Positions 1 through 64,000 of a DNA stretch of 64,000 bases are shown here, piece by piece; within the stretch, counting starts at the first letter, position 1; each line of letters begins with the position of its first letter. Source of the stretch: Chlamydoabsidia padenii. Lineage: Eukaryota; Mucoromycota; Mucoromycetes; Mucorales; Cunninghamellaceae. The notes under the pieces are model-generated. The model was given only the letters and a program-made list of their open reading frames with translations. It made no database searches and had not been told where the DNA came from. The translations under genes were made by a program, and so were the position numbers. The stretch covers positions 248,001 through 312,000 of the forward strand of contig JAIWND010000010.1 in assembly GCA_025330725.1 (NCBI GenBank), written 5' to 3'.

Positions 1-121
1 TGTTAACTATGGGAGACAATTATTGAAGAGGGTGTGTGGAGTGGGACTAAATCCAGGGAATGGAAGAAGGATATGATGGATTTGATACAAAGTCGTTATA
101 TGTAATAGTCCAGATGTCATA

Positions 122-1687
<1,566 letters not shown>

Positions 1688-2335
1688 TCTTCAGTTCCTG
1701 TATTATACAAGAATAGAGGAAGCAGACAAGTATTGAGGTATATGACACTGTTTACGGTTCACCTTTTAATTGTTGTATAATGAGTTAACATACTTTCACC
1801 CCAAAGTAGCGAGTTGTATCATACTATAATTACCTCTTTTTAAAAGTTATTGCAAAGTCAACGAGAGAGTTTTTATAGTAATGTGTGTGGGGGTATATGT
1901 AAAAAGAGGATAGAGGATAGAGAGACAAGAAAGTAAAAGGATGGAAAAAGAGCGAGTTGGCCCCTTTAATCTTTTTTACTGGACGGAGAATGAAAAAGGG
2001 GGTACATGAGAAAAGGGTACATAATAAAGCAAAAGCTCACTTTTATTGTTTGTTCATCTCCACCACATCATCCTACCCTTTATTTTTATTTTTTTCGAGG
2101 AGTGTCATTTCTTTAGGCTGCCTCTCCTCCTCCCCCCCCCCAAAAAAAAGAAAAGAATCCTCGTCATTATACTGTTTTCAAGTTTGATCAACATCCCTAA
2201 AAGGGATTCACTAATTTGAATTCCCGCTCTACTGACTCGCGATTCTTTTTTTTTTTTTTTGTTGGCGCTTTTGATTTCCCTCTTTCTCTCTTTATATCCT
2301 TCTCTCCTCCTCCCCCCCCCTTCCAACACACGACC

Positions 2336-5300
2336 ATGGATGAATCACTTTACGACGAATTCGGAAACTATCTTGGTCCAGATATTGAAGACGATGACGA
2401 AGTTGACTACGAACAAGAGCATATGGATCAAGACGAATCGGACAGGGACATGGTGTACGATCAAGAAGACGAGGATAAAGAAATGGAACAGGAAAACGCA
2501 CTGATACGGGTTGATGGTAATATAAATCGTGTGTGCCTTGAAGCAACTTGTGCTATTCTCAACACATTGTCACTCATTTTTTTTTTTTTTTTTTTTTTTT
2601 TCTGTATTGTAGATATTCCTGCCAATCAAATCGTTTTGCATGAAGACAAAAAATATTATCCCTCTGCTGAAGAAGTCTATGGTGCTGACGTGGAAACTAT
2701 GGTCCAAGAAGAAGATACTCAACCTTTATCGGAACCTATTATCAAGCCTGTCCAAGTACGCAAATTCATTGTGTCTGAAAAGAACTTGCCCGAAACTCGC
2801 TACAGTAAAGAGTAAGTCCTTATTGGTTGATTAAAAAAGACCAAGGAATACTAATGTATCTTATACTAATGTATTTTACTATTGGTAGGTTTTTGATGGA
2901 TTTGATGAATTTTCCTGAATTAACACGAAACGTTGCTATTGTCGGTCATCTTCATCACGGTAAAACTTCATTTATGGATATGTTGATATCAGAAACACAT
3001 AACATACCAATCAACGTTGATCAACCGGTAAGGGGAAAATATACATAGTAAAACAGTGACTAACTACTAAAATGACTATTATTATGAATAGGAACGATAC
3101 ACCGACACTCATATATTGGAACGAGAACGTGGGATTAGTATCAAAAGTATGCCAATGACTATGGTGATGCAGGACATCAACGAAAAGTCCTATCTGCTAA
3201 ATATGATTGATACACCTGGTAAAGTATAATAATAAATAGTATAATCATTTTACTAACAACTCGAACCTCTTTATATATTTCTAGGTCATACTGATTTTAT
3301 TGATGAAGTAGTAGCTGCTACTCGATTGGCCGATGGTGTTGTACTCGTAGTGGATGTAGTGGAAGGTGCAATGGTCAATACGGAAAAGATTATCAAGCAA
3401 TGTGTCCATGATGGTCTGGCTATTACCTTAGTCGTCAATAAAGTAGATCGCCTGATCCTGGAATTAAAGTTACCTCCTAATGATGCATACTTTAAACTGC
3501 GACATACAATTGAAGAAGTGAACAATGTGATCAAGTAAGTATCAAGATCAAAATACAATATAGTTGAAGAGATAATAACTGAATCCATTTATGTATATGG
3601 ATTTTTTTTTTAGGAACACACCTGGCGGGGAAAATATCCGACTCTCACCTGAATTGGGAAATGTCTGCTTCGCCTCGAGTCAAACAGGATGGTGCTTCAA
3701 CTTGAAATCATTTGCTAGACTCTATGCTGATTCTTATGGTAAGCTCAATCATCAACAACTTGAACAAAACCACAACTAAATTACATATATATATATATGT
3801 AGATGACCAAGTCGATTATAAGCAATTTGCTCAACGTCTCTGGGGGAACATCTACTACAATGCAGAAAACGGTACATTCCATCGGAAAACTCAAGGAATC
3901 AACAGCAAGCGCACCTTTGTCCACTTTATTCTCGAACCACTATACAAACTCTACTCACAGGTAATAATTGAAGAAAAGTAATTATACTTTAACTGACTAA
4001 CTTTTGTGTGTATCTAATTGGAATTTAGGTTATTGGTGAAGATCAAAAGGAACTCAAACGAACAATGCGATCATTGGGAATAACTTTGAAGGAAAAGGAG
4101 TTTGGACTGAATGTGAAACCTCTATTACGATTGGTCCTGGCTCAATTCTTTGGTCCTCCTTGTGGATTCGTTGATACTGTGGTCAAACACATTCCATCGC
4201 CTATTGATAATGCAGCTCATAAAGTTGAACAAGTTTATTCTGGACCTTTAGATGATGTTGCTGCCAAAGCTATGCGTACTTGTGATCCTGATGGACCTTT
4301 GATGATTTACATTACTAAACTATACAACAATGAAGATGCCACGGACTTTGATGCCTTTGGTCGTGTACTCAGTGGAACTGTAAAGTCTGGTCAAATGGTG
4401 CGTGTCCTCGGTGAAGGTTATTCCATTGATGATGAAGAAGACATGATGGCCCAAAGGGTGACTAACACATGGATATATGAATCAAGGTAAGATGATCGGG
4501 ATTATTATGAAAAAAAAAAAAAAAGTTGATTCTATGCATGATTCTCACACTTTTTTCTTCTTCTTTCTAGATACCGTATGTCAGTTGATGGGGTTCCTCC
4601 TGGTGGATGGGTTTTACTAGGTGGGGTGGATAACTCGATTACTAAAACAGCAACCATCGTGGATCACAAATCAAAGCACGTCAATCATATCTTCCGACCA
4701 TTACGATTCCCAACAGCTGCTGCTTTAAAGGTGGCCATTGAACCCATGAACCCATCCGAACTACCAAAAATGCTGGATGGCCTCCGAAAAATCAACAAGA
4801 GCTACTCTATTGTCAAGACCAAGGTGGAAGAATCTGGTGAACATATTATCTTGGGTACTGGTGAAATGTATTTGGATTCTGTCCTCCATGACTTGCGTCG
4901 CATGTATGCCGAAGTGGAACTCAAGGTGGCTGATCCTGTGGTGAGGTTCTGTGAAACTGTGGTGGAAACCTCTGCTCTCAAATGTTTTGCCGAAACACCC
5001 AACAAAAAGTAAGAATGACTAATGATGTGTATCCTAAATAAACGAATGCACTGACTTTTTTGACTTTTGGCTTTTGGCTCTTATAGGAATAAGCTCACTT
5101 TTATATCGGAACCACTCGAAAGAGGATTAGCAGAAGACATTGAAAATGGCAAAATCAACCTTCGTTGGCCGCCCAAGCAACTTGGTGGCTATTTGGAACA
5201 AAACTATGACTGGGATGTTCTTGCTGCACGATCAATATGGGCATTTGGACCGGACGAAATGGGACCCAATATACTGATGGACGACACCTTACCTTCAGAG

Positions 5301-6122
5301 GTCGACAAAAAGTTATTATATTCTGTAAAGGACTCGATTCGACAAGGCTTCCAATGGGGTACCCGTGAAGGACCACTATGCGATGAACGTAAGTAACAAA
5401 ATGACAACAAACCAAGAGTAGATCTAATACTTTTATGAACAATTAGCCATTCGTGGGGTGAAATTCAAGATCATTGATGCGGTATTAGCCAACGAACCTA
5501 TTCACCGAGGTGGGGGTCAAATCATTCCAACATCCCGTCGGGTTTGCTACTCTTCATTTTTAACTGCGACACCTCGACTAATGGAACCAATGAACTATGT
5601 GGAAATACAAGCGCCGGCCGATTGTGTTGAATCAGTTTATGCAGTACTACAACGACGACGGGGACATGTAACTCAAGATATTCCCAAGGCAGGCTCACCA
5701 TTATATACTATCAAGGCATTCATTCCATTGATTGATTCTTGTGGATTTGAAACTGATCTCCGGACACATACCCAAGGTCAAGCATTTTGCCAACAACTAT
5801 TCGATCATTGGCAGATTATACCGGGTGATCCTTTGGACTCTTCCATTGTTTTACGACCTTTGGAAACTAGCTCTGCCCAACATCTTGCCCGTGACTTTAT
5901 GGTTAAGACCAGAAGACGGAAGGTAAAGAAGAAGAAGAAGAAAAAAAAAAAAAAAGAGAGAGAGGAGGAGGGGTGGGAAGAGTTTTCAATCCACTAATCT
6001 TATCTTTAAATTATCATTAGGGTCTCTCGGAGGATGTCAGTATCAATAAATACTTTGATGATCCTATGTTGATGGCACTGACACAAAGTGATATTCTAGC
6101 TAGTGGAATGTCAACCGATTAG
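2336..6122 (+). CDS. snu114: U5 snRNP GTPase Snu114 / EFTUD2
   Basis: EF-2-like GTPase of the U5 snRNP and U4/U6.U5 tri-snRNP that controls spliceosome activation and disassembly in the nucleus. Twelve exons: 2336-2516, 2613-2811, 2889-3027, 3092-3218, 3285-3534, 3614-3738, 3803-3960, 4029-4486, 4571-5008, 5087-5388, 5447-5922, 6021-6122; 2955 nt, 984 aa, close to the human protein. The first ~60 residues are strongly acidic (Asp/Glu runs), the hallmark that separates Snu114 from EF-2. P-loop GHLHHGKT, switch-2 region with DTPGHTDF, and NKVD follow, then domains II-V of the EF-2 fold. There is no diphthamide-bearing loop of true EF-2. Intron 1 holds a T tract of about 25 nt. A TTTGAATTCCCG motif lies 109 bp upstream of the ATG. 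Confidence 0.95.
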
Positions 6123-6504
6123 GGAATGGATGGGTATAGATATAGATAGATGTGCATAATATTGTAGATTACTGTAGCCATTATAGATTGGAAACCTATT
6201 TATTGTACAGGACAGGGTAACATTAATAATAATAAAACACAGAATCTTGTTTCTGTCCAGTTTGTATATATTTATTAGGTAGTATATGGTGCCATATGCG
6301 GAAAAAGAGGGGGGAGGGTAACGGTGATTGGAACTGGATTGATCCTTCTCGCTATTCGGAAAAGATGGCCTAAAAAAGGAATGCCACGTCAACGGTCATG
6401 GTATGTATGATAAATGAAAGGGGGATGGGGCACAAACACATGGAAAGATTCGTTTATTACTAAATCGATCAGAAAAAAAAAGGGGGGGGAGTGATGGATG
6501 GATG
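6123..6504. other. 3' intergenic space between convergent genes
   Basis: Carries the 3' ends of snu114 (+) and the membrane-protein gene (-). AATAAT/AATAAA-like A-rich strings near 6230 could serve polyadenylation. I see no gene here. Confidence 0.4.
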
Positions 6505-7203
6505 TTACAAGGTGGGGGACGAAAAGATAGCAGTGACAGTGGTTGGTACAACAAGGACGGTGGTAGTAAATGGATGCATGGCGGAAATGGGCACAACAGC
6601 ATTGACGGTGGCAGGACGGATGGAGGAAGAATTTAATGTATTGGTGACAGTAACGGCGGGGGTCTGGCTCTCATGATGGTGACTAAAAGCTTTGCCTAGG
6701 CCGATAAGTATAAATGTCAATGCAATTAAAAGCCCGACAATGATCATCAAAGCTGCCATGATCCATCGTTTGGCTCGTTTTTTAGGAGATGCGGTGGCAG
6801 ACGAAGAGTAAGAGTCTAATGAAGTGGCGGAAGGAGTTGATTCAAATCTAGGTAAGGGTGCCGACACAACAGAACGGGGAGGATAATACGTCGAATCATT
6901 GGATGAAAAGGGAATAGGTATGGAAGTCGGCGTTTCAATATTTGCATGAGAGTCGTACAAACCTTTTGCATGACATTCAAGAGGTTGTTGAAGATCATTA
7001 TAATCGTACGGTTGCTTTTGTTTTATGTCTGAATGAGAATATGATTGTGGATGCTTTTCGTTGAGCTCTTTTGCTTCCTCTTCATCATCATCGTCTTTTT
7101 CTGAAGGTTGGGATAGACTGGGAACAATCATGGTCGTAGAAGAAGAGGCAGCGGTGTTTCCCATGTGATGTGAATAAATATGATTGTTTTCATTAAAAGA
7201 CAT
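6505..7203 (-). CDS. single-pass membrane protein, function unknown
   Basis: Intronless reading frame of 232 aa starting at 7203; a motif of the CGGGATTTCAA family sits 141-157 bp upstream. I do not recognise a family. Visible parts: an N-terminal half rich in Ser, His, Asp and Glu (a DDDDEEE run near residue 40), a Ser/Ala-rich stretch, a basic stop-transfer block KKRAKR, then one hydrophobic segment of about 23 residues (around 147-170, MAALMIIVGLLIALTFILIG) and about 60 residues rich in Thr/Val/Ser. With basic residues on the N-terminal side, the long half should be cytosolic and the Thr-rich tail outside. The layout resembles small fungal wall-stress or adhesion-type membrane proteins, but no domain supports that. 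Confidence 0.65.
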   Translation of the reverse strand: MSFNENNHIYSHHMGNTAASSSTTMIVPSLSQPSEKDDDDEEEAKELNEKHPQSYSHSDIKQKQPYDYNDLQQPLECHAKGLYDSHANIETPTSIPIPFSSNDSTYYPPRSVVSAPLPRFESTPSATSLDSYSSSATASPKKRAKRWIMAALMIIVGLLIALTFILIGLGKAFSHHHESQTPAVTVTNTLNSSSIRPATVNAVVPISAMHPFTTTVLVVPTTVTAIFSSPTL

Positions 7204-7343
7204 TGTAAGACCAAGAAAAAAAAAAAAAAAAGAAAACAGAATAAATGTTTAGTAAAAGTAAAAAGAAACTAGTCTAAATTATAAATGTAAACCAAGTGGT
7301 TCGTTTAGAATTTACCATCATTAGCTTTCTTAAAAGTGGACTC

Positions 7344-7360
7344 GAAATTGAAATCCCGAC
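7344..7360 (+). promoter_or_regulatory. TTGAAATCCCGAC motif upstream of the membrane-protein gene
   Basis: One instance of the recurrent TTTSAAATCCCG element, 141 bp upstream of the start codon at 7203. See the finding on this motif. Confidence 0.4.
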
Positions 7361-7850
7361 AACAGCCAAAGTCATAATGCCCTCCCCCTTTTCTTTCTGT
7401 TCCGAAATTATAGCCGATACAGCATAAGCTCAAGTTTTATATTGTAGCGAATTATTGTGAATGACGTTCATCCGCTCATATGTAAATTACATCATAAGGT
7501 ATTTGATATCTGAGATGATGGGCTTGAAGAATTTATTATGAGTTTGTTCCCCGTATATAACCCCACATATGAGTGTAAAAAATAGAACAAAAAAAAAACT
7601 AGGTGTATAACTTCATAGATCATAGTGGAAAGAAATGTATATCATCATCGAGTACATAAAACAAAAGATAGAGTACAATGGGTAAGAGAAAACCAACCAG
7701 AAAAGAAAAGCATGACAGCTATAATACAGATTCTTATCATTGTCATCATAAAAGTAGTCGCAATAGCATAAAAGGAGGCCAGAAATAAAAAAAAAAGTAA
7801 AGGAATGGAAAAGTACCATCAACATTCATGCAAATGTGTCATGTCGGAAT

Positions 7851-8342
7851 TTAAAAAGTTGGCAAAGACCCTGATGATGATCGACATGATTTGATCTTGT
7901 TATCCAGTCTTCGCAAACTCCGATCCAAACTTCGTACTTGAGCCATGAGATCGTCATAGGCAAAACTCATCTCGCGATCCACCTTGTCCAAGTAATCTTC
8001 AGTTGCCACAATGGATGGATGGGCGGGGAAGGCGGTCTTTAGCGAGTTGAGCACAATATCGATGGCAGTCCATTCATTATGCAAGTGATCCAAGCTATCC
8101 TCTAACTGTCGGATGTAGTTGATTTGATAGTCAAGGTCGGGATTTGCCTTTTGATTATGAATGGACTCGGTTTCAGGCTCGCTTGATCCAGTGGGCATGA
8201 AAGCACTTGATGGTAAAGATGAATAATAATTCATTGGTATATAATACAACTGGTTGCAACTTTGACTATGAGCTTGGTGTCGATGTTGGTATATCACTGA
8301 TGGATCAAATATGGAAATGACGCTATTTGAATAACACTGCAT
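7851..8342 (-). CDS. small coiled-coil protein, function unknown
   Basis: Intronless frame of 163 aa from the Met at 8342. The first ~65 residues are low in structure (Tyr/Ser/His/Gln). Residues ~68-155 form an acidic then basic heptad-like helix region (DYQINYIRQLEDSLDHLHNE... then SLDRSLRRLDNKIKSC) that looks like a coiled coil. I know no family for it. A weak motif variant (GTCGGAGTTTAAAT) occurs about 105 bp upstream. Coding bias and length suggest a real gene; a missed 5' exon is possible. Confidence 0.5.
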   Translation of the reverse strand: MQCYSNSVISIFDPSVIYQHRHQAHSQSCNQLYYIPMNYYSSLPSSAFMPTGSSEPETESIHNQKANPDLDYQINYIRQLEDSLDHLHNEWTAIDIVLNSLKTAFPAHPSIVATEDYLDKVDREMSFAYDDLMAQVRSLDRSLRRLDNKIKSCRSSSGSLPTF

Positions 8343-9892
8343 AAAAAGATGACATCCAATGAGTTGCTTTTTTTTTTATTTTTTACCAGTTAACAAAGAC
8401 GTAGGATTACTTTGACAGGCTGACAAGTAAAAAAAGGACGCCCTGATGTCGGAGTTTAAATATACGATAAGCAAGAGAAAGGAAACAAGAGTATGGAAAA
8501 TGGCTCGAGTTTTTCATTTATACTATTGAAAAAGGGAGAGAAACATACGATACGCGTACATACGCAAAGATTGCCACCATCGAATTCCGTTTTTGTCTTT
8601 ATGCAGATTGAAGGGGGCACGATGCCGGTGTGATGTAGTGAATGAACTCTTTTTTTTCCCTTTTTGAGTTTAGATAGTAATCTTCCTTCCCCTTACATTT
8701 TTGACTTGTTGGGCACTCGTTTTTTATTTTCCAACTTTTTTTCTTTTGTCTATATAGTAATATGAAGGACCATCCTTCTCAGGGTTTATATGTTAGGTTT
8801 AAAAAAATAGCATCCCTAACTTTCAGGTACAAAATAATGACCAAGCGGGATTTGAATCAATTGCCATTACAGTCCGCTCACCCTTCCTTTGGCAAGTGAT
8901 ACAGTCTATTGGCGCATTTGACCCATAAGATGATTAAGAAAATGATGTGTCATTCATTTACTCCTTTGTTTTTTTTACGATCAGGGCTTTTGCTCCTTTA
9001 CCCTCCTTCAAAACACTCCCTCTTGCCATTCGTTCCAACCACAACTGATATGTATAATCATTGTTCATTTTTGTATCACCAAACTCTCTGATAGGGTACT
9101 ATCGATCAGGTAGAGTAATTTGCCTGTTGTGGCCAGATGGTTAGAACTAACTTTATTGAAAGGCATGGCAGAATTGATGCAAGATCAATCGTTTACAGAA
9201 AGTTACACACTATACTGAGCATGAATCGATCTACCTAGCATGAAATTTATTTCAACTCCGCCAAATCGAGATGATGTTGTGGCACCATCATGAACAATGA
9301 GTGTGTAAGAAAACCTTTCTATTATGGTGCACATAACAGTTTTTTTTTTTTTTTTTTTTTTTACATCACACCATGTGGATGCATGCATATGATTGTTACC
9401 GAGTGATTCCAATCCAATAAATGGGTATAATTGTATAGTGCACTCAGACTAAAATTGAATGACAGCATCTGCATACTGGCGCCATGACATTCAGGGCGGC
9501 CATATTTTTTTTCAATGTTTGCGAGCTACTTGATCCAGCACATAGTATTGGTCTGTGTGCCTATAATGAAAACTTGAGTTTTATGCAGCAGGTCCTGCAA
9601 GTTGGCCTTTTCAAGTAAAGTGTATGCTTCGACAGAAGACATGTAAGCGACACTGTGACCTTTTAGCCCAGCAAAAGAATAGTTTATAATGTTGTTTTAT
9701 AAGACTGAATACAGCATATTAAAGTTTTGTAGTTGATGTATTTCGCCAATCAAGAATCATGTACGGCATTAGAATTTCCTTTTCCGTATCGGAGTGTGAA
9801 AACCAAGGGACCAAAATAACCAGCCAATGATGCGGCGTTTTGAATTTTTTATTTGCTCACTTCTCTTTCCCTTCAAACTACACTGAACAATA
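8343..9892. other. intergenic region without recognisable gene
   Basis: About 1.5 kb between divergent genes. Short frames inside it are interrupted and unlike proteins. It holds one strong GCGGGATTTGAATC motif (8845-8858), a T tract of about 22 nt (9340-9361) and, near 9833, a weaker GCGGCGTTTTGAATTT about 60 bp before the PDI gene. I see no tRNA or transposon here. Confidence 0.4.
8845..8858 (+). promoter_or_regulatory. GCGGGATTTGAATC motif
   Basis: Exact GGGATTTGAA core of the recurrent element, in non-coding DNA about 500 bp upstream of the 7851-8342 gene and about 1 kb before the PDI gene. Confidence 0.35.
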
Positions 9893-12118
9893 ATGATACT
9901 CCTATTACCTTTATGGACTATCCTATGTTTTATAACGCAGATGGCGTTTGCAGATTCTGTTGAAATGGACAAGGAAATGTTTGACTCTATGACAAAAAAG
10001 GGGTTTTGGTAAGGCAAAGAACTTGATAAAAAACAGCGACCAAGATACTCGCTTGAAACTTGGTGATCTTTCTAACTTTCTCTCTCTCTCTTTTTTTTTA
10101 TTTATCTCTATTAGGTTTGTCGAACATTTCTCTCCATACTGTGGCCATTGTATTGCTTTTGGTAGGAAAAGGAAAAAAACAACAACAACAACTGGATAGT
10201 ACATCAAACTTGATGGGTGGTAACTAAGAGCTGTTTATTAATGTTTACTTGTAGCACCAACGTGGAAGGAACTGACTCTGGAGGAAGCTGGTCTGGCAAA
10301 GACCCACGACATACACTTTGGAACGATCGATTGCAGCGTAAAAGGTGATTTGTGCTCCGAACACGAAATTACTGGATTCCCCATGATGAAGCTCTATGTG
10401 GATGGTAAATTTGTCCATACTTATACTGGCTCACGCACCAAAGAAAGTATCAAGACCTTTTTGTTGGAACAACACGCAGCAGTAACTAAAACAAAGGCGA
10501 CAGAGAATCTTGGACTGGACAGCAACAACAGTTACGACGACGATAATAAAAGTGGAACCACCTTGAAGCCCAACCCCCATGGTCAATCAATCGACTTTGA
10601 CGGTGAATTACTGAAACAGGCCGTTGAACAGTCTGGACGTCCTTACTTTGTCAAGTTTTATGCCCCCTGGTGTCCTCATTGTCAACATCTTGCACCTATC
10701 TGGGAACAACTGGCACGAGAATTACAGGGTCAAATCGATGTGGCCGAAGTAAACTGCGATAAACACGGTGGTATGTCTTGATGGAAATATCTTCCCCTTC
10801 TTGTCTAGGATACTGTTGACTAATATGTTATCTTTGTTTATAGATGTTTGCCAACAAAATGGAATCACTGGTTACCCTGTTTTGAAACTGCAAGTGGATT
10901 GGATTCGTGTGCTCTGAACGGACAATTAACGTTTTTACTTCTTTTAGATTTGTTAATGGTCAAGTATTCGAATTCTCTGGTGATAGGTCATTAGCCAGTA
11001 TGATGGTATTTGCAAAGAAATTGGTTGGGTAAGGAAATAGAGAACAACATCATGTTATATTCTAATCATATATACTCTTTGATCTTTATACTTAGACCTG
11101 TTATCAAAAATGTCAATGAAGCTCAATTGAAAGCAGATTTGGACCCAAACGGTGTGGCCTTTATATACTTGCACAAGGATGATTCCGATGCTGCTGATGT
11201 AAGTAAAGGGAATTACATTAAACTGATTGATTGACATGTGTATTCATTTCACTCTAGTCGCTATTGGAAGGGGTTGGAAAACAATTTATCGATGGTTTGG
11301 TGTTTTACAAGAGTACTGATCAGAAACTGTTGCGACAATACGAACTCTCAATTAGGGATCTACCATTGGCAATGATTGTAAAAGATGGTCATCACTTTTT
11401 ATACCCTGGTCATCAATTCCAATCAACAGCTAATATGGAAGCCTTAACCAAGTGGATCCAGCTCGAAAAATACCCTGTGGTCTCTCAGATAAACCCAGTC
11501 AATGCTCAAGATATACTTCAAGGTGAACGGGTGGTGGTCTTGGGTATCTTGGCCAACAATGATCAAGTCTCTTCAAGTCAATTCCGAAAGTTGGCCGAAA
11601 AGGCAACAGATAGGGATCGTCGCTCTCGTGCCAAGGACGACCGTGCGATTTTTGCTCAATTGGATGCGGATACTTATCGGGATTTTGCTCGGAATGCTTA
11701 TGGAATACAGAAGAGCAATGTACCAGCCATCATCATCATCGACGGGAAGGTAAAAAGGAAACAAATAGACTTTACACTTGAACAGATCATCATCATCATC
11801 TTTTTTCTTTTTCTTTTTTAGAATGCTCAATACTTTAATCGGGGCACCAAACTCAACCTACTCGATCTTCAGCAACCACAAATCATTTTGCAAACTTTAG
11901 ATGATGTTGTTGCTAGAAAAATAAAGGGAATATCGACATTATCATTGCCAGCAAGATTAGGTCATCAATTGCAACAAGGTTATCATCAAGCACGGTCGCA
12001 CAGCTACTTGACTATGTTTATTATTGCTTCATTGGGTGTTTTGGTTTACAAGATGGTGTTAAACAAACGAAAACAAGTATCTAGGTCCACCATACTTCCA
12101 ACATCCCATCAAGATTAG
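9893..12118 (+). CDS. membrane-anchored protein disulfide isomerase with two thioredoxin domains (TMX3-like)
   Basis: ER oxidoreductase that would form or rearrange disulfides in secretory proteins. Eight exons: 9893-10008, 10115-10161, 10255-10770, 10844-10889, 10948-11028, 11096-11198, 11258-11749, 11822-12118; 1698 nt, 565 aa. A signal peptide (about 20 residues, MILLLPLWTILCF...) is followed by thioredoxin domain 1 with active site CGHC (about residues 48-51), a linker, domain 2 with WCPHC (about 193-196) and the cis-Pro in GYP, then a redox-inactive thioredoxin-like region. Near the C-terminus a hydrophobic segment (MFIIASLGVLVYKMV) followed by KRK makes it a type I membrane protein. No KDEL-type end is present, consistent with membrane anchoring. 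Intron 4 has a GC donor. Confidence 0.85.
10890..10947 (+). other. GC-AG intron 4 of the PDI gene
   Basis: GCAAGT after ...AAACT and TTTTAG before ATTTGTTAATGG gives the typical thioredoxin stretch LKLFVNGQ. No GT donor near it keeps the frame. It is the second GC-AG intron of the window, with the same GCAAGT donor. Confidence 0.85.
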
Positions 12119-12208
12119 CTATACTTACTATCATATCTAGTTTTTATCATTTACTACACATGTCATGCCAATAAAATACTCTTTTATTTTTATTTTTTAC
12201 TACCTTCA

Positions 12209-12226
12209 TTTGTAAACCCCGACACC
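12209..12226 (+). promoter_or_regulatory. TTGTAAACCCCGAC motif upstream of GLE1
   Basis: Degenerate instance of the recurrent element, about 90 bp before the GLE1 start codon. Confidence 0.3.
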
Positions 12227-12313
12227 GTTTCGCTGATTAAAAACCTTGTAAACATTTTTTTTTTCTTCCTTCTCTTTTACTTTTGTATCACAAAGATCAG
12301 TCAACACTCTACA

Positions 12314-14486
12314 ATGACTCTTGGTCAACTTCAACAGGTGCCTCAACATAATCGCAACCCTGTCGTCTACGCAGCACCTTCCGATTCTGAATCTAGTGAA
12401 GAAGAAGATGAAGAATTAGTCAGTGTAATACTAAATAGGTAACGTAACTCCTCTTGTTACTTGTATCTTCAACTTACTTACTTTTATGATTGTAGCAAAA
12501 CGAACCGACACAATGGAACTCTTCAGCATATGCATCACCATCAACTATACCCTTCTGAAACTTTCTTTTACAAAGAAAGGATCAACCCCAACTTACCGGT
12601 AAGTCAGAAAGAAAGAAAAAAGATGTGGGTAGGACATTGACTTCATATTTAATAAACGCGCTTCCCCTATTCTTATCCTCACTTGTAGGCCAATCTTGAT
12701 CAGATATACATTGAACGTCTCATGCAACAACGAAAACAACAAGAACAACGCCGACAGCTTCATTTGGAACAACAACGCCAGAAACATAATGCCGAAATCG
12801 ACAAGATTCAAAAGCTGATAGCTTCCATGAAGGTCTCACTGTAAGTCTATCTAACCTACTATAACCTTATCTGATACTAATAGTCTTTTTATCCATAGCG
12901 CCGATAAGGAGAAAGAACTGGACTCACTGCTTGAAGCTGATACGAAAAAGGACCAAAAGGTAAGGTACCTATTGTTACAAACCAGCCACTAACTTGTTTT
13001 TCTTCTTCTCTTTTTTTGCTAGTCAATCGACGACGCGATTGCATACGACCTTGACAAATTTGAACAAGAAGAAAAGCTACGAAAGGCCAAGGATGATGCG
13101 GAAAAGAAGGAACAGGAGGAAAAGAAACAGCAATTGGAAGCCAAGAATAAAGCCATAGCAGAAAAGGAGGCTTTACGGAAAGCACAAGAAAAGAAACTGG
13201 TAAGAGAAAAACAAAGTGATTATATGGTATATCTTGTGCTAACTTTATTGCTTTTATTTTACGGATGGGGTTGTAGGCATCAAATATGGGCGCTGCATCT
13301 ACTGCTGGGCTGGAGGAATATAACCGACATATGGAAGCTATCAATGTATGGAAAACAACAGCAAAAAACAACAACAGTAATCTGGAACTCACATCTATTT
13401 TATATAGAACTTTAAGAAGAATATCAAGCCAAAACTTCAAGACCCCACCTTTAGGAAACAATGCTTTGAAGCTAGGAGACTGATCAAAAGAAGTATCACT
13501 CAAATCCAATATAGAAGCAACGTTATCATCGAAAAGGTATGTATTGAAACTGGCTGTCTGGGTTAATATGATAAACTAACCTTGTTATTCTATATGGGTT
13601 TAGTATGAACAAATTCGGGATCACATACTCTCTATCAAGAATCAATCACAAGATGCCTTCCATGTCTTGTTAAACCATGTGGGTAAAAGTTTATTGGTAA
13701 GGAAACATGAAAAAAAAAAAAAAAAACTTGATGATGATCTGTAACTAACCAACCAATCTACTATTTTACTATTCTAGCTGCAAGTTCGACAAGAGGTGAA
13801 TGGTGCTCCTTTCTCGGCATACTTTTTGGCCAAATTGGCGGTCCTACTGGCTGGTGCAATCCCCGAATTCAAAGACTATCTTTATGGACGTCTTTTAAAG
13901 CGATGTCCTTACTTGGTCCCCAATTACTTTGATTTTGATCCTGTAGGTTACCCAATTTATATCTCGATATGATTCTCACTTTTGATTTTGATTTTTTTTT
14001 TAAAAAAAAAAATCTTGATAGAGTCTTTCCTCCGACCAAATCAAGACCCTGCTTCACTATGAAAAAGTAGTGGATTCAACTTCATTCCAACCCTTCTTAC
14101 AACACGCTGGATTGCAAAAATGTTATGTAATGTTTTTTGCAGCAATGATCACGACTGTCACTGGTAATGGCTATCCTGCGAATCCCTTCAACACTGGCCT
14201 TGGTTGGACTTGGTGTGCTCGGATTATGAACATGTCTCAACGTGAAATTACGCCATTCCTGATACATGGTTTTTTGGAAATTGCTGGTCATCAAATGATT
14301 CAAGTCTACCCTCGTCAATTCCCTAAAATGATGCGACTTCTTTACGACAAAGTCCTTCCTACGGTGCCGATCATGCCAGAAAAGGACAATGCTGGGGTCA
14401 TCGCCACACTCAAATCGTACTTGGAAGAGTACTTCCAAACTGGAAAAATGGTGCCAATTCCTGAAGTAATGCCGGCTAAAGTATAG
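12314..14486 (+). CDS. gle1: mRNA export factor GLE1
   Basis: Nuclear-pore-associated activator of the DEAD-box ATPase Dbp5 during mRNA export, working with inositol hexakisphosphate. Ten exons: 12314-12438, 12496-12598, 12689-12840, 12899-12959, 13023-13199, 13277-13345, 13408-13536, 13604-13696, 13778-13942, 14022-14486; 1539 nt, 512 aa. The N-terminal part has an acidic Ser/Glu patch, then a long Gln/Lys/Glu-rich coiled coil (about residues 80-190) and the all-helical GLE1 domain with FKKNIKPKLQDP, RRLIKRSITQIQ, LLKRCPYLVPNYF, GLGWTWCARI and FLEIAGHQM. Length matches fungal GLE1. The intron after exon 6 overlaps a pseudo-open frame; the splice at 13345/13408 is chosen because it restores the conserved FKKNIKPKL. 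Confidence 0.92.
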
Positions 14487-14613
14487 TTTACCCACTTGAC
14501 ACCATTGCTACTATATTACAACAACACCAAGTGGCTTTTTAGTACTAGTATTTAACTTTTTTATCCATCTTGTTTTTATTCCATCTTCTCATACATATAA
14601 TAAGTAAAACACT

Positions 14614-14614
<1 letters not shown>

Positions 14615-14669
<55 letters not shown>
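14615..14669 (+). repeat. adjacent poly-T and poly-A run downstream of GLE1
   Basis: About 12 T followed directly by about 42 A. It could fold back partly. It lies about 130 bp past the GLE1 stop codon. Confidence 0.8.
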
Positions 14670-14671
<2 letters not shown>

Positions 14672-14750
14672 TTGTCTTCTCTAATGTAGTCTAAACCAAA
14701 TGATGGATGTCATCTCAAGCTCGTAATTTCTCTCAAGTGGGCTCATGCAT

Positions 14751-14765
14751 GCGGGATTTGAAAAT
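14751..14765 (+). promoter_or_regulatory. GCGGGATTTGAAAA motif
   Basis: Exact GGGATTTGAA core, immediately before the decayed gene that starts near 14765. Confidence 0.35.
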
Positions 14766-14769
14766 GAGG

Positions 14770-15560
14770 ACAATGAAATGGAATTTCTTTTGAAACATTT
14801 CCCTCCCTCTTTCTTCTACTCCCTCACCTTCCAGCATTGGATGTATATTAATCCACTTGACTTGAACGTAAGTATTTTACTGGAATGTCCTACTCTATTG
14901 ATTAACGCCTCTTCTTTAATTAGTTATAACACATGCCTATTGACGATTGCTTATCCTTATCGAACCGTAAACTACTTTACACCAATCTTTGAACAAAGGT
15001 AAGAAGGATAAATGTTCCTTCGTTGAAAAACTGACCACCTCTTTCATTATATATATGCCACTCAAGACGCATATTCAACAAACCAGCCAAGTAATGCTAT
15101 AACCAGACCAACACGAATCCCTCTTTGCACTTTTGACTTCAGCAACTCCTCATTAAAGGTAGAATGTCTGTAATTGAACCTATTAAAACGACAATGACTC
15201 ACAACTGAACAATACGTTTTGTCTATTCAAGTATGCTAAACATTTTTGTCGGGTTTATATCAACATTAAGCTGCACAAGGTATTGGATTCTAACTCTGAT
15301 GGCAGTTGTGATTCAAGGTACAGTAAGGCGAGAAAAAAAAATCGGTCAATGATAGTATGCTGTACTAGCCAATTCGTTGTTTATTGTAGGGAATGGAGAC
15401 CTGCCTTGTCTTCTTTGATAACATCATTGGCTGTGGATAACGTGGACTTGGCTCGGGTGATCGAAGGTCTACAGTTAGTAGGAAATGTGCTACGGAACAT
15501 GGCTATTCTCTCTTTGGTGGGGTGGGGAACAAGCAACGAACATAATGGGTATTGCTAGTA
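14770..15560 (+). pseudogene. probable decayed protein gene of unknown family
   Basis: Coding-like pieces with good splice signals are strung together but no intact gene can be built. One piece (14835-14869) reads HWMYINPLDLN and ends at GTAAGT. A piece after TTAG at 14921 reads YNTCLLTIAYPYRTVN and ends at AAAGGTAAG (14998). Another at 15232-15320 contains KHFCRVYIN, and a last one from 15390 reads EWRPALSSLITSLAVDNV and then meets stops. The last pieces faintly resemble helical-repeat proteins of the ARMH3 (UPF0668) type, but that is a weak impression. A MITE dimer follows 450 bp downstream. Confidence 0.3.
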
Positions 15561-16017
15561 TGAATATCAAAAATGATTCCTCAAGGTGTCTCTTGTTTCA
15601 CTGAAGAAGCTTGTGCCGGTACGAACGACATCTATGATCGAATGCTCAACAAACGCAACCATCTAGTTTTACCTTGTCTTATATACTCTTTAGAATAGTC
15701 TTGTTTTACATTTTATAATAGTTGTATGTATTGCATACTATGTAGTTTTGTGTTTAAACTCACTTGTAACAAAATAAACTTGATTAAAATCCGTCCTCAA
15801 TGTGATTCATGCATCGATTTGATGATTAAACTCCGGTCATGTCCTTTTTGAATACAAAGGTATAAAAATTATAGTTTGATTTACTAATCTTATGTTTTTT
15901 TCAATAAAAAAAAGTCATCACGGTTCGGAAACGGGGAATTACTGAGGCTACTACTAACGACATGCACCATAATCAGTCCACTACCTCCCAATATTGGTGA
16001 ATAAAGGGGAAATACTA

Positions 16018-16262
16018 GGCGCACGGAAATTTGGAAGAGCACTACTCGCTCCACTGTCAACGGATGCTAATGATTAAAGTGGCGATGTGGACACTATGGT
16101 ATATTTCCAACATACTTTACCGCAAAAGCCAAGCACCAGCACCCTTGTGTCAGTCTGTCCAGGCTTGCGATGACTTTTACCTGTCATTTGTGAGAAAGAG
16201 AAAAAGTACGAAGAGGGAACCAAACTTCGTTTTCAAAACCCGCCCGCCCTTGATTCCCTACT
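16018..16262 (+). mobile_element. MITE copy A1 (TA-flanked, TIR GGCGCACGGAAAT)
   Basis: About 245 bp. Starts with GGCGCACGGAAATTTGG directly after TA and carries the family core (GATTAAAGTGGCGATGTGGA, then ...GACTTTTACCTGTC). Similar copies lie at 16263, 32851 and 55631. The right inverted repeat is replaced by a second, truncated unit. It has no transposase; apparent short frames in it are the repeat itself. Confidence 0.75.
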
Positions 16263-16453
16263 AAGCACTACTCGCTCAATTATTAACGGATGCTAATGAT
16301 TAAAGTGGCGATGTGGAAACTATGGTATATTTTCAACATACTTTACCGCAAAAGCCAAGCACCAACATCCTTATGTCGGACAGTCCAGATTTGTGATGAC
16401 TTCTTCCTGGTTTTTTTCTAGACGGAAGAGAACTTCATTTTCAAACGCCGAAC
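16263..16453 (+). mobile_element. MITE copy A2, truncated, in tandem with A1
   Basis: Starts in the middle of the left end (GCACTACTCGCTCAATTATT) and repeats the core with roughly 85-90 % identity by eye, ending near the CAAACGCCGAA block. The terminal inverted repeat is missing on both sides. Confidence 0.65.
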
Positions 16454-16709
16454 AAAGCGGAAGGAAGCAAACCTGATTTTAAATCTCGACAGTGATACCC
16501 AATTGATAACCCACCCCCCAATGCACATAAATTAACATATCTTTATAGATAGGGTGTCAATTTGTTTTGTTCAAGTCCAGGTTTAATAATTTTTATTTAT
16601 AAAGAAGACCACTATTTAGCCATCAAAACATCTTTAGTATTTTGGTTAATGACTAAAACACAAACATAAATAGTACAATAAAATAAGAATGAGAGGCCGC
16701 ATTGCTAAA

Positions 16710-19700
16710 CTATGGAGGAGGAGCAAGATAGTGCCGGGATGGTGGCAGTAACGAATGATTAGATACAAGAGCACGATCAGGAGGAGTTGGAGACGAAATT
16801 GATAACAGTGTAGAAGAAGAGCGATGAGGGTCATTGAGAAGTAGGACACTGTTGCTGGATTGGAGTTTTGTGTTACCAGTGCGCATTGCTTCCCAATGTT
16901 GCCATTTCCGCATTACTAATCGAGTTGGATCGAATACACCGCCAGCATCATCATGTCCGCCGCTTTTTTCTTTTTCGTCGCCTACCACCACACGTGTAGC
17001 GCCCCATGAAAAGTCGTCAAAGTGCCAGAATGAATACATGGGCAAGATAAAGTTCCATATTGGGATAGCAAAGATATAAACTATAAGGATGATACACAAA
17101 AACGTAGCTTTAGTTAGTACATTATTATACCGACATTTAAGATGGAGGGTTGATACTTACTGACCATCCAGCAGATGTAGATCAATTTTCGAGTAGTTAC
17201 GAGAATAAGGATGCCAGGTAAACCAAGGATAGAGGCTAAAAGGCCAATTGATTGCCATTGAGGGTGACCAGATACAGCAGCAGTAACAACTAAATAAATC
17301 GTCATAATCACAGCACATGGAAGGACCTAAATGAAATGTAATCATGAGTTTTTATAAATTGATACCAAAGTAGTATGTGGGAATTTGAGATCTACTTACC
17401 AAAGTGCCTATCAGATCGACTAGAATGGAGAATTGCATAGACAGACAAGCAATACCACAAAGATCAGACACCAAGACAAGTTCCATTAGATTGTGTACTG
17501 TTGAATTAATCCACCGCCGTCGTTGAGATAAAAGCACAGTGAATTCATCAGGCTATACTCATAATACAACATGGTTAGATCAAAGTCCCCAAGGTTTCCA
17601 CACAGATTCTTTTTTCTTTTTCTTTTTTTCCTTTGCTTACCACAACAGTTTTGCAGATTGCTTGAGGCACAAACATCATTTGACGATGAGGGAAAGTTCG
17701 AAGCATCAAGGTGGACAAAAACCGATCTTCGCCAAGCAATAGGAGGTTTTTTTCGTGCAGTGTCGTGACAACGTTCTGATTATATTCCAATACCACATCT
17801 GGATTTGCCAAAATAGGGACCCACGCGCCATTCTTCGGAGCCTTGATTCGATACATACTGAAGCAACCAGGTAGACAAGTGACAATACCGAATAGCGATT
17901 CGAATGCTTTGGCGTAATGATGTGATATGTAATATTCAAAGACCTGGATAGCCGTCACCCCTAAATTAGATTCATGTTAGTTTCTACTTTTGTATTTTTT
18001 CTTTTATGTGTGAAGACTTACATGATGCTGTCTTGTTTGCTATTCTTGTTTCACCACATAAACCCATAATAGTAATATCATTTGCCATTGCTGCCACCAT
18101 AAAAGTCAAACCATCTGGTAGTATTTTCGTGTCGGCATCCACCATCAGGACCAGCTCAAACTTGTCAGGGGTGACCCCATTCATTAAAGTAGTCATTTTC
18201 CAAAAGATATCATAGTCCAATTCAGATAATCGATCGTCAAATAATACACGTTGGAAGAAGGACATCAAAATGAGCTAAAGAGTAATAAAAAAAAATGATA
18301 TCATTAGTGAATGTCCATATAATGGCAGGGTGTGTGTGTGTGTGTGTGTGATTTACCTGAGAATCACGTTTGCCTCGATTGCCGGGTTTTGGTGAGGATT
18401 GTTCTTCTGGAGTTCCACACTTGACAATAGTGACACAAGGAATACCTTTGTAATGGCCAGCATACTAACAAAAGAAGTTTCGTGAGTGAGTATAATCATA
18501 AAATCAACAAGCTAGAATGCCACTGCTTTAAACTTACGACTTTGGCCATATTTAGTTGTTTTTCACCATCAGCAACGGCAAGATAGCTTACCGGGGCAGG
18601 ATCAGCCATACTGGTGTCAAGATCCATCATGTGCACTACAATATCTGGCGTTGATCTTGTTTCCCCCGCACCAACAATAAGACCATCCGCAATGACAAAA
18701 AAGATCTATGCGTATTTTATATAAATAAAGTTAATCCTTATCTCTTTTGCGTGTCATTATGTTTACAGTACCTTGTGTTTGTTCGAATAAGTTGTTTCAG
18801 CCAGACTATCCATTGTTGTTCGTAACCCATCTTCACCTTCAGAGTAACAAGTAACCATCATGCAAGTGTATAATTCAGTTTGGACAATTTCAGAGGAGGA
18901 GTGTGGTGGTACAAAAGGAGGAGTGTTGAGAGAAGAGGAAGAAGGTGTCGAAGCCAAAGAAGAAGTCGAATTAAGTTGTAGTTGATTGTTCGTAAGCTGT
19001 GATGCCAAGTTGCCATCAGTATGTCGAGCAGTGATGTCACCCAAAGAATCATGATTTGTACTTGTCACTACCATTGGTGGAGTAAGGGTGGAAGAGGGTC
19101 GAGAGAATGATGTAATCGATGTGTTAAAGACAGATGATGATCGAGGAGTTGGATATCGTGGTATTTGATAAATAGTAGATGGAGGAGAAAGCATAGCAGC
19201 AGACTTGACGGTTGTACCAGATTTGGATTGATGTCGCATGGTATATGAGTTGTTGTATGAACCACGTACATGATTTTCAGGGTCAGCATTTCCACCCCGT
19301 ACTGATCTCCAAGCCAACCAATTAGATCGTCCACCAGGTTTCACTAAACGACGAGAGATGATCCATTGGAATAAAATCGCCATCAAATATCGTATAACAA
19401 TCATGGTGATAATGACGGAAAACATGAGATTCATAATTATCGTTGAGACAATACATCCACTCGAGTCTGTTTGCATCACACCAACACCAAATCGCGCGAT
19501 TATACAATCCATAGCTTGATGTCCATTCTTGTAATATGACATTGCATAAGATCCATCCCTGTTTATAGATTTCTGGAGTACCTTTTCGATTTGCTGTCCA
19601 AAAGTGCCGGAGGGATAGTTCTGAAAGTATCTTGTCAAATTAACCACTACAATAAAAAAAAAAAAAGTCAACGTTAGCACTATGATTTAGTGGGAGAAGG

Positions 19701-20927
19701 AAGACATCACTTTACCATAGTTTCCAAATAGCACCAAGTTAGAGTTTGGAATCGGATTATCAAATTCATCCCATTCAAAGTTAATAGAGTCGATAGGATT
19801 GTAGATAGACTGCAAGTCTCTTAAAGAGAGACAAGTGCCATTGTCTGTCATTAGTGAGCTACCACCTATATAATGTAAAAAGAATTAAAGTCAATAACCA
19901 AGCTAAAACTTTTTTTCAACATATTTATATATACCAAAGGGGTGACTTAGTCGACAGGGATCAATATCGGTACGGTCAAAAGCAGGAGGGAAGAAAGATT
20001 CACAATCACTAAAGAGATCACCATCAAATAATGGGCCAAGATCCACCGAGCCAAAATCAGTCGTCAGTTCAATATCGTTTTGTCGCATGTAGTTTTCAAC
20101 CACTTCAGTAGGGTAGAGTTGTCCAAAGATAGAGTATAGTCCATTGTTGGTGGTATCAAAAGCTACACGTTGTCCTGTTGGTAAAACGGAGGAATGAGGG
20201 TAATAATGAGAATCACCTTTTTCTGGACAGATTGTTAGTGCCAAGCCATAAGTAAGATAAGCCAATATTAAACATAATAGTATAATGATATAAACCAAAG
20301 TTATCTATAATTGAAGGGAGAAAAAAGGAAAAAGAAAGGAAAAAGAAAAAAATAAGAAGCGGAAAAAAAGAGAGAGCGCGACCAAGAGCGGGGCTTCAAA
20401 TTACTTCTTAGGTCTCACAAAGTATCAATGCAGTTTACCTTTTCTCGCCAAGCTTGCCGCATCATTGAATTAGATTTTCCAAAACATACACGAATACAAC
20501 AACTTGGAAAGCAACACGTGGCCAAAAAAGCAAACCAAGCCCAAGGACCTGTTCGTACTGATGCACTCCTCTCCTTTTTGCCCTGAGATTTACGATCGCC
20601 GCCTTTCTTCTCATTGGCTAAATGAAGAGCAGGATCAGAATCTTGCTTTAACCATAGTGTGCGCTGCTGCTGCTGCCTGATGTGATCCTTTTTATGTTGA
20701 GCTAATTGTTGGGCCAATTGATCTGACATGGGTTGATCTATAGTTCGGGGATAGATGGTGGGGGGAGAGGCTTGGCCATGAGCGGTCGATCTTAAAATCC
20801 CTTGACGAGGTCTTTGTCTTTCAGGCCGTGATAATGATTTTGCTCGGCGTAGACTATCATATCCAGTTGGACTATGAAATGAGCTATGATGGATACTTTC
20901 CATCGTTGTATTAGGAGGATGGGTCAT
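16710..20927 (-). CDS. chs: chitin synthase, class IV type (division 2)
   Basis: Processive GT2 enzyme that makes chitin from UDP-GlcNAc at the plasma membrane. Eleven exons on the minus strand: 20927-20439, 20304-19935, 19865-19716, 19646-18772, 18705-18538, 18464-18357, 18274-18022, 17960-17641, 17552-17400, 17326-17161, 17080-16710; 3423 nt, 1140 aa. A cytosolic Arg/Gln-rich N-terminus precedes two membrane segments (about residues 130-190, with CCFPSCC between), an extracellular loop, another membrane segment and a Ser/Thr-rich cytosolic insertion. The catalytic core has [40 protein letters not shown] and QRRRW (about 921-925), followed by the last membrane helices and [15 protein letters not shown]. 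No myosin motor or cytochrome-b5 domain precedes it, so it is class IV (Chs3-like) rather than V/VII. Intron 6 contains a (TG)n repeat. Confidence 0.93.
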
Positions 20928-21450
20928 GGTTATACAAAAGAGAAAGATGGAAAGATGGAAAGAAAGAAGAAGGAAAGAAAATCAGGTCGACAACCCTATG
21001 CACACATAATAAATTATCTGTCCCTTTTTTTTTAAGGGGGAAGGGGGAGGGGAAAGAGATGAGGAAAGCGGGCGCGGGGTACGAAATTTAAAAAGGATCA
21101 AAAGTGAAATGCATTGATCGGAAAAGTGTACTAAATTCAAGGGAAAGGAGATCGATGATTTATTACAGTACCAAAAGTGTATCACTAAGGCATAGTATTA
21201 AGTCATCTAGTTTGTTCATAAGCTCTTGGAATGGGAACTTCCCTTACCATCTCGATTTCTCCAAGAATACCTTGTCCAATGTTAGTTTTGATTTTTAATG
21301 GCACAATAGTTCATGAGACTGATCAATTTTTTGTTTATTGTGCTGATCTCAAGAAGGAGGTACTGAAGGGGGGTAGCTATGTCGTTGTTGCCTGTTACGA
21401 TTACTGTCCACCATTTAAGAAAGGTGATACAAGAAAAAAAGACATTGAAG

Positions 21451-21466
21451 CCGGGATTTCAAATTC
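21451..21466 (+). promoter_or_regulatory. CCGGGATTTCAAATTC motif
   Basis: Instance of the recurrent element in non-coding DNA between chs and the transporter gene. Confidence 0.35.
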
Positions 21467-22418
21467 AAAGTTCCCACTTAGCGCACGGACCATTTCCTTT
21501 TTCTTTGCTGATCTACTCAAGTTCATTCGTAAGTATAGTGAAAAGCTCAGATGTGTATATTAATATAGATTGATTTAAGTTTGTTTAGTTCTACATTAGT
21601 AATATTGTGTTCAGTATAAGAGTAAAAAAGTACGAGAACATGACAAGACAGTTAATACATTGACTACAGATGACATTAGTAGGATCCCTAGTCCCTATAT
21701 ATATATATGTATGCATACGTATACAATCAGATGCAAAATGAACATCCTTTTGTGCGTTTTATTTCAATTTTAAACATAAACAAACAAACAGAGATGTTTA
21801 TAATGGCAAAGTTTATTCTATTATAAATGCATCACCCCCCCATCTAATAAATCTATTCTAAATGTATACTACTGTATGTAGGGGAGGAAGAAAAAAGATC
21901 AAAGGAGATAATAACGTTGATGTTGTCTGTTGACTGGAGCGTGGAATAGGTTGGTGGCGGTGAGATTGATCAAATGTATGTGGAGATACCCTTGATGTTC
22001 TGGTGGCGAATAGAGTTGGCTGATATTTCGATTGTCGTTTGCTTCATACCCTATCCTGTTTTTACGTCGATTCGTAAGGATTGCATATAATAAAAAAAAA
22101 AGTGTCATATGTTATTGTCCAAGTACTAATTTTATGTTCTTACTAACATATTGGGCACGTGAAGGATCCGATATCAAAACTCCCAAGTCATTTTTGTTGG
22201 ACGGTAATTGTTAATTTCTAGGAGTAGAAGGGAGGAGATTGTTGACATTCGTAAACATATGGTCGCTACAAGGAATAATATAATATCAATGTTGATATTA
22301 TACACAGTATCAAAAGATGAGATAAACAAGATCTTTTATCCAACTTGGCCCTATCATGGTAAAAGAAAAAATAAACAGGAAGAAAGACAGAAATCCAGCT
22401 TGGGTTGAAATTAAGTCT

Positions 22419-22435
22419 GAATTTCAAATCCCGAT
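22419..22435 (+). promoter_or_regulatory. AATTTCAAATCCCGAT motif upstream of the transporter gene
   Basis: Exact TTCAAATCCC core, 76 bp before the ATG at 22511. Confidence 0.45.
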
Positions 22436-22510
22436 TTCGATAAAGGAGGTGCCATGCAGGATACTCTTTTTCTTCGTTTCTCTTTCTGATTAACTTTACT
22501 TTTTACAACG

Positions 22511-22627
22511 ATGGAAACTAAGCAATCTCTATGTAAAGTGTTTTTATGTACTTTTTGTATGGTAGGCGTTATCTTCACTTGTAAGTAGCATACTTTATAT
22601 GATCTTGTCGATGTTGATGGATTGACC

Positions 22628-22659
<32 letters not shown>

Positions 22660-24684
22660 GGGTGAAACACATAGGGACAGTTGAAATAGCGTAAGTTATG
22701 AGCAAGACAAGGTTTGACTTTTACGTACAGTATACTCTAACAATTTGTTTTAATATACATATAGGTATGGCACACCTTTCTTGTTATCACTGAATCTATC
22801 TAAAGAACTGACTGCTGTCGTTTGGTTGGCTGGTCCCATATCGGGTATGTATATGGGAAGGACAAATGGAACGAATAAGATACCAACTAACCTCTTTTAT
22901 GGAATCATTAGGTTTTCTTGTCCAGCCGATTGTGGGGGCAGTATCTGATACTTGTACTTTCCGTTTAGGAAGAAGACGGCCATTTATCATCATGGGCGGC
23001 ATTTTGGTATTGGCCTCACTAGTCTGTATCTCCTATTCTAAGGAGTTGGCATCTCTATCAGGGTCTCCAAATCCAGAAACGGTAATAAAGGGGGAAGGGA
23101 AGGGAAAAGAAATCACAGAAGAATGAAATCAAACAATTTGAATTCGCACCAACTCTACTCTCTCTCTCTCTCTCTCTCCAGATTCGGCATTGGACTGTGG
23201 TCATAGCCATCACTTCGTTTTATATCTTGGACTTCTCATTGAATGCAGTGCAAGCCTCATGTCGGTCTTTGATGGTGGATACCTTTTGCATGGACCAACA
23301 AGAATTGGTGACCGCGTTTGCAAGTAATTTGGGCAACATGACAAATGTGTTCGGTTACTTCACTGGTTATGTGGATCTGGTCAAGTATTTTCCTTCCTTC
23401 CTTGGTGGTGGCACGACTCAAATGAAGGCACTTTGCAACATTGGTGTTATTGTCTTTATGGTGTCTGTTTCGGTGACTTGTCTGACAGTGCATGAAAAAA
23501 GATACTCTCCGCCATTGTCTTTGGAGTCTCCTTCATATGACGATAATCGATTCTTCATCGGTTTTCTTCATCGATCGAAAAAGTAAGTTCAAAAGATGTT
23601 ATATCATGCATTCTGTCTAACCTACGTATTCTTTTTTTTTTTTTTTTTTTTTTTTTGTTATTTGTTATTTTTTATTAGAGCCCTTCTTAAAACGGTCAAG
23701 TATATATGGACAAGTGTACGGCAAATTCCTTTACCAATCAAACGAATATGTCATGTTCAATTCTTTGCATGGCTCGGTTGGTTTCCTTTTTTAATATACA
23801 GGTAATACATACATACTTTCTCCGAATACAATAACCTTTTTTACTAATATTCTGAATCTATTTGTGTTTTTGTATACTTTAGCTCCACATGGGTATCTGG
23901 TCTCTATTATCAAGAACATCCCGAAGACAGGACTTTGGGTAATTGGGAAAAAGGCACCAGGGCAGGATCTTTTGCGCTTCTTATCTACGCCATTGTCGCT
24001 ATGGTTTCGGGTATAGTTTTCCCCTGGCTCACAAATAAGCGATACCTATCTATGAAGACAGTATACACAGGATCTCATCTTATATATGGCATAACCATGA
24101 TCTTTTCGTACTGGATCCAATCGGTGATGGGTGCTACGGCGGCTATTGGAATCGTGGGAATCAGCTGGGCATGCTCTATGTGGATTCCGTATGCTTTGGT
24201 TGGTGAATATCTGTATCTCGACAACCACAAAACAAATGATCGGGACGATAATAAACTTACTGGTGATAACAATAATCAAGAAATGCAATCGATCTCTTCT
24301 TCTTCTTCCTGTCAATCAATAACCATGATGGAGAAATCATCTGTCCCGGTAAACGACTCTGGTATCATCACTGTTGAAATCAAATCCTCGACAACCAGTA
24401 ATACATACAGCGACAATCAATCATCGACAGATAGATCGGGTCCGGATAATACTGGAATGGCGCTTGGGATTGTCAATATCTTTGTGGTGCTGCCGCAATT
24501 CTTGGTGGCCGTGATCGCTGCTTTAATATTCATGATCCGACAAAAGTACTTGGAACAAGCTAATCAAGGGGCAAATTCTGGCGGTAATGATAGCGACGTC
24601 GTGGGTGTAGCCTGGGTATTGGAATTTGGCAGCTGGATGGCATTTATTGCTGCTGCTCTATCTCGAAGGTTAATTGATGTTTAA
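22511..24684 (+). CDS. sugar:H+ symporter-like protein (SLC45 / sucrose-transporter type, MFS)
   Basis: Twelve-helix membrane transporter of the glycoside-pentoside-hexuronide/SLC45 group; substrate probably a di- or monosaccharide, not deducible here. Seven exons: 22511-22580, 22675-22690, 22765-22844, 22912-23081, 23182-23582, 23679-23801, 23883-24684; 1662 nt, 553 aa. Diagnostic parts: W(T)VEIAYGTPFLLSLNLSK in helix 1, WLAGPISGFLVQPIVGAVSD, the loop signature RLGRRRPFI, LDFSLNAVQASCRSLM, and FFAWLGWFPFLIY. A long Ser/Asp/Asn-rich loop (about residues 390-470) separates late helices, as in fungal members. Exon 2 is only 16 nt. Introns 1 and 5 carry T tracts of about 28 and 24 nt. A motif copy lies 76 bp upstream. 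Confidence 0.88.
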
Positions 24685-24970
24685 ATAGCATGACGGTATT
24701 GGCTCCATAGTTGTTGTATTACTGTTACATTATTCCTTTAAAACAATAAAAACCATTACTCTTTTTGGGTATGTATATATCAATATGTAGTGTTTAAAAG
24801 TGGGTGTTGGGACGTTTATTTATGCATATGTGGCTAAATGATGTATATGGGATAAATAAGATGGGTTAAATTTAAATCGGAGATGAAATGACGGCATATA
24901 AAGAAGAAAGGTATACAGGATGACTTTTTTTTTTTTTAGGATGGATTGTCTAAATCTCAACTTGAATCAA

Positions 24971-26285
24971 TCATACCGGTGATTGTTTTTTTGTTGAAGA
25001 TGACTTTTTACTCCGAGCTGCTGTATTATTCAAATCAAGAAAGAGGACGCCGGTGGTAGGCTGAGTATCTACAGGTGGAGATCGAGGTGGCGGCGGTGGT
25101 GGTGGAGAAGACGGAGGTGGTGACTCGGTAGGTGATGGTTGGATGCCCATTAGTTTGGCCCTTAGCTTATCCATCACAACACCATGGTCTAAAGGGGGAT
25201 GTGGTTCTTGATTCACATTCACCATCGGGGGTTGTACTGGTTTCTTTTTTTTCTTTGTGGCAGCCCATTTGAAAACATGTGTGCTCGTAGAGAATCCTGA
25301 TAGCTCGATGGGTGGTCGCTTTTGTTTGCCCTTTTTAGAATTGGTACCTGAATTTCGGGGTTCGAAATTTTATCTTTTGACAGGTCAAGGTTGGAAATGT
25401 AGTCAAAAAGAGTATGATCTACAGAAGACGTAGAGGAGGACGAGGAGGCAATCGATACTGATGAAGAGGGTGGAAAGTATTCTGTAGTTCTGTTTCTTAT
25501 ATTTGGGGAAAGAAACTCGTCAAAGTGGGGTGAAGAGGATACCCGTTGATTTGGAGAAGGCGAAGAAAAGGAATTTTTCGGGATTTGAAAATTGAAATCT
25601 TGGGAGGCAGATTGATCGGAATCATGAGGATGGTCAGTTACATATATAGACGGTGCCTCTTGTTCAGCCACCATCATTGATGAGGTGGGAGGTGAAAAAA
25701 GCAATTGATCGAGATTGATTGATCCATCATCAAAGTCGTATTGTTTCCTTGCCTGCAAGGAAGACTCGGGCATCATATATTGGTTGTGATATGCTAAGGT
25801 GGAAAAAAAGTCAGCTCCGTTTTTCAAATCCCGCCTTTTCTGTCTTTTTACCTGTAGAGGAAGAATGATGAAGTATAATCGGCCGTTTTTTTTCTATTGA
25901 CTTGTACTTTCTTTGTTGGTAATCATTCATGTTACAGCCAGCGAATTTGTACTTTAATCTTGCTTCTTCAGCTTGTCGGAGTTCCTCGGCCGTTTTCCTC
26001 TAAGAAGAAAAAGAAAGGGGTAAATTTCTTGATTGCATGAAAAAAGGGGGGCAGGTGGCTTACCCGATCTTCTTGAGCTTTTGCAGCCAAGACATGTTTC
26101 AGTAGATCAGTATCATGTTCATATGTGGATAAGATGTGGCTGACAGACAAGTGGGAACTATCCGCAGATGTGGGGACCAATGAAAAAGAAGCTGAGGAGT
26201 CGTCGTCGATCATGGTACTTTGCCAAGAATCAGAGGATGGCGCAGGTTGCTGAGAATGATGAGTGTTACTAGAGCCAAGAGTCAT
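24971..26285 (-). CDS. proline/serine-rich protein of unknown function
   Basis: Exons on the minus strand: 26285-26064 (SerThr-rich N-terminus with a short helix EHDTDLLKHVLAAKAQEDR), 25999-25852 (basic helix RKTAEELRQAEEARLKYKFAG), 25793-?, and a last exon ending at 24971. The Ser-rich third exon and the last exon are in different frames; the last reads KRPPIELSGFSTSTHVFKWA, then KKKKK and a proline run (SPPPPPPPRSPP). A 92-bp intron 25422-25331 (GTAGAT...AAAAAG) or a 212-bp intron starting at 25542 keeps the frame, but the acceptor context is poor, so an assembly indel or a broken gene is possible. With the 92-bp intron the product is 366 aa. I do not recognise a family. Intron 2 contains a TTTTCAAATCCCGCC motif. 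Confidence 0.5.
25821..25835 (+). promoter_or_regulatory. TTTTCAAATCCCGCC motif inside an intron
   Basis: Exact core of the recurrent element, in intron 2 of the 24971-26285 gene. Confidence 0.35.
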
Positions 26286-27448
26286 TCTTAAAAGAAAAGA
26301 AAAAAAAATAACGAAGGAACCAGGAAATGAAAAAAACAACCTTCGAGTGTACATAAAATCGCTCGGGGTCAAAAAAAAAACAAAAAGTTAAAAATATCCA
26401 CTCTTTACTTGACTAACCCTTGTCTATCTTTTCCATCGACTATTTAATAACCCGCTTGTTTATATTTTATCATCATCACGAAGTCAAACTTTGTTCCATC
26501 AAATGTCAAAGAGGGGGGGACACGCGATAGACTTTTGTTATCATGCAAGCTCGTATTTGAATCCCAATGAGGAAATATACTATGGATTATAAACAGTACT
26601 CGAGATAAAAATACCATCATGACTCTCTTTGTAGTTATTTTCGATGGTTATACGATGTAAATTGATCTGAAGGGACAAAAAGATTGATCTGAGAAGTATA
26701 AAAATTGACACATAAGAGTCCCATTCTTTGCCCGCCTCAGTAGTAACACAAAAAGGTTAAATCAACAGTAGTATGAAAATCTATTGTTAGCACTTCTTTT
26801 TCTTTCTGGTTTTTTATGGATACATTGATGTTGCCTAAAATATCTCACTTGTGGCTGATATCATTGCCATTCGGGTAATTACTCAGGGCGGACCCTAACT
26901 ACCAACCATACTATTTTTGGGTCCCCTGGTAAACTCAGTTGTTCCCGACTTGAAATGAATGTCACGAGTTGCAAATATAAAATGCTTACTCTTCTGCATA
27001 AATGTGAATTTGGTTTAGTAAACGTATATTGATTTACTAATTTCCCATTAATGGTTTATAGGTCCTTTTTTTGACATTGACATTCAAACACATCGAAATT
27101 AATGCAAGCTAAAAAATATTTTTAAATCCCGATTTTTAAATCCCGCTATCCCTGTTCCACTGTTGCGAACTTAATATAACCGATTCTCGATATCATGGTG
27201 TCATTTTCAATCTATTGAGTGGTGACAGCTACTACGCTATTTTATGATGCATTCATGACTTGAGTCATACCAACAAAGATCCACTAGTCAGCCATACTTG
27301 GTAAAGCACGTTCCTGGCGCCGCCATATTATACATATTGCTTTTCAAGACACCGCATTTAACATTATCATTGTCCAACTTTTTTTTATTTATCTTTTATC
27401 AATACAATTAAACAATCTAAACTATAATATCTATGGGTAATCCTTAAT
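26286..27448. other. intergenic region without recognisable gene
   Basis: About 1.2 kb between the proline-rich protein gene and the 3' end of the Phe-tRNA synthetase gene. It is AT-rich with many stops in all frames. The only structure I see is a direct duplication of the recurrent motif at 27119-27145. Confidence 0.4.
27119..27145 (+). promoter_or_regulatory. tandem pair of TTTTAAATCCCG motifs
   Basis: Two copies of TTTTTAAATCCCGMT-type sequence 14 bp apart in direct repeat, far (about 300 bp) downstream of the stop codon side of the synthetase gene. Confidence 0.35.
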
Positions 27449-29008
27449 CTATTTCTTTTCCCGCAGTTCGACACCAAATTCTTGTTCCACAGTAGATCGC
27501 ACCTTTTCTTGGATTTCGTTGATTTCATCGTTGGTCACATTTCTGTCCATCGATCTATACAGAATTCGGTAGCATAAGCTTCGCTTGTTCGTCTTGGGAT
27601 GGACAAAGTCATCAATCTATGTTCAAAAGAGAAGAGAAGGGATCAATTAGAAACAATAGCATTTTATACTTGTTCAACTTTACCAATTTGACATTTTCAA
27701 CGAGATCGCCTGCTACACCACGGATAGTTTCACAAAAGTTGTTGTCGTGCCATTCGGTAGGAGGGATCCAGAAGGAGATGTCCTTGATACAAGGTGGGTA
27801 CTTGGAGAATGCTTGGAATTTGTTAATTTGACCTGGTGTGAATTGATCGATGAAGCGAGAATCTTCGGACCAAAACAATCGAATGTCTGGGATACCAAAC
27901 AAGACCATAGCTAATCGTTCCAATCCCATACCAAAAGCCCAGCCTACAGCATTATGTCGATCTAAAGAAATATAACTATTAGTTATTCATCATTGTCTTT
28001 TCTTTTTCTTTTTCTTCTTCCCCAACCTACCTCCTTTATCCAGTAAAGCTTGTTGTACGACACCACAGCCAAGTACCTCGAGCCATTCACCTTGATAATA
28101 GATTTCAACTTCATAGCTTGGGCTCGTAAAAGGGAAGTAGGCTTCAATCCAGCGGACCTTGAGATTAGGTTCATCAGCAAACAAGTGACAAATCATACTG
28201 TTTATTGAGTGTTTCAAATGAGCAACCAAAGGAGTAACTACCGCCTGGGAATGACGATCTTGAAGAGGATTACCAGCATGAATAATGGTATCATCAACGA
28301 TTTCAATGTTGGAAGGAATCGGTTTCGCCTTTTTAAGATCTGCTTGAATCATCGCCGCCACCGCATCATTGTCACCTGATTCAAAATAAGCCAGACCTTC
28401 GATTTGATGGAATACAGGATAATGAGAGCTGTCGATTTCGTCCCGGCGATAAACGTCGCCACTGATCAAGAATTTGTTGTTCCCCGAAGCCAATCCTTCC
28501 AATTGATGTGCCGATGTGTGTGCTCGTAAGACGGTGTCCTGGTTAAAGTAATAGTTATCTGACTTGGTTCGACTAGGGTGGTCCTTGGGAATCAATAAAT
28601 CGTCAAAGTTTTGTCGAGTACTGACAATGGGTGACAAGTCATTAAAGGTCGTAAAGTCGTTAAAGTGACCCTCGATCAATTGGCGAATAATGCCAATAGG
28701 ATTGCGTTGTTGAAGATGAAGTTTTCGTTTCATTTTAGAGAGTACAGTAGGTGTTACATTAGTCCAGTCGTCACGATCGTATACTTTGTCGTTCACTGAG
28801 ATACTGTTTGCCTTGAATTCTACCCCTGGTTAAAGAAGAGAGAAAGAAGAGTGGTGAGCAAAACAAAGGATAATATCAAGGGAGAGGACATACCGAGATT
28901 TTCAGTAGAATACCAGTGTTGTTGTTGACATACAATAGTTACTAGTCGTTTTTTGCTTCCATAAGTTTGGTTTGTGGAAGATAGACGTAAGAGAGTATTC
29001 CTAAGCAT
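27449..29008 (-). CDS. FARS2: mitochondrial phenylalanyl-tRNA synthetase
   Basis: Monomeric class II synthetase that charges mitochondrial tRNA-Phe. Four exons on the minus strand: 29008-28894, 28825-28031, 27961-27684, 27616-27449; 1356 nt, 451 aa. The N-terminus is rich in Arg/Ser/Thr with no acids ([19 protein letters not shown]), a plausible mitochondrial targeting peptide. Then [13 protein letters not shown], the class II motif 2 region [44 protein letters not shown], motif 3 [20 protein letters not shown], and a C-terminal anticodon-binding ferredoxin-like domain ([12 protein letters not shown] ... [15 protein letters not shown]). The domain set in one chain excludes the cytosolic alpha/beta enzyme. 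It diverges from COG2 with 179 bp between start codons. Confidence 0.95.
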
Positions 29009-29079
29009 TATCTATTATTTCAAAAGAGTAAAGAAGTTTGGAAAAAAAAGGAAGAGGCTGTCAACCAAAGAAAATAATA

Positions 29080-29096
29080 AATTTGAATTCCCGATA
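29080..29096 (+). promoter_or_regulatory. AATTTGAATTCCCGATA motif in the FARS2/COG2 divergent promoter
   Basis: Instance of the recurrent element placed 72 bp from the FARS2 ATG and 92 bp from the COG2 ATG, so it could serve both. Confidence 0.4.
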
Positions 29097-29187
29097 AACT
29101 GGCCCTCAAAGGCTCATTTTTCAATTCATCCTTCTTTTTCTCTTCTGTCTTTTTTCCCTAAACAAAATCACCCAACCATAAACAATT

Positions 29188-32100
29188 ATGTTTAGCTTTG
29201 GCGACGAAGATGATGACGACACTTTTATTCAATCCATCCAACCACTACCTAAACAAACGATAGAACGCGCCGTGTTTACAGCTAATGACTTTGATCCCGA
29301 TCGCTTCTTATCCAGTCGTCGACACTTAGGGTTGGAACGCTTAAAGATGGAACTCAACAGTCATCTCAAGTCCTTAAAAACAGAACTAGTGGAACTCATT
29401 AATCGTGACTATCAAGACTTTATTAATCTGTCTACCAATCTTAAAGGCGTGGACAAGGCTATCGACACTCTTCAACAACCTCTTGTACGAATGGAAACGC
29501 AAGTAAAGGTAAAGTATAAACTAGTGGGCTATAGATGACCTATGCTATTATGTCATTTACACTATTTATCTTCTTTTTAGGAAGTGCGAAACCACTTTCA
29601 AGAAGTTATGGATGATCTGGAGAAGCAACTGGAACATCGGGCTCAAGTCAGGGAAAAGAAGGTAAGGTTAAAGAAAATGACAAAATGATAACAAAGATTA
29701 ATTTGATTGTTTGATTTTTATTAGACTTGTTTGAAACTGTTGTTGAATATACATGAATCGGTCTCCAAGGTGGAAGATCTCCTGGAAATCAATGCAGATG
29801 TTGCGAAAGACAACAAAACCAAGGCAGATTCTATGTTGATATCAAGTACTGATGTTGAAATCACCAGAATGGAAGAAACCGAAGAATACAGGTAAAGTAA
29901 GAGCATGAGACAAATGACTGAAATGATTATTAACATGTATTATACTAGTTTGGGTAAACAGATTGATCGGGTGGCTGTGGAATACAACCAAATGCAACAT
30001 CTTGTTAGTCGTGGTAAACATCTGTCATTTGTCACTGAAAACGAATGGGTAAGTCAATCAAACAAACAAACAAAAAAAGGATTAGGACCACAAACTCACA
30101 TGATATATGGGAAATAGAGAATCACTAGGATCAAGGACATTTTACAACAAAAACTATCCAAGGCATTATCAATGGCGATCAAGGACATGGTGAATGGACA
30201 ATCAAGCAAAGCAACTCGGCAATCAATGACTCAGTGTTTACGGACTTATGCATTGGTGGATCAAACTCGTAACGCTGAAAAGATCATTCGCGAAGAATTC
30301 ATTCAACCTTTTTTGGATAAGACGATCACTCGACAAGCCATTGAACCAACGCGGTCATCACCGTCAACAACAACACAGGAACAACCTTTGGTCATGATGT
30401 ACAACAAAATATTATCCTTTGCAACCAATGATCTTCGACTCATTCTGGATATTACTCAACGATCATTAAAAAACACCAACTATGAAATACTGGTCAACTC
30501 TTTTTGGGTGCAAATCGTGGATCATATCAATAAAAAGTGCTCAACAACATATGCTGCTGGTCAAACTGATACTTGTCACAGGGTGAGAAGAGTCAATAAC
30601 TACTAATATCTAGTTTTAATTCTAATAATACCATATCATATTCATTCACAGAACTACACATCATCCATTCAATTTATTGCTGGCTTGGAAAACCTATTTA
30701 ACAGCAAAAAGTCACTACTCTACTTTAGAAACCACCCCAGTTATGCAGAATTCATGAAACGGTGGCAACTTCCTGTTTACTTCCAACTTCGGTAATCAAT
30801 TAACATTGGAAATATTGACATCTTGATACTCATCTTTTTAATGTTTTTAGATTTAGGGAAATTGCATCTGCAATGGAGGAACTGTTGGTTGAACCGAAAA
30901 AGTGTATAGCATTGGACCCATCCAAGAAACCCGTAAAGGAAACCGGTAAGATGATCAATATATGTATATATAAACTTTGGTGATTGACTAACATCTTCTT
31001 ATCTAATTAGATCTAGTTTTACCAGGGACTAAAGCAGTTGCAAAAGCTATTGAAAAGTGCTGGTCGGACAATGTGTATTTGTTTGTACTAACAGATCGGT
31101 TTTGGAAGCTGACACTACAAGTAGGTCTAACATGTAATCAAAAGAACAGATTAAAGATACTAACTTTTAAAATTTATAAACTCTTCTTGTCTAGATCCTT
31201 TGTCGATATAAACTTTGGGCTTCCAATATCATTCAACAATTATTTGACACAACGACTGAAGACAACCCTTCTACATTGGAACGCGGCCGACCGGATACAA
31301 CGACACTTACTGCATCAAGTCCTACCAGTAATAGCGGTGATTTGATTAAACCTTTCGAAGAAACCTTGGTGATTGTGTTATATAACGACATTAAAAATTT
31401 TGTGGTTTTTGTAAGTATAGGAAATAAACAATACAAGGAAAAAGATCTAATCAATAACACGTATACTCTCTAGATGAAAACACAGATGAATGATGTGATC
31501 TTCCCAAAGGTGCCTAATGATATCCAAGACATCTCATTACTAAAAGGTAAGTACAAAATAGCTTTAGGAAAATAAAAAGAATAACCAACTGTTTTTGTAA
31601 TGGTGTATAGAGAGTATGGACGAAATCTTGCAAGATCTGGAAACATTGACCACCCAAGACTTGGATCGACGTATTACTGGCGCCATCAGCCGACGATGTA
31701 TGGAATCATTACAACTCGTAAAGGGCATCATCAGTCATTATCGACATACCAACAAGGTGCCTCCTACTGAACCATCCTACTTTATACCCAACCTATTCAA
31801 ACCGTATATCTCTTTTGTGGACAGGAATCAACATTGGATTTATGATAACAAGCAAAAGTCTTGGGGTGCTGTTGTCGTCGATATGGTCTTATTCAGGTAC
31901 AAAAGAAGAAGAAAAAGAAAGCAACCGGTCAGTAACTAGACAAGTCCTCTCTAACTCTCCTTTTTTTTTTCATTAATGTAAAACTAGGTATACTTTGATC
32001 ATTAGTGAACTATTGGCAATCCTCAAAAAACAAGATGATGCACTGAAGAAGATTAAATGGGGCAAGAAATCCGGGTCGAATGGTGATACTTTATCTGATA

Positions 32101-32384
32101 GTGAAAAGATTCAAAAACAGTTTTTATTGGATGTTCGACAAATAGGAATAGAGGTAAGACTATACAAATGGTAGTCGATTCAATATAGACCCACTCTTCT
32201 TTTTTTTTTTATGAAAATATAGCTTGATCAACTCGATTTGGAAAACCATAGACCTGAATGCTATATCAAACTATGTCAAGTCGTGGAACCATTTGGTAAG
32301 AATGATACTGCCCTACACATGCTACCCTCATCACTTACGCTTACTTTTTGTCTCTTCTTTATAGAACATTTGATATTGGCATAA
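29188..32384 (+). CDS. cog2: conserved oligomeric Golgi complex subunit 2
   Basis: Lobe A subunit of the COG tether for retrograde intra-Golgi vesicles. Fourteen exons: 29188-29508, 29581-29661, 29725-29891, 29949-30048, 30118-30582, 30652-30791, 30851-30945, 31011-31120, 31195-31410, 31474-31546, 31611-31896, 31988-32153, 32223-32295, 32365-32384; 2313 nt, 770 aa, close to other COG2 proteins. The N-terminal signature FDPDRFLSSRRHLGLERLK, followed by a coiled coil (ELINRDYQDFINLSTNLKGV), is diagnostic. The rest is alpha-helical with the C-terminal COG2 region (FVDRNQHWIYDN). The last exon codes only six residues. All introns are GT-AG and 54-91 bp or so. The first residues are very acidic (FGDEDDDD). 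Confidence 0.93.
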
Positions 32385-32850
32385 TTTAGAATAGATTAGG
32401 TATATTTAATGTAATAGTTTATTGGTTAAAAGTATGATAATAAATAAATAAATGGGTCAGTTTGACCTTTGTAAAACAAATATATTAATGGGTAAACAGC
32501 TGAAGCATATAGAAGTTGCAATTCTACTGTAGGGTTAACACGGTTAACTATATGTATATATGGCAATTGATGATGTATCCGTAGAACCCCCGATCCTTCT
32601 ATCAGGCCAACTACGGGAGAGCTGGCCCCACATCCTCCTGTCCTTACGTTCAGGTCTAATGGTCAAGCCAATTTTGCCCCCATCATTATAAAAAAGACTC
32701 AGGATTTTTTTTTTTTTGAAATGTGAATTGCGCCTCTTGTAGACTACCCCTGACCATGAAAGAGAAATCGCCTACACAAGAATTTCATGCACTATCTGGA
32801 ATTTAAATCCCGACTTTGTGTGGCCAACTTTCAAATTTTGGGAATTGCTG
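32385..32850. other. intergenic region downstream of COG2
   Basis: Contains an AATAAATAAATAAATG string (about 32440) usable for polyadenylation, a T run near 32707 and one TTTAAATCCCGACT motif (32798-32815). No gene seen. Confidence 0.4.
32798..32815 (+). promoter_or_regulatory. GGAATTTAAATCCCGACT motif
   Basis: Instance of the recurrent element, 36 bp left of a MITE end and not near a start codon. Confidence 0.3.
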
Positions 32851-33100
32851 GGTGCACGGAATTTTTGGTATTCGGCGTTTGAAAATGAAGTTCCCTTCCG
32901 TCAAGAAAAAATAAAATAATCATCATCGCAAAGGACAGGTAATCGTCATAGCCAGCCTGAACATACTGACACAGGGGTCTTGGGGATTGGCTTTTGTGGT
33001 AAATTATGTTGGAAATATGCCATAATATACACATCGCCACTTTAATCATTAGCATCCGTTACAAATAACCGAGGAGTGCTCTTCCAAAATTCCGTGCGCC
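32851..33100 (-). mobile_element. MITE copy B, complete, with terminal inverted repeats
   Basis: 250 bp. The right end, read inward, is GGCGCACGGAATTTTGG and the left end GGTGCACGGAATTTTTGG, so the inverted repeats match over about 16 bp. The right side is flanked by TA as expected for a Tc1/mariner-type insertion; the left flank is TG. The core matches copies A and C in inverted orientation. No coding capacity. Confidence 0.8.
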
Positions 33101-33107
33101 TACCATT

Positions 33108-33230
33108 TCACCAAATTTGGCCTGAGGGACCCCTGAGCTTGATCCCCAGTAGCATACCACGACCCATCAGGATAATAATAATAAGTGGTGGTGTAGAGCT
33201 TTTCTGGATCAGAAAAAGAGTCGTGGCTGT
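33108..33230 (-). pseudogene. fragment of a DUF3455 gene
   Basis: On the minus strand this stretch reads SDPEKLYTTTYYYYPDGSW then YATGDQ, closely matching exon 2 of the intact DUF3455 gene at 35624-36413 (SDPEELYTTAYYYPDGSW...YATGHP). DNA identity is about 80-85 % over some 85 nt by eye. There is no acceptor AG in front and no continuation after GSLRP, so it is a truncated duplicate. It abuts the right end of MITE copy B. Confidence 0.75.
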
Positions 33231-33435
33231 TTCCATTCCGGTGAATGCATAACAGGGGACGCTGTATGACTATCCGATAATACAACATACAAGATTGCGG
33301 GTTTGGTAATGGGATAAAAGTTGATTTTATTGGTTAACAGAGTTAAAAAAAAGTAGAGGTGATAACTAACTAACAATGGCAGAGTTAATAAAAAGATGAT
33401 AGATGTGTGGCTAAACTAGATAAGGATAGATATTT

Positions 33436-35379
33436 TTATGATTGCCAGTCTTCCACCAAGGTAGTCCAGCCAGTTCTATGTTGGTTTCGTTTCGCCCATC
33501 TGCAAAAAAAAAAAAAAAAAAAAAAAAAGAGAGAGGGGGGGGATCAGCATGCCAATAGTATGTCCTTTCTTGATTCTGTTCCCACACTTACAATTCCAGT
33601 AATCTATTTCCAGTTGGGTTTGTTTCAGGGTGATAAAGCGCACCTGGTAACATAGTTTCAATAACATTATAAATAAACTTTGGTTTGGTTTCACTGATTT
33701 CATCTATTAAAAAAAAAGTTAGAGCCATTGTTTCCCTTTGTATGTAAAACTTACCTGGTTCGACTGGTTTGACAAAGTCAAATACACAATCCGGATTCCG
33801 TTGATGCCGCATATCAACTTCACCACCTATTCTAAAGATCAACAGACTGAGTTTGCTTTTGTTAAAGTAGTGGAATGGTGTTCGAGCTATACGATTGTTG
33901 ACGTTCTTTTTAATCCAGCAAAAGTTTTCTACATATTTGAATCCCCAGTCTTTTGTGATCCTGATCATTTCCCGGTTCCATTCTTTTTCAACCCATATGA
34001 ATAAGAATCCAGCTTTCACCACGTGAGCTGGGTTGAATTTGGCCTATTTTGGATCAAAGATGTGGAGAAAGGTTAGTACATATCATAGACAAATGAGTAT
34101 TTCCAAATTTACAAAATCTTCAATACTGATTTTTCCAGGTGTAGGTTCTTCGCCAGGTAAGAGAAATGGTGGATCCATTAAAATAGCAGAGTAATCATCA
34201 CCAAAAGTCGATAAATCTGTTGCCAATATGTTCTTTACATGTAGTGTCCTAAATCAAAAAGAAGAAGAGAGAGAGTGTGTGTTAATGGGCTTTCGATAAA
34301 CTTCCCTTTTATATGTATTGCCTGTATTACCTTGCTCCTTCGAGATTGGTCGCAGGTTTCGGAGGTTCCATTTGCAAAATAGTATGAGCCCATGACCGTG
34401 GAATAGGGTTTCCAGGTAGCCGAATATAAGTAGGTAAGCTTGGGTCGATGTTACTATAAAAATGAGAAGAGAGATAGGAGAGTAATCAAGTTTAGTCATT
34501 TCCTTTTTGGTCATTTCAACCCCCCCAACCTCCAACACCACGCACATATAAAACTTACTTGACACGTTTTTTCATCATAACCATTGTACCATTATGATCC
34601 CGTACTTGATACTTCATGACCTTGTATCGAGCAATAATCTTCGCCCGATCAGCAGCCTTTCTGTCGCCAGGGGTGCGGACTTTCTTTTCACGCGATGATG
34701 CAGGTTGGCGGCGTCCACGTTTTCTTGGTGATTCCCCGAATTCTGCGTCCCAAAAGTCATCGTCCACTTGAATATAATCACTATTATAAAGAAGATTTCA
34801 AAAAAAAAAAAAAGGTCGTTAGTATCAGTATATTGGTTTACAAAGTGAAGGGCATTATAACTTACTCTTCTTCAAAAGCCACATCAGTGTTGGCATCTTT
34901 AAAGTCCACTTGCCACAGTTCCAGAGCATCCAATTCATCAGCAGCCACAAGATCCATCATCGCACTTTTCACCGTAAAAGCAGAAGTTCGTTTGAAGATT
35001 TCTTCCAATTGTTCTTCTGTCATTCCTTCGTTATTGTCGTCAATTGTGTTGTCTGTCTTGGTGCCTTGTTGATCGGACGATTGCGTTGTATCCCCAGAGG
35101 TTGACGCTGTTGCTTCGCCTGTATTGGTTGATTTGGAAGATTCTTCTTTTTTCGCCACAGCCATACTTGAGAATTCCTGCTGAATACGCTCCAGTTCTTC
35201 GAATTTCTTCATGATAGCGTCCACTGATTCTTCATCTTCAACATAGCCAACATAATGGACATTACTAGTAATATTAAAAGCAATAAAAAGGTTAGTCTAT
35301 TACATTCCCGTTACAACTACATCAATTACCTTGCCACAGTGTTGTTCTGCTTTCTTTTTCTTCTGGGGCGATCAGACAT
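33436..35379 (-). CDS. MT-A70 family protein with DPPF motif (putative adenine-methyltransferase complex subunit)
   Basis: Eight exons on the minus strand: 35379-35330, 35264-34866, 34780-34559, 34453-34331, 34248-34113, 34043-33755, 33703-33592, 33499-33436; 1395 nt, 464 aa. A basic start (RPRRKRKQ), an acidic/Ser/Thr middle and a Lys/Arg-rich block (KRGRRQPASSREKKVR) precede the MT-A70 fold (about residues 250-464). Seen motifs: YSAILMDPPFLLPGE (residues 284-298), FLFIWVEKEWNREM, NFCWIKKNVNN, KPKFIYNVIETMLPG and the terminal LELWAKRNQHRTGWTTL. In active members the motif is DPPW; here Trp is Phe. Known family roles are mRNA m6A (METTL3/14, Ime4/Kar4) and DNA 6mA (MTA1/MTA9). The changed motif suggests a partner subunit of METTL14/MTA9 type; this is inference. 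A motif copy lies 82 bp upstream. Confidence 0.82.
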
Positions 35380-35460
35380 TTTGGTGTTAAATATAAATCA
35401 GGAGAAAGAAAAAAGAAAGAAGAGAAAAAAAGTTCCAGCGCGGCACGCCTTCTATTATAT

Positions 35461-35475
35461 TCTTCAAATCCCGCC
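35461..35475 (+). promoter_or_regulatory. TCTTCAAATCCCGCC motif upstream of the MT-A70 gene
   Basis: Exact TTCAAATCCC core, 82 bp upstream of the start codon at 35379 and between that gene and the 3' end of the DUF3455 gene. Confidence 0.45.
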
Positions 35476-35623
35476 ACCTAGCGCCACCCGAGCTGTCAAA
35501 CAAACTGCATTGAATCCCCCCCCCAAAAAAAAAATTGAATTCATCAAAGTCTTTATACACCTCCCTATTGATGAATCGATTATATCTTTTATTGTATCAA
35601 AAAACAATTGACTGTGTGTTAAA

Positions 35624-36413
35624 TTAAGCTACTCGGGTTTTTTCCACCAATGCATTCCACTCGGCCTCTTCTTTCTCCAGAGCCAGAATTTTTTCAGGGC
35701 CCGCATAAAGCATCATGTAGGCAGTGAAAGGACGGACCAAGACGGAACCTTTGACAGTACATGCAGTTTTATCAGGGTGAGCACCATCCAATGCATTCAA
35801 TCGTACGACATAATCCGCATGAGAGAAATATCCATCTGTGGAAGTCCAAGCGGTTCGTGTCAGGTGATCATCCAAGTTGACACCAGCATCACCTCGTTCA
35901 GTTCTGCCTTCTTCTTGAGAAGTGCCAGCCACAGGATGCCCAGTAGCGTACCAAGATCCATCAGGATAATAATAAGCGGTGGTGTAGAGTTCTTCTGGAT
36001 CAGACCTACATAAAAATAAAAATAAAAAGAGATAAGCTCGATACATAACTTCCCCTTAAAAATGCTTACATTTGCTGGGTTTTGTTGAGAGGGGCGGCGG
36101 TGATTTGGCCGATTTCAAATCCCGGAACGTCAAAAGGTGCCGTTCTCCCTTTGGTGGGGTAAAGGAAGGCTTGGGTTTGCACATTGTACCAACGCATGAA
36201 TCGTCTTTTTTCAGGATTACATTGATAGATACGGTTTCCTTTTGCATAGAAAACATTATACAGTTGTTGGTCTTTGGGTGGTGAAATGCTTTCTTTGACG
36301 TGATGTGCCGTAGGGATTTCCCCTTTTGCAAGTTCAGGTACAAAGTCCGCTTGACATGTCAAAAGGAGGGTAGATACAATAGCCACTAAAAATGTCTTGC
36401 AACCAAATACCAT
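35624..36413 (-). CDS. secreted DUF3455 protein
   Basis: Two exons on the minus strand, 36413-36070 and 36005-35624; 726 nt, 241 aa. A clear signal peptide (FLVAIVSTLLLTCQA, cleavage after about residue 22) is followed by a beta-rich DUF3455 domain: QLYNVFYAKGNRIYQCNP, RWYNVQTQAFLYPTKGR, YYYPDGSWYATGHPVAGT, AWTSTDGYFSHADYVVRLN and a C-terminal YMMLYAGPEK. The biochemical role of the family is unknown; members are common, secreted and often induced in fungi. Two cysteines (IYQCNP and TACTVKG) could form one disulfide. A truncated copy of exon 2 lies 2.4 kb away at 33108-33230. Confidence 0.8.
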
Positions 36414-36696
36414 AATAGATTCAATAAAGATGTTAATTCAATAAAAAAGAGAGAAAGAGAGAGAGAGAAAAAAAAAGTCTATTTAGCCGAAAAAACTCAA
36501 GCAAGAATGGTCCCTGAAGTATGGAATTCGGAGACAAAAAAAATGTGTGGTAGACAAATTCAGATGTTAACACATTCCCAATGTTATATGAATGACAGTA
36601 AGAAGGTATGTATATGATTGTTTATTAGATTGAGTAAGGTTGCAATAAAGATAAAAGTGTGATAATATGAGATCGAGGGGTAGTATCAAAGTTTAG

Positions 36697-36869
36697 TTAG
36701 TCTAATTCCTTGTTATGTGTAGTATGATACTATTGGATGAATGATAAAAACAAAGAATGGTTAGTAAAAAATTGCATGGTGGAAACCAAAAGGCATGGAT
36801 GACTTACCGGGAGTGTGGAGGAGGTGTCTTGTTTTTTAAATAATTTGACGAAGAATCGCTATAGACATG

Positions 36870-36934
<65 letters not shown>

Positions 36935-38163
36935 AGAGAGATGGGTTAGTGATTGAAATTATGCAACTATTTCAATTGTTTTACCTTCACATATGGTAGT
37001 CTGAAACAAATGAGTATCAGGACAGCAAGAAGTAGTAAAAATGATGTATCCACTGTGGCCAAATCTTCGGCGGTGCTTTGTCCAATAGTGCTCGACGAGA
37101 CGGTTCCATGTTCCTGTTGTTGTTGTTGTTGTTGTGGCGGCAGTTCGTATTTCTCATTGGAATCATAAGGCAGGTCATTCTTTTCATCAGTTATAGAAGG
37201 TAAAGAGGACAAATTACCAGTGAGTTCTTTGTCGGTCCCTGCAGTGTTGGGTGATGTTGAGACCTGTCCTTGATCATCCTCCAAAGCATCAAGGGCCTGT
37301 TCCAAAGTTGATCCTAGTCTATCATTGTCGTTTTCTTCTACTGTTCCTTGTTCCATTGTTTCTTCCTGTTCCTCGTTTTCGGCTTCCGTGTCAATATAAT
37401 TATCGTCGTCGTCGTTGTTCCAAGTAAGCTCGCCGTCCTGGGATTTATCATTGTATTCATCATTTTCGCTGATCACATTATCGTTTTGTGTTCCTACCGA
37501 TTCGTCGTCCACCATAGTATCAATGTTACTCTTGTTGTCGATTTCTTCTTCGTCACCAGCATCCAACGCCGCATCAACACTGCTATTCGCCTGGTCATCG
37601 TCCACGTCATCCCCATCCATGTCCCAGGTTTGTTCCACGGTATCATCTTTATCGTCATTTTTGTCGCCTTCATTGTCCTCGTCCTGCAGATCTTCTTGTT
37701 GCCCGTCATCTTCGTTATCACCACCATCAAAGTCTTGTTGTGCCTTGCCAATTTCTTGTCCAGAGGTGGAAAAGTCCGCAATAGAATCGTCCAAGTCTTC
37801 ACCCAGTGGATTCAGTGAGTCTTCAACATCAGCTTCAGTCGCTTCATCTTCATCCAGTTCAGCACCAGTGTCGTCAATTTCGTCTTCATCAGTTTCAGGG
37901 CCATTGTCTAATTGATCATCGTCAGCACCAGTATCAAGATCAGCATCGGTAGTATTATCCAAAAATGCACTATCATCTTCTTCGCCCAAAGGATTAGTGT
38001 CGTCTTCAGTTGTTTCGTCAGTGTCTTTGTTTGATTGCTGTTGTTGGTCTTCAGTCTTGATATCATTTTGATCATTGGCGGAGAAGAGGTCACCCGGTGC
38101 TGCTACATCCCCAAGTTGCTGGCTGTCGTTATTGTTAAATGAGTTGCCCGATTGAGAGTCCAT
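36697..38163 (-). CDS. very acidic protein with one C-terminal membrane segment, function unknown
   Basis: Three exons on the minus strand: 38163-36985, 36858-36808, 36729-36697; 1263 nt, 420 aa. About 350 residues are dominated by Asp, Glu, Asn, Gln, Ser and Thr with almost no basic residues (repeated DDD, DTDADLDTGADDDQ), then a QQQQQQQ run, a hydrophobic segment of about 16-18 residues (TSFLLLLAVLILICFR, near residue 375) and a short basic tail ending in HNKELD. This is the layout of a tail-anchored or single-pass protein with an acidic intrinsically disordered domain. I know no family. Intron 1 carries a 59-nt poly-A (poly-T on the gene strand). A TTTTCGAATCCCGC motif lies 108 bp upstream. 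Exons 2-3 are chosen because their junctions keep the frame; they are less certain than exon 1. Confidence 0.65.
36873..36931 (+). repeat. poly-A run of 59 nt
   Basis: Uninterrupted A run inside intron 1 of the acidic protein gene, i.e. poly-T on the transcribed sense strand, 14 nt before the acceptor AG. Length may vary between reads or strains. Confidence 0.9.
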
Positions 38164-38676
38164 AATGGGGTTGGCTTTTTAATTGTCAATCGGTATCAAT
38201 CGAGAATGGAATAAGAGGAAGAGAAGGTGGTCGAACTTTTTTTTTCTTTTTAACTTTTTGAGAGGTTGTATTTTCGAATCCCGCTAATTAAGTTTTCAAA
38301 GAAAGATAATTTTACCTTCGACATGCCAAAAAAAGGAAATGAAGAAGATGCTTAGATTAAACTCAACAAGAAAAGTAACTGTTATACCGATGTAAAAGAT
38401 ACTTCATTAAACTCAATACTCTGATTATGACCAAAGGTACTTCAATAGAGCAGAGTGACGATCATACATTTACACGGTGCTTTGGCGCCCTGATGTTCTC
38501 TTTTTATATTGAAGTAAGTAGCATTGGATGTTCTTTGTGATACCAAAGTTCATGCACTTTTCATCAAAAAGTAAAAGATGAGCTGTTACCATTACACTAA
38601 CCAAAAGAAAGAGATGACATCAAGCCAAATCCAATATTTCTAACTCCGATATCTGGGAATAAAAGGTAAAATGGAA
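38164..38676. other. intergenic region between acidic protein gene and tRNA-Phe
   Basis: Contains the promoter-side motif at 38271-38284 and an A-rich region. No gene seen. Confidence 0.4.
38271..38284 (+). promoter_or_regulatory. TTTTCGAATCCCGC motif
   Basis: Instance of the recurrent element 108 bp upstream of the acidic protein start codon. Confidence 0.35.
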
Positions 38677-38749
38677 TGCCCCGAGCGTGGATCGAACACG
38701 CGACCTTTAGAACTTCAGTCTAACGCTCTCCCAGCTGAGCTATCAAGGC
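38677..38749 (-). tRNA. tRNA-Phe(GAA)
   Basis: 73 nt, folds as a canonical cloverleaf on the minus strand: acceptor GCCTTGA with TCGGGGC, D arm GCTCAGCTGGGAGAGC, anticodon stem-loop TTAGA-CTGAAGT-TCTAA with anticodon GAA, variable AGGTC, T arm GCGTG-TTCGATC-CACGC, discriminator A. No intron. A TTTT pol III stop follows within 10 nt. Confidence 0.96.
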
Positions 38750-38759
38750 GTAATTGTAA

Positions 38760-39112
38760 TGTTGGATCGTAAGTACTATATAAATCACTGGGTAAAGGTA
38801 AATGGGTTTTAGAAGAGAAGTAAACAATAGAATAGATATTTTATTGATTGATAGTTAATAGTTAATAATAATAAAGGACAACTTATATATATATGTGATG
38901 TTAATGGCTGACTACGAATTAATGAACATGTCAGGGCATGTCAGGAGATGTTTGATGGAAAGAAAAGAAAAGAAGAGATAAATTAAATGTCCGACGGTCA
39001 GGTGACCGTCGACTGTCGTTTTCGAGGGTCGGCTCTTCTTTTCACCGAACGTTTACCTAAAGAGGGAACTACCATAGGGATACCTGCTTTATCATGAGGC
39101 CAAGATCTAACA
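38760..39112 (-). repeat. 3' LTR of the Ty3/gypsy element
   Basis: 353 bp, paired with 43809-44161. The integrase frame runs on into it and ends at 38998. Its outer edge is 10 bp from the 5' end of tRNA-Phe. Confidence 0.95.
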
Positions 39113-40880
39113 ACACCTCCCCCCAAGCTTGATGTACGTCCTCGTATATCCAAATCAATATCATGGTCAGAATCTTCATAACGGGAACGAGTGACTTGAT
39201 TTTGACCACCGGAGTTCGAACTTGGCATCAGCGCGTCTTGATTGTTTTTCTTGAAAATTAATTTTTCCTCCTCGTTCGCTTCTTCACCTTCGGATATATC
39301 CACATCGAACATCTTGTCAGGATCCACGTCAAAAGCAGCACCAGCATCAGCAATATCCACAGCAGTATCTTCGATAATTTCTTCGTCTTCTTCGGGCGGT
39401 AGCAATTCTTCAATTACCACAGGCTTTTCTTCTTGTTGGACGGCTTCTTCAACAACTTGATCTTTTTGTATCGACAACGCATCAGTACCAGTAGCACTCA
39501 ACTCAGGCAACACAGACGAAGGCATATCCACAATAGAATGATCACGCAAAGCACCAGCAGGCCATCTCGCTCTTGAAGCAGCAACATCGAACCACGGCTT
39601 TGTTTCCAGTATTGTATCCATCGTCTTTACCTTTTTTAATCTATCGGCGTGCACCCAGTCTTGTTTTACGACACCACCAAAGGTTTCCAATTGGTACACA
39701 TCAGTTTGGTCATTCTTCTTGAATATCCGGTAAGGTCCTTCCCAGTTATATTCCAAACCATAGCGTTGTTCCAGACGTAATAATACTAAATCACCGATTT
39801 CGAATTCAATAGGTTGAATAATAGAGTCCCACTTGGTCTTGACTTTATCAGCATACGACTTGGCACGGAATTCAGCAGCAGCTCTTGCTTGACCTAAATC
39901 TTCAAGTTCCTTTGCGGTTCTGGCATTATTGGACAACTCATCTTGTACTTCTTCTCTTGATAAAAACGGACGCAAGGAATCACCAGGCAAAACAGGTTCA
40001 CGACCATACACCAAATAAAACGGCGAATAACCAGTTGTAGAATGCTTGCGAATTCTCAAGGCCCAAACAGCAGAATCAAGGTATAAGTCCCATTCGTGTA
40101 TTGCACCATGTAAGTATTTACGTAACATTGTCTTGATCATACCATTGACCCTTTCTACTTTGCCATTAGTTCTAGGATGAAACGCTGAAGTAAACTTGTG
40201 ATTAATACTGATTCTACTTGTATACTTGGACAACACATCCGACATAAATTGACTTCCTCTGTCAGATACAATCTCCAACGGACAACCAAATCTCAACACA
40301 ATTTCTTCATACAAGAAATTTGCTACTGTAGTCGCTTTTGCATCAGGACACGCTCTTGCTATCGGCCAACTCGTTGCGGAATCCACAGCCACTAGAATCC
40401 AACGGTTACGATTACGGGTCACCGGTAGTTCTCCAACAAAGTCCAAATGCCACCTTGCGAACGGTTGTGCAGTCTCCAAAGGGTGTAACGGCGCTTTGTG
40501 CTTGCTCTTATCAGGTCGACCAGCTAATTGACACTCTTGACAAGTCTCCAACCAGGTACGTACTTCTTTATCCATATTGGGCCACCAGTATCTTGACTCC
40601 AGCAAGTGCATCATTGTTTTAATACTTGCATGACCAGCTTGTTGATGATACTTGCTAACTAACTCGGCTCTTTCCACATATGGTACGAAAGGAATCCAAT
40701 CGTCGACCCCCCTACGCCTTAAAATCACCTTATCTTCTGTTACCTTCCAGCAATCTTTGTCTTTCTGTAGTTGGGTCTTGACTTCAGCAGGAACGGCACC
40801 ATCATCATATAACAGGTACAACGGCCAATCCGAATCGTGGACAACAGGCGGCAACAAAGTATCCAAGGCATAAAGGTATT
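38998..40880 (-). pseudogene. pol: pol, integrase part (frame separated by a frameshift)
   Basis: Open frame of 622 codons. It begins after RNase H with DSDWPLYLLYDDG, then the integrase HHCC zinc region (HQQAGH ... CQECQ), the DDE core with WHLDFVGELP, VAVDSATSW, VSDRGSQF and HPRTNGKVERVN, the GPY/F-like region NWEGPYRIFKK and a long acidic C-terminal tail. I see no chromodomain. A one-base indel near 40880 separates it from the RNase H frame. The end of the frame lies inside the 3' LTR. Confidence 0.85.
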
Positions 40881-41405
40881 CGGTACAACAGGGACATCAT
40901 CTTCACCATCATCAGATTCATCGGCTTTACTCGGCATCCTTGACAAGGCATCTGGCACCACTTGGTCTTTTCCTGGGCGATATTGGATATTGGGATTGTA
41001 TAGCTCCAGTTCATTCATCCACCTGGTCAGTCTTGGCGTGGGCAACTTCTGCGATCGATAATACTTTAAAGGTAAATGATCTGTGTATACAACATAATTA
41101 GTACCATCGATGAAACACCTCCAAGTACGCAACGCATGCAAAATAGCTAACAATTCTCTTTCCTGTGCAGGGTATGCTTGTTCGGCTTTGGAGAACTTAT
41201 GTGATTCGAATGCCACCACGTATTCCTTGTTATCAGCATCCACCTGGGTCAACACAGCACCACACGCAAAGTCAGAAGCATCGGTATAAATGGCATATGG
41301 ACGATCAGTATCAGGGGCACGAAGAATCGGTGCATTGGTTAAACGATCCTTCAGCGTCTTGAAAGCTTCTTCACACTCGGCATTCCACTGTATCTTTCGG
41401 CGTTT
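40881..41405 (-). pseudogene. pol: pol, RNase H part (frame bounded by two frameshifts)
   Basis: Contains the Ty3-type RNase H: IYTDASDFACGAVL (first catalytic Asp in YTDASD), VVAFESHKFSKAEQAYP, ERELLAILHALRTWR, YVVYTDHLPLKY and PGKDQVVPDALSRM. It is out of frame with RT upstream (indel near 41403-41410, in a short G run) and with integrase downstream (indel near 40880). Confidence 0.85.
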
Positions 41406-43021
41406 GGGTCCTTGTCCTTGGGTTTGATTGACAACGGAGCAGCAATATTAGCAAAGTTGGCAACAAAACGACGATAGTATGATGCTAATCCCAAAAACTG
41501 TCTGATCTCCTGTACATTGGTTGGTGTGGGCCATTCACGAATCTTCTTGACTTTAGCATCCTCGGGCAGAATTCCATTGGCAGTAACCTTGTATCCCACG
41601 AACGATAGCTCTTGTACACCAAATCGACACTTCTCCGGATTCAGATATAACTTATGCTTGCGTAACTTGTCCAATACCATACGTACATGCTTTTCATGGT
41701 CTTCTAAGGTAGGTGAAAAGATTAGTATGTCATCCAAATAGACAAGCGCAAACTTATCCTTAAATTCCTCCAAAACACGATTCATTAGGGACTGGAAGGT
41801 TGGCGGGGCATTGGTCAATCCGAACGGCAACACCTTGAATTGAAATTGGCCGTATCTTGTGTTGAACGCGGTCTTCTCCTTATCTTGATCTCGTAGGCGT
41901 ACTTGGTGATATCCAGACTTCAGATCCAATGTCGAGAAATACTTGGCGGTTCCCAATTGCTCCAAACATTCGTCAATTCTTGGTAGTGGATACTTGTTTT
42001 TTATGGTGACCTTGTTGATAGCACGGTAATCAACACACAGACGCATGGATCCATCCTTCTTGCGAACGAACAGAACAGGTGCACCCCACGGCGAATGACT
42101 AGGTTCGATCAGTCCTTTTTCCTTCAACTTGGCAAGTTGCTCTTGTAGTTCCTTCAACTCCTTGGGACTGGTCTTGTATGGCGGTCGGCTAATGGGTTTT
42201 GCTTCTCCAGTATCGATAACGTGCTCAATATCACGTTCAGGCGGCAGATCCGGTAAGTCATCCTTGAATAGATCGGCATAATCCTTCTTGATCTTAATAT
42301 TTAACGGACTTATGTCATCTTCTTTAGGTACAGACGACTCGGTTATCAGCAACCACCTCATTTCACCACCATGTTTGACAGCACGATCAGCTTGCTTGGG
42401 GCTACAGACGAAATTTAACTCAGGATCTTGCTTGGGCATCTCCGGCTTCAAAATGATATCTCCATTCGGCTTCTTGATTGTCCACGTGCGGTCAGACCAA
42501 TTCGGCTTTGGATTTGCACCCTTCAACCATTCCAACCCTAAAATCAAATCAAAACGACTTGGAAAAATCAGTGCTCGAACGACATACTCTTCTTCTACAC
42601 CTGTACTTCCCCGGAAAGTAATCGGAATTTCGGCCACGTTCTTCACCCACATAACACCCTTCGCTGCTGTCTTGATCGGCAACGGTTCTTCTAGCTTGGT
42701 CTTCTTGAATCCTTTGGCCCACCGTTTTGACACATAGTTGGACGTAGCACCTGAATCAATCAACACACTAATCGGCTCATCTTTGATATACGCTTCGTAA
42801 GTAGGTAATCCACAAGAATCCATAGTCGTATTAATCTCATGCAAATGGTCGCTCTCCTTCTTCCAATAGTCACTATCGGCCACCACCTTCGATTCGATCA
42901 CCAACGCATCTTCCACCTCTTTGCCAGCATGAGGACCTTTATTTATACGCAAGGTCGATCCTCCTACAGTCCTTGCGTCTTGTCTTTTAAACCTTCGGCT
43001 GCCTTCTTCACCAATGGACAA
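41351..43021 (-). CDS. pol: pol, protease and reverse transcriptase part
   Basis: About 556 codons in the -1 frame relative to gag, overlapping it by 58 nt. Retropepsin motif VLIDSGATSNYVS is followed by the RT with PPYKTSPKELKELQEQL, SPWGAPVLFVRKKDGS, LCVDYRAINKVTIK, TLDLKSGYHQVRL, LPFGLTNAP and the catalytic YLDDILIF. The last about 18 codons after the thumb/connection run into the frameshift at about 41405. Expression as gag-pol would need a -1 frameshift; the overlap holds T TTA AAA on the sense strand (42985-42991). Confidence 0.92.
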   Translation of the reverse strand: MSIGEEGSRRFKRQDARTVGGSTLRINKGPHAGKEVEDALVIESKVVADSDYWKKESDHLHEINTTMDSCGLPTYEAYIKDEPISVLIDSGATSNYVSKRWAKGFKKTKLEEPLPIKTAAKGVMWVKNVAEIPITFRGSTGVEEEYVVRALIFPSRFDLILGLEWLKGANPKPNWSDRTWTIKKPNGDIILKPEMPKQDPELNFVCSPKQADRAVKHGGEMRWLLITESSVPKEDDISPLNIKIKKDYADLFKDDLPDLPPERDIEHVIDTGEAKPISRPPYKTSPKELKELQEQLAKLKEKGLIEPSHSPWGAPVLFVRKKDGSMRLCVDYRAINKVTIKNKYPLPRIDECLEQLGTAKYFSTLDLKSGYHQVRLRDQDKEKTAFNTRYGQFQFKVLPFGLTNAPPTFQSLMNRVLEEFKDKFALVYLDDILIFSPTLEDHEKHVRMVLDKLRKHKLYLNPEKCRFGVQELSFVGYKVTANGILPEDAKVKKIREWPTPTNVQEIRQFLGLASYYRRFVANFANIAAPLSIKPKDKDPNAERYSGMPSVKKLSRR

Positions 43022-43797
43022 TCCTTGACAAAATGATCAGAACTACCACAACAGTAACATCCTTTACGATTTCTTGACGGCTTGGTGGTCTTCTTCTTAT
43101 CCTTGTCTCTCTTGGTTGACGCTTCAACGTAGTCCAATTCCATGGGCACGGCACCGGTCTTCCTCTTCCAACGGAGTCTTGGTTCACCAGACGATTGACG
43201 AGCTTCTTCGTACGCCAATGCATACTCGCCAGCAGCAGTAACCGTTTTAGGAGCGAAGGTACGTACATGCGCTTGTACCTCCGACCTTAGTCCACGCACG
43301 AACTTGTCCAGGGCTTCGGCATCCGATACATCTCCAACCACCATTCGAAGTTCTTCAAACTGCTCGATGTAGTTAACCACGGATCCTGATTGATATAACC
43401 TAGCTAACCTGTCTCTTGCATTATGGTAGGCACCTGCGGGAACGAACGACACTTTTACGGCAGCACGCAACTCATCCCAATTCTCCGGCACATCCGACGA
43501 ACTATCTGCTTGCAATCTTCTCCACCAGATTTTAGCTTTCGGTCCCAGCAAAGTAATAGCGAAATCCAGGCGATCGTTGTATGGCATGTTGGTCATCTTG
43601 AAGTAATGATCCATATCCGCGATCCAGTTTTCGACTTCCACGGCATCACGATTTCCACTAAGGTGTCCAGGTAAGGGAATCTTTACTTTATGTGATTGGA
43701 ATCCGGCATCACCACCAGCTTGACGGGTCATAAGTAGGTTGATGGCGTTGGCCATTTGGATCATAGCTTCTTCGAAATTAGATGACATTCTTGACAC
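42964..43797 (-). CDS. gag: gag polyprotein
   Basis: 277 aa capsid/nucleocapsid protein starting 12 nt inside the 5' LTR edge. A retrotransposon gag domain (VENWIADMDHYFKMTNMPY, LLGPKAKIWWRRL, FVPAGAYHNARDRLARLYQ, YIEQFEELRMVVG) is followed by a basic linker and one CCHC zinc knuckle, CYCCGSSDHFVKDC. The frame appears intact and ends in the overlap with pol. Confidence 0.92.
   Translation of the reverse strand: MSRMSSNFEEAMIQMANAINLLMTRQAGGDAGFQSHKVKIPLPGHLSGNRDAVEVENWIADMDHYFKMTNMPYNDRLDFAITLLGPKAKIWWRRLQADSSSDVPENWDELRAAVKVSFVPAGAYHNARDRLARLYQSGSVVNYIEQFEELRMVVGDVSDAEALDKFVRGLRSEVQAHVRTFAPKTVTAAGEYALAYEEARQSSGEPRLRWKRKTGAVPMELDYVEASTKRDKDKKKTTKPSRNRKGCYCCGSSDHFVKDCPLVKKAAEGLKDKTQGL
42985..42991 (-). 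promoter_or_regulatory. candidate -1 ribosomal frameshift site T TTA AAA
   Basis: On the sense strand the gag frame reads GGT TTA AAA GAC and the pol frame AGG TTT AAA AGA, so slipping back one base at TTTAAAA joins gag to pol inside their overlap. The heptamer fits X XXY YYZ. I did not find an obvious downstream pseudoknot by eye. Confidence 0.6.
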
Positions 43798-43806
43798 AAG
43801 CTACCA
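43793..43806 (-). other. candidate primer-binding site
   Basis: TGGTAGCTTGTGTC on the sense strand, 2 nt inside the 5' LTR. The leading TGG matches a tRNA CCA end; the first seven bases fit initiator tRNA-Met, the rest does not, so the priming tRNA is uncertain. Confidence 0.5.
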
Positions 43807-43808
43807 GT

Positions 43809-44161
43809 TGTTGGATCGTAAGTACTATATAAATCACTGGGTAAAGGTAAATGGGTTTTAGAAGAGAAGTAGACAATAGAATAGATATTTTATTGATTGA
43901 TAGTTAATAGTTAATAATAATAAAGGACAACTTATATATATATGTGATGTTAATGGCTGACTACGAATTAATGAACATGTCAGGGTATGTCAGGAGATGT
44001 TTGATGGAAAGAAAAGAAAAGAAGAGATAAATTAAATGTCCGACGGTCAGGTGATCGTCGACTGTCGTTTTCGAGGGTCGGCTCTTCTTTTCACCGAACG
44101 TTTACCTAAAGAGGGAACTACCATAGGGATACCTGCTTTATCATGAGGCCAAGATCTAACA
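43809..44161 (-). repeat. 5' LTR of the Ty3/gypsy element
   Basis: 353 bp, about 99 % identical to 38760-39112. Its outer edge is 10 bp from the 5' end of tRNA-Leu. Confidence 0.95.
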
Positions 44162-44171
44162 CTTCAGTTAA

Positions 44172-44254
44172 GGTGATATGGCCGAGTTGGTCTAAGGCGC
44201 CGCACTCAAGTTGCGGTCTCGCAAGAGGCGAGGGTTCAAATCCCTCTGTCACCA
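44172..44254 (+). tRNA. tRNA-Leu(CAA)
   Basis: 83 nt class II tRNA: acceptor GGTGATA with TGTCACC, anticodon stem-loop CCGCA-CTCAAGT-TGCGG with anticodon CAA, long variable arm (TCTCGCAAGAGGCG), T arm with GGTTCAAATCC, discriminator A. No intron. TTTTT stop follows at 44256. Confidence 0.96.
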
Positions 44255-44462
44255 CTTTTTCTACTTCCCGATTATCGGAGTTGAAAATATTTTTGTGTTG
44301 CGGCTATAACTGGTTGTTGTTATGGCACCAAAGGTAGTAAAAGTAGGTTTTGTTTTATAAAAGAGTAGTGAGCACCAGAATCTTTTTGGTAAGATTCAAC
44401 CTTTAAGATGTACTTGAATGTACTTGGTAATTTAAGAGGGAAAAAAATATCGACCGAGGCAA

Positions 44463-44480
44463 GTCGGGATTTGAAAATAA
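44463..44480 (+). promoter_or_regulatory. GTCGGGATTTGAAAATAA motif
   Basis: Exact GGGATTTGAA core of the recurrent element, 210 bp downstream of tRNA-Leu, no start codon nearby. Confidence 0.35.
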
Positions 44481-44681
44481 AATAAAAAGAGGCCCTTGAA
44501 GCAAAGTAAGAGCAGTAAAGGCAGAAGTTACGCTTGTTAAGTAACTTGTATATAAAAGAGAGAGGCTAAAGAAGATCTTTTTAGTTTTGTACTAAAGTTT
44601 TTATTTGAGAACTTGTTAACTGAAGAAGAGATAAAAGAACAGAAAAAAGCTGGCTATTTATACTAAAAAAAAAATATCGGA

Positions 44682-44772
44682 CAACAGTGATGGTAAAAAT
44701 AAGGCAACGGTGGTGGTAAAAACAAAGACATCGGTGGTGGTAAGAATAAAGTTACTTTAGGTGGTAAAAAAT
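44682..44772 (+). repeat. imperfect minisatellite, about 30-bp unit
   Basis: Four degenerate units of the type ACATCGGTGGTGGTAAGAA. The unit GTGGTGGTAA is repeated with spacing of about 28-32 bp. Confidence 0.5.
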
Positions 44773-44792
44773 ATAGAGAATCAAGTCGATAA

Positions 44793-44880
44793 TCAGTTTG
44801 GCTGCATAGCCCAATTCATTAGTTCGTCAAGGTTAAATAAGCCGCCCAAGGACGGGGTTTCAAGTTCGTCCTCCTCAACA
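44793..44880 (+). pseudogene. possible tRNA remnant
   Basis: Has an A-box-like TAGCCCAATTCATTAG and, 48 nt on, a B-box-like GGGTTTCAAGTTC. The acceptor arms do not pair and the T loop has an extra base, so at best this is a decayed tRNA. Confidence 0.2.
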
Positions 44881-45536
44881 CTTGTCTTCTTTCTTTTATC
44901 TTCCTTGCATATCATCGTACTAAACTTCAAATGGTAATAGATTAAAGCACATACTGTTGAGCCATTTAAATAGATGAAAACATTTTTTTATCATTTTTTT
45001 TTCTTTCTTTCTTATTTTGAACTTGATTCTGTGAGTAGTTATTTTACTTGTTCCAATGATATTCCAATGATAGGCATGAATGAAGGTATATATTGAAGAA
45101 ACTACAAAGTTCTACACAATGTTATTATAATGGTTTCACTTTTGATATACGGAAGAAATGACATGCGCTTCATCTTTGCAGAGAGAAAAAATAAAAAGTA
45201 AGCCGACCATAAAAGGCAATTGGACCCTTCTTCCTGCCCATCATCCCCTTCTATTCATAGCGATTAGATAATCATAATACAACGTTCGGAGGCAACTGAT
45301 CTAATATCTTTCTATAAACCCTCTTTCCATCTATATAAATACCTATTCACATGGGGATAAAGCCGTATACCCATCACCTTTCTTCTAAAACAACAAACAT
45401 CATTATAAAGTCATCCATCTTTTATTACTGTTATCATTTATAATAAAGCTAATCTACTTTACTATCTATGTATCTATGTATCTATGTATTTAAATAAGGA
45501 AAATCTACCCAAGATATGTCGCCAAAGAAATCGTCA

Positions 45537-46027
45537 TCATTCATCATGGTCGGATATTATGGCAAACACATTCAAACTAGCCAAATTAATCGGTGAATCG
45601 TATTCCTTTGCTAATGCAAACATATCCCCCATATGATCAAAGTTGATATGAGGACTATAGCTTGAGATCAGCATATACCGTTGGCCAGGAAGATCAGGTA
45701 GTGGTGTAACGTTGGGGCAAATCAAGAGTGTCCTAAAGAGTAAAAAATCTGTTTTTAGCCATACAGTCATACACCCAACATCCCTCTCCTTTCTTTTTTT
45801 TTTTTCTTTTTCTTCTTTACCTTTCATATGTTCCAGGTGTTTCCTTGGAAGCAGCAAATTCTACCTGTACACGGTCCTTGTCATGTTTTCGATATGCGCT
45901 GCCCTGACGGGGTTTCAATGCATTGTAGAGCTTGGTTTTATCGCCTGCCACATCTTCGATCGAGACTTGAGCAGGTCCATCTACAGAATTAACATTAAAT
46001 TATTAGTACAACCTACCTGCCACTCCC

Positions 46028-46071
<44 letters not shown>

Positions 46072-46353
46072 ATCTTTTTACCTTTCCAAGCCAATGGGAA
46101 CGACAATAAATGTCGAGGAGGCATATAAGTCTTGTGGAATATAACGTGGGTCGTAAGATTGAATCCATTAGTGGTGATAGGGCCTAATAACAAGAGAGTA
46201 AGTTTAAGCATTCTGATACCCACCCATCTGAATAGCTACTTACCACCAACTGGGGTGATATCGCAGGTCAGGTCTCCAGAGGCTAATAATTCACATCCAT
46301 TGATCCCCATTGATTGACGTTGAACAAAGGATATGGTAGGAACAACTCCAGCC

Positions 46354-46390
<37 letters not shown>

Positions 46391-48045
46391 AGAAATTAAG
46401 CACACCATGTTACATGTTTTAGTTTCCCATTACCTGATGTAGATTTCCAAAGATGAAGGATGTTACCAAATTGAATGCACACCAAAGAAGCTATATAATG
46501 TTAATACACAATGTTAGTATGTGATCCTTATTTTGACATTTCTATAGGTTAGCTTACCATAAATGGAAGGGTTCCAATTGATGATGTTTGATCCCACGTA
46601 TACACCATCACCAAAGGTACGAGCATGGGTACCAGGAATCGTGCTTCTTGATGTGGCATCAAAGATAGCCCAATCATTGCATTGACAACAATCCCTGCCA
46701 GTACTACATATAATAATAAAAAACCCCTCTATCTTGATTAGTTTCCTTGGACGATATCTTTTCTTTTTTCTTTTTCTTGGACATACCATAAAACAGATAC
46801 CCTGGCGATTCTTCACGGGCTTTTTTCATTGTAGTCACAAACGCCCAGAGTGCCATCACAGCCAGAGGACCATAGAGTAAAGGAAAGTTCACCAAGAGAT
46901 GGGTGTAGCGCGGGTGCAGACCATGAAGTGCCAGATTGTCCACCTTGAGATTATAAGCCAAATTATTCCATACCGTCCATGTCAGCCCACCTTCCCATCG
47001 AAGAGAGAGTAAAGAAGTAACAAAAGGCTGATCGAGTGGCGTGCCCGCTTGCCATATCAGTTTTAGACTGCCATAGTAGAGGGAATCTGTCACCACCATT
47101 ACGCCCGCCACCAATGATGCACCCAAAAGGAACATCACCATACTATGAATCAATCGACCTTGACGTCTATCCATCAAAAAAACATATAAAAAAAGTTAAC
47201 CAAGTGTGTTATTCATTTGATGGGTCGGATACTTACCTTGCAAGATACAAAAAGGCCAGACCTATTGGGAATCCATACAAAAGGAAGGTGATGCGGGTAA
47301 ACAGACCAGCACTGATAAGACAGCCCATACCAAACCCAGAAGATTGACGACCATCAAAGTTGACAAGAGCAAGTAGACTAAGACTGAGTATGACAGATTC
47401 GATCGCATTGGAGAAGGGTCGCGTATTATAAACCATGGTGACTTGGCTGGTGGCTACAAAGAGGAGGGGCAATACTTCGTCTTTTCCCAAACGTTGACAG
47501 AGTCGATACACCACATAATCTACAAAATGGAGATGGATAGTAAGTTTTTTTTTTCCCTCCTCCCAAATGTTCCTTTACCTGTCACCAAAGTCAGGCCAAA
47601 ACAAGCTGATCGCTCCACCAGAAACAAAGTCAATGTCTGTTGCACTATTTCCATATCAAAAGTTGTTATTACGTGACTTTTTGTTATTTATCCTATTCCC
47701 TTTATACCTTCTGTCACCACATTAAACCATTGTTGTGCCAAGGTCATGAGCCAAAACGGTAATCCAGTTGTTAAGAACCTATAAATATAAAACACCCAAT
47801 AAAAGTGCTTTAGCATAACCCATCCGTTTTCTTATTTTCCTATTTACTTACGGTATTAAAATAGATCGAGCAGCGTGGTCAGGTTGGAATTCCCAAGGAA
47901 TTAAAGTATCCACCTTCAAAATGGCACGCGCAGTGATTTCAGGTGATTGGAAGAATTCGTCAGGATGGACATAGCCCGGTAAACTGGCCATCATCCATCT
48001 GAGCCAAAGTAATACACCATAACAGACCAAAAACCCTTTCCCCAT
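45537..48045 (-). CDS. smp3: GPI mannosyltransferase 4 (SMP3/PIG-Z type)
   Basis: Multi-pass ER enzyme of family GT22 that adds a mannose from dolichol-P-mannose to the GPI core. Eleven exons on the minus strand: 48045-47852, 47778-47708, 47644-47579, 47519-47237, 47166-46787, 46703-46558, 46490-46434, 46352-46244, 46183-46082, 45980-45821, 45732-45537; 1764 nt, 587 aa. Lumenal [10 protein letters not shown] (about residue 27) carries the catalytic HPDE/HEDE-type acids, then [12 protein letters not shown], several hydrophobic helices and [11 protein letters not shown], the conserved GT22 loop. HPDEFFQ points to SMP3/PIG-Z; PIG-B or ALG12 cannot be excluded without alignment. Intron 9 contains a 38-nt poly-T on the plus strand (poly-A in the transcript). 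Confidence 0.88.
46030..46067 (+). repeat. poly-T run of about 38 nt
   Basis: In intron 9 of the SMP3-type gene. Unlike the other long runs it is poly-A on the sense strand. Confidence 0.9.
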
Positions 48046-48388
48046 GTTATTGATTAAGAATCGTAAAGAGAAGGGGAAAAAATAAAAATCCTATTCGGCT
48101 TTACTTTATGTCCGTTCATGATTTATCCGAGTTTCAAGCGCCGATCGAATCGTTTGATTTTTCATGCACAGAGACAGCTTTTTTATTGGGGATGAAGTAA
48201 AAAAATGCTATATAATAAAAACTATAGGGGAAAAAAAAAGGATGGGATGTGCTAATAAAAGAGACATGAAGGAATGAATATCTTGTAGTAACAAAAGAGG
48301 ATGGGATATGTATAATAAGATGTGACAAAGAAGAGTAGAGATGTAAAAAGAGTAAACAGAGATGGGAGATGATGAGGAAGGTTATAAT

Positions 48389-51300
48389 CTATGGCTTGAC
48401 ACCCAGAGTCAAACGGATACCCATACTCATCAATTCAGTTGTGAGATAACGGAAGACATAAGGAATGGCCACGACATCGATTCCCTTTGAGGTTTGACAG
48501 GTTCGGCATTCAAAGGAGCGTTGATTACCAAGGGAAGAGATGATCTTGGTGCAGATGGGCGATACCAGTGATCCACAGAGGCGACACACATGGGCTTGAG
48601 AGTAATCGGAGCAATTCATCAATCGGTCTTGAAGTAAGAAACTGGTACCATGCGCCAATAATGAATCACGTTCCATTTCACCAAATCGAATACCACCAGC
48701 ACGTTTACGACCCTTGACAGGTTGCATGGTCAGGTTATGGACAGGACCAGTAGTTCGCACTTGGAATTTATCGTTAACCATGTGACGGAGACGTTGATAA
48801 TAAACCACACCAATATAGATATCCATCTTCATTTCTTCACCAGTAATACCAGAGTACATTGCTTCGTTACCATGATAATTGTAGCCCGCCGATAATAGTT
48901 GTTCACCAAAGTAGTCCGCCGCCGTGAATTTTTCGTTGAATTTGAATGGTGTACTGTCTTGAGCAATACCATGAAGTGCACCAGCCTTACCAGCCAAACT
49001 TTCCACAAACATACCAATAGTCATACGAGAGGGGAAAGCATGAGGGTTAATGATGACATCTGGTTGCATCCCTGATTCCGAGAATGGCATGTCGACCGCC
49101 GGCCATTTCTGAGAGCACACACCCTTTTGCCCGTGACGAGAGGAGAACTTATCACCAATGACAGGAGATCGAGTGATACGTAACTTGATATGCACCTTTT
49201 GGAGTTCGTTGCCAGCATCGTCACCCACCAGTCGGATTTCATCCACATAAGCATCTTCGGGACCCTTGTATTTCTTGACGGTGGCCTTGCCTGTGGCCTC
49301 ATCTACATAAGAGTAGAGAGGATCATCCGCCTTGAGGTGCGCACCAATATGAGGAAGACCATCAGAGCCCAAAAAGTTATTGTAAAGCTTCTTGCCACGT
49401 CCATCCAAACCAAAGCGGCAGGTAACAGGATCACCACGTCCACGGTATTGAGCAAGATCGATGATTTCGGATTTGTAAATGCTGCCATAACCAAAGCCAC
49501 GTTCATGTGCGGATTTGTTGAGAATCATCGCATCTTCCATATCGTAACCAGTGTATGAGATAACCGCCACGATCGCATTAGCACCTTGTGGGAAATTGTC
49601 CAAGCCATATTCGTTGTGAAGGTCGGGTCGTACAACAGGTGTTTGACCAGTTTGAATACGATACAGTTTGTTGTCAGTACGATGGTTGTAGACTGATGAT
49701 GGTGTACCCATAGTTTGTTTACCCATCTAATGATATATATATATATAAGTAAATTTAGAATTGATTCTTTTCTTTTCTTTTTTTTTTTTTTTTTTTTTGT
49801 CTATCAATCTTACCTGACATTGGTACATGTTACGAGGAGATTGATTAAAGTCAGAGAATGGAGTCATATTGGCGATGATACTGAGGACATTAGTAGGGGT
49901 GAATTCTTGATGAGTAGTGACACCAGGGACGACTTCATCATCCATACAAGCAATATCCATATAGACCTGTTCAAAAGTACCAACCATATCCATCTTGCCA
50001 TTGCCCAAGTACTTGACAGGACGCATCATACGAGCAGGTTGGGAGAAGAGGTAGAGACCAGGATATTCACCACCATAAGACACAGGCACATTAGCAATTT
50101 CCAGATCAAAAGGAATATCCTTTTCACGATTCACTCGCCACACCTTGAGACTAGTCGCCACCTTGGCAGCGGTTTTAGGAGTGCACCAACCCACCACACG
50201 ACCATCTAAAAGCACAGCCACATCATCTGGTCGAGCAATCGAATGTAAAACAGTTTGTGACACACCCAAAGCAGAGAGCAAGGCAGGCACACGACTGGTA
50301 TCCAAAGGCTCGTTCACCACCTTACATTTATGCGCCAAATGATTTAAAAGACCACAAGGAGAGCCATCAGGGGTATGGACAGGACAAAGGAAGCCCCAAG
50401 CTTCAGGAAGCAATTTACGCACCGCTGTCGTTTTGAGTTCGGCAAAGAACGCACCACGATGGATACATCGGAAGTGAGATATGTATCGATAAAAGTTGAG
50501 TTTTTCTGCCACGATTGTATAACCAGAGAACTAAAAGAGAGATATCAAGTATTAGTTACAGTTCATCTATTCCCTCCCCCCCTTTTTTTTCTTTTTCTCT
50601 TACTTGTTGTAAATCCAAACCAGTCTTACTAACAAGATTACCAGTAGCCAAAAAGTAGGAGAGCTTGGAGCCAATATCACTAGGTAACTTGCGAAGAGTG
50701 TTCATAATATAGTTTTCTGATGTAATTTGGGAGCGAGACAGTAATTAGTATCTTGATAATATCGACAGATCCCATTCATTTTACTTACTATCATGGAGAT
50801 CCACCTTGGCTGGTGATAATCGAAGATCAGTCCTGACTTGTTGTCGAATCGATTGTAACCAGTCGTATAACTTTTCCTTGATGATCATGTTGTAAATGTG
50901 TCCACCGAGTAAAACTTCTTGATGTTGAGGAGCATCTGGATTATCCGCACAACAAGCACCAGAGACCAAAGAATACAATTTTCGAATCATGTAGCTATAA
51001 GAGAGAGAGAGAGAGAGAGATTAGTCAGTATTCCCATTGTATTTTACCTCTTCCCCCTACTTACATCAATAAGTTAAATTTATCACGGTTATCATTCAAA
51101 TGGACCAAGATGATCTTTCGTAACAATTCCTTGCCCACCTCCATATCAGACAAATCTTCAGAGAGACCCATGATAACCCTGAATTTCTCACCAAGATAAG
51201 CCAGGCAAGCATCACGCGTATAGAGAGAGAAGACCTTGAAGCTACGCAAAAGCAATTCCACCCGATCGGTCAAGAATGTATTCTTGACGTCACCTTGACA

Positions 51301-52137
51301 AAGCGCATCAAAGATTTCCTTATCAGAGGCATCGATCAAACACTTGAGGATGAGGACAACAGGCACCATATATTCTTGTTTTCTCCAAGCAAATCGTAGC
51401 ATAGCGTTACCATCGTTGAGGTAATGAACCGTGTTGGTGTGAGTGGTTTGATCAGGTCGAGCAGAGCGAATGGCACAACCGTAAATCGAGTAAGTTGGAC
51501 CACGTTTCTGGAACGAGTTACGAATAATCGCAGTAACATGGTTGCGGCGAGGTACAATCAACAATCGAATTAATTTTTCAATCCCATTGACAATAAAGTA
51601 GCCACCCATTTCTTCTGGTTCTTCATGGTGAGCAATCAGTTGTTTAGGATACATGTTGCGCAAGTTGCACCGATTGGATCGGATCATGATGGGGACTTGA
51701 CCAAGTTCACGCACATCGGATTGCATGGGACCATCGTTGATTCGCCAGCATAGTTTGACTTGTAGACGACCCCGATAAGTGGTGAGGCGTTCACGGCATT
51801 CAGAAGGATAAGTCTTGCGGTCGAGTGTGGTGACATCCCGTTCGTTCACCATGGGCATCAGAATATTGGGGTTTTCCAGCCAGTAAGTCATTTTGTTGCC
51901 TAAATCATCGCCATTCGCACCTTGATGACGGTCGCTAGAGTAATCAAATAGAGTCTGCACACCAAGATCTTGTACCGCATAATCCAAGAGTCCTTGTTTG
52001 TCTTGGTATTCTGTCAAGCTGTTGAAGGCATCAATGTGAGGTCTCACGGCTTCTTGTAGGATCGGTACACCAAATTCAGTCGATGAAGGATCACGGAACA
52101 TACGTTCTCGTTCTAACGTATGGAACGTGGGCGGCAT
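48389..52137 (-). CDS. rpa135: RNA polymerase I second largest subunit RPA135 (POLR1B)
   Basis: Catalytic-core subunit of Pol I, transcribing rDNA in the nucleolus. Five exons on the minus strand: 52137-51065, 50994-50789, 50716-50604, 50530-49814, 49726-48389; 3447 nt, 1148 aa. RNA polymerase beta domains occur in order: protrusion, lobe, fork (CPVHTPDGSPCGLLNHLAH), external regions, hybrid-binding domain with GYDMEDAMILNKSA and GDKFSSRHGQKG (about residue 890), and the C-terminal zinc region (CRLCG ... CRTC) ending LTLGVKP. The assignment to Pol I rather than II rests on EEMGGYFIVNGIEKLIR, RRNHVTAIIRNSF, IRSARPDQTTHTNTVHYLND and WRKQEYMVPVVLILK, which follow RPA135 rather than RPB2. Length fits. 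Confidence 0.94.
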
Positions 52138-52243
52138 GGTTGGTAGGATTTTTTAAAAAGAAAGAGTAAAAGAAAGAGAAGAAAAAGAATTTTAATCTTG
52201 AGAAAAAAAAAGTGAAAAAACAAAATTTCCAACTCAGAAAAAG

Positions 52244-52612
52244 TCACCCACCAAAGTCGATTTGCATAAACCACTGACAATAACCCATTTTACAGATGGA
52301 CAGTGGATATCTTTCGTCCAGATTACTGAGAGGACATGTTACCTGAAAGTGATACTTTATACCAAGTAAATGATGATCTGTAAAGAGTTGTAGGATGTAG
52401 TGAGCACGGAATTTGAAAATTCTCACCTGTCAAACTTACGGAGCTGAAAGTCTGTTTGACCTGACAAGCCACTTCCTGCGCATTGAAGGTGTAAGTTGAT
52501 CTCTTTGCATTGACTTACCCAAAAAACATATCTCATCGTCAAATGAACTCATACCTAGGCGCTGTCCAAGAAGTATATCCTCGGTATAAACTTTGACAGC
52601 CATCAAGACACC
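52244..52612 (-). pseudogene. possible decayed gene, minus strand
   Basis: From an ATG at 52603 the minus strand reads MAVKVYTEDILLGQRLG followed by a GT donor-like GTATGAG, or, read through, SSFDDEICFLG and GTAAGT. Several AG/GT pairs occur further down (RRKWLVRSN; TGAGAATTTTC) but no long frame forms. LLGQRL...DEICFLG resembles the start of CAP-Gly domains (tubulin-cofactor type); this is a weak impression. Confidence 0.2.
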
Positions 52613-52613
52613 C

Positions 52614-52617
<4 letters not shown>

Positions 52618-52658
<41 letters not shown>
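52618..52658 (+). repeat. poly-T run of about 41 nt
   Basis: Uninterrupted T run in intergenic DNA upstream of RPA135. Confidence 0.9.
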
Positions 52659-52659
<1 letters not shown>

Positions 52660-53150
52660 TTCCCACATCTCCATTCACTTTCCACGTTCTATTTCAAACG
52701 AATAGACTTCGTGTCAAAAAAGGGGTTATCGGCTTTCCCCATGTATGATCGCAGACTCTCATGCTCAAGTAAACTCCGCAAAATGCGTCCAAATCCGGTA
52801 ATTGATCACCCTCAAGAACTTGGAGACTCATTTCATCAAGAGTTTATCATCACTGAAGACTAGTCTTTTTTCTTTCGACTTTTTACAAAGAGTCCCAGTA
52901 TTCGGGAATCAATATGTTGCACTAAGAAGGTAATTTATCTTTTAAAAGTATGATTTGTGTAAGTGATCAGTATTTAAGATTGCCCATCTCTCCCTTGTTT
53001 TTTCTTAAACTAACGATCGAGAAGAGCTATATATATAAAAGGTAACCATTTGGTATTCATTAAAGAATGTTCTGTCGTGTTGACTCTTTGATATTAGTTC
53101 GTCCATCAAGGTACGGCGATTTGATTGGGTAAAAAAAAAGAACAGTGCGG

Positions 53151-53169
53151 GTAATTTCAAACCCCGACT
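53151..53169 (+). promoter_or_regulatory. AATTTCAAACCCCGACT motif
   Basis: Variant of the recurrent element, with a GCGGG 4 bp to its left, in intergenic DNA. Confidence 0.3.
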
Positions 53170-53473
53170 GCGGGACAACATGGCCCTCCCCTCTTAGTTG
53201 GGTGTCATATGGAGTGAAAGTGAACCAAGCGTGGTGTAATCGATCAAACACAGTTATCATCAACTAATCATTGTGTTCCCCCTTTCTTCCAAGTAAACTT
53301 TTTTTTAAATATATCCTCTAGATAAAAAAGGAGATAAAGAGAGATCAATTAAGCATGAATAGGAGGACACTCGTTCTTCCCGCACGACCGAAAAAAAAGC
53401 TCAGCTTTTATTGCTTATAGGTGAGATTGTCATGTGGTAGGGCTCCTGGTAATAAAAAAAGTTTACCATGTTA

Positions 53474-53491
53474 AAATTTAAAACCCGCCCG
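53474..53491 (+). promoter_or_regulatory. AAATTTAAAACCCGCCCG motif
   Basis: Variant of the recurrent element, about 530 bp upstream of the PAS-GATA gene. Confidence 0.3.
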
Positions 53492-53740
53492 ATCACTCTT
53501 CTACTGTCAATTCTGGTAAAACGAATGATCGGTTGTTTGTTTGCTTTCATCCTCTTATGCTTTTCCCCAATGGACCAGACCAAATGACCCGAGAATCTCC
53601 CAATGGTTTCAAAAAGAGGAGCTGTGACATGACCGAAAAGGACTCGAGTGGAAACACAAGAAGATTTAAGGTTTTTTTCCTTACTTGCTTCGGAATCGGA
53701 CCCTTGTTTATAGTGGCGATGATATTCTGTGTGAATGGTG

Positions 53741-53741
<1 letters not shown>

Positions 53742-53778
<37 letters not shown>
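53742..53778 (+). repeat. poly-T run of 37 nt
   Basis: Uninterrupted T run; a second of 38 nt follows at 53958-53995, ending 26 bp before the PAS-GATA start codon. Confidence 0.9.
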
Positions 53779-53780
<2 letters not shown>

Positions 53781-53954
53781 GCACAGCCCAAATCCTTCTC
53801 CTTCACTGACTCCTTTCTTCTCCCTCCGCTCCCCAATTTTAAAAGTTAAAGCTTTTCTTCTTCTTCTTCTTCTTCTTCTTCTCTTTCTTTCCTCCTTTTC
53901 TTCTTTCCACTTTGCCCTTTCTGTCAAACTACTTTTGCAAAAAAAGGTACATCG

Positions 53955-53998
<44 letters not shown>

Positions 53999-54020
53999 CA
54001 CTCACTTGTCCCATTGATAG

Positions 54021-55529
54021 ATGTCCTCTTGCTTTTGGGGATTGTTATCATCACTCGATTATGAGTTTCTATACCTACCCACATTGATCATGAACACCAC
54101 AGTTGATCATCATTCTATCAAGGATCTCTTATTGGGCCGACCTTTTATTGATCTGATCCATCCTGATGAACGACCCTTGGCCAAAAGCGATTTTGACAAA
54201 TTCACAGACTTGAATACATTGGCCGGGGCTGTCACACGGTAAAATAATAGTGATTTCTTCCTCCAGTGTGAGATCTGAACCTCTCTTGTGTTTTATTATG
54301 ATAGGTGCCGATTAAGGAAACTTGATTGCATTGCTAGTTATAACATTCATGACAGAGGAAATGAACTGGATTGGATTGTGGTGGATGTGATCATGTATAC
54401 CGCTGCTGAGAATATTGTTTTGGCCTTTTTTCATTGTGATCAAGGTATGGAAAAAGGAGATGGAAATTCCAACGAGATCGCGGGGTTTTAAAAACAAGAA
54501 ACACTATCAAGAATGGAAAAAAAAAAAGATGGCTGATTCCTTTGTTATTTATAGGATATCCTGCTTGCCCTCATGCATTATGTGATTATGAAAAGGAGAC
54601 GGAGATCAATGTAAGAACATACAAAAGTGATACCATCTTGATTATGAGAGCTGATTATCCACTCTTTTTTTTCATTTTCATAGGGAATAGCTTCTCTATC
54701 TCCGCTCTTTCAACGCTATCATGACAATTTATATACCAATCACCAAGAACAAACGATCGGCACGCTCCGTGCATTCCAATTATATAACAACGTTACACGG
54801 AATATTGTAATGAGTTGGCCCACCAAAGACCAACTTCCTACTCACTATGAAAATATTGTTGATGCTATACAAGATGATTTCTATCATGCTATTCAACATC
54901 AGCATGATCATCCCTCTTCACCACGATATGAACCTAATACTCCATGCACACATCATACCCGATCGACATCAAGCTTGATCTTAGAGGGACATGGGACCTT
55001 ACGTTTCGAAAAAATATTGATTCAATATGGTCAATGGACATTTGCTATATTCAAAATAATCTCTCCACCTACACAACCATCCTCTCCTGTAGATCATCCC
55101 TGTTATTCTAGGTATGTTCATTCATGCAAGAAGAATGAAAAAGAACAACCGGGATTTCAAACGTTTAAATATTGAAAACCCGACAACTCACCTTCCCCCT
55201 TTTTTTCAAAAAGAATCTCTAGTCCCTCTCCAACCCCCTCTTCAAATAGTTCTCCCGAAATGTCGAATAGTAAACATCGAATTTCCAAATCATGGCGAAT
55301 ACGACCCAATGAAAAGAAGCAATGCGAGAGTTGCCGCACGAGCCAGAGTCCTGAATGGCGACGAGGGCCAAGTGGTCATCGGACCTTATGCAATGCTTGT
55401 GGTTTACGGTACTCAAGATCATTGGCTCGTCAGGAACAAAGAGTGTCACCGATCGCCCAGTTTGAAGATCCCCGCACATCATCAACATACCCAGGACAAC
55501 AACGGCGCTTCTTCAACTTATATCCATAG
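54021..55529 (+). CDS. wc-2: PAS and GATA zinc-finger transcription factor (white collar 2-like)
   Basis: Putative nuclear regulator of the type that pairs with blue-light receptors. Five exons: 54021-54238, 54305-54444, 54555-54610, 54684-55111, 55214-55529; 1158 nt, 385 aa. Near the N-terminus a PAS fold is seen (SIKDLLLGRPFIDLIHPDE ... IVLAFFHCDQ, about residues 30-120). It lacks the LOV flavin-binding Cys motif, so it should not sense light itself. A PAS-like middle part (GHGTLRFEKILIQYGQWTFAIFK) follows, then a Ser/Pro linker, and the C-terminal GATA finger CESC-X18-CNAC with EWRRGPSGHRTLCNACGLRY (about residues 310-345) and a short basic tail. Mucorales carry several WC-2 paralogues; which one this is cannot be said. 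Intron 4 contains an inverted pair of the recurrent motif. Confidence 0.85.
55148..55184 (+). promoter_or_regulatory. inverted pair of the recurrent motif in intron 4 of the PAS-GATA gene
   Basis: CGGGATTTCAA and, 11 bp on, TTGAAAACCCG face each other (10 of 11 bp complementary). It is the only inverted pair I found. Confidence 0.4.
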
Positions 55530-55630
55530 TCTTTTTAAATTTGCATCTCTCTCTTTTTTTTTTTTTTTTTTTTTTTTTTTCTCGTAATGAATATATAAAG
55601 TCTTTTTCATTTTTAAATACCGACACTGAT

Positions 55631-55878
55631 ACAAAAGATTTTGGAAAGGGCTCTACTCGCTCCATTGTTAACCGATGCTATTGATTAAAGTGGCGATGTG
55701 GACATTATGTCATATTTCCAACATAAGTCACCGCAAAAGACAAGCTCCAAGACCCCTGTGTCGGTCAGTCCAGACTTGCGATGACTTTTACCTGTCCTTT
55801 GCGACGAAGATTATTTTATTTTTGCTAGACGGGAGGACACTTTATTTTCAAACGCCGATTGCCGAATTCCCGTGCGCC
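55631..55878 (+). mobile_element. MITE copy C
   Basis: About 248 bp. The right end reads GAATTCCCGTGCGCC followed by TA; the left end (AAAAGATTTTGGAAAGGGC) is degraded. The core GATTAAAGTGGCGATGTGGA and ...TTGCGATGACTTTTACCTG are shared with copies A and B. Confidence 0.75.
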
Positions 55879-56291
55879 TAGCAAATCCCTGAATCAGGCT
55901 TCCAAAAGTGAATGAATAGACTAAACCTCCCACAACCCATTAAAGAGATCAAACCATGATAAAAACAAACATATTCCGACCATACTTTACTTGGGGGTGA
56001 AACACATACTAGGTAAAGAAATGTCCAAATCGAACATTGATCAAGTCAAGTAGTGATCCACCTGTCAGAATAACGTGGCATAAGATTCCATTGACCCCTT
56101 TGGCATTTTATGGAGTATAGTAATAGCCACTAATGTTTAGGAGCCAATCTACTGGTTTGATGATTTACTGGAGACAGACAGTACTTCTTTTTATATATAT
56201 TGTAAAGTGACAATGTAAAACAAAGTCAGATACCTTTATTAAGTAACAAACCAATGCAAACATCTATAATAACCTAAACTATTACTATTAA
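55879..56291. other. intergenic region downstream of the OMP decarboxylase gene
   Basis: About 400 bp of AT-rich DNA between MITE copy C and the stop codon at 56292. Nothing recognisable. Confidence 0.4.
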
Positions 56292-57175
56292 CTATGATCC
56301 ATGTTGTTGACAGCGTTCCAAATAAGCGGCCCAACCAGCATCACGGTACCGAGCAGATTGTTGTTGGACTTGATCAGGATTACCATAAATACCACGACCA
56401 ACAATAATGACATCACAGCCACTATCCACAATGACTTGATGAGGTGTACGATATTGTTGCCCCATACCATCACCCTTGACATCCAAACCAACACCAGGAG
56501 TCAATACCAAAAAGTCTTCATCGTCCGATTGATTCATTTGTTGTTGAGCAATAAAACCAAACACAAAGTCTTGATGACGGCGAGCCATGGCCACCGATTC
56601 GGTTGTATAGTCACCTTTTGTCAATGCGCCTTTGGATGACATTTCCGCCAACAGTAGCAAGCCGCGATTCAGAGGGAGCCCCACTTCTTTTAAACCCTGA
56701 ATAATACCTTCACCGGGGACAGTATGTGCATTGGTAATGTGGGACCACGAGGCAATCTTGTAAATACCATTACCGTATTGATGTTTAACCGTGTTTCCAA
56801 TGTCGGCAAACTTGCGATCTTCGAAAATCAAGAAATCATGCTTCTTGGCCAGTGCTTCAAGTTGGTGGACAAGATCTTGATCAAAGTCGTCAACAATGTC
56901 AATGTGAGTCTAAGTTTAAATAAAAGAGTAAGAAATGAGTGGTGGTGCTTTGATGCAGTGATATATATATGTGTGTGTGTGTGTGTGTGTTTTACCTTGA
57001 GGACACAGACATAAGGACCAACGGCATCGGCAATAGAGAGCAGTTCGGATTTCTTGGTGACATCCACAGCCACTGACAAATTGGTTTGTTTTCTTTCCAT
57101 GAGTTCCAGCAAAGAACGAGCACAGGCATTAGAGTGACGCTTGGCTCGTTCACCGTAGGTTTTAAAGGTATTCAT
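56292..57175 (-). CDS. pyrG: orotidine-5'-phosphate decarboxylase
   Basis: Catalyses OMP to UMP, the last step of pyrimidine synthesis, in the cytosol. Two exons on the minus strand: 57175-56996 and 56909-56292; 798 nt, 265 aa. TIM-barrel enzyme with [29 protein letters not shown] and the catalytic [17 protein letters not shown], then the phosphate-binding end LTPGVGLD and IIVGRGIY. Length matches fungal URA3/pyrG. The intron holds a (GT)10-type repeat. Start codon is 150 bp from that of the divergent Bin3-type gene. Confidence 0.97.
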
Positions 57176-57233
57176 ATTGTAAAAAAAAGTTGAAGAGACG
57201 GGAAAGAAAAACAAAAAACAAAAGATATTGTTT

Positions 57234-57251
57234 GTCGGGTTTTGAAAATGA
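57234..57251 (+). promoter_or_regulatory. GTCGGGTTTTGAAAATGA motif in the pyrG/Bin3 divergent promoter
   Basis: Instance of the recurrent element in the only 149 bp between two divergent start codons (59 bp from one, 74 bp from the other). Confidence 0.4.
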
Positions 57252-57324
57252 TCTTTCAACATATCATAAAAATAAAAAAAAAAAAGTCTCTCTTGTCCTT
57301 CTTTTCCTTTTCATTCTCAACAAA

Positions 57325-58596
57325 ATGACGGATCAACCTGACAAGCGCCCCAATCCATACTTGATGTATTCTCAGCCTATAACCAAACGACCCAATATCA
57401 GCCTGAAATCAACAAAAGAGCAGCATACGACATCTACTGGCTACAACGACAGACCAATCAATCTGGGAAGTGGAACGGGCATTCACTTTCCTCTTGCAAC
57501 TAGAGAAAAAAAGGCATCAACCAAGTCTCAAGGACGGAACAAATATGGAAACTATACTGGTTATTACGAGTAAGTTGGGGGTGAAGAAAAAGAGATAAAT
57601 GAACTGGAACTGTATTTGACTCTTATTCTAGGGCGCGACGTAACACTTCCATTGACTATGACCCTCGATTAGCTGTTTTGGATGCCTCTTTATTCAAGAA
57701 TAAAATTGTATTGGACATTGGGTGCAACTCTGGTAATCTCACGATTGCTCTTGGTAAGAAAAAGTAAAAAGAGCAAAATGAAGTACATGTATACTCAATT
57801 GGCATGTCTCCTTCTAGCACAACATTGTCAACCAAAGCATATTCTAGGTATAGATATCGACGAATCATTAATCACCAAAGCCAAATCATTGCAAAAGACG
57901 GTCTATTCACTACAGCAACCCAAACAAAGTAATAAACTTGATCTGGCTACACCCTTGACAACAACCCTCGATATCCGACTACAAGTACATTATTTCCCCA
58001 AATCTATGGCTGTCATGTTTGGTCATATCCCCATGGCAGTCCCTCCTACGTTGAAACCTGATGGCTTCCCATGGAATCTATCATTCGAGGCTGGTGACTG
58101 GATGGAAATGGATACCGAAAAAGGTCAATATGATACCATACTCGCGTAAGTCATTATACAAAACAAATACATTTAAACTCACTCTGCTGTTTTTATCTAG
58201 TCTTAGTATCACCAAGTGGATCCATTTACATCGAACGGACGAAGGACTCAAGGACTTTTTTTACAAGATACACCAATCACTAAAAAAACAAGGCGTCCTC
58301 GTATTGGAACCTCAACCATTCACATCTTATGAACGCAGGGCAAAACAATCACAGGTAAACATCTCTCTCTCTCTCTCTCATCTAAACTTACTCAATCTCT
58401 TTATGATAGGAAATGGCGGAAATATTCAGCAGAATCACCTTTATGCCCGAACACTTTCATGACTATTTGATGAATGATTTGGGATTTTCTTCTTGCAAAC
58501 AATTCGAAGTCAATGATGCGGAATCAAAAGGTAAGGAAGGATGACATTGATAAATGGACTAGTTTGGATCAAGGTACTAATAGCAAACTTCTCCTT

Positions 58597-58678
<82 letters not shown>

Positions 58679-58719
58679 CGATAGGATTTACAAGACCAAT
58701 TTATCTTTATACAAAATAG
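57325..58719 (+). CDS. Bin3-type RNA methyltransferase (MePCE family)
   Basis: SAM-dependent enzyme of the family that puts a methyl cap on the 5' gamma-phosphate of small RNAs such as 7SK or U6. Six exons: 57325-57569, 57632-57753, 57818-58145, 58201-58354, 58410-58530, 58685-58719; 1005 nt, 334 aa. Seen: GNYTGYYE..RR at the start of the domain, SAM motif I VLDIGCNSGNLTI, GIDIDESLI, and the family signature in ALSITKWIHLHRTDEGLKDFF, then LEPQPFTSY. The basic Pro/Ser-rich N-terminus (~80 residues) looks disordered. Intron 5 contains (CT)n followed by a 55-nt poly-T. In S. pombe the homologue caps U6 snRNA; fungal function here is inferred. Confidence 0.9.
58597..58675 (+). repeat. (CT)12 followed by poly-T of 55 nt
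   Basis: Within intron 5 of the Bin3-type gene, ending 9 nt before the acceptor AG, so it forms an extreme polypyrimidine tract. Confidence 0.9.
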
Positions 58720-59321
58720 TTTTTAGTATACCATATCTCTCCCCCATTCATATAGACATCGTATAATCAACCATCCCCTCCTCACTTGTATATATAACTT
58801 GTTGCTGTTTAACTCTCCTTTTGACTAATAAAGAAAAAAATGATTTGATTGATATGTTAAAAGAACTCGTATCTGTACTACTACTAAAATGTTACGGTTA
58901 GCATACCTGAGGCTCCATGACTAAATTGGGAAGGATTATCAATGATTGGCTGTTGTCGTTTAATTTCGGTCCAGGCGAGAAAGGATGGATTATAGCATAA
59001 ATCGAATACGATGCTTTGGAAGGAAACACAGTGTCCCTTGATAAAAATGTTCATTCCCTAAAAAAACGTAATGTATGCAACTGGTCCAGACAGAAGGGAC
59101 TCGATAAACCCAGGGTTCATCATGCATATATGTGACTCTATGCAGGGTTTTCACAGCCCATCCCTTCAGGGTTGCCATGGTTTTGATCTACCTACCTACC
59201 TATCCACCTATTTCGTACCAAGGCACTGTGTTATTAACAAAAAGGCATCAAGACAAACACGACCCACCCACTTTAACAAGTACAAATAAATAAAAAGTAA
59301 AAGGAGAGAAGAGACATGACT
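58720..59321. other. 3' intergenic region between convergent genes
   Basis: About 600 bp between the stop codons of the Bin3-type and NOPCHAP1-like genes. TAATAAAG near 58826 may be a polyadenylation signal. No gene seen. Confidence 0.4.
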
Positions 59322-59983
59322 TTATTTGTTTTCATTGTTTAAAAGTTCTATCCTGGGTTTAGATCCATCCTTTTGTCCATTGGGTATCACGATTTCTTGT
59401 TGAGTATCATCGTCTTCGTCGTCAGTTGTATCCGTTCCTTGTGGTTTCGTATCGTAAACACCCAATCCGAGATTCTAAATAATAAAGATATAAGTTTTAA
59501 TTTCTTGTTTACACAAGGTCCTATTGTTCCATTTACCATTTCTATGTATTGTTCCCCGTCTTCTTCTACATTTTCTATATCTAGTTTTGCTGGATCCATC
59601 GTCTGTAATTGTTGGTTTGCTGCTTCAAGTTGTGGCAAGAATGACTGCACTCGGGATAAGACTAAGAAAGAATAGGCGGGTAAGTCTATACCCCCTTACT
59701 ACTACTAATCCAACTTACTGTCGTTATTAGGATCTATCTTGAATGTCTTTCGTAATTCTGGTGGTGGTATCATTGGTGTATCTTGGTCTTGTTCAACTCG
59801 TTTTGACGGCGTTAACTTTTGATCCGCCAAGAGTTTTGCTATCAATGATATATACATGTATACACAAAAAGGCATGAGATACAACTGGGCAATGAGAGTG
59901 GTGGTTATAACATTACCTAAGGTTTTGTTCTTTCCGGGGATATTCAATAGATCGGTCGAGTGAGTTTGCTTATTTTGATTCAT
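59322..59983 (-). CDS. NOPCHAP1-like protein (DUF4598)
   Basis: Small nuclear protein; the human relative (C12orf45) helps box C/D snoRNP assembly by linking NOP58 to R2TP. Four exons on the minus strand: 59983-59917, 59838-59719, 59661-59537, 59474-59322; 465 nt, 154 aa. The recognisable part is the DUF4598 signature, VQSFLPQLEAANQQLQ then DPAKLDIENVEEDGEQYIEM, about residues 65-104, followed by a very acidic tail (DTTDDEDDDTQQE). The Met at 59983 is preferred over an upstream one at 60064 because only the shorter form looks like a globular start. Short family members are usual. It diverges from the palmitoyltransferase gene. Confidence 0.72.
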
Positions 59984-60411
59984 GGGAAAAGTAGTAGTGG
60001 AGAAAGAGAAAGAAGAGGTCGGGAAGTAAAAAAGAAAAAACCTCTTTGCTTTTTCTGAAGCCACTTTTTTTTTTTCTCTCCCCCAGTCGGCCTATGAAAA
60101 AGTGATGATATGCCGGTAGCATGAAAGAAGGGTGTTCCTAAAAAGGGAGGGGGTTAAGGGAGATCGATTTAACATACCATACCAAAACTTTGATCAAGGA
60201 GAGTAAACTTGTCAAAATAAAATATCAAAAAACGTCAACAAGACATAATGATATAGTGTTCATTGTATATAAAGTATAATGAAGGTCTTTTATCCATTGT
60301 TTTGGGAATCTTTTAATAAAAAGTTGAACTCTCTGGTAAGCACCACGAGGAAAGATCTCTGTTTAGTCTATTGAGTGACACAAGTCCGTGAATTTTCAAC
60401 CTCCTTTGTCT

Positions 60412-60446
<35 letters not shown>

Positions 60447-60566
60447 CCTTCTTCTTCTTTCCTCTTTCTTTGCGCTATCACTTTTTTTTTTTTTTGCCAC
60501 ACTCATTCCTTTCCTTTTTATTCACTTTTACTTGATTGCCTTTACCTTTACCTTCACACCTTCACC
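59984..60566. other. intergenic region between divergent genes, with T tracts
   Basis: About 580 bp with a T run of about 33 nt near 60414-60446 and a second at 60481. No exact copy of the recurrent motif here. Confidence 0.4.
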
Positions 60567-61885
60567 ATGACTTGGAAAGAAGTAAAAGGCCAAGTTATTG
60601 TCTTTTTCGTCACCATAATGATTACCTTTATTGCTTACTCTTCACAAATCGGCATTTTGTGGTCCTTCCTTGGTGGGGCTACTTTACACACTGCTCTCAT
60701 TTTGATTCCCTTCAATGTATTTATCATCATGATTTACATCAACTATGCTTTGACTTGTTTAACAGACCCAGGCACTGTCCCTGAAAACTGGGTAAGTATC
60801 GCATAACCAAAACAACGAGAAACTCGTTTCTCACCCAAACCATTTTTTTTTTTTAAACAACATAGATACCTCAACAACAACATCAGCACTTGGAAGTCAA
60901 GAAATCCACCCACGCTCCTCGATTCTGTAAAACGTGCAACAACTATAAACCACCACGAAGTCACCACTGTAGTACTTGTAAAAGATGCGTGCTAAAGATG
61001 GATCATCATTGTCCTTGGATCAACAACTGTGTGGGATTTGCCAATTATTGTCACTTTATTCGCTTCTTGGTGTATGTGGAAATCAGCTCCATTTATCTTG
61101 TCACTCTGTTGGGCTGTCGATTGACGAACATTATGCAATATCAACAGCAATCCTTTGTATCCAGTACTGAATGGACCTTGCTGGGTATTAATCTCGCACT
61201 ATGTGGAGTGATCATCATTGGAGTGGCTATTCTTAGTGGCTATCATGTTTATTGCATTGCCACTAATACTACTACTATTGAAGGTTGGGAAAAGGGAAAA
61301 AGTCTTACACTAAAATCAATGGGGACGGTGCGTGATGTAAGTAGACTGATGATGATGATGATGATACTCATACTCATACTCTTTTTTTCTTTTTGTTCTT
61401 CTTCTTGGCTGTAGGTAATGTATCCTTATGATCAAGGTGTAATGAACAATATCAAGTTTGTACTCGGACGACAACCCTTGTTTTGGTTTTGGCCCCGTCA
61501 AATGGAGGGATCAGGGTTATCATTCCCCATCAACATTACTCACCTGCATACCAAAGGAAATACTGTGACGACGAGAACAACAACAAGTGATGATATGGAT
61601 AATGACGATAAACGATCTTCAGTGTATTCAACATGGACAACACATACTGATTATACTCAATATAATAATATGGCGGATGATCATGCTCGTGATAGTATGG
61701 CCATGGATAATATAACTCGAATTGAGCCAGTACATCAGCATCTATCAGTCTTACGATCTAAACCTTCGACAACGACACTTCATACACCGACAACTCCAGG
61801 TTCCATCATGACGTTTGCTTCTACTGCCTCGACCTTAGTGGATCCTAAATCAAGACGACCTAGTGATAGTAAAAGTTATTACTAA
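60567..61885 (+). CDS. pfa4: DHHC palmitoyltransferase, Pfa4-like
   Basis: Protein S-acyltransferase of the ER/Golgi; yeast Pfa4 palmitoylates the chitin synthase Chs3. Three exons: 60567-60791, 60866-61336, 61415-61885; 1167 nt, 388 aa. Two N-terminal membrane helices (about residues 8-65), DPGTVPENW, the cysteine-rich domain [19 protein letters not shown] and catalytic [16 protein letters not shown] (DHHC at 121-124), two more helices, the TTxE motif as [12 protein letters not shown], and [17 protein letters not shown], which is typical of Pfa4. The Ser/Thr-rich tail of ~90 residues is disordered. A chitin synthase gene is 40 kb away in this window, a possible client; that link is inference. 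Confidence 0.9.
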
Positions 61886-62042
61886 ATCCTTCTTTCAATA
61901 CCCCCTTGTTAATACTCTCTCCTATCCATGTACAATAGTTTTTACTTTTATTATTACTCTTTACTCTTTAATCTTTTATAATAAAACAGTCTACTTCTTC
62001 TTGACAGATATCGACATTGAAATGTAAAGCGGGCTTTACTCG

Positions 62043-62060
62043 GGCGGGTTTTGAAATCGG
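62043..62060 (+). promoter_or_regulatory. GGCGGGTTTTGAAATCGG motif upstream of the E3 ligase gene
   Basis: Instance of the recurrent element about 110-190 bp before the first recognisable coding exon. Confidence 0.4.
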
Positions 62061-62165
62061 TTTATATTCTCTTGATAAATTCTCTCTCGTCGCTTTCCTT
62101 TTTCTCTTCTTTCCCACTTTTTTTTTTTTTTTTTTTTTAATTTGTCATCAATCTCCCACCTAGCT

Positions 62166-62398
62166 TACTTTTAAACTCTTCTACAACCATCTATTCAAAA
62201 CTGGATTCCTCTTCAACCACGCACTCATTTGGCCCAGGTGGACAATATCATGTACCTCCACTGAAATCTCGCGGTGCCAAGCACTGTATCGAATGCCAAG
62301 AAGTCTTCCATTTATTCAAACAGAAATACAATTGCAGGAATTGTGGTAAAAAGTAGCAAAATAATAACCAACGTTTTATTACTTGGTACACTTATTCA

Positions 62399-62431
<33 letters not shown>

Positions 62432-63626
62432 TTTGTAGGTCATGTTGTTTGCTCTGATTGCTCCAAACAACGCCGCCCACTTCCAAAATTTGGGTATAAC
62501 GAGTAAAGTAAAAAACCTGTATTCAACACGGCTCTTTGTACTAAAACCTTCTTGTCTTTATTCTAGACCTGTGCGGTGTTGTGATACTTGTAGTCTTCAT
62601 ATTAATATGCAAGAAATGAATTCCAGCACATTGGCCACCCAATCGATGAAACAACTCAAATATTACATCAACTGTTACAACTTGCCGGCTCAGCATGCAC
62701 TGGAAAAGGACGATTTGGTCAAACTAATTTTTAATACTCGACCGCTCACCAATCAAAATGAACGACACTATCGAATGTTACGGGATCGACAGTATACTAC
62801 ACAGTCCAATCGAACAATGACACCATCGAATGAAGGGATGGACTTTTTCGATGACAATCCGATTACAAGTGCGATTAACAAGATCAGTGAAATCTTTATT
62901 ACCGAACCATCACCACAACAAACCTCATCACATCGCCAACAGACTACATCATCTCAAACACAGTATACCAATGCATCATCATCGTATCCTAGTTATATCT
63001 ATCAGGACACTCCATTACGGTCTTCCTCACCATCCAATCAACAACGACGACCAGCTTCCATTCCTCCACAACAGCAACAACAACGACCGGCTTCCAATCC
63101 TCCACAACAACAACAGCGACCAGCTTCCAATCCTCCACAACAGCAACAACAACGACCAGCTTCCAATCCTCCTCAACCAGAAAGATCCACTTCTCCACCA
63201 TCACCTACAGTGACACTCCAGCAAATCTTATCACAATCCATTGATCCCAGCACTCTCTCGGTCCGCACACTCAAGACGATCCTACGCAGCAGCCACGTGG
63301 AACTTAACTTTGCCTTGGAGAAAAAGGAACTGGTCAACAGAGTACAACAATTAATAGAAGATGAAAAGAAACTGAAAAAGGACAATGATGACGATGATGA
63401 ACATGTGTGTAGAATCTGCTATGATGCGCAACAAAACTGTGTGTTTTTGAATTGTGGACATATGGCAACATGTATTGATTGTGGACTGAAGGTAATATAG
63501 ATAATATATGTATATAAAGTCTAGTTGGTTGACTGATTCTCTCTTTTATAGTTGGTGGAAGCGAAAAACGAATGCCCGATCTGCCGTGATCTTATTGTAC
63601 GTGTAGTCCGGGTCTTCCGCTCATAA
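62166..63626 (+). CDS. FYVE-like/RING E3 ubiquitin ligase (RNF34/RFFL type)
   Basis: Exons recognised: about 62166-62345, 62439-62493, 62567-63491, 63552-63626. The first exon is open on its 5' side (to a stop in the T tract near 62142) but has no in-frame ATG; a short upstream exon must hold the start, and a possible acceptor TAG lies at 62161. In order: a FYVE-like zinc finger (HCIECQEVFHLFKQKYNCRN, CGHVVCSDC, RCCDTC), a SAP-like helix pair (MKQLKYYINCYNLPAQHALEKDDLVKLI), a Gln/Pro tandem repeat, a second SAP-like pair (VRTLKTILRSSHVELN) and a C-terminal RING, CRICYDAQQNCVFLNCGHMATC ... CPICRD. This order is that of RNF34/RFFL, endosome-linked ligases. Function in this fungus is inferred from domains only. 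Confidence 0.85.
63040..63180 (+). repeat. in-frame tandem repeat in the E3 ligase gene
   Basis: About four copies of a 33-36-nt unit coding RPASNPPQQQQ(Q). The copies are nearly identical in DNA, so copy number probably varies between strains. Confidence 0.8.
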
Positions 63627-63759
63627 CCCTCCTCCCTCCCATATAGATTAGATCTCCCCCTTCTTTATTTTAAATAAGCTTGTTAATAAAAAAACAGTCT
63701 TTTTTTTTTAATGATAAATGTTTTTTTATTATAAAATGTAATTAAACTAAACTAATAAA

Positions 63760-64000
63760 CTACATAGTGGGGTTACTTGTTACTTGTCCAATCTTGATCC
63801 TTAGGTCCGATTCCACATACATGAGATGAGCCAAATCATGCAAGGGGACATGATCTAATAACCGAATAGTAATTTTGGGCGCCTGCTTGATCCCCGTTGC
63901 CTAAAAAAAAAAAAAAAAAACCAACCCTTGATTAATATCCTCATCCTTTTTTTTTTTTTTTTCCACATCATCATCACCATTACCTTGACTAGTGGGAAAA
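63760..64000 (-). CDS. 3' end of an unidentified gene (partial)
   Basis: Two exons on the minus strand: from beyond the window edge to 63984, then 63900-63760, stop TAG. The last exon reads ATGIKQAPKITIRLLDHV then PLHDLAHLMYVESDLRIKIG and ends in NPTM. GT donor and TTTTAG acceptor with a long T tract support the splice. The rest of the gene lies outside the window, and I do not recognise the family. Confidence 0.55.

Follow-up and report, generated by a model that had tools for sequence, protein, structure and literature searches.

Which signal recurs before the genes of Chlamydoabsidia padenii, and what kind of protein might read it? The question is posed by a stretch of 64,000 nt (assembly GCA_025330725.1, contig JAIWND010000010.1, forward-strand positions 248,001-312,000), hereafter the window, in whose promoters an initial annotation had pointed out a recurrent 10-mer. 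To this end, 264 kb of sequence and 13 loci of 3 kb, taken from a genome of 34.2 Mb, were examined in detail. The simple counts given below (CGGGATTTGAAA, CGGRWTTTVAAW) refer to the whole genome, and the matrix, gap and gene counts to the 264-kb sample, which holds 78 genes. Note that the gene models are ab initio and were made for this analysis. When three modelled proteins were checked against Pfam, two proved to be fusions of neighbours and one had a wrong start; in the window, the models of the MT-A70 and E3-ligase genes are fused with neighbouring genes. The product names GLE1, thioredoxin, MT-A70, DUF3455 and pyrG are backed by search, and all others (Snu114, FARS2/COG2, Bin3 and so on) are presumed, having been recognised by eye.

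Form and abundance of the element

The promoter element is a 14-letter signal of the form KCGG(G/a)(A/t)TTT(G/a/c)AA(A/t)WT. Does it occur more often than chance would give? In the genome there are 2353 exact copies of CGGGATTTGAAA where about 5 are expected, and the degenerate form CGGRWTTTVAAW is found 7679 times, compared with 50 for a reversed control. A matrix scan of the 264 kb returned 176 sites, and the same scan with the matrix reversed returned 4. In the window, GGGATTTGAA is present 9 times and CGGGATTTGAAA with up to two mismatches 32 times; chance would give 0.37 and 9.6, and the highest counts among 100 shuffles were 3 and 20. The matrix at a score of 10 or more gives 39 matches there, two of them overlapping each other. 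The initial annotation had counted at least seven copies of the 10-mer besides the tRNA-Leu T arm and had put the chance expectation in 64 kb well below one; the expectation agrees, and the count rises to eight with an extra copy at 25580. The copies it located are real, but its coordinates are 2-4 bp too low. As companions of the sites, a k-mer search, uncorrected for multiple testing, offered weak candidates only, such as AATACGAC and CCAATTAA. Against Rfam, the two tRNAs alone exceeded the gathering score in the window, with no further RNA family. The copies and arrays in the window are the following.

2215..2226, minus strand: variant CGGGAATTCAAA, 115 bp before the Snu114 ATG at 2336
7347..7358, minus strand: element CGGGATTTCAAT, upstream of the 6505-7164 gene
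8846..8857, plus strand: element CGGGATTTGAAT, in the divergent gap 8198-9940
12210..12221, minus strand: weak element (score 14.0), about 98 bp before the ATG at 12314 of GLE1 (Pfam)
14752..14763, plus strand: exact copy, part of the dispersed repeat at 14743-15496 and lying where the repeat body has its upstream edge
16029..16490, minus strand: dispersed array of tandem units, each of about 240 bp; the element recurs in it at 16231, 16439 and 16477
21452..21463, plus strand: element CGGGATTTCAAA, at -530 from the start of the 16710-20927 gene model (by eye, chitin-synthase-like)
22422..22433, minus strand: exact element, at -131 from the start (22559) of the transporter model
25579..25590, plus strand: exact element, in a triplet (25356, 25579, 25822) with spacings of 223 and 243 bp
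25822..25833, minus strand: exact element, 243 bp from the 25579 copy, third of the triplet
27120..27145, minus strand: two CGGGATTTAAAA elements, 14 bp apart
29082..29093, minus strand: the one site, centrally placed, in the divergent FARS2/COG2 promoter of 179 bp, at -79 / -100
32867..33087, plus strand: dispersed tandem array, with an element variant at 32873
35462..35473, minus strand: element CGGGATTTGAAG, upstream of the MT-A70 gene (Pfam)
36113..36124, minus strand: exact 12-mer within the predicted coding region of the DUF3455 gene (Pfam)
38272..38283, minus strand: element CGGGATTCGAAA, at about -114 from the ATG of the acidic-protein gene (36967-38163)
44465..44476, plus strand: element with the top score in the window (25.0), located downstream of tRNA-Leu by about 210 bp
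53155..53166, minus strand: element CGGGGTTTGAAA, in the divergent gap 52529-54089
55639..55863, minus strand: dispersed tandem array, with an element variant at 55846
57236..57247, plus strand: the one site, centrally placed, in the divergent pyrG/Bin3 promoter of 149 bp, at -66 / -83
62045..62056, plus strand: element CGGGTTTTGAAA, within a model (60618-63626) that fuses neighbouring genes, ahead of the part that by eye is E3-ligase-like

The distance of 60-145 bp before the ATG that had been claimed for these copies holds for Snu114, GLE1, the transporter (from its modelled start), FARS2/COG2, the acidic protein and pyrG/Bin3. It does not hold for the gene annotated at 6505-7203, whose modelled start at 7164 puts the site at -189. 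The copy at 36113 had been placed upstream of MT-A70; it falls instead within the predicted DUF3455 coding region, and it looks truly coding.

Placement relative to genes and pyrimidine tracts

Where does the element lie with respect to genes? By the matrix, an isolated site is held by 23 of 24 divergent gaps, 23 of 29 tandem gaps and 6 of 23 convergent gaps, and by none of the ten convergent gaps shorter than 400 bp. The simple pattern, applied to gaps below 1.2 kb, gives 14/17 divergent versus 4/21 convergent (Fisher p = 2e-4). The density of isolated sites per 10 kb is 13.3 in intergenic sequence, 5.6 in introns and 1.3 in CDS; 43 of 146 isolated sites fall within predicted introns or CDS, some of which are model errors. 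Of the 78 genes, 45 have a site no more than 200 bp from the modelled ATG (median position -108), 59 have one within 500 bp, and nine have no isolated site within 1 kb. Between -125 and -70 there are 31 genes with a site, compared with a random mean of 5.4 and a maximum of 14 in 1000 trials. The initial annotation had named a lack of upstream enrichment as a refuting result; the enrichment is present, the element being overrepresented genome-wide and, in the 264-kb sample, concentrated upstream of genes.

The orientation is free, as had been claimed: of 45 sites, 23 are on the strand of their own gene. One central site apiece is found in six divergent promoters, which are 149-196 bp long, and the central position described earlier for two copies is seen in the FARS2/COG2 and pyrG/Bin3 promoters. 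Gaps of 313, 418 and 506 bp also hold one site each, a gap of 634 bp holds none, and two wider divergent promoters carry a pair of sites about 240 bp apart. Isolated sites in general prefer a spacing of about 220 bp: 18 pairs are 190-260 bp apart when 7.6 are expected (maximum 16 in 500 trials), under a null that ignores promoter clustering, and there is no isolated pair at a spacing of 40-119 bp in the 264-kb sample.

The site is also accompanied by a pyrimidine tract on its outward side, with a median start at 36 bp and a peak density at 50-70 bp. The median absolute deviation of the site-to-tract distance is 12 bp, compared with 30 bp after shuffling, and none of 2000 shuffles was equally tight. 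The same relation appears when gene models are not used: in the 40-70 bp bin, outward CT runs occur on 59 of 238 site sides and GA runs on 7, and at the 13 further loci the numbers are 14 and 4 of 64 sides. A pyrimidine run is present in 41 of 45 genes with a nearby site. The tract nevertheless does not require the site, because 18 of the 32 genes without a nearby site have such a run as well. TATA boxes near the start are not enriched in genes with a site (8/45, compared with 5/32 without).

Repeats, B boxes and E2F-like sites

Could the copies have been left behind by a dispersed repeat with the motif in it? Such an element does exist. It is built of tandem units of about 240 bp with one motif per unit, and the sample and the extra loci together contain 35 unit matches; one unit searched genome-wide gave at least 196 matches (40 of 473 candidates scored). 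In the window the copies at 14752, 16231, 16439, 16477, 32873 and 55846 belong to it and the flank of 32801 likewise resembles it, and some sites classed as isolated, such as 14752, are the repeat outside its arrays. Four array-bearing stretches gave zero Rfam matches at E up to 1. Unit direction within arrays is nearly uniform, with one exception (C1 157312-157437).

Several observations favour the repeat as the origin: 30 of 176 matrix sites sit in arrays, the flanks of 30 among 108 pattern sites resemble other sequence of the sample to some degree, and the motif block is the best-conserved 12-bp bin of the unit, at 0.89 with other bins up to 0.85-0.87. However, 78 of the 108 flanks match nothing else in the sample, and with the motif masked the unit model exceeds 10 bits in 0 of 90 flanks away from arrays, in 13 of 17 near arrays and in 0 of 600 controls. 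Isolated pairs about 220 bp apart moreover show all orientations, while array units nearly all run one way. The initial annotation had named copies that are the ends of a transposable element as the finding that would overturn it; this describes the array copies (30/176) but not those elsewhere (0/90), so that the repeat as the whole explanation is rejected away from arrays in this sample, and we regard an origin of the motif copies as its remnants as very unlikely. Another candidate is the pol III B box, with consensus GGTTCRANTCC, in which case the sites would be extra-TFIIIC sites acting as chromatin boundaries. The nine letters TTCAAATCC are indeed common to both, and the tRNA-Leu T arm accounts for one match of the 10-mer. 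However, the motif lacks the outer letters with which a B box would be complete. Read in this orientation, a B box needs CC after GGATTTGAA. At the first of these positions, the last A of the 12-mer, a change to C is seen in 2 copies compared with 26. At the second, C is found in 7 of 89 degenerate isolated sites, and all 39 exact copies have A or T, so the reading fails; the initial annotation had already cited variants that break the B-box C against it. The motif also has an extra C before GGG that a B box does not need, and the consensus with its outer GG is found in 0 of the 39 exact copies. Identity with the B box is rejected on these flanking letters, and a role as TFIIIC boundary sites is highly unlikely.

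Is the element then an E2F/CHR-like site of a MuvB/DREAM complex? CGGG would be half of an E2F-type site and TTYRAA the CHR, reported as read by LIN54 (PMC4974476); a hybrid E2F/LIN54 motif is described as common to worms, flies and humans (PMC3093354), and as reported in these two papers this hybrid (CDE/CHR) joins a CG-rich half to TTYRAA in promoters, an arrangement that many of the present sites resemble. Outside arrays, noncoding sequence has CGGG followed by TTYRAA after 1 or 2 bases 60 and 14 times, with other spacings up to 13 occurring 0-3 times, and the E2F/DP domain has six genome matches over the cut-off. On the other hand, the tesmin/CXC Pfam model, LIN9/DIRP and a human LIN54 stretch each had 0 genome matches, all without a positive control and an empty answer being no proof of absence, and the codon pattern CLKxYC[DE]C[FY] with at most one mismatch also had 0, again without a positive control. 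Some variants do without TTYRAA (CGGGATTTCAAT, n=3; CGGGAATTGAAA, n=2), although many other sites have it, and T precedes CGG in 40 of 89 sites, a mismatch to the E2F consensus given as GCGSSAAA (PMC4862756). The DREAM targets reported in PMC3093354 and PMC4974476 are cell-cycle, development and germline genes. LIN54/DREAM is thus unlikely as the reader, and we give an E2F/CHR-like site of this kind little credence.

A candidate general regulatory factor site

What, then, reads the element? With thousands of copies, placed about 100 letters before many gene starts and between divergent genes, it looks like the main landing site of a promoter-opening protein that would also fix where genes begin. 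Judged from the sequence, the motif is probably (at roughly 70%) a general bidirectional promoter element, to which a sequence-specific general regulatory factor present in abundance would bind. It is frequent, sequence-specific and concentrated in promoters, and it is placed in either orientation and in divergent promoters. The earlier proposal of a general promoter-factor site is supported, fitting the enrichment, the upstream bias, the free orientation and the central place in compact divergent promoters. One possible mechanism is that the factor binds the site and keeps the DNA stretch nucleosome-free, that the transcription machinery forms next to it, to one side or to both, and that transcripts start within the pyrimidine tract or close to it, 40-70 bp from the site. 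The position of the promoter would in this proposal be set without a TATA box, and the 220-240-bp spacing might correspond to one nucleosome and two factor footprints.

The element might instead be a TATA substitute, a core-promoter element that a TFIID- or TBP-like subunit recognises itself, with no separate chromatin-opening factor. The constrained site-to-tract distance would suit this, as would the lack of TATA enrichment in genes with a site. But the single orientation relative to the gene that is typical of a TATA-type element is not observed, and the use of either orientation, the sharing of one site by two divergent genes and the 220-bp spacing all point to a chromatin factor; we consider direct reading improbable, although these data separate the two readings only in part. 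The regulatory-factor interpretation may also be extended. Tentatively, and with the odds somewhat against it, the element could be the dominant promoter-defining element of a whole early-diverging fungal lineage, in which one factor, bound in either direction, would replace TATA with a start ruler of 40-70 bp on both sides and promoter steps of one nucleosome, and mobile elements would copy the 240-bp module as tandem promoter units. The layout would then be stepwise, with one shared site in gaps below 200 bp and, where the gap is about 440 bp, a pair of sites separated by about 240 bp.

Are such systems known elsewhere? The yeast Reb1 site is TTACCCG. Sites of the yeast type (Reb1, Abf1, Rap1, Cbf1) are described as common in promoters and proposed to clear nucleosomes, and a comparison of 12 fungi reports that the repertoire of these factors was replaced between lineages, including novel motifs of one species (PMC2897762). 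The C. padenii element is alike in its commonness in promoters. It differs in sequence, in being one long motif for many genes and in its tie to an outward pyrimidine tract. The vertebrate CGCG element TCTCGCGAGA is reported to be a short motif of TATA-less promoters, enriched in housekeeping genes and inducing bidirectional transcription (PMC6192621); unlike the present element it is described as palindromic and in a CpG-island context, and its sequence is unrelated. The motifs presented in a paper on 6mA (PMC11258239), as far as its accessible part goes, also differ. No promoter element of this form was described for Mucorales in the literature searched, and a text search for four 11-mers of the motif gave no promoter motif among the matches listed, by their titles and abstract starts.

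The geometry is clean, with one site, two genes and constrained distances, so that the use of one site in two directions is directly testable. If the reading as a regulatory-factor site is true, the element would aid promoter annotation, start-codon correction and the design of expression vectors in Mucorales, and a further fungal lineage would be seen to be organised around a general regulatory factor of its own.

Abundance and sequence of the element

The initial annotation had reported a recurrent 10-mer, a 12-mer and variants of them in the window, and they are indeed present there with counts above chance. They are core forms of a 14-letter promoter signal, KCGG(G/a)(A/t)TTT(G/a/c)AA(A/t)WT. 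How common is it in the whole genome? The assembly searched holds 34.2 Mb in 95 contigs (the window is G000:C2:248001-312000) and, to judge by pyrG, comes from an Absidia-like mould (Mucorales, Cunninghamellaceae): among the matches listed, the pyrG protein of the window is 94% identical to that of Absidia cylindrospora and 75-85% identical to those of other named Mucorales. The exact 12-mer occurs genome-wide in 2353 copies (1163 + 1190), while about 4.7 are predicted by base composition, and the control, its pattern read backwards, gives 0 copies genome-wide. For CGGRWTTTVAAW the number is 7679 (3810 + 3869), against 50 for the control. In the 264 kb that were read, the exact 12-mer ranks first among over-represented 12-mers that are not simple repeats, with 26 copies against 0.02 expected.

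Single-substitution counts show which changes the 12-mer tolerates: the G after CGG can be A (5 copies), the A following that G can be T (15 copies), and the middle G can be A (8), C (8) or T (2). The letters beyond the core are likewise constrained. Among 89 isolated sites found by pattern, that is, sites outside dispersed tandem arrays, G or T precedes CGG in 80, A or T directly follows the core in 80, and T comes next in 51. A matrix of 16 columns was then built from 116 sites. At the cut-off score of 10 it finds 176 sites in the 264 kb and its reversed form finds 4; the matrix was trained on sites from the same sample, so the count of 176 is not independent of it, while gene-relative positions are independent.

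Isolated sites and a dispersed element

Are these copies the ends of a transposable element, as the initial annotation had raised against its own reading? Part of them belong to a dispersed element of tandem units of about 238-240 bp, with one motif per unit, which holds 30 of the 176 matrix sites. A single unit has at least 196 matches genome-wide, with the best 40 of 473 first-look candidates scored.

Dispersed tandem arrays, unit about 240 bp, one motif per unit
window 16029-16490, array
window 32867-33087, array
window 55639-55863, array
contig C1 9432-9964, array
contig C1 26966-27498, array
contig C1 46007-46569, array
contig C1 62746-63804, array
contig C1 83771-84359, array
contig C1 156592-157437, array
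contig C1 177811-178373, array

All three window arrays are situated between convergent gene models. Beside its units the element includes a body several hundred bases long, which carries a short open frame and follows some of the arrays. One such body, C1 62030-62736, comes after an array and has a similarity of about 70% to window 14743-15496, where a lone motif (14752), counted as isolated by our array filter, stands at the upstream edge. The arrays look like multiplied promoter units belonging to a mobile element. Two other features were seen in the sample: window 38998-43788, which by eye we take to be a Ty3/gypsy-like retroelement polyprotein with reverse transcriptase and integrase-like stretches, and a long internal repeat with a period of about 276 bp at G000:C1:32704-36842, inside a large predicted gene (30791-39001).

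The remaining sites stand singly. With the motif masked, the 90 sites located away from arrays have no flank that scores above 10 bits for the unit, against 13 of 17 near arrays and 0 of 600 random controls (one of 108 sites, at a locus end, was left out). For 30 of 108 sites the flank is to some degree similar to sequence elsewhere in the sample. From this proportion and that of the matrix sites in the element, the transposon objection therefore holds for one in six to about one in four sites.

Position and spacing in promoters

Gene models were made ab initio from codon statistics and splice signals, blind to the motif. There are 87, of which 78 have at least 100 codons, and they are imperfect: a Pfam check of three showed two to be fusions and one to have a wrong start. 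The density of isolated sites per 10 kb is 13.3 in intergenic sequence, 5.6 in introns and 1.3 in coding sequence. Such a site is held by 23 of 24 divergent, 23 of 29 tandem and 6 of 23 convergent gaps; for gaps below 400 bp the numbers are 7 of 7 divergent and 0 of 10 convergent. One exact motif (window 36113-36124) lies within what is predicted to be the first coding exon of a DUF3455 gene; most others are placed differently. A site is found within 200 bp of the modelled ATG in 45 of the 78 genes, within 500 bp in 59 and within 1 kb in 69. Sites at -200 to -40 have a median position of -108 (interquartile range -123 to -88), and 31 genes have one at -125 to -70, while random intergenic placement gives a mean of 5.4 and a maximum of 14 over 1000 trials. 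Orientation is free, with 23 of 45 sites on the gene's own strand.

The sample has six divergent gaps of 149-196 bp, among them those of pyrG/Bin3 and FARS2/COG2, and every one of them has exactly one site at score 10, near the middle and 66-122 bp from each ATG. The largest offset is 24 bp in the 196-bp gap (0.245 of the half-gap), and the chance of six independent uniform positions all that central, computed from the gap positions, is about 2e-4. Gaps of 438 and 445 bp have two sites each, 238 and 245 bp apart, each site 85-115 bp from its own ATG. Exceptions to this tidy layout are gaps of 313, 418 and 506 bp with one site each and a 634-bp gap with none. Isolated sites shun distances of 40-119 bp and favour about 220 bp: among 180 of them no pair falls in the former range, and 17 pairs form a peak at 200-239 bp, against 6 and 4 in the adjacent 40-bp bins. 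Within the 264 kb, 18 pairs are 190-260 bp apart, whereas a null that ignores promoter clustering predicts 7.6 and reached at most 16 in 500 trials. The spaced pairs have mixed orientations.

The pyrimidine tract tracks the site, not the ATG alone. The best-scoring tract starts downstream of the site in 42 of the 45 promoters with a nearby site, at a median of 36 bp (interquartile range 21-47). With the site as anchor, pyrimidine content climbs from a level of about 0.5 and reaches 0.86-0.88 at distances of 50-70 bp, while anchoring on the ATG gives a blunter rise with a maximum of 0.74. The site-to-tract spread is 12 bp and the rank correlation 0.73; shuffling the sites between genes gives a spread of 30 bp, with 0 of 2000 shuffles equally tight. 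Pyrimidine runs of 12 near the start are found in 41 of 45 genes with a site and 18 of 32 without (one of the 78, at a sequence end, was left out); TATA boxes there are no commoner with a site (8 of 45) than without (5 of 32). A gene-model-free test on 119 isolated sites gives a similar picture: outward CT runs of at least 12 occur at 40-70 bp on 59 of 238 sides, compared with 7 sides for GA runs; CT runs number 6-14 per bin from 100 to 250 bp and show another small peak (25) at 250-280 bp. At 13 extra loci, outside the gene statistics but in the matrix training and chosen for containing the 12-mer, CT runs occur at 40-70 bp on 14 of 64 sides and GA runs on 4 (5 of 37 sites near locus ends left out), and CT runs are common to about 130 bp.

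A probable general regulatory factor site

Which known element might this be? In its letters it is reminiscent of DREAM's E2F/LIN-54 hybrid element (PMC3093354, PMC4974476), and E2F/DP DNA-binding domains have six genome matches (C7:409295, C56:775491, C19:83438, C67:231154, C1:2062540 and C8:577276). However, TTYRAA is absent from some sites, and LIN54 and LIN9 were not found in genome searches run without a positive control. A B box was ruled out, as the outer letters of the motif do not fit it. The element was therefore classed as one that probably acts like the site of a general regulatory factor. The pattern is what such a factor would leave: the site is long, specific, orientation-free and mid-promoter, both its sides have likely initiation regions whose distance is constrained, and sites are spaced about one nucleosome apart. 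A study of 12 yeasts has proposed that general regulatory factors clear nucleosomes (PMC2897762). A putative factor would bind the site and then clear nucleosomes, which may lead to initiation, likely in regions at a constrained distance on both sides.

No description of such an element was found in the open-access literature searched, mostly without subscription papers and preprints. The yeast study also proposes that lineages replace the set of general regulatory factors they use, with some motifs found in one species only (PMC2897762). For one genome, from 264 kb and 13 loci read with self-made gene models, the analysis suggests that the element acts as the site of a general regulatory factor does and is probably a new motif of that kind.
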